From NCBI GenBank assembly GCA_020345785.1, contig CP070771.1, forward strand, positions 3,805,417 through 3,826,357: a stretch of DNA of 20,941 nt, given 5' to 3'. This document shows, in pieces, positions 1-20,941 of this stretch. The notes below the pieces were generated by a model. It was not told where the DNA came from, did no database searches, and saw only the letters and a list, made by a program, of their open reading frames with translations. Origin of the DNA: Desulfobacterales bacterium. Lineage in GTDB: Bacteria; Desulfobacterota; Desulfobacteria; Desulfobacterales; JAFDCJ01. Within the stretch, counting starts at the first letter, position 1. Each line of letters begins with the position of its first letter. The translations under genes and the position numbers were made by a program.

Positions 1-36
1 CTTGTCCAACTCGGGTGTTTGATTCCTGCCATACAA

Positions 37-140
37 ATCCCGCCGCGGTGGGATTATATATTCAACGATAAGCGTACTGACGTCCTCTTGCCTTTCCCCG
101 CCTTGGCGGGATAATTCAAGCCATCCCGCGCTTTGCGCGG
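37..140. repeat. Cluster of three short GC-rich palindromes
   Basis: Three small hairpins lie within about 100 nt. Positions 37-54 are nearly self-complementary (ATCCC-G-CCGCGG-T-GGGAT). Positions 97-110 read CCCGCC-TT-GGCGGG, a perfect 6-bp stem. Positions 126-140 read CCGCGC-TTT-GCGCGG. A related element, CCCGC-TGAG-GCGGG followed by AT, occurs at 19823-19838 on the other side of the surface-glycan locus, so this looks like a dispersed palindrome family rather than a local regulator. The rest of 1-211 shows no gene that I can support. Confidence 0.5.
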
Positions 141-211
141 TGTGGTCGTTGATTCGACGTCCTGATATCCTTTCTTGCCACCGGCCAAATAGTTGTTACA
201 TTTGATTTTCA

Positions 212-1144
212 ATGAAAAAATGTGCTGCCGTTACATTTATTCTGGCTGCAGTGGTAAGTTGCGGTCCCAGATATGTTTACCCTCACCTGGAGTGGCTGAT
301 TCCCTGGTATATCAGCGACTATATCTCCCTTGACGACAGGCAAAAAAATTTGCTTGAGGAGCGGCTGCTGAAGCAGCTTGACTGGCATTGCCGAACGCAG
401 CTGAGGACCTACGCCGGGGTGCTGCGCGCAATAGGCCTGGATTTTAGCAGCGCCACCCAACCGATTGAATATTCGAAGATCCAGTCTTACAACCAAAGAC
501 TGATGACACTCTGGAAGGACTTGCTGCGACAAATCAGACCGGATATTACGGATATATTGCTTACAGCGTCTAACACTCAAATTGCCGAGCTCTTCGGCAA
601 CCTGCAAAAGCGAAATCAAATATTTAAAGAGAAATATGTCGATCTTCAACCCCGCGAGTTGAATGAAAATCGTCAAAAACGCATGATAAAAAGGTTGGAG
701 TACTGGATATCCGATGTGACCGAAGCGCAGCAGGCGGCGGTTTCTGCCTGGAGTTCGCAATTGGTGCCGATAGCCGGGGACTGGCTGAAGAATCGTGAAC
801 TGATCCAGGCCGAAGCGCGCCGTCTGCTTATCCGGGCAAAAATCGATCCGGAATTCAGGATAACTCTGCAGGAACTTATCATAAACCCTGAACGCATGAG
901 ATCTTCGAATTATCAACAGAAGATTGACATCAATACCGACATCACCATAAGACTTGTTATGCAACTGGACCACCTGGCGACCCCTCAGCAACGCACCTAT
1001 CTCACAAAACGGATTGAATCCCTGGCTGCAGACTTTGATAAACTCAGCTGCGATCCCAAAGATAAACCCAATAGCGGTTCAGAGTTCAGGGTTCTGGGTT
1101 CTAAATTTCATAAAACGCCCCAACCGTCAACACACTCTAATTAA
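212..1144 (+). CDS. DUF6279-type lipoprotein
   Basis: Predicted 310-residue lipoprotein of unknown function. The N-terminus has two lysines, a short hydrophobic stretch and a lipobox (V14-V-S-C17), so signal peptidase II processing and lipid anchoring at Cys17 are expected. The mature part starts with a tryptophan- and tyrosine-rich segment followed by 'SLDDRQKNLLEERL' and 'DWHCRTQL', which matches the pattern of DUF6279 lipoproteins of proteobacteria (helical, role unknown). The start has no clear Shine-Dalgarno sequence, but the signal peptide fits it well. The last 20 or so residues (about 288-310) are encoded by a degenerate GTTCAGGG/GTTCTGGG repeat at 1076-1108, so the C-terminal tail seems to be repeat-derived. 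It stands alone; the next gene faces it. Confidence 0.75.
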   Translation: MKKCAAVTFILAAVVSCGPRYVYPHLEWLIPWYISDYISLDDRQKNLLEERLLKQLDWHCRTQLRTYAGVLRAIGLDFSSATQPIEYSKIQSYNQRLMTLWKDLLRQIRPDITDILLTASNTQIAELFGNLQKRNQIFKEKYVDLQPRELNENRQKRMIKRLEYWISDVTEAQQAAVSAWSSQLVPIAGDWLKNRELIQAEARRLLIRAKIDPEFRITLQELIINPERMRSSNYQQKIDINTDITIRLVMQLDHLATPQQRTYLTKRIESLAADFDKLSCDPKDKPNSGSEFRVLGSKFHKTPQPSTHSN

Positions 1145-1200
1145 AGTCCGGCATCAGCCTGAGGTTGCCGGCTGCAATTCACCCCGGGCAAATTTATAGG

Positions 1201-1302
1201 GACATATTGGTTTTGAATTTGGATCATTGGTTATTCGAATTTGTTTCGAATTTCGTGTTTCGAGCTTCGAATTTTATACTGATTTGATTTTTCGAATTGG
1301 GG
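1201..1302. repeat. Degenerate TTCGAATTT-type repeat
   Basis: This part of the 257-nt gap between two convergent genes is made of variants of TTCGAATTT, TTGAATTTGG and TTTCGTGTTTCGAG, repeated roughly every 9-12 nt. No coding potential is apparent. It belongs to the same general class of low-complexity intergenic repeats seen at 3098-3181, 4241-4480 and 20859-20937. Confidence 0.5.
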
Positions 1303-1401
1303 TTTCACAGGGGCTCCGAGGTCGTTGAACAGCCAAACTAGTCTCACCCTTTATGGGTTTCTATCCTCAATAAGTCATGCGGATTCGATGTAACCGGCAG
1401 A

Positions 1402-2946
1402 TTATTTTCCTGGGGCCTTTCGTTTGGAGACAACCGCGTATATGTCATGATCTTTTGCAAAAGCCGCCTCACCGGCGGAACGGTAATCGCTTAAGCGATC
1501 CGGCGGAATGGTTGGCGTAAATCGGCAGTCGTTTTGCCAGTCGACATATATCGGCTTGGGACGCAGGACACGGGGGTCGATTTGCATATCTCGGCAGAGC
1601 AAATCCACCAGATATAATTTCTTTTTATATTTGCCGGTTAAGCGCGAAAAGGGAATTTCACGGATCGTTAGGATCCTGTCCATAATCCCTTCATCTAGTG
1701 TCCCTAGGACCTGTATCAGCGTTGAGTAGGAACGGGACGTTCCCCCTGTGGCTTCTTCCAGCGAGATTATCGTGTATCCATGCCGGTAATTGGTTAAATT
1801 GACAATCCTGGATTTGCCCGGGATGATTCTTTCGGGTTTTTCACTAATTTCGCCTATCGATGGATAAAATTTTGGTTCGGGAAAAACCTGATTTAAACGC
1901 CCGGCGATCGCCTCGTAGGTGGTCGCGTAATTACCGGCGGGATTCCATACCGACCAGCTCCTGTTTTCTGCAAGCCTCAAGCCGTCAATCTGCGCATTGA
2001 TGTCATCCGGACTATACCAGAATCCCTGTATCCATGGGCGAATGCGTTTGTCCGTGCGTTTTTTTATGCGTTTCATACTTAATTCCATTATTTCCAGCGG
2101 AAATTCTGCCGGATCTTGCTTGCCTAAAAAACCCCTCGGAAAATGGGACGGGTAAAACATCGGGCATATGACATCTACATGCGGCGCAATTGCCTCTATT
2201 TGTTGGCCGACGCCAAAATCACCGGATTTCCATGCCACCAGTCCGAATAAATCGACCGAGATGGCGACCCCCGTAGGCTTTAGCCGGGTATAAGCCCTCT
2301 GCAGAAATTTTCCGATACACTGGATCCTGGATAAATTTTCGTCCATGATCGGGTAATGCATCATTGAAAGATCGCCGTCACTGGGAAATCGAATATAATC
2401 AAATTGAATTTCGTCAAAACCGAGTTCAACCAGTTCCTGACAAAGTGCAATGTTGTAGTCCCAGACTTGCTGATTGTAAGGATTGGCCCAATATAAACCG
2501 TTGTCATCGCTCCACGGCCCGCCGGTTCGTATGTCCAGAATACCCAGGTAAGGATTGCTGCGGACAAGACGGTGATCGACAAAAACATCTAATTTAGCAA
2601 TACACCAGAATCCCTGCGCCTTTAATTTTTTTAAACTGTTTTCCACCAATCCGTTCGAGGCGACGGCGCCTATTGCTTTGGCCAGTTCGTTTTCGGATTT
2701 CCATCGAATCAAACCAAAAGGATCTTTCACATGCAAGACGACGGCATTCAAGCCGGCCAGTTCAGCGTAATGGGTAAATTCGGTGATTTTGCGCTCGGTA
2801 AAGCTGTGGGAAGGCAGGTAGATGGCGTTGACCTTCTCAGGTAAAGCCGCGAGACCGTCAGAGGGCCACATGACACCGCCCGCCCAAAAAATTAAGAATA
2901 GAAAGGATATCAGTTTTGATTGTTTACCCGGAAATAAGCTTGACAC
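1402..2946 (-). CDS. Exported putative glycoside hydrolase (DUF4015-type)
   Basis: A 514-residue protein with an N-terminal signal peptide (hydrophobic core about residues 11-26, likely cleavage after AALA near 34). The body from about residue 38 resembles the DUF4015 putative glycosyl hydrolase family, with a TIM-barrel-like pattern: 'NAIYLPSHSF', 'NAVVLHVKDPFG', 'FDEIQFDYIRFPSDG' at 177-191 and 'GVAISVDLFG'. The Asp-rich 177-191 motif is the likely active-site region; activity in this family is largely unproven. The C-terminal 130 residues or so look like an added domain that I do not recognise. The start is GTG, chosen because GGAGG lies 7 nt upstream and the signal peptide begins there. 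It is not in an operon with a neighbour and could act on envelope polysaccharide. The substrate is unknown. Confidence 0.8.
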   Translation of the reverse strand: MSSLFPGKQSKLISFLFLIFWAGGVMWPSDGLAALPEKVNAIYLPSHSFTERKITEFTHYAELAGLNAVVLHVKDPFGLIRWKSENELAKAIGAVASNGLVENSLKKLKAQGFWCIAKLDVFVDHRLVRSNPYLGILDIRTGGPWSDDNGLYWANPYNQQVWDYNIALCQELVELGFDEIQFDYIRFPSDGDLSMMHYPIMDENLSRIQCIGKFLQRAYTRLKPTGVAISVDLFGLVAWKSGDFGVGQQIEAIAPHVDVICPMFYPSHFPRGFLGKQDPAEFPLEIMELSMKRIKKRTDKRIRPWIQGFWYSPDDINAQIDGLRLAENRSWSVWNPAGNYATTYEAIAGRLNQVFPEPKFYPSIGEISEKPERIIPGKSRIVNLTNYRHGYTIISLEEATGGTSRSYSTLIQVLGTLDEGIMDRILTIREIPFSRLTGKYKKKLYLVDLLCRDMQIDPRVLRPKPIYVDWQNDCRFTPTIPPDRLSDYRSAGEAAFAKDHDIYAVVSKRKAPGK

Positions 2947-3097
2947 GATTTTTCCTCCCGCAATCGGATTTACTCAGCCTGCATGACATTTGCCCTGCAT
3001 TGATACGCTGCCGGGGTGAACGTCTCGGCTTTGGTATAAAGATATATCGGTTGTTTGATTAAACTCTTGAGTGTGCGATCAAAAAGGGAGGGATTTG

Positions 3098-3181
3098 CGA
3101 ATGACCAATGTCGAATGACCAGTGTCGAATGTCTAATGACAAATGCAATGGGAGTGACGAATGACCAAATTCTAATGATGA
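3098..3181. repeat. Degenerate tandem repeat of GAATGACC type
   Basis: Units such as GAATGACCAATGTC, GAATGACCAGTGTC, GAATGTCTAATGAC and GAATGACCAAATTC follow one another with a period near 14 nt and frequent substitutions. It lies inside a gene-free stretch and gives rise to an open frame by chance. Confidence 0.55.
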
Positions 3182-3550
3182 ACTGTAAAGGAAGCGGTGC
3201 AAAGCGGATTATCGGAGGCGGACATGTATCAAATAAAGAGTATTAAATCCATCAAAGGTGGGTCGAAGGAAGGTACTCCCTTGGAGATGAATATTGAATA
3301 TTGCTGATTGTATAATTCAGAATCTATGTCCTTATTAATTCCTTTCAACTATCAACCTAATCAACCTGATAAAATCCGGCTGTTTAACGGATATTGAAAC
3401 AATCGGTATAGCCCCAAAGATGGGTAATCAACAAAATGATGGGTTTTGAATTTTGTTTCATAATCTCAAGGATTTATTCTGACATTAAAGACCTGATCCT
3501 ATGGCCGGGTAAGAATAATAGGCATTTGCGCAATCAAATGCCATGGGGTA

Positions 3551-3694
3551 CCGGAATTATGGAATGTTGGAGTGCTGGGTTTGGCGGAAGAGATCTATTT
3601 TTATATGCATGACTCTGATCAGAAATTTAAATCAGGCCAGCATCCGCTTTGCATACCCAATATTCCATTTTTCCATCCCTCCCTTATTCCATTA
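3551..3694. repeat. Facing inverted pair of TGGAAT-type repeats
   Basis: The left arm (3551-3587) carries GGAATTATGGAATGTTGG-like units. The right arm (3656-3694) carries the complementary CCAATATTCCATTTTTCC-like units. About 70 nt of unique sequence separates them. The arms are imperfect, so the pairing would be a long, loose hairpin. No transposase or terminal duplication is visible. Confidence 0.45.
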
Positions 3695-3738
3695 GATATT
3701 AAACGGTAAACACCACAGCTTTGGGAAAAAATAAAAGC

Positions 3739-4131
3739 TTAGTCTGCGAGGTCAGGGTTCTGTGCTTTTTCCGGGCTTTTTAAAATAACTGTCTGAATGC
3801 AAAAACTAATAATATCGTCAACCCGTAAAGGCGAAAAAGTAACGGCTAAATGCTTGCCGTTGCGTATGGTTTCATAGCCGAATTCTTTCTGTCGCCCTTT
3901 TTTAAATTCTGCCAGCATGTGGTCAATTTTTTCGATGCTGGCAGATTTTTCATGGCAATCCCGAATGTCGCGGCCGATGTATTCCGGCTTGCGATCCAGA
4001 ATGCGACTGCTGAAATCATTGTAATACTGAATGTGACCGTTTAGATCGACGACGGTGATCCCGACGGGAATGGCCTCCAGAATGAGAGCAAACCCCTTAG
4101 GATCGAAATCACCTTCAACATGGTAAGGCAT
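3739..4131 (-). CDS. Stand-alone PAS-domain protein
   Basis: A 130-residue cytosolic protein that is essentially one PAS fold (about residues 12-115): 'ILEAIPVGITVVDLNGHIQYYND' at the start of the domain, then 'GRDIRDCHEKSA' (C59-H60) and the C-terminal strands 'GKHLAVTFSPLRVD'. The 'Cys-His' motif after the 'GRDI' segment resembles the PAS domain at the end of DUF438-type proteins. No kinase, HTH, GGDEF or other output domain is attached, so it probably signals through a partner protein or binds a small ligand or cofactor. The start is supported by GGAGG 7 nt upstream. It is transcribed away from the gene at 4682, and its partner is not evident. The PAS call is firm; ligand and role are unknown. 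Confidence 0.8.
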   Translation of the reverse strand: MPYHVEGDFDPKGFALILEAIPVGITVVDLNGHIQYYNDFSSRILDRKPEYIGRDIRDCHEKSASIEKIDHMLAEFKKGRQKEFGYETIRNGKHLAVTFSPLRVDDIISFCIQTVILKSPEKAQNPDLAD

Positions 4132-4240
4132 TTGAGTTCCTCCGATATTACGATAGACGAAAATTTTAGACAGATTTCGTCGTCCAGGGTAGCGTCAGTA
4201 AATTCTAAACCAGTTGCATGAAAAGGTATTATAAGACACT

Positions 4241-4480
4241 AAAATCTCAAATCTCAAGCACCAAATACCAAATAAATTCCAAATCACAATAATCAATGAC
4301 CGAAACTGGCCAAACCAAGAAAATCCAGCTGTTTTTCTTTTTTTTGTGTGTTAGAATTTTCGTGCTTTGGTGATAAAAGGATCGCGTATGTGTCTAAAGC
4401 GATAACCAAAACCGATAAAATTCCGTATGGAATTCCGAATTTTGGTCATTTGGGATTTGGTTGGCGGTGCTTGGAATTTT
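4241..4480. repeat. Facing inverted pair of AATTTGG/CCAAATT-type repeats
   Basis: The left arm (4241-4316) is built of CAAATCTCAAG, CACCAAATACC, AAATTCCAAATC and AATCAATGACC units. The right arm (about 4430-4480) carries the complementary TTTGGTCATTTGGGA, TTTGGTTGG and GGTGCTTGGAATTTT units. About 110 nt, including a T-rich tract, separates them. The arms are degenerate but the same word order is recognisable in both orientations. Confidence 0.5.
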
Positions 4481-4568
4481 CATAATTTTCGTTAATGAGG
4501 TAATTTTCGCAAAATCAGTCAATTGCTTCTTTAAAAATGACGCAACCCTGTTACATCCTCCCTGCCGC

Positions 4569-4597
4569 TTGACACAGAGGTGTCGGGCTGCAATACT
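4569..4597 (+). promoter_or_regulatory. Candidate sigma-70 promoter with overlapping inverted repeat
   Basis: A perfect TTGACA (4569-4574), a 17-nt spacer and AATACT (4592-4597; 4 of 6 matches to TATAAT) lie about 85-110 nt before the start at 4682. A small inverted repeat, GACAC-AGAG-GTGTC (4571-4584), overlaps the -35 element and could be an operator. Judged by eye only. Confidence 0.4.
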
Positions 4598-4681
4598 TAA
4601 ATATTGGTGGAATTATATACAATCCGTGCGCAGCCTCATATTAAAATACAATCGAATCGCTGGATGCTGATGGAGATTCCA

Positions 4682-5629
4682 ATGGTATTGCGCAAAAAAA
4701 GTTTTGTTGTCGCGTGCCTGGTGCTGCCGCTAATTCTTGGTGTGTATGCAAATTTATGCCGGGCACAATCGTCATCTGCACATAAATTTGAGTCCGAAAG
4801 GGTTTCCTGGCGCAGCCTTCATTTCAAGGAAGATAGATTCATCGGCAAGGTTGAAATACGGGCTCAATTGGCGGTCCTGCCGGCCAAGGCGGCGGTCGAG
4901 CAGCTGCTTGCGGTGCCCCAGGCCGAGGCGTTACAGCCCTCGGGCGCCACGATTGTTTCCATCACGGTTGAGTCCGGTATTCATCCGCTTTTCGGTTCCA
5001 ATGAAATTTTAAAAACCCATTCGTGGTTTAATCCGCATGATGCCGCCGCCCTGCAGCGCGTCAGGCTGCGACACGGGGACAAGATTTGGCAAAAGTCATA
5101 TCGTTTTCAGCCCCACGGTGTTTATCATCAGCGTAAACAACCGGCAGATAAAAAGCAGTTGGAATCGGCGCCGGAGCAGTGGACCACATTTGAGAAGCGG
5201 TTTTATCAATATAACGGCGAAGATCACAAATGTGCGGCAGTCTTAGAACCAAGCGCACTTTTATATCTTGCATCGGTCATGGACTTCTCGGAGCAAAGAG
5301 TCCCGCTGAACCTTTGCGTTTTCGATAAACAGCAATTACACCGGGTAACAGTAACTGCCGGAGGGGCCCGGCAGCTGAAAGTGAACTACCTTGAAAGGTC
5401 GCCGCGTAAACAAATCCGGAGAAAAGGGACTATAGACGCTATCAAGATTTCTTTTCAACCGCGCTCGCTGGCGCCCCCCAATGCAGTGCAGGAAGAGTTT
5501 TCATTTTTGGGGCTGAAAGGAGATTTTGACATCTATATAGACCAAGCTTCCGGTATTCCGGTCCAGGTGAGCGGGAAGATATCCACATTCGGCGACGTTG
5601 ACATTCGGCTGCAGCAAGTCAGCTTTTAG
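4682..5629 (+). CDS. Exported protein of unknown function (possibly DUF3108-like)
   Basis: A 315-residue protein with a clear signal peptide: 'VLRKK' then a hydrophobic core to about residue 20, with likely cleavage after the Ala of 'CRA' near 26. The start at 4682 is chosen because GGAG lies 6 nt upstream and the signal peptide begins there; in-frame ATGs at 4604, 4664 and 4670 are less well placed. The mature protein is beta-rich, with a C-terminal segment 'EEFSFLGLKGDFDIYID' and 'SGIPVQVSGKISTFGDVDI' typical of periplasmic proteins with a DUF3108-like layout. I do not recognise a catalytic motif. Its stop codon is only 6 nt from the stop of the convergent sulfotransferase gene. Role unknown; localisation to the periplasm is inferred. 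Confidence 0.65.
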   Translation: MVLRKKSFVVACLVLPLILGVYANLCRAQSSSAHKFESERVSWRSLHFKEDRFIGKVEIRAQLAVLPAKAAVEQLLAVPQAEALQPSGATIVSITVESGIHPLFGSNEILKTHSWFNPHDAAALQRVRLRHGDKIWQKSYRFQPHGVYHQRKQPADKKQLESAPEQWTTFEKRFYQYNGEDHKCAAVLEPSALLYLASVMDFSEQRVPLNLCVFDKQQLHRVTVTAGGARQLKVNYLERSPRKQIRRKGTIDAIKISFQPRSLAPPNAVQEEFSFLGLKGDFDIYIDQASGIPVQVSGKISTFGDVDIRLQQVSF

Positions 5630-5659
5630 GGTGGATTAACCGAAAAGCCTCTGCCGCAG
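5609..5659. terminator. Possible bidirectional terminator-like hairpin over two convergent stops
   Basis: CTGCAGCA (5609-5616) pairs with TGCCGCAG (5652-5659) with one mismatch, and GCTTTT (5622-5627) pairs with AAAAGC (5643-5648) around a 15-nt loop holding or touching both stop codons. The convergent genes are 6 nt apart, so any shared terminator must overlap coding sequence. There is no following U-run, so this is weak. Confidence 0.25.
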
Positions 5660-6490
5660 TGAATCCATGGTTTTGAAAACGACGCTTTTAGAAGCTTTGC
5701 GGACCAGTTTCCGCATGTACTCCGATGAGTACTCCGGCTCAATAACCGGTTGAGGGCTAATCTCCCAATCCTCGCAATCATAACCGATTCGTTTCATATA
5801 GGGTGTGTAAGCAGGTTTTAAAAGTTCGACATCCTCTTCGGTAAACCAGTGGCGCCAGTCACCGGTCGCTTTTTTGCGAATCACCTTGGCCTTGCCTGTT
5901 GTCTCGGGCACCTCCGCGTCTTCGGCCACATTAAATCCAAGGTAATTATTTAATCCTGCGAATTTCTTGTTCACCATATCCTCATAGGTAAAAAAGTACC
6001 AATCGTCCTCAAGACATTTTATAAATTCATGCATCCGCTGATAGCGCTCCTGCTCTTCTGCGAATACTTCTTCTAAAGAAAGCGGCCATCGGTTGAATCT
6101 GGCATAACGGTAAATTTCTGAAAAAGAAACCGAGCGAGGGTCGTTTTCTTTTCGCAAAACTAAATTTATGTGGGCTAGATACTGCTCTTTTTGGCCCTTG
6201 TTGCCGCGCTGCCAGCGGTAAAGCATCCGGCTGACTGCCACATCCCGTGGATCGCGGGCCATCCAGATCTTGCGATCGTAATGTTCCTCTTTTAAATGGT
6301 CCAGATACAATTCAAAGCTTTTGCCTTTGCTCTCCTCGTAGGTGTGCTTGTAGACGGCGTTTTCGTAGTCCCCTAAATATTTACCGGGTTTGCCGCCGGA
6401 AAATGCCTTGCAGTTCGGGAGTCCGCCGGCCACCTTGTAAACCAATGCCGTGGTTCCCGACTTTCCGGTGCCTAAGATGAAAATTTTCAT
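5636..6490 (-). CDS. PAPS-dependent sulfotransferase (copy 1)
   Basis: A 284-residue cytosolic sulfotransferase. The 5'-phosphosulfate-binding loop 'GTGKSGTT' is at 7-14 and the 3'-phosphate motif 'ARDPRDVAVSR' at 78-88. 'RKKATGDWRHWFT' at 205-217 matches the RKGxxGDWKxxFT signature of cytosolic-type sulfotransferases. It is expected to transfer sulfate from PAPS to a hydroxyl or amine, here most likely on a sugar of the surface glycan made by this locus. GGAGG 6 nt upstream supports the start. It is the last gene of the minus-strand locus, separated from the preceding gene by 238 nt of repeat-bearing sequence. It is a close paralogue of the gene at 13761-14627; long blocks (for example 'GDYENAVYKHTYEE') are identical. 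The family is clear; the acceptor is unknown. Confidence 0.88.
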   Translation of the reverse strand: MKIFILGTGKSGTTALVYKVAGGLPNCKAFSGGKPGKYLGDYENAVYKHTYEESKGKSFELYLDHLKEEHYDRKIWMARDPRDVAVSRMLYRWQRGNKGQKEQYLAHINLVLRKENDPRSVSFSEIYRYARFNRWPLSLEEVFAEEQERYQRMHEFIKCLEDDWYFFTYEDMVNKKFAGLNNYLGFNVAEDAEVPETTGKAKVIRKKATGDWRHWFTEEDVELLKPAYTPYMKRIGYDCEDWEISPQPVIEPEYSSEYMRKLVRKASKSVVFKTMDSLRQRLFG

Positions 6491-6605
6491 GTGAATCCTC
6501 CATACTAAATACCGCTTCTAATTTAAAACGGCTTGCAATCGATTTGAATTTCAGGTTCAAGAAATAGCTTTATTCTTTAAAATCAGATTGTGACAAAAAA
6601 TAGTT

Positions 6606-6664
6606 TCTCGCAGCGCCGCAAAGCCCGCAAAGGTAAATGATTAAGTTCATTTTGTCGCCTTTGC
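6606..6664. repeat. CGCAAAG-type repeat and hairpin between two operon genes
   Basis: The 238-nt gap contains CGCAGCGCCGCAAAGCCCGC-like repeats (6609-6633) running into a hairpin: GCAAAGG (6627-6633) pairs with CCTTTGC (6658-6664), and AAATGA (6635-6640) with TCATTT (6647-6652). No U-run follows, so it is not a typical terminator. A similar CGCAAAG/CGCAGAG word occurs at about 19774-19791. Confidence 0.45.
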
Positions 6665-6728
6665 TTCCTGGTCGGCCCGCCCCAAGCCAGATTGGTCCCG
6701 GTTCATCCGAGTTAGGTCCCGCTAAGCA

Positions 6729-8144
6729 TTAAACAGCGCTGATCCGGTAGAACTGATGAAAAATTTCTTCCACTATCAGTTCGGTGCGCTCCCCAAGCAT
6801 CTGTTGAAATTGGTCTAACCTTGATCTCAACTCTTGTAAAGAAACACCCGGATAGCGATGCCGCAAAAAATCAGCTTTGTTATGGGACATATCCGCGCTA
6901 AATCCCTTGAAACGCTTCTTTATTCGGCGCCGGGTTGCCCAGACGCGGCTTTTTAACCGCTGTTGGAGAGGAGGTGCCGGCGCAGCGTCTTGCATACTGT
7001 TTATCTCCTCGAAAATATCGACCATGCGATCACAGGCCATAGGGCCTTGCATCGCCGCCAGATGGTGCTCCATAATCCTTTGGCGTTCATCGCTGTTCGC
7101 ACTGCTGATTTTGCCTTTAAGGACATCTGCCAGGGTGTCCTGCAGTTCGTCATGATTGAAACATTCATGACTCAACTGATTGGGCAAGCGGTGAAAAGCG
7201 TTGTCGAAGTACTCGTTGATAGACGCCCGGTATGCAATTGTCGGCACCCCCAGCGCATACGCCTCCACCCCGGTCGTACATCCGTTGTGAATAAGGGCTT
7301 TGGCTGCAATCAGCCAAGGCACGACATTACCCTCATTGGTCACCCGCACCCGCCGGCAGGTTTTGGCGATGTTGTGGTACACCTCCTGATTTTCAGCCGG
7401 ATGGGGCCGCACGACGATCGTGTGATCCGGAAAGGCCCGATCCAAGGTCGGTATGAGGCGCTTAAAGTCTTCAAAAATGGATTGTTTGTGTTTGGTCAGA
7501 CCTTCGGCATATTCCCGGTTCATCCCCATTCCGACGGCGCGCCGGCTTAATTCCGGTTCTTGTCCCTTGCGGGCGGGGGGTTTGAGAATGTTCATATCCG
7601 GATAAAAGGCATTGACCTGATTAAAATTGGTGTTTACGAGGATGAAATTTCCATGGGTTTGACGAATTTTTGCAACATCATGCGTGTATAAACCGCGCAT
7701 TTCAGGTCGCAGCAAGTCGCCGCGCGGATTCCCGGTAATTTTAATCGACATTTCCGGCGGCATTTCCGGATATTGGCGCCACAACTGGACATTATCTTCT
7801 CCCCAGGCGAATAGATGGGATACGTATTTTATCGCCAGAGGGGACAGCCGCCGTTTGAAATATGAATCGGGGGGCAGATGGACCAGCGCTTCTTCATCCC
7901 AGGCCACAATCTGGTGGCCGAGTCGGTGCAGATTGCGAAATACATTCTTGCTGCCGCTGGTCAGGCTTTTGGATAAGTAGATGCCCCTTGGAAAAGAAGG
8001 GATATGAAAGTGCATCTCCCGGCGCGGTCCGATCACCGATGGAAATCCACGCTGCGCCGCAACACATGCCAGCAGCAGCTTGGGATCAAGCTCGCGCACC
8101 TGCAGTTCGACGGGAATAAGCAGCGTTGCTTTTGACGGGTTCAT
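6729..8144 (-). CDS. Surface carbohydrate biosynthesis protein (paralogue A)
   Basis: A 471-residue cytosolic protein of the 'surface carbohydrate biosynthesis' family (TIGR04396-like), probably GT-B fold. Landmarks: N-terminal 'LLIPVELQVRELDPKLLLAC', 'AWDEEALVHLP' at 81-91, 'GNPRGD' at 138-143, 'ILVNTNFNQVNAF' at 168-180, 'RPHPAEN' at 246-252 and 'HNGCTTGVEA' at 287-296. The last two resemble the donor-binding His motifs of CDP-glycerol-type transferases. These genes often sit next to NeuA/NeuB genes, so transfer of a CMP-activated sugar or backbone assembly is a reasonable guess, not proven. The start lies 9 nt after the NeuA stop, and GGAGG overlaps the end of neuA, so translation is probably coupled. 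Two more copies lie at 14671-16092 and 16189-17589; this one is the most divergent of the three by eye. Confidence 0.8.
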   Translation of the reverse strand: MNPSKATLLIPVELQVRELDPKLLLACVAAQRGFPSVIGPRREMHFHIPSFPRGIYLSKSLTSGSKNVFRNLHRLGHQIVAWDEEALVHLPPDSYFKRRLSPLAIKYVSHLFAWGEDNVQLWRQYPEMPPEMSIKITGNPRGDLLRPEMRGLYTHDVAKIRQTHGNFILVNTNFNQVNAFYPDMNILKPPARKGQEPELSRRAVGMGMNREYAEGLTKHKQSIFEDFKRLIPTLDRAFPDHTIVVRPHPAENQEVYHNIAKTCRRVRVTNEGNVVPWLIAAKALIHNGCTTGVEAYALGVPTIAYRASINEYFDNAFHRLPNQLSHECFNHDELQDTLADVLKGKISSANSDERQRIMEHHLAAMQGPMACDRMVDIFEEINSMQDAAPAPPLQQRLKSRVWATRRRIKKRFKGFSADMSHNKADFLRHRYPGVSLQELRSRLDQFQQMLGERTELIVEEIFHQFYRISAV

Positions 8145-8153
8145 TCTTTTAAA

Positions 8154-8885
8154 TTACCTCCGTTCCTGCATGAGCAATTCGACCAGCCTGAGATCCAGCT
8201 CACTGTCAATGCTGACCGATCTTTCCGGCGGCATTACGTAGGGACGGATACTTCGTCCCCAGATCGATTCCTGCTCCATGAGCACATCGCGGCGAGTCAA
8301 GTAAATGGCGCCGTTGCGCATATAGGCCGGCGGCTGATAATCCTGCCGGCGCGTGCCTTCTTTTTCTTCGATGCAATAGGGCAACAGGCGATTATCTTCG
8401 ATGCGTTTCATCAGAATGGGATGTTCCGCAAAGACCTGCACCACGCTGATCACGGAGTCGCACTCGCTTTGCAAGGCCGCTGTCAATGAACCTTCAATAT
8501 CTTCCAATGCGCGCAAGGGGGTCGTGGGTTGAAGCAGCAGCACCCAGTCAAGCTTGACGTTATCCTGCGCTTCAATAAATCTTACCGCGTGCTGGAGAAC
8601 CGGCAGCGTCGGTACGCTGTCTCCGGCGAGCTCAGCGGGCCTCAAAAAAGGAACCTCGGCACCATGATTGCGGGCGACGGCGGCGATCTCGGAATCATCG
8701 GTGCTGACGATAACCCGGAACAATAGTTGCCGCGCAGCCAGGGCCGTCTCGATCGTATAGGCAATCAGAGGCCTTCCGCAGACGGATCTGATGTTTTTGC
8801 GCACGACACCCTTCGATCCGCCGCGAGCCGGTATGACCGCCAATATTTTCGGTTCCGGTGTTTGGGAATTGTAAGACGGTTTCAT
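8154..8885 (-). CDS. neuA: NeuA-type acylneuraminate cytidylyltransferase
   Basis: A 243-residue CMP-sugar synthetase that would activate a nonulosonic acid with CTP. The nucleotide-binding signature 'IPARGGSKG...KNIR' is at 18-33, followed by 'VIVSTDDSEIA', 'LLLQPTTPLR' and 'YMRNGAIYLTR', the NGAIY block typical of NeuA/LegF/PseF enzymes. It ends with 'VSIDSELDL', which holds the metal-binding aspartates. It lies 36 nt after neuC and 9 nt before the surface-carbohydrate gene. The NeuC-NeuA order fits CMP-Neu5Ac or a close relative; legionaminate or another nonulosonate cannot be excluded from sequence alone. Only a weak Shine-Dalgarno sequence (GGAA, 8 nt upstream) is seen. Confidence 0.88.
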   Translation of the reverse strand: MKPSYNSQTPEPKILAVIPARGGSKGVVRKNIRSVCGRPLIAYTIETALAARQLLFRVIVSTDDSEIAAVARNHGAEVPFLRPAELAGDSVPTLPVLQHAVRFIEAQDNVKLDWVLLLQPTTPLRALEDIEGSLTAALQSECDSVISVVQVFAEHPILMKRIEDNRLLPYCIEEKEGTRRQDYQPPAYMRNGAIYLTRRDVLMEQESIWGRSIRPYVMPPERSVSIDSELDLRLVELLMQERR

Positions 8886-8921
8886 GCAATATTCCGGTTA
8901 AAGAAGGAAGTGATCATCTTT

Positions 8922-10076
8922 CTAATAAGTCAATCGTTTGTCGACAGTTAACGGCTGTTCGGCAAGAATATCGGCAATTCGCTGACCTGATTTTCCGTCG
9001 CCATAGAGGGTCGACGAAGGATATCTACCGTTTTTGAGGTGATGCCGGACGGCTTGCAGGATTGCCTCGGCCGAGTATCCGGTATCGATGATATTGGGTC
9101 CGCGATCGCGTCCTGCCTGCCGATTCCCGATGTTGACCGCGGGCACACCCAGAAATGATGCTTCGCGAACACCGACACTCGAATTGCCCACCATGCATTT
9201 GGAACCGATCAGCAAACGCAAAAAATCTTCCGGGGCCAAATTTTTAAAGAAATAGATGAACGGCACGTCGCGTGTCTCACGGAAATGGCGAATGCCCTTG
9301 GAGATCCGATCCGATCCGGCATCCACGTTGGGCCAGAACCAGAAGGTGGGACAGGCCAATTTTTCGATCGCCGTCAACGTCTCGTTGATCTGCTGCAGCG
9401 AGTCATTGTATTCGGTGGTTACCGGATGTTGCATGACCACCAGGTAGCCGTCTTTGGGGTCAAACTGATGCCCGACGCCTCCGTAATGGTCAAAGGGATT
9501 AAAATTGTTTTGTCCTTCGGCCATTACGCGCGCAGCGAGATCCACCGACGGGCAGCCCGTTTTAAACACCGTTTCAGGATTTTCACCCATGCGGATGACA
9601 CGGTCGGCTGCCTGTTGATTCGAGACAAAGTGCAGGTTGGCGAGTTTTGTTACCGCGTGGCGTACTTTTTCATCGATTGAGCCGGTCACCTCGCCGCCCT
9701 GTACGTGGGCGACGGGGATATTGAGATAGGAGGCGGCAATTGCCGTTGCGATGGTTTCGTAGCGATCGGCGACACTGACCACCACATCCGGCTTGAGGTT
9801 GTCAAAGATGGTCGCCAGTTCCACGACTCCCAGTCCGGTGGATTTGGCGGTCGTGACCAGGTTTTCGCCTTCAACCACCATATGAACCACGGCGTTGGGC
9901 TTAAAACCGTCGGCCTCGATGACCTTTATCGCCGGGCCGTAGCGTTCCAGTAGCGCCGAAGCACCGACCACCAATTGTAATTCCAGGTCCGGATGACTAC
10001 GCACCGATTCCAGGACTGTTTTGATTCGGGCATAGCTCGGCCGAGCGGTAATCACAACACAGATCTTTCTCATCAT
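8922..10076 (-). CDS. neuC: NeuC-type hydrolysing UDP-GlcNAc 2-epimerase
   Basis: A 384-residue GT-B-fold enzyme of the hydrolysing UDP-N-acetylglucosamine 2-epimerase family, which converts UDP-GlcNAc (or a modified form) to ManNAc-type sugar plus UDP. Visible motifs: 'TARPSYARIK' near the N-terminus, 'VSVADRYE' at 100-107, 'HVQGGEVTGSIDEKVRHA' at 124-141 and the C-terminal UDP-binding block 'GNSSVGVREASFLGVP'. It would supply the hexosamine substrate for the NeuB-type enzyme. Its ATG overlaps the stop of the upstream dehydrogenase gene (ATGA), indicating translational coupling; a second ATG follows directly. NeuC versus LegG (which acts on a UDP-bacillosamine derivative) cannot be decided here, but no bacillosamine-pathway genes are visible. 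Confidence 0.87.
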   Translation of the reverse strand: MMRKICVVITARPSYARIKTVLESVRSHPDLELQLVVGASALLERYGPAIKVIEADGFKPNAVVHMVVEGENLVTTAKSTGLGVVELATIFDNLKPDVVVSVADRYETIATAIAASYLNIPVAHVQGGEVTGSIDEKVRHAVTKLANLHFVSNQQAADRVIRMGENPETVFKTGCPSVDLAARVMAEGQNNFNPFDHYGGVGHQFDPKDGYLVVMQHPVTTEYNDSLQQINETLTAIEKLACPTFWFWPNVDAGSDRISKGIRHFRETRDVPFIYFFKNLAPEDFLRLLIGSKCMVGNSSVGVREASFLGVPAVNIGNRQAGRDRGPNIIDTGYSAEAILQAVRHHLKNGRYPSSTLYGDGKSGQRIADILAEQPLTVDKRLTY

Positions 10077-11050
10077 AACACTTTTTGATCCTTGTCCATT
10101 TCAAGTAGAAATTTTTTAAGTTTGTGAGCCATAAATAATTCTGTTTGGGCCATGGATTCATAGGTCGCGCCGCCAATATGCGGCGTAATCAATAAATTGT
10201 CGTGGTTACGGGCGTAGGCAAACAAAGGGCTTTTCATACGGCTTTCGGTATCGCGTTCGAAAGCAACGACATCCAGCGCCGCCCCTGCCAGATGCCTGTT
10301 CGTCAGCGCTTTGATCAAGGCGGATTCATCGATTACCCGGCCCCTGGATGTATTAACGAGCACTGCGCCCGCAGGCAACAGGGCCAGTTGGGCGGCGCCA
10401 ATCATCCCCTCGGTTTCAGTATTCAAGGGGACATGCAGGCTTAGAATATCGCTCTTCTTCAACAAATCGGTAAGCGTCAGCTTACGCCGGACACCCTCGA
10501 GCCATTCCTCAACCAGGGGATCATAGGCCGCCACCCGCATACCGAAGGCCTGACCGTAACGGGCAACCTTTTGGCCCAGACGCCCCAAACCAACGATTCC
10601 GAGACGCTGGCCGAACAACTCATGCCCCCGGAACTTATCGCGGTCCCATTGACCCTGCCGGGCTGCGATGGAAGCCGGGACGATATTTCTCATCAGAGCA
10701 AGTAGCAGGGCCCAGGTATGTTCCGCTGTGGCCTGCACTTGCTGTAAAAAATCCGTCTCTCCTCTCAGACTGAGTACGGCTATACCCTGTTGCCGTGCGT
10801 AGGCGACATCGATATGGTCAAGTCCGGTGGTAGCCGTGACAATAGCTCGCAAACGACGACCCGCCCCAATGAGCTCGCGATCGATCTGATTGGCCAAACG
10901 CACAATGAGTACATCAAAATCGCTCACTTCCCTCAACAGCTGGGATCGAGACATTTCTTTGGCGACCACGTTGCCCAGCTCCGATAATACAGCCCCGGCT
11001 TCGGCGCTGTATCCCAGAGGCTCGGCATTGAGAATGTTTATTCGCTTCAT
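10073..11050 (-). CDS. D-isomer-specific 2-hydroxyacid dehydrogenase
   Basis: A 325-residue NAD-dependent dehydrogenase. The substrate-binding domain covers about 1-100 and 290-325, with a Rossmann domain between. 'GIVGLGRLG' is the dinucleotide loop (151-159), and Asp177 at the end of the next strand ('AAYDP') favours NAD over NADP. The catalytic trio Arg236 ('NTSRGRVID'), Glu265 and His291 ('TPHIGG') is intact. Substrate is not readable from sequence: phosphoglycerate-, glycerate/hydroxypyruvate- or sugar-acid-type activity is possible. It lies inside the nonulosonate locus and overlaps neuC by 4 nt, so it probably serves this pathway. It may connect with the transketolase of the same locus, since hydroxypyruvate is a known ketol donor for transketolases (inference). 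No clear Shine-Dalgarno sequence precedes its ATG. Confidence 0.85.
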   Translation of the reverse strand: MKRINILNAEPLGYSAEAGAVLSELGNVVAKEMSRSQLLREVSDFDVLIVRLANQIDRELIGAGRRLRAIVTATTGLDHIDVAYARQQGIAVLSLRGETDFLQQVQATAEHTWALLLALMRNIVPASIAARQGQWDRDKFRGHELFGQRLGIVGLGRLGQKVARYGQAFGMRVAAYDPLVEEWLEGVRRKLTLTDLLKKSDILSLHVPLNTETEGMIGAAQLALLPAGAVLVNTSRGRVIDESALIKALTNRHLAGAALDVVAFERDTESRMKSPLFAYARNHDNLLITPHIGGATYESMAQTELFMAHKLKKFLLEMDKDQKVL

Positions 11051-11100
11051 ATTTAAATCAATATGCTATGCATTTTTTCCAGATTCAACTCTTGCCTGAG

Positions 11101-11177
11101 TTGAGCGATTTATCCGGTATTCAAGGTCTTGCTTGCGGGCTGGGCATCTGAGCAATCTTCTCAACCGAATCGCTCAA
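11101..11177 (-). other. Structured intercistronic element with 10-bp perfect stem
   Basis: TTGAGCGATT (11101-11110) is perfectly complementary to AATCGCTCAA (11168-11177). Inside, CGGT (11115-11118) can pair with ACCG (11164-11167), and TTGCT (11129-11133) with AGCAA (11151-11155). The element starts one base beyond the radical SAM stop codon and sits upstream of the dehydrogenase start. There is no trailing U-run. It could be an RNA processing or stability structure, a leader, or a small dispersed element. Confidence 0.4.
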
Positions 11178-11178
11178 T

Positions 11179-12555
11179 TTAGGTCTTATATAGTTTGCTA
11201 AAATAATATTTTGTCCTGCGAATCAGATTTTTGTAATGATAATTTTTGAAAATCGCCTCCTCGACAGCCTGTTTGCGGGGGTATATTTCATCGTCAGGCC
11301 ACTTTGTGAAATTTACGTGAACCTCTCCCATTCCGAAACTTTTCTCAAGTGCGGTTATGTATGCCGGCTCATCCTTGATAAGGCCCTGGGTCAGGCAGTC
11401 ATCATAGAGCTTGGATCCCGGAATGGGAGTTATGACCGTGAACCGTCTACCCGGATGGTCAACCCGTTTGAACAATTCTATGGTTTCCTGCAGGGTCGTC
11501 TCATCTTCTCCCGGATAGCCGAAAATTAATTGGACTTTAATCGGGATTTTGAGTTGCTGGGTATATATCATCGCGGATTCGATCTGCTTTACCGTTGTTT
11601 TTTTGTTCATGTTGTTGAGTATTTTTTGACTGCCAGACTCAATGCCGTAACCGATGCCCACGCAGTTGGTGGTTTTTATCAAACCTAAAAATTCTTTATC
11701 CACCAGATTCACTCTTGCCTGTCCGGCCCACGGCAGGTTAAGCGCTGATAAAAGAGGTGCTAATTCTTTAAACTTGGATTTACTGGAGAGAAACAGTTCG
11801 TCTCCGAAATAGATTTCATCCAACTTGAATTCATTCTTCAATCGGGCGATCATTTCATAAAGTTTGTTTGGTGATAGGCTTCTGAAACTCTGGCATGACT
11901 TGGAGCAAAAATGACATCGGTAGGGACAGCCTCTCGATGTGATAAAGGTCATTGCCCGAATACCCTTTTGCGAGCTGCCGGCGAACTTGTTTTTATGTCT
12001 AACGTATTTCTCCATATCGAAGAGCGAAAAATCGGGCAACGGAAGCTGGTCTAAATCCACAAATCGATCCTGAGAAGATGTCATTACGATTTTTCCGTTT
12101 TGTCGAAAGGCGATGCCCTTGACCCCAGCCAGATTTTTCCAGGATTGCAGTATTTCAAGCCCGGCAATTTCGCCCTCGCCGATAACACACACATCTGCAT
12201 CGGTGGTCTGCAGCACCATTTCAGCTTGGTAGGTCGCCAACGGTCCACCGACGATTACCGGGACATTGCGATTCTCTTTAATATATTTTGCAAACATCTT
12301 CACGGCCGGATACTGGGTGGAAAATGACGTTATTCCGACAATGTCAAAATCGAATTTATCAATTTCCGGCAAAAGCTCTTCTTTCGGCAGCTGCATTGCC
12401 TGCCCATCCAAAATGCTGACATCATATCCAGCCTCCCGGTAATAGCTCGCCAAAGTGGCCAAACCCCAGGGAAAAGCGATTGATGTTTTTTTCTTCTTTT
12501 TATTATTTTGTTTCTCATGCATTGGCTGAATGAGCAAAATCTTATTAAAATGCAT
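11179..12555 (-). CDS. B12-binding-type radical SAM protein
   Basis: A 458-residue enzyme with an N-terminal cobalamin-binding-type domain (about 5-140: 'GLATLASYYREAGYDVSILDG', 'DIVGITSFSTQ', 'VIVGGPLATY', 'CVIGEGE') and a radical SAM core. 'RGCPYRCHFC' carries the CX3CX2C cluster ligands C210, C214 and C217, and 'GIESGS' at 304-309 fits the SAM-binding region. No DxHxxG motif is seen, as is common in this enzyme class. Members methylate or rearrange unreactive carbons in lipids, sugars and natural products, so a tailoring step on the glycan or its carrier is plausible, but the reaction is unknown. GGGAG 6 nt upstream supports the start. Base composition looks more A/T-rich than in neighbouring genes, and a Lys-rich segment (19-23) is encoded by A-rich DNA. 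Insertion from another source is possible. Confidence 0.85.
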   Translation of the reverse strand: MHFNKILLIQPMHEKQNNKKKKKTSIAFPWGLATLASYYREAGYDVSILDGQAMQLPKEELLPEIDKFDFDIVGITSFSTQYPAVKMFAKYIKENRNVPVIVGGPLATYQAEMVLQTTDADVCVIGEGEIAGLEILQSWKNLAGVKGIAFRQNGKIVMTSSQDRFVDLDQLPLPDFSLFDMEKYVRHKNKFAGSSQKGIRAMTFITSRGCPYRCHFCSKSCQSFRSLSPNKLYEMIARLKNEFKLDEIYFGDELFLSSKSKFKELAPLLSALNLPWAGQARVNLVDKEFLGLIKTTNCVGIGYGIESGSQKILNNMNKKTTVKQIESAMIYTQQLKIPIKVQLIFGYPGEDETTLQETIELFKRVDHPGRRFTVITPIPGSKLYDDCLTQGLIKDEPAYITALEKSFGMGEVHVNFTKWPDDEIYPRKQAVEEAIFKNYHYKNLIRRTKYYFSKLYKT

Positions 12556-12578
12556 GCTGTTCTCCCTGATTCACATCA

Positions 12579-12592
12579 ACACATACATGTGT
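12579..12592. promoter_or_regulatory. Small palindrome upstream of the radical SAM gene
   Basis: ACACAT-AC-ATGTGT is a perfect 6-bp inverted repeat with a 2-nt spacer, centred about 30 nt before the radical SAM start and in the 116-nt gap after neuB. It has the look of an operator half-site pair, but no regulator or promoter can be assigned. Confidence 0.2.
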
Positions 12593-12671
12593 CCATGTGC
12601 TATCATTTTATCCGGCGCTGATAGCTTCAAAAGAAGGTACCAGAATGCGTTCAAATCCGATATTGATTATT

Positions 12672-13718
12672 TCAATCAAAATCTTCTTCTGAGATCAATG
12701 TATCGGCAGCAATTGAACGTTTTAGTCGACGTCCGATAATTTCTGTCAGGCGTGCGGCCGGGATACCCGTTCCGGGCTTTTTCAATGCCAGGTCACCGGA
12801 CGTTAATGTCGTGCCGGCTTCGATATTTCTCCGCGCAACAATGCTTTTAGTAAACATGTTGCGCAATTCCTCTGCCTCCCGGGCCATTGCCTCTTTGTCG
12901 ACCGGGTTGGCCACCATCTTTTCAATGAAACGGATGCCATCTACGAGTTGACGCAGTTCATCGACTGTAATCGAAGCCGGCACATCCGGTCCGAACATCT
13001 GGCGATTGAAAATCAGGTGGACCTCCAGAATTTGCACTCCGATTGCTGCGGCAGCCAGCCCCGCATAAATAGTTCCCGAATGATCTGAGAGACCCACAGC
13101 GCACTTATAGCGTTTTTTGAAGAAAGAAATCATGTTGATCCCGATTTTCTCCGGCGGACAAGGGTAGGCCGTTGTGCACTGGAGAACGGCCAATGGCACT
13201 CCTCTGTCTTTTACCCGGTTGACGGCATCATCAATTTCTCCGAGTGGACTCATTCCGGTTGACAGGATAATCGGCAGCCCCGTGGCAATTATGTTATCCA
13301 GCATCGGCACATTGGTTGTTTCACCGGAAGGTATCTTCCAGGCTGCCACCCCTACCCGATTGAGCAAATCAACCGCCTGGAAGGAAAAGGGTGAGCTGAG
13401 AAACAGTAGTCCCCGCTCATCGGCATGTCGCTTGAGACCAACCCATTGCTCCTCGGTGAACTCCATGCGCTTCCAGTAATCATAGCGCGTGGCGTCCTGG
13501 GGACTGAACTTAATCCGCCAGGGTTCATCCGGGGTGCTTTCGGCCGACGCGATGTGGGTCTGAAATTTAACGGCATTGGCTCCGGCAGCGGCAATGGCAT
13601 CAATGAAAGCATGCGCCGTACCGAGGCTGCCGTCGTGCGCCTGGGCAACTTCCGCGATGATCAAACACGGTTGCCCTGGTCCCACCGTTTGATCCCCCAT
13701 TTTAAATATTTGGGACAT
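12672..13718 (-). CDS. neuB: NeuB-type nonulosonic acid synthase with SAF domain
   Basis: A 348-residue synthase that would condense phosphoenolpyruvate with a ManNAc-type sugar to form a nine-carbon nonulosonic acid. The TIM-barrel NeuB domain covers about 15-265 and a C-terminal SAF (antifreeze-like) domain about 288-347 ('KSIVARRNIEAGTTLTSGDL'). Key residues are present: Glu23 in 'IAEVAQAHDG', His213 in 'GLSDHSG' and His234 in 'EVHLIFNRQMFGPD' (metal ligands in characterised NeuB). 'AEVAQAHDG' replaces the more usual 'AEIGxNHxG', and 'FNRQMFGPD' replaces 'LDRxxPGPD', so this is a divergent subgroup and may accept another aldose. AGGA 8 nt upstream supports the start. It lies 42 nt after sulfotransferase copy 2. 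Confidence 0.87.
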   Translation of the reverse strand: MSQIFKMGDQTVGPGQPCLIIAEVAQAHDGSLGTAHAFIDAIAAAGANAVKFQTHIASAESTPDEPWRIKFSPQDATRYDYWKRMEFTEEQWVGLKRHADERGLLFLSSPFSFQAVDLLNRVGVAAWKIPSGETTNVPMLDNIIATGLPIILSTGMSPLGEIDDAVNRVKDRGVPLAVLQCTTAYPCPPEKIGINMISFFKKRYKCAVGLSDHSGTIYAGLAAAAIGVQILEVHLIFNRQMFGPDVPASITVDELRQLVDGIRFIEKMVANPVDKEAMAREAEELRNMFTKSIVARRNIEAGTTLTSGDLALKKPGTGIPAARLTEIIGRRLKRSIAADTLISEEDFD

Positions 13719-13760
13719 TTTTAAATTCCTACTTCAAATTGAACTGTCAGAATACGACGA

Positions 13761-14627
13761 TCATCCTCCAGGCCTCATTGCCAGGCGCTGGATCACCGGA
13801 TCGAGGTACCGCAGCACTCTGTTTTTGCTTGCCTTGCGCACCAGGTTCTGCATATAGGCGGATGAGTATTCAGGTTCGATCACCGGCTTTGGTTCCAGAC
13901 CCCAGTCTTCACAATCATAGCCGATAATCTCCATGTAGGGTGTAAAGGCCGGTTTGAAAAGAGCGACATCCTCCTCGGTAAACCAATGCCGCCAATCTCC
14001 GGTGGCTTTTTTTCGAATCACTTTCGCTTTGCCGGATGAGCTCGGAACCACCGCATCGGCCTGAACCTCAAATCCGAGATAGTCATTGAGTGCATCAAAA
14101 TTGCCGGCGACCATGTCCTCGTATTTGAATAAAAACCAATCGCTGGTCAAACCGCTGACGAAATCGCGCATTTGCTGATTGCGGCGCTGTTCTTCTTCGA
14201 CCACCTGATCGCTGGTCCCTGGCGAACCGTTGTGTCCGGTATACCGGCAGATCTGATGAAAAGGGATTGATTGGGGATCCCTTTCTTTCTGCAGAACCAG
14301 CTCCAGGTGGGCTTCGTATTGCTTCTTTCTGCCTCTGTAACCGCCATGCCACCGATAAAGCATGCGGCTGACCGCCGCATCACGCGGGTCGCGGGCCATC
14401 CAAATCTTGCGGTCGTAGTGTTCCTTCTTTAAATGCTCCCTGAAAAGATCAAAACTTTTGCCTTTGCGCTCTTCATAGGTGTGCTTGTATACGGCGTTTT
14501 CATAGTCACCGATATATTTGCCGGGACGGCCGCCGGAAAAGGCATGGCAGTTCGGCAAACCGCCGGACACTTTGTAGACCATGGCCGTGGTACCTGTTTT
14601 CCCCGTACCCAAGATCAAAACTCTCAT
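13761..14627 (-). CDS. PAPS-dependent sulfotransferase (copy 2)
   Basis: A 288-residue paralogue of the gene at 5636-6490, colinear over its whole length. It carries 'GTGKTGTT' (7-14), 'ARDPRDAAVSR' (78-88) and the same 'RKKATGDWRHWFT' block. Differences concentrate in the middle (about residues 95-165) and at the C-terminus, which would be expected to shape acceptor choice, so the two enzymes may sulfate different positions of one glycan. GGAG 7 nt upstream supports the start. It is preceded at 43 nt by a surface-carbohydrate gene and followed at 42 nt by neuB, so it is embedded in the operon. The family is clear; the acceptor is not known. Confidence 0.88.
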   Translation of the reverse strand: MRVLILGTGKTGTTAMVYKVSGGLPNCHAFSGGRPGKYIGDYENAVYKHTYEERKGKSFDLFREHLKKEHYDRKIWMARDPRDAAVSRMLYRWHGGYRGRKKQYEAHLELVLQKERDPQSIPFHQICRYTGHNGSPGTSDQVVEEEQRRNQQMRDFVSGLTSDWFLFKYEDMVAGNFDALNDYLGFEVQADAVVPSSSGKAKVIRKKATGDWRHWFTEEDVALFKPAFTPYMEIIGYDCEDWGLEPKPVIEPEYSSAYMQNLVRKASKNRVLRYLDPVIQRLAMRPGG

Positions 14628-14670
14628 TGCAAATCTCCTCTTTTACCTAATCTACGAATCAACCAGTCAA

Positions 14671-16092
14671 CTATTCAACTGACCGAGGCCCGATCAAAAA
14701 GATCTGGTCGGACACTTGCGTGATGTTTAATTTTACCCTGTCACCGATAACCTGCTGCAGCCTTGATATTCTTTCCTCAAGCTCGACCAGCGAGATTCCG
14801 GGATATCGATGACGATGAAATTCTTCCGGCGCATGTTTGCCCGGCAGATATTTGCGAATATAACGATTAAAGCGGCGCCAGTTGGCCAGACTCCAGCCCA
14901 GCGCTCGCCGGTTCGGTGTCGGTTTGGGCAACTCGGGTCGGGCCTCCATGATACTTGCAAGAACATCCACTATCCGTTCACACGCCAGCGGACCGTCATG
15001 GGCGCTCAAATATTTTTTGACCAGCTCGCGGCGGTCATCGCCATCGGCCGCACCGAGTTCGCCATTTATGATTCTGTTCAGGGTTTCCAGCAGTTGATCG
15101 GCATCGAAACATTGATGACTGATTAAGTTCGGCAGCCGATAAAATCCAAGATCGTATTCTTCATTGATCTTGGCGCGGTATGATACGGCCGGCACACCCA
15201 TTACGTAGGCTTCCACGCCTGTGGTGCAGCCGTTGTGGATAACCGCCCCGGTTGCCATCAGCCAGGGCACCACATTGCCTTCATTTGTCACTTTGACGCG
15301 TTTGCACCCGGCGGCAATATCCTGATAGATCTGCTGGTTTTCGGTCGGATGCGGTCGAACGATAACCGTGTGATCCGGAAAAGCGCCGTCCAGCATGGGA
15401 ATCATCTGCTTGAAGGCATCCAGGATGGCCTGCTTGTGATCCCGCAGTCCCTCGGCGTACGTACGGCTCATTCCCACGGCTGCTTTGCCGAATTGAGAGG
15501 ATTCACCGTTGCCTTTCAGCGGCTGGAATAAATTTTGAGCCGGATAAAAGGCATTTACATGGTTGAAATTCGTATTAACCAGAATGAAGGGGCCATGTTT
15601 TCTTCTTAAATTTTCTGCTTCCGGTTCATAAAACGGCTGTAGTTCAGGGCGCAGCATGTCGCCGCGCGGATTACCCGTGACGTGAATCGGCATGCCGGCG
15701 GGCATTTCCGGATACCTGCGCCACAATTCGGCATTGTCCTCACCCCAGGCAAATAAATGGGCGACGTATCGGATGGCAACCGGTGAAAGGCGGCGAGAAT
15801 AGTAGGTGTCGGCCGGCAGATGTACCAGCGCTTCTTCATCCCAGGTTACGATCTCATGACCGATTTTTTGCATGATGCGAAACATTTTTAGGTTACGATC
15901 GGTCATGCTCTTGTTGAGATACAGACTTCTCGGAAAAGATGAAATCCGGAGATCTATCTCGCGATGCGATCCGATAACAACCTTGAACCCCCGTTGGGCT
16001 GCGATACAGGCCAGCAACAGTTTGGGGTCAAGTTCGCGCACCTGGTTTTCAACCGGTATGATAAGGCACGCTTGTTGGCCTTTTATCTTCAC
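14671..16092 (-). CDS. Surface carbohydrate biosynthesis protein (paralogue B)
   Basis: A 473-residue paralogue of the genes at 6729-8144 and 16189-17589. It has the same landmarks: 'IIPVENQVRELDPKLLLAC', 'TWDEEALVHLPADT', 'GNPRGD' (140-145), 'ILVNTNFNHVNAF', 'RPHPTEN' (246-252) and 'HNGCTTGVEA' (286-295). It ends in the shared 'HRHRYPGISL' segment and a C-terminal helix. I chose the GTG at 16092 because GGAG lies 7 nt upstream. An ATG two codons earlier (16098) is only 1 nt from that GGAG, and a longer frame back to 16173 would add 25 low-complexity residues absent from both paralogues. It is probably a GT-B-type transferase for the surface glycan. It lies in tandem with paralogue C and directly before sulfotransferase copy 2. 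Confidence 0.8.
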   Translation of the reverse strand: MKIKGQQACLIIPVENQVRELDPKLLLACIAAQRGFKVVIGSHREIDLRISSFPRSLYLNKSMTDRNLKMFRIMQKIGHEIVTWDEEALVHLPADTYYSRRLSPVAIRYVAHLFAWGEDNAELWRRYPEMPAGMPIHVTGNPRGDMLRPELQPFYEPEAENLRRKHGPFILVNTNFNHVNAFYPAQNLFQPLKGNGESSQFGKAAVGMSRTYAEGLRDHKQAILDAFKQMIPMLDGAFPDHTVIVRPHPTENQQIYQDIAAGCKRVKVTNEGNVVPWLMATGAVIHNGCTTGVEAYVMGVPAVSYRAKINEEYDLGFYRLPNLISHQCFDADQLLETLNRIINGELGAADGDDRRELVKKYLSAHDGPLACERIVDVLASIMEARPELPKPTPNRRALGWSLANWRRFNRYIRKYLPGKHAPEEFHRHRYPGISLVELEERISRLQQVIGDRVKLNITQVSDQIFLIGPRSVE

Positions 16093-16114
16093 GAGCATTC
16101 TCCTTTTACTTCTA

Positions 16115-16153
16115 CCGGAGGCCGTTTGATCCCTACGGTCTCGGTTCCTCCGG
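16115..16153 (-). other. Intercistronic hairpin between paralogues C and B
   Basis: CCGGAGG (16115-16121) pairs with CCTCCGG (16147-16153), and CCGT (16122-16125) stacks with ACGG (16135-16138), leaving a 9-nt loop and a one-sided bulge. It lies about 12 nt upstream of the paralogue B Shine-Dalgarno sequence. No U-run follows. It may protect or separate mRNA segments. Confidence 0.35.
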
Positions 16154-16188
16154 CTCACGATAACGGTTTGCATCCTTCATCTAGGCGC

Positions 16189-17589
16189 TTAGACCTTAAT
16201 CTGAAAAAGCACCTCGCTGAGCTGCGTAACATTCAGCTTGGTATTATCGTTGATGATGCCCTGTATCCGTTCTATTTTCGATTGTATTGAATCGATTGAT
16301 ATGCCCGGATAGCGGTGGCGCTGGAATTCGGGTCGATTGTGAGATCCGGGTAATTTGGGTTTCAACCGTTTGTACAGATGATACCCGTCGGCAATGAGTC
16401 GACGCTGGAGGCGATCCCAAAATGAAAGCCGGGTAGTATGGTTCCGTGCCGCCACGACAGATGCCAGGACGTCTACTATTTTTTCGCAGGCCAGGGAACC
16501 ATCCCGGGACGCCAGATAACTTTTCACAATCGTTCGGCGCTCATCGCCGTCTGCCACGCCCAGGTTGCCGGTGAGAATCCGATGGATCATATCCTGCAAT
16601 TGGTCGAAGTTAAAGCACTGGTGGCTTAACGTGTTGGGCAGCCGGTAAAATCCGTTGTCGTACTTTTCATCAACCGATTCACGGTAGCTGATGGCCGGCA
16701 CCCCCATGACAAATGCCTCCACCCCTGTGGTACATCCGTTGTGCAAAACCACCCTGGTGGCCAATATCCAGGGGACCACATTGCCTTCGTTGGTTACCTG
16801 CACCCGTGAACAACGGGCGGCAATCGCCTTGTATACATCATGGCTCTCGGTGGGATGAGGGCGAATGATGATGTTCAGGTCCGGGAAAGCTCGATCCAGT
16901 TTAGGGATGATCTGCTGGAAAGATTTGAAAACGGCGTGTTTATGATTCCAAAGTCCCTGGGCGTAGTCCCGGCTCATGCCGCGAGCCGCCCGACCGAATT
17001 TAGGTATATCGCCCGCTTTGTCAACCGGCTTAAATAAATTCAGATCAGGTCCAAATGCGTTGACATGGTTGAAGTTGGTATTTACCAGAATAAAATCCCC
17101 ATGTCGGTGCTTTAGTGCCGTTACTTCTTTTTCATAAAACGAATGCATTTCCGGGCGCAGCATATCATTGCGCGGATTTCCGGTTACGTGGATCGGTACA
17201 TCTTGGGGCAAATGGGGATATTGCTGCCACATCTCTGCGTTGTCCTGGCCCCAGGCAAACAAATGCGACACCAGTTTGATCGCTTCCGGATGCAGCCTGC
17301 GGGAAAAATAGGTATCCGCGGGCAAATGCACCAATGCCTCTTCGTCCCACGTGACGATATCATGTCCGAACTTGCGGGCGATGCGGAAAAAGATCAGGCT
17401 GCGACCGGTCATACTCTTTGAGAGATATATACTTCTGGGATACGAGTCGATGCGAAACTCGAGTTCCCGGCGCGATCCGATTACCGACGAAAAGCCTCTG
17501 CGGGCGGCAACACACGCCAATAACAGCTTGGGATCGAGTTCCCGCACCTGATTTTCCACCGGGATGAGTAGTAACATGTTTGTATCCAT
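16189..17589 (-). CDS. Surface carbohydrate biosynthesis protein (paralogue C)
   Basis: A 466-residue member of the same TIGR04396-like family, closest to paralogue B by eye. Landmarks: 'LLLIPVENQVRELDPKLLLAC' at 6-26 (split here as the conserved N-terminal block), 'TWDEEALVHLPADT', 'TGNPRND' with Asn where the other two have Gly, 'RPHPTES' at 243-249 and 'HNGCTTGVEA' at 283-292. It ends with 'RHRYPGISIDSI' and a helix. The start at 17589 has no good Shine-Dalgarno sequence; a second ATG at 17577 is possible. It is a likely glycosyltransferase or polymer-chain transferase acting at the inner membrane face. It lies 137 nt after the transketolase gene and 96 nt before paralogue B. Confidence 0.8.
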   Translation of the reverse strand: MDTNMLLLIPVENQVRELDPKLLLACVAARRGFSSVIGSRRELEFRIDSYPRSIYLSKSMTGRSLIFFRIARKFGHDIVTWDEEALVHLPADTYFSRRLHPEAIKLVSHLFAWGQDNAEMWQQYPHLPQDVPIHVTGNPRNDMLRPEMHSFYEKEVTALKHRHGDFILVNTNFNHVNAFGPDLNLFKPVDKAGDIPKFGRAARGMSRDYAQGLWNHKHAVFKSFQQIIPKLDRAFPDLNIIIRPHPTESHDVYKAIAARCSRVQVTNEGNVVPWILATRVVLHNGCTTGVEAFVMGVPAISYRESVDEKYDNGFYRLPNTLSHQCFNFDQLQDMIHRILTGNLGVADGDERRTIVKSYLASRDGSLACEKIVDVLASVVAARNHTTRLSFWDRLQRRLIADGYHLYKRLKPKLPGSHNRPEFQRHRYPGISIDSIQSKIERIQGIINDNTKLNVTQLSEVLFQIKV

Positions 17590-17653
17590 TTTGTTGTCTT
17601 GTAACTGCTTACGTCTTATTTTCTGTAAACCAAGTCTTATTACCTGTCCATAT

Positions 17654-17714
17654 GCTGGGAAGCTTGGAGGCTTTAAGTTTGATATATACCTTCAGCTCCT
17701 CCTGGCCTTCCAGC
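17654..17714 (-). other. Intercistronic hairpin after the transketolase gene
   Basis: GCTGGGAAG (17654-17662) pairs, with one bulged G, with CTTCCAGC (17707-17714), and GGAGG (17666-17670) pairs with CCTCC (17698-17702) around a 27-nt loop. It lies in the 137-nt gap between the transketolase stop and the next start. No U-run follows it on the minus strand. Confidence 0.35.
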
Positions 17715-17726
17715 TACCCTGCCACT

Positions 17727-19658
17727 TCATGCTCCTCGCATGGTTTTCAAGATCGTCGCTGCGATACTTTTACCATCTAATTTATGATGCGCCAGTACTT
17801 CCGGAGGTGTTCCGCAGGCGGGGTACTCGTCCAGGCCAAACTTTATAAACCGTTTGCTGCGTGCGGCATCTATTTTTTGGGCGGTATTTAAAAGCTGATC
17901 TCCCAGACCGCCGTATTGCGAGTGGTTATCTAAGATAAAGACCGTGTCGCAATCAGCGATGCTCCTTTCAAACCATTCTCTGTCGACGCGGTTCAGCCAG
18001 GGCAGATTGATGACTTTGAGCGAAAAATTATTAACCTGCAACGTTTCTGCGGCAGTTACCGCTTCATTTAACATGACCGGACCGTAGGCAAACAGGACGG
18101 CATCGCGGCCCTCCATAATTACGGTTCCCTGAGCATATGTGAATTGGTAATCATCCGGCAACGGTATCGTCCGGGGCGACGGTGATATCGCCAACCGCAG
18201 CATGCAGCTTTGAGGGGCTTCATTGACACACCATTTCAACGCTTCTTTGGTCTCAACCCCATTGGCCGGCTCGATTAATACACAGTTTGGAAGGGCGCCA
18301 AACAGGGAGATATCGCGGACGCTTTGGTGGGATTTTCCCGGGCCGGCAGGAATCAACCCCGCGTAATGACAGACATAAATAATTTTGGTTTTCTCGGTGG
18401 CGTTATTGTAAATCTGTTCATTGGCGCGGGAGGCCAGAAATACCCCGAAAGAGTTGACAACCGGCAGCAGCCCTTGCAGGGCCAGACCGCCGGCAGTGGA
18501 GACCATGTCCTGCTCGGCAATGCCGCTTTCAATAAAGCGCTGCGGATAGGTGTTTTCAAAAAGCCGCAATCCGCAATCTGCCGACAGATCGGCGTCCAGA
18601 ACGATCATGTCCTCTCTATTCTCCGCCAGTTCGACCAACGCTTCACCATATGCATTGACGACTTTTTCGGCGGTGTCCTTAAGTTTGACCCGATTCTTTT
18701 CTCTGGTCTCGATAACGATGCTCGACAACGCATCAAGACCGGCTTTATAAAGCAGACGATTGATATTTTCGGTAAGTTCGCGGTAGCCGGCTTCAAACGC
18801 ATCGTCATCGGGTGCTCCGGCATGCCATTTGTATAGAAATTTTTCGTCCGGTAACTCCGTCGGACTTTCCATAAAAGAAATGCCCCTGCCTTTGACGGTG
18901 TCGGCAATCAACACTTTGGGCTTGTCGTTGATTCCCTTCAGTTTGGTAAAGACACGCTCCAAAGCGGCAAAATCATGCCCATCACAGCGTTCGACATGCC
19001 AACCGAAGACCTTGAATTTTGATTCCAGATCGCCGAGATCGATGATGTGTTTAAGCGCCTTGTCCGACTGAAATTTGTTGCAATCGACGATAACGGTAAG
19101 GTTATTGATTTTCTGATGTGTGCTGGTCTGCAGGGATTCCCAAATTTGTCCTTCCTGGAGTTCGCCGTCGCCGGTCATCACGATAACCCGGCCGCCGGAT
19201 CCCTTTGACTGCTTGGCCCATGCCATACCCTTGGCCTTTGAAATCCCCATGCCCAGCGAGCCGGAGTTGGCCTCAATTCCGGGTATGCTGACATCCGGGT
19301 GGCCGTGGGTGCCGCCGTAGCGTCTCAGATTGATGAATTGCGCCTCGGGGATGATGCCCAAAGCGTAGAGAACAGCGTAATGTCCGGGAACATCATGACC
19401 TTTGGAAGAAAAATAGATATCACGGTCCGGATGGGAGATGCCCAGCTCGGCAAAATTCAGCTCGGCAAAATAAAGGGCGGTGACGATGTCCAATGAGCTG
19501 AAACTGGATCCCAGGTGTCCGGAGCCCGCGCGTTTGACGGTAGCAATCGCATTGGCCCGGCACATATCGGCCAGCAAATGCAGTTTGGTATATTTATCAA
19601 TATTGGCTGCGCGAACGCGTCTAAATTCTTTTTCAGGAATGAGTCGTATCTCAATCAT
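17727..19658 (-). CDS. Full-length transketolase of the polysaccharide locus
   Basis: A 643-residue thiamine-diphosphate enzyme that would move a two-carbon ketol unit between sugars. N-half: 'GSGHLGSS' (His48), 'SSKGHDVPGHY' (His88), 'GTHGHPD' and the ThDP/metal motif 'GDGELQEG' at 163-170 with 'DCNKFQ' (Asn194). C-half: 'DADLSAD' near 355, catalytic Glu382 in 'ESGIAEQDM', then 'SFGVFLASRANEQI'. A C-terminal regulatory-type domain runs from about 520. The layout resembles a fusion of the split N- and C-section transketolases rather than the housekeeping TktA type. AAGGAG lies 11 nt upstream, a rather long spacing. Its place in this locus suggests synthesis of an unusual chain-extended or ketose-derived sugar; substrate unknown. 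Confidence 0.88.
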   Translation of the reverse strand: MIEIRLIPEKEFRRVRAANIDKYTKLHLLADMCRANAIATVKRAGSGHLGSSFSSLDIVTALYFAELNFAELGISHPDRDIYFSSKGHDVPGHYAVLYALGIIPEAQFINLRRYGGTHGHPDVSIPGIEANSGSLGMGISKAKGMAWAKQSKGSGGRVIVMTGDGELQEGQIWESLQTSTHQKINNLTVIVDCNKFQSDKALKHIIDLGDLESKFKVFGWHVERCDGHDFAALERVFTKLKGINDKPKVLIADTVKGRGISFMESPTELPDEKFLYKWHAGAPDDDAFEAGYRELTENINRLLYKAGLDALSSIVIETREKNRVKLKDTAEKVVNAYGEALVELAENREDMIVLDADLSADCGLRLFENTYPQRFIESGIAEQDMVSTAGGLALQGLLPVVNSFGVFLASRANEQIYNNATEKTKIIYVCHYAGLIPAGPGKSHQSVRDISLFGALPNCVLIEPANGVETKEALKWCVNEAPQSCMLRLAISPSPRTIPLPDDYQFTYAQGTVIMEGRDAVLFAYGPVMLNEAVTAAETLQVNNFSLKVINLPWLNRVDREWFERSIADCDTVFILDNHSQYGGLGDQLLNTAQKIDAARSKRFIKFGLDEYPACGTPPEVLAHHKLDGKSIAATILKTMRGA

Positions 19659-19800
19659 TATAGTTGGTGCTCCTTATTGATTTACCCCTTAAACTTTGCC
19701 GCCCCATGCGGGATGGTCCAAGCTTTGCTATGCAGGTAGTTATTTGAGAATCCACCGCCCGCTGCGCTCGAGCCGCAAAGATCGCAGAGAAAAATTGTCT

Positions 19801-19886
19801 TTTTCCTTTGCCGTTGAGAGGCCCCGCTGAGGCGGGATGACCGATCGAATCTTATAAAGTAGTGGTCGGCCTACGGCAAAGGAAAA
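19801..19886. repeat. Inverted repeat with 14-bp perfect arms
   Basis: TTTTCCTTTGCCGT (19801-19814) is the exact complement of ACGGCAAAGGAAAA (19873-19886). AGGCC near 19819-19823 can extend the stem with GGCCT near 19868-19872 across a short bulge. The loop contains the CCCGC-TGAG-GCGGG hairpin. It is compatible with a small non-autonomous element; no target duplication is obvious. Confidence 0.45.
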
Positions 19887-19970
19887 GCTCTAGGCTTTGA
19901 TGCTCCATCAAGTCACTTATGAGGGTATGTCGTTTATTAGTAGCCAGTTAATGTCCCGAAGGGTTGCTGA

Positions 19971-20005
19971 TTTTTGCTTTCCGCCCTCTCAGCGGAAAGC
20001 AAAAA
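19971..20005. repeat. Perfect 14-bp hairpin with 7-nt loop
   Basis: TTTTTGCTTTCCGC (19971-19984), loop CCTCTCA, then GCGGAAAGCAAAAA (19992-20005). The stem is perfect. On both strands the T-run precedes and the A-run follows the hairpin, the opposite of an intrinsic terminator, so I class it as a palindromic element. Confidence 0.5.
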
Positions 20006-20018
20006 CACGAAATAAATC

Positions 20019-20047
20019 CTCTGCGTGCTCAGCGTCTCTGCGGTGAA
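20019..20047. repeat. CTCTGCG-type short-period repeat
   Basis: Three variants in a row: CTCTGCGTG, CTCAGCGT and CTCTGCGGTGAA, with a period of 8-9 nt. It ends 10 nt from the stop codon of the cytidylyltransferase gene at 20058. Similar words recur in intergenic DNA of many bacteria, in my experience; no function is known to me. Confidence 0.45.
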
Positions 20048-20057
20048 TATTACCTTT

Positions 20058-20813
20058 TCAAGAGTAAACTGTTTGCCTCACCTGCGGCAATTTTGCATCA
20101 CCTTTTCGAACCAGTTGTTCGGCAAGCTGCCAGTCGTACTCATTGTTCACGTCGAACCCTTCGTAATCAACCGTGAAAAACGGCATGACCACGTTGCCGG
20201 CGATGGTTCGACCCTCGAAAACCACCCGCGACCATGCAATTTCCAAACTGGCATTCTGAACATATATTTCCGGCAGCGTGGGGTATTGACTGCTGTGCCA
20301 CGGCTGTTCGGGCGGACCCAGCGGCAAAAGCGGTGTCATGCGATTGCCCCGCACCACCCACATCTTTCCGGGGTGCTGGCTGCATTTCTCCACGGCCCGC
20401 AAGGAATCGACGCCGGTTTGGTTTGAAAAATCCATCCAGGCCCGCCGGATGGTTTCCGGCAACCGAAACGGACTGGTAGGTCGCAAAATGCTGAAGCAGT
20501 CATAGCTGCGACCTTCATCCTTCAGGCGGCCCAACGTATAAGAAAGCCATTCAATGTCGGGGGATTGGTCGCCGGCCAGTTTTGTCGGACGCAGAAACGG
20601 TACCTGCGCCCCGTAATATTTTACAATTTGCGCATAGTGGTCCGAGTCCGTTGACACGATCACATCGGCAAAGATTCCGCTGTCGAGGGCGGCTGCGATC
20701 GTATAGGCGATGACCGGATGACCGGCCAGCGGCCGGATGTTCTTATCCGGAACCCGTTTGGAGCCGGAGCGGGCGGGAATTAATGCAACGATAGTAGTTT
20801 GTTTTTCAGACAT
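20058..20813 (-). CDS. Second acylneuraminate-type cytidylyltransferase
   Basis: A 251-residue CTP-dependent sugar-acid activating enzyme, the first gene of the minus-strand locus visible here. The N-terminal signature 'IPARSGSKRVPDKNIRPL' lies at 12-29, followed by 'VIVSTDSDHYA', 'QVPFLRPTKLAGDQSPD' and 'ILRPTSPFR'. The block that reads N-G-A-I-Y in the NeuA copy (8154-8885) is 'YVQNASLEIAW' here, and 'FDVNNEYDWQLAE' stands in place of the usual 'IDSELDL'. It is thus a distinct subgroup and probably activates a different 2-keto sugar acid or serves a different step. The start at 20813 has a GGA 7 nt upstream. A 399-nt repeat-rich gap separates it from the transketolase gene. Confidence 0.83.
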   Translation of the reverse strand: MSEKQTTIVALIPARSGSKRVPDKNIRPLAGHPVIAYTIAAALDSGIFADVIVSTDSDHYAQIVKYYGAQVPFLRPTKLAGDQSPDIEWLSYTLGRLKDEGRSYDCFSILRPTSPFRLPETIRRAWMDFSNQTGVDSLRAVEKCSQHPGKMWVVRGNRMTPLLPLGPPEQPWHSSQYPTLPEIYVQNASLEIAWSRVVFEGRTIAGNVVMPFFTVDYEGFDVNNEYDWQLAEQLVRKGDAKLPQVRQTVYS

Positions 20814-20858
20814 CCTGTTTTCCAGAGCCGGACAAACCGGAACCCAAAAAGAAATTAA

Positions 20859-20937
20859 TCACGAAAGCACGAAAGGGCGAAAACACGAAAAGGAGAAAAT
20901 AAAATTTTCGTGTTTTCTAAATTTCGTGTTTTCGTGA
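20859..20937. repeat. Long inverted repeat of CACGAAA units
   Basis: The left arm (20859-20891) and right arm (20905-20937) are 33 nt each and match at 28 of 33 positions as inverted copies, around a 13-nt A-rich loop. Each arm is built of CACGAAA units with a period of 8-9 nt. It lies about 45 nt upstream of the first gene of the minus-strand locus. Transcribed on either strand it would form a long hairpin with no U-run typical of a terminator. Confidence 0.6.
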
Positions 20938-20941
20938 TGAA

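What the first reader, a model, noticed from the sequence alone, without database searches (positions are those of the whole stretch)
5636..20813. Locus combining nonulosonate synthesis, transketolase, B12-type radical SAM and two sulfotransferases
Twelve minus-strand genes appear to form one surface-glycan locus. NeuC, NeuB and NeuA give a route to a CMP-nonulosonate. The added transketolase, dehydrogenase, radical SAM enzyme, second cytidylyltransferase and two PAPS-type sulfotransferases are not part of known Neu5Ac, legionaminate or pseudaminate pathways. Together they suggest a sulfated glycan containing an unusual acidic sugar. The families are read from motifs; the product is inference.
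Basis: partly seen in the sequence, partly recalled or inferred. Interest (0 to 1): 0.7.

Follow-up and report, generated by a model that had tools for sequence, protein, structure and literature searches.

The report
Sialic-type sugar locus with altered transketolase
A probable Desulfobacterota bacterium carries two side-by-side gene sets for activated sialic-acid-like sugars plus enzymes that may attach and sulphate them, and one set, found in many unrelated microbes, includes a transketolase with a changed active site that may cut two carbons off the sugar's tail.

Summary
(A) NeuA2 and the transketolase (TK) belong to a conserved module: HAD phosphatase, NeuB paralogue (NeuBm), SDR, aldehyde dehydrogenase (ALDH), NeuA2, TK. 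In relatives its first half stands upstream of NeuA2, here beyond the window end and unseen. By record titles it spans at least seven phyla, Archaea included. (B) NeuB, NeuC, NeuA1, a 2-hydroxyacid dehydrogenase and a radical SAM protein form a Neu-type module; one Chloroflexota genome carries NeuB-NeuC-NeuA1-DH shortly before NeuBm-ALDH-NeuA2-TK. Module TKs have lost donor-phosphate residues (E. coli R358, S385, H461, R520) that nine canonical paralogues from the same genomes keep. ALDH and a class III aminotransferase replace each other (32 against 12 of 80 loci, none with both). I propose tail shortening: SDR makes a penultimate ketone, TK removes two carbons, the aldehyde is oxidised or aminated, as in tartrate formation from 5-ketogluconate. 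The locus reading is strong; the chemistry is inference (about 0.35).

The parts
5636..6490 (-). Sulphotransferase ST2 (284 aa)
   Evidence: PF00685 30.2 bits against cut-off 22; 5'-PSB-like GTGKSGTT and 3'-PB-like RDPRDVAVS (motif names recalled); 67% identical to ST1
6729..8144 (-). SCB1, TIGR04396 protein (471 aa), probable GT-B transferase
   Evidence: TIGR04396 396.2 bits, cut-off 125
8154..8885 (-). NeuA1, CMP-sugar synthase-type cytidylyltransferase (243 aa)
   Evidence: PF02348; PARGGSK motif; PseF model 157 bits, below its cut-off 205.7
8922..10076 (-). NeuC, hydrolysing UDP-GlcNAc 2-epimerase type (384 aa)
   Evidence: TIGR03568 382.9 bits, above cut-off 235.9
10073..11050 (-). D-2-hydroxyacid dehydrogenase (325 aa), overlaps NeuC by 4 bp; role unresolved
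   Evidence: PF02826/PF00389; near NeuA1 and NeuC also in L187/L189 (57%) and L135 (41%)
11179..12555 (-). B12-binding-domain radical SAM protein (458 aa)
   Evidence: PF02310 + PF04055; CPYRCHFC cluster motif, no DxHxxG; homologues 57% in L135, 62% in L017
12672..13718 (-). NeuB, Neu5Ac-synthase-like (348 aa)
   Evidence: PF03102+PF08666; TIGR03569 319.1 bits, below cut-off 399.65; best solved relative SiaC, 190 bits
13761..14627 (-). Sulphotransferase ST1 (288 aa)
   Evidence: PF00685 24.2 bits against cut-off 22; GTGKTGTT and RDPRDAAVS; follows SCB2 in L003, L004, L005, L060, L076
14671..16173 (-). SCB2, TIGR04396 protein (500 aa)
   Evidence: TIGR04396 389 bits; 61% identical to SCB3
16189..17589 (-). 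SCB3, TIGR04396 protein (466 aa), GT-B fold
17727..19658 (-). Module-type transketolase (643 aa) with donor-phosphate residues replaced
   Evidence: PF00456/PF02779/PF02780; residue comparison with nine canonical paralogues
20058..20813 (-). NeuA2, cytidylyltransferase (251 aa) of the TK module
   Evidence: PF02348; a NeuA2-type gene in 28 of 80 TK loci, for example directly before TK in L001, L003, L004, L005, L060

Best explanation
The locus makes two CMP-activated 3-deoxy-ulosonic acids and builds them into a sulphated surface glycan. Module B: NeuC releases ManNAc (or a related sugar) from a UDP-sugar, NeuB condenses it with PEP, NeuA1 activates the product; the dehydrogenase and radical SAM enzyme modify it or its precursor. 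Module A continues past the window end: NeuBm condenses PEP with an aldose or aldose phosphate, the HAD enzyme removes a phosphate, SDR oxidises the penultimate carbon so that the tail becomes CH2OH-CO-CHOH-, TK removes that two-carbon unit, ALDH oxidises the new terminal aldehyde to a carboxylate, and NeuA2 activates the shortened diacid; from a KDN-like C9 acid this gives a 3-deoxyheptulosaric-acid-type sugar. TIGR04396 GT-B proteins transfer the sugars and the paired PAPS-type enzymes sulphate the glycan. Shown: gene content, conservation, TK residue changes, ALDH/aminotransferase exclusion, GT-B fold. Inferred: every substrate and product, the order of SDR, TK, ALDH and NeuA2, the direction of TK, the presence of NeuBm, SDR, ALDH and HAD next to this window, and sulphation.
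For: Module A: of 80 TK-family loci from public genomes, 43 hold a NeuB relative, 46 the SDR, 32 the ALDH, 35 a matched NeuA, 29 the HAD, 23 NeuBm+SDR+ALDH+NeuA together; 0 of 9 canonical TK neighbourhoods (11.6-18 kb) hold any of these. TK and the nearest NeuB share a strand in 42 of 43 loci, median gap 3.1 kb. 11 genomes whose TK locus lacks NeuB and NeuA were searched (of 31 such loci): 11 of 11 have a NeuBm relative elsewhere. Chloroflexota: 7 of 251 genomes have NeuBm, 6 of 251 the TK, 5 both, hypergeometric 1.6e-8. G887, of the same family as L001's genome, has HAD-NeuBm-SDR-ALDH-NeuA2-TK-GT2-methyltransferase-SCB3-ST1. TK: at the R358, S385, H461, D469 and R520 places 10 of 10 module TKs and the window differ from 9 of 9 canonical paralogues, while the R and D of HQSxRD are the same in 78 of 78 rows with letters there. 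E. coli TktA R358I/H461S/R520Q is cited with 55.3% higher activity on 5-ketogluconate (PMC12016104 passages). ALDH 32 of 80 loci, class III aminotransferase 12, both 0. For L003 the SDR's best models are D-mannonate oxidoreductase and gluconate 5-dehydrogenase, the ALDH's 2,5-dioxovalerate dehydrogenase, all below cut-off. SCB3 fold: CDP-ribitol, CDP-glycerol and CMP-bound polymerases among the matches.
Against: The window's own module-A first half is not seen; the 128 bp left after NeuA2 hold no ALDH end. 31 of 80 TK loci have no matched NeuB or NeuA nearby; 12 of these are under 10 kb, but others have full flanks. L170, L176 and L177 keep NeuBm-SDR-NeuA2 but show neither TK nor ALDH; L179 and L181 have TK without ALDH; L013, L186 and L187 have TK+ALDH without an SDR match: the set is not indivisible. 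TK was found in G836 without NeuBm being reported there (different draws). The ALDH/aminotransferase split largely follows phylogeny (the 12 loci are Bacteroidota/Ignavibacteria-type or unnamed), so the Fisher value (1.2e-7) overstates independent events. TK can work in the forward direction on uronic acids (PMC8317047, abstract and sections 6 and 9). The controls are shorter than most TK loci, and in one of nine (L144) the window TK did not itself register. The ST model was poor (pLDDT 51.5).
Confidence: 0.35

Rival explanations
1. TK supplies the precursor: it builds a rare aldose or ketose by two-carbon transfer, and NeuBm condenses that sugar with PEP; SDR and ALDH or aminotransferase adjust the precursor before condensation.
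For: TK is known for chain building, and T. maritima TK extends uronic acids with hydroxypyruvate to 7-keto-octuronic acid (PMC8317047 abstract). The TK gene is close to NeuB. The HAD/KdsC-like enzyme suits a phosphorylated condensation product.
Against: The trio SDR-TK-ALDH also stands beside NeuC-NeuB-NeuA in L077 and L079, where NeuC should already make the NeuB substrate. Loss of the phosphate residues fits poorly with sugar phosphates.
Confidence: 0.25
2. TK extends the tail: SDR or another enzyme makes a terminal aldehyde on the ulosonate and TK adds a two-carbon ketol unit, giving C10-C11 acids.
For: Same reaction in reverse; the lost phosphate site could leave room for a large unphosphorylated acceptor.
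Against: Does not explain why an aldehyde-consuming ALDH and a class III aminotransferase replace each other.
Confidence: 0.15
3. An ordinary Neu5Ac locus beside unrelated glycan genes; TK, DH, radical SAM and the sulphotransferases are incidental neighbours.
For: Surface-glycan loci are shuffled often (general knowledge); ST1 is rare outside close relatives (1 of 297 and 2 of 299 genomes, but 4 of 8 in one family), as is the radical SAM protein at E<=1e-90 (1 of 291, five candidates scored per genome).
Against: Recurrent clustering across phyla; radical SAM homologue (62%) inside the TK module in L017; NeuB-NeuC-NeuA1-DH near the TK module in G906.
Confidence: 0.12
4. TK, SDR and ALDH or aminotransferase make a hydroxyacyl or amino-acyl substituent attached to the ulosonate, not its carbon chain.
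For: The trio goes with either type of NeuB, as a decorating unit would.
Against: Among the recurrent families of the 80 loci that I identified (about 14 of the 40 listed) there is no acyl-CoA ligase or amide-forming enzyme; the rest were not identified.
Confidence: 0.1

Closest known systems
Neu5Ac pathway (NeuC-NeuB-NeuA; SiaC of Neisseria meningitidis)
   Same: NeuC passes its curated cut-off; window NeuB is nearest to SiaC among solved structures
   Different: NeuB is below the NeuB_NnaB cut-off; DH and radical SAM added; a second NeuA
KDN and Kdo pathways (synthase, KDN-9-P or KdsC phosphatase, cytidylyltransferase; pathway logic recalled)
   Same: Module A has the same synthase-HAD-cytidylyltransferase logic; HAD scores with KdsC and KDN-9-phosphatase models, below cut-offs
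   Different: SDR, ALDH or class III aminotransferase, and TK added; substrate unknown
Tartrate formation from 5-ketogluconate (TK and a semialdehyde dehydrogenase)
   Same: Same enzyme classes; the TktA mutant cited in PMC12016104 changes three of the residues that the module TKs have lost
   Different: There free C6 acids; here proposed on an ulosonic acid. In plants the TK step is described as putative (PMC11066805 passages)
Canonical transketolase (TktA type)
   Same: Three-domain ThDP enzyme, GDG-X28-N and the glutamate of GIAEQ kept (motif roles recalled)
   Different: 23.6-26.5% identity to nine canonical paralogues; donor-phosphate residues replaced
TagF/TarL CDP-polyol transferases and TIGR04396/BFO_1060 glycosyltransferases
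   Different: Donor not known; BFO_1060 model scores 61-76 bits, below its cut-off 200

Membership tests
Neu5Ac biosynthesis | Hydrolysing UDP-GlcNAc 2-epimerase NeuC | tested here: met
   382.9 bits against cut-off 235.9
Neu5Ac biosynthesis | Neu5Ac synthase by curated cut-off (TIGR03569) | tested here: not met
   319.1 against 399.65; nearest solved relative is SiaC, so Neu-like, not filed as Neu5Ac synthase
Neu5Ac biosynthesis | Product is Neu5Ac | not testable with these tools
   needs enzymology
Legionaminate/pseudaminate biosynthesis | LegB/LegC or PseB/PseC dehydratase and aminotransferase in the locus | tested here: not met
   None of the 12 window genes scores as such; they could lie elsewhere in the genome
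Canonical transketolase | ThDP-binding GDG-X28-N and catalytic glutamate | tested here: met
   read by eye in the alignment; motif recalled
Canonical transketolase | Donor-phosphate residues R358, S385, H461, R520 (E. coli numbering, recalled; R358, H461 and R520 also in PMC12016104) | tested here: not met
   gap, D, Y and I at these places in the window; 9 of 9 canonical paralogues keep R, S, H and R
TIGR04396 surface carbohydrate proteins | Curated score cut-off 125 | tested here: met
   396.2, 389.0, 386.0 bits
PAPS-dependent sulphotransferases | Sulfotransfer_1 cut-off and PAPS-binding motifs | tested here: met
   30.2 and 24.2 bits against 22; motifs (recalled)
PAPS-dependent sulphotransferases | Sulphotransferase fold | tested here: inconclusive
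   model pLDDT 51.5, not searched
TK-ulosonate module (described here) | NeuBm, SDR, ALDH and HAD upstream of NeuA2 | not tested
   window ends 128 bp after NeuA2; no own genome held; present in relatives L001 and L129

The most novel reading that the evidence does not exclude
A widespread, undescribed route in bacteria and archaea in which a transketolase adapted to unphosphorylated sugar acids trims two carbons off a nonulosonic acid, so that one scaffold gives either dicarboxylic (heptulosaric-type) or terminally aminated ulosonic acids for CMP activation. This would offer an enzymatic origin for 3-deoxy-lyxo-heptulosaric acid in bacterial glycans.
Probability: 0.3. Interest if true: 0.82.

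Novelty: new variant of a known kind. Interest (0 to 1): 0.6.

Why it matters
As far as I recall, the known nonulosonic acids are all made by adding carbons. A cassette found in at least seven phyla by record titles, with a transketolase that lost its phosphate site, points to a sugar class that I found in no described pathway: in the held library, searches listed no paper that links transketolase to nonulosonate genes by listing or by the passages I read; I did not read the other listed papers, and the library lacks most subscription journals. 3-Deoxy-lyxo-heptulosaric acid was reported in Rhizobiaceae LPS (title seen in the reference list of PMC5713287). Sulphated and nonulosonate glycoconjugates co-occur in granular sludge while known sulphotransferases gave few hits there (PMC10483923 passages); the ST family here (1130 proteins at E<=0.001, the best 120 listed) is a candidate.

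Tried and rejected
Own genome: none held, so the sequence past 20941 could not be read. First idea, that this TK is the only, housekeeping TK: rejected, since 9 of 9 genomes have a separate canonical TK. Idea that TK makes the NeuB substrate: kept as a rival. Window NeuB as anchor at E<=1e-60: 0 of 8 genomes in the family of G007, 2 of 4 in that of G830. ST structure: low confidence, not searched. The 399-bp gap before TK holds no gene that I could see; two perfect inverted repeats. Promoter and terminator scans: at shuffle level. A loose SDR coenzyme pattern of mine matched 0 of 46 SDRs; the visible motif is TGALGKLG-like, so I draw nothing from that test. My expression for the TK ThDP motif was set too short and returned none; the motif was read by eye. 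In one search I had labelled a V column as R358; the alignments put a gap there. The phage, plasmid and E. coli collections were not searched; the third protein-database search was not used.

Rows dropped before counts: matches covering under 40% of the query (30-35%). The counts depend on contig length: 12 of the 31 loci without NeuB/NeuA are under 10 kb; that call did not yet use the Bacteroidota-type NeuA as a query. One radical SAM match of 25% identity lies in a control neighbourhood (1 of 9). Genome searches scored only the best few candidates per genome (four for TK, five for radical SAM), so their counts are lower bounds; searches drew 291 and 251 genomes, not the same set. In the class of G003, 10 of 291 genomes had NeuBm: TK was adjacent in five (L171, L172, L174, L178, L179), not in the held stretch in three (L170, L176, L177), elsewhere in the genome in G003, on another contig in G812. 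In Chloroflexota the E-value limit missed one TK (46% identity, L181). Of six NeuBm places fetched, three are aminotransferase-type clusters, L163 is HAD-NeuBm-SDR-NeuA2, L165 NeuBm-HAD-SDR, and L164 shows NeuBm alone.
Full report
WHAT IS THERE. Twelve minus-strand ORFs fill 5636-20813. From the upstream (high-coordinate) end they read: NeuA2 cytidylyltransferase, transketolase, two TIGR04396 proteins (SCB3, SCB2), sulphotransferase ST1, NeuB, B12-domain radical SAM protein, D-2-hydroxyacid dehydrogenase, NeuC, NeuA1, a third TIGR04396 protein (SCB1), sulphotransferase ST2. DH and NeuC overlap by 4 bp; the largest gap, 399 bp, lies between NeuA2 and TK. ST1 and ST2 are 67% identical, SCB2 and SCB3 61%, NeuA1 and NeuA2 33%. 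Few of the TK relatives of 80-89% identity bear a name; those that do are Desulfobacterales or Thermodesulfobacteriota (best 120 listed), and the closest genome locus is a Desulfobacterales MAG at 81%. The host is therefore probably a Desulfobacterota bacterium; no own genome is held.

TWO MODULES, ONE OF THEM CUT BY THE WINDOW END. One scan of public genomes with the TK gave 80 loci (best 80 of 116 relatives kept). Beside TK, the commonest neighbour families were an SDR, a NeuB paralogue, a cytidylyltransferase, an aldehyde dehydrogenase and a HAD phosphatase. With window genes and L001/L003 proteins as queries, 43 of 80 loci hold a NeuB relative, 46 the SDR, 35 a matched NeuA, 32 the ALDH, 29 the HAD; 23 hold NeuBm, SDR, ALDH and NeuA together, 17 of these with HAD. 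Nine canonical TK neighbourhoods of 11.6-18 kb from nine of these genomes hold none of them; they are shorter than the longest TK loci (22 kb), and in one (L144) the window TK itself did not register. TK and the nearest NeuB share a strand in 42 of 43 loci with a median gap of 3.1 kb. Record titles of loci with the module span Desulfobacterota, Gammaproteobacteria, Chloroflexota, Gemmatimonadota, Planctomycetota, Bacteroidota/Ignavibacteria and methanogenic Archaea, with a variant in Acidobacteria. NeuBm is about 28-35% identical to the window NeuB; its nearest solved relatives are SpsE, PseI and SiaC with similar scores (156, 147 and 139 bits), whereas the window NeuB is nearest to SiaC (190 against 137 bits for SpsE). 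So the window's NeuA2 and TK look like the second half of a module whose NeuBm, SDR and ALDH stand upstream of NeuA2 in L001, L003, L005, L060, L129 and L171. In this genome that part would lie beyond 20941 and has not been seen.

CO-OCCURRENCE WITHOUT ADJACENCY. Of the 31 TK loci without a matched NeuB or NeuA, 11 genomes were searched: 11 of 11 have a NeuBm relative elsewhere, at 60-81% identity in three and 34-43% in eight. In three Ignavibacteria-type genomes that place is a cluster SCB-like, Kdo-type NeuA, class III aminotransferase, SDR, HAD, NeuBm (L161, L162, L166). In Chloroflexota 7 of 251 genomes had NeuBm and 6 of 251 the TK, 5 both; four of these have the pair within 7 kb, the fifth on two contigs, and a further pair (L181) was below the limit set.

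THE WINDOW COMBINATION RECURS. NeuA2-TK-SCB3-SCB2-ST1 is conserved in L003, L004, L005 and L060, in part in L066 and L076. NeuB-NeuC-methyltransferase-NeuA1-DH, two glycosyltransferase-like genes (the first only by matches below cut-off), and NeuBm-ALDH-NeuA2-TK stand on one strand in G906 (Chloroflexota). L017 has NeuBm-HAD-SDR-ALDH-NeuA2-radical SAM (62%)-TK, then NeuA1-NeuC-NeuB; L009 has TK-NeuA1-NeuB-NeuC. L135 has radical SAM-GT-GT-NeuB on one strand and NeuC-DH-acetolactate-synthase-like TPP enzyme-Gfo/Idh-NeuA1 on the other. Within the family of G007 ST1 occurs in 4 of 8 genomes, but in only 1 of 297 drawn from the phylum of G003 and 2 of 299 from that of G009, one of the two at 29% identity.

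THE TRANSKETOLASE. Each of nine genomes has a separate canonical TK. Aligned against these, ten module TKs and the window have a gap at R358, D at S385, Y/F/L at H461, P at D469 and (mostly I) at R520, but keep the ThDP motif, the catalytic glutamate and the histidine aligned with H473 (over the whole family alignment D in 79 of 79, Y/F/L in 78 of 78, P in 77 of 78, I in 72 of 78; numbering recalled, partly confirmed by PMC12016104). New fixed residues appear, among them R and D of HQSxRD and the R of LRL, each in 78 of 78 rows with letters there. The TKs without NeuB nearby share this signature, so it marks the family. PMC12016104 (passages) cites an E. coli variant R358I/H461S/R520Q with 55.3% higher activity on 5-ketogluconate; PMC11066805 (passages) explains that a TK in tartrate synthesis must accept at least one unphosphorylated substrate. 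The module TKs thus look like natural versions of that change.

WHY TAIL SHORTENING. SDR, TK and ALDH match the classes of the tartrate route: penultimate oxidation, two-carbon removal, aldehyde oxidation. Twelve loci have a class III aminotransferase (best model PRK06209 for L016, below cut-off) and 32 the ALDH, none both: an aldehyde is the natural common intermediate. The split mostly follows phylogeny. In a second sample, 16 of the 19 NeuBm places were read: ALDH was found in 7 of 9 with TK and in 0 of 7 without, though only three of those seven (L170, L176, L177) show enough downstream sequence. The trio also goes with NeuC-NeuB-NeuA in L077 and L079, which argues that it acts on the acid, not on the NeuB substrate. 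Against: L013, L186 and L187 lack an SDR match nearby, L179 and L181 have TK without ALDH, and TK can extend uronic acids (PMC8317047, abstract and sections 6 and 9). Products are inference; a KDN-like start would give a heptulosaric acid.

CONFIDENCE. Two CMP-ulosonate modules with GT-B and sulphotransferase genes: about 0.85. TK acts on an unphosphorylated substrate: about 0.65. Tail shortening to an aldehyde: about 0.35, and the full statement is set at 0.35 since it cannot be likelier than that step. Roles of DH and the radical SAM protein: open.

Noticed in passing
window 19659-20057 and 20814-20941: The gap between TK and NeuA2 and the stretch upstream of NeuA2 hold short repeat-like motifs (CACCGCAGAGACGCTGAGCACGCAGAG; runs of CACGAAAA with their complement) that resemble dispersed intergenic repeats (resemblance recalled).
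   Followed up: partly
window 1402-2946: DUF4015 putative glycosyl hydrolase gene on the minus strand, and a DUF6279 gene at 212-1144 on the plus strand, outside the finding.
   Followed up: no
window 4604-5629: 341-aa plus-strand ORF running towards ST2, no Pfam or NCBIfam match.
   Followed up: no
L135:10280-11875: Acetolactate-synthase-like TPP enzyme and a Gfo/Idh/MocA oxidoreductase stand between DH and NeuA1 in a relative of module B.
   Followed up: partly
L073:9011-10978: A Pelagibacter MAG has the module TK as two adjacent ORFs next to NeuB and NeuC.
   Followed up: no
L016, L023, L047 and nine more loci: Bacteroidota/Ignavibacteria-type form of the module: SCB-like protein, Kdo-type cytidylyltransferase, TK, class III aminotransferase, SDR, sometimes HAD, short NeuB.
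   Followed up: partly
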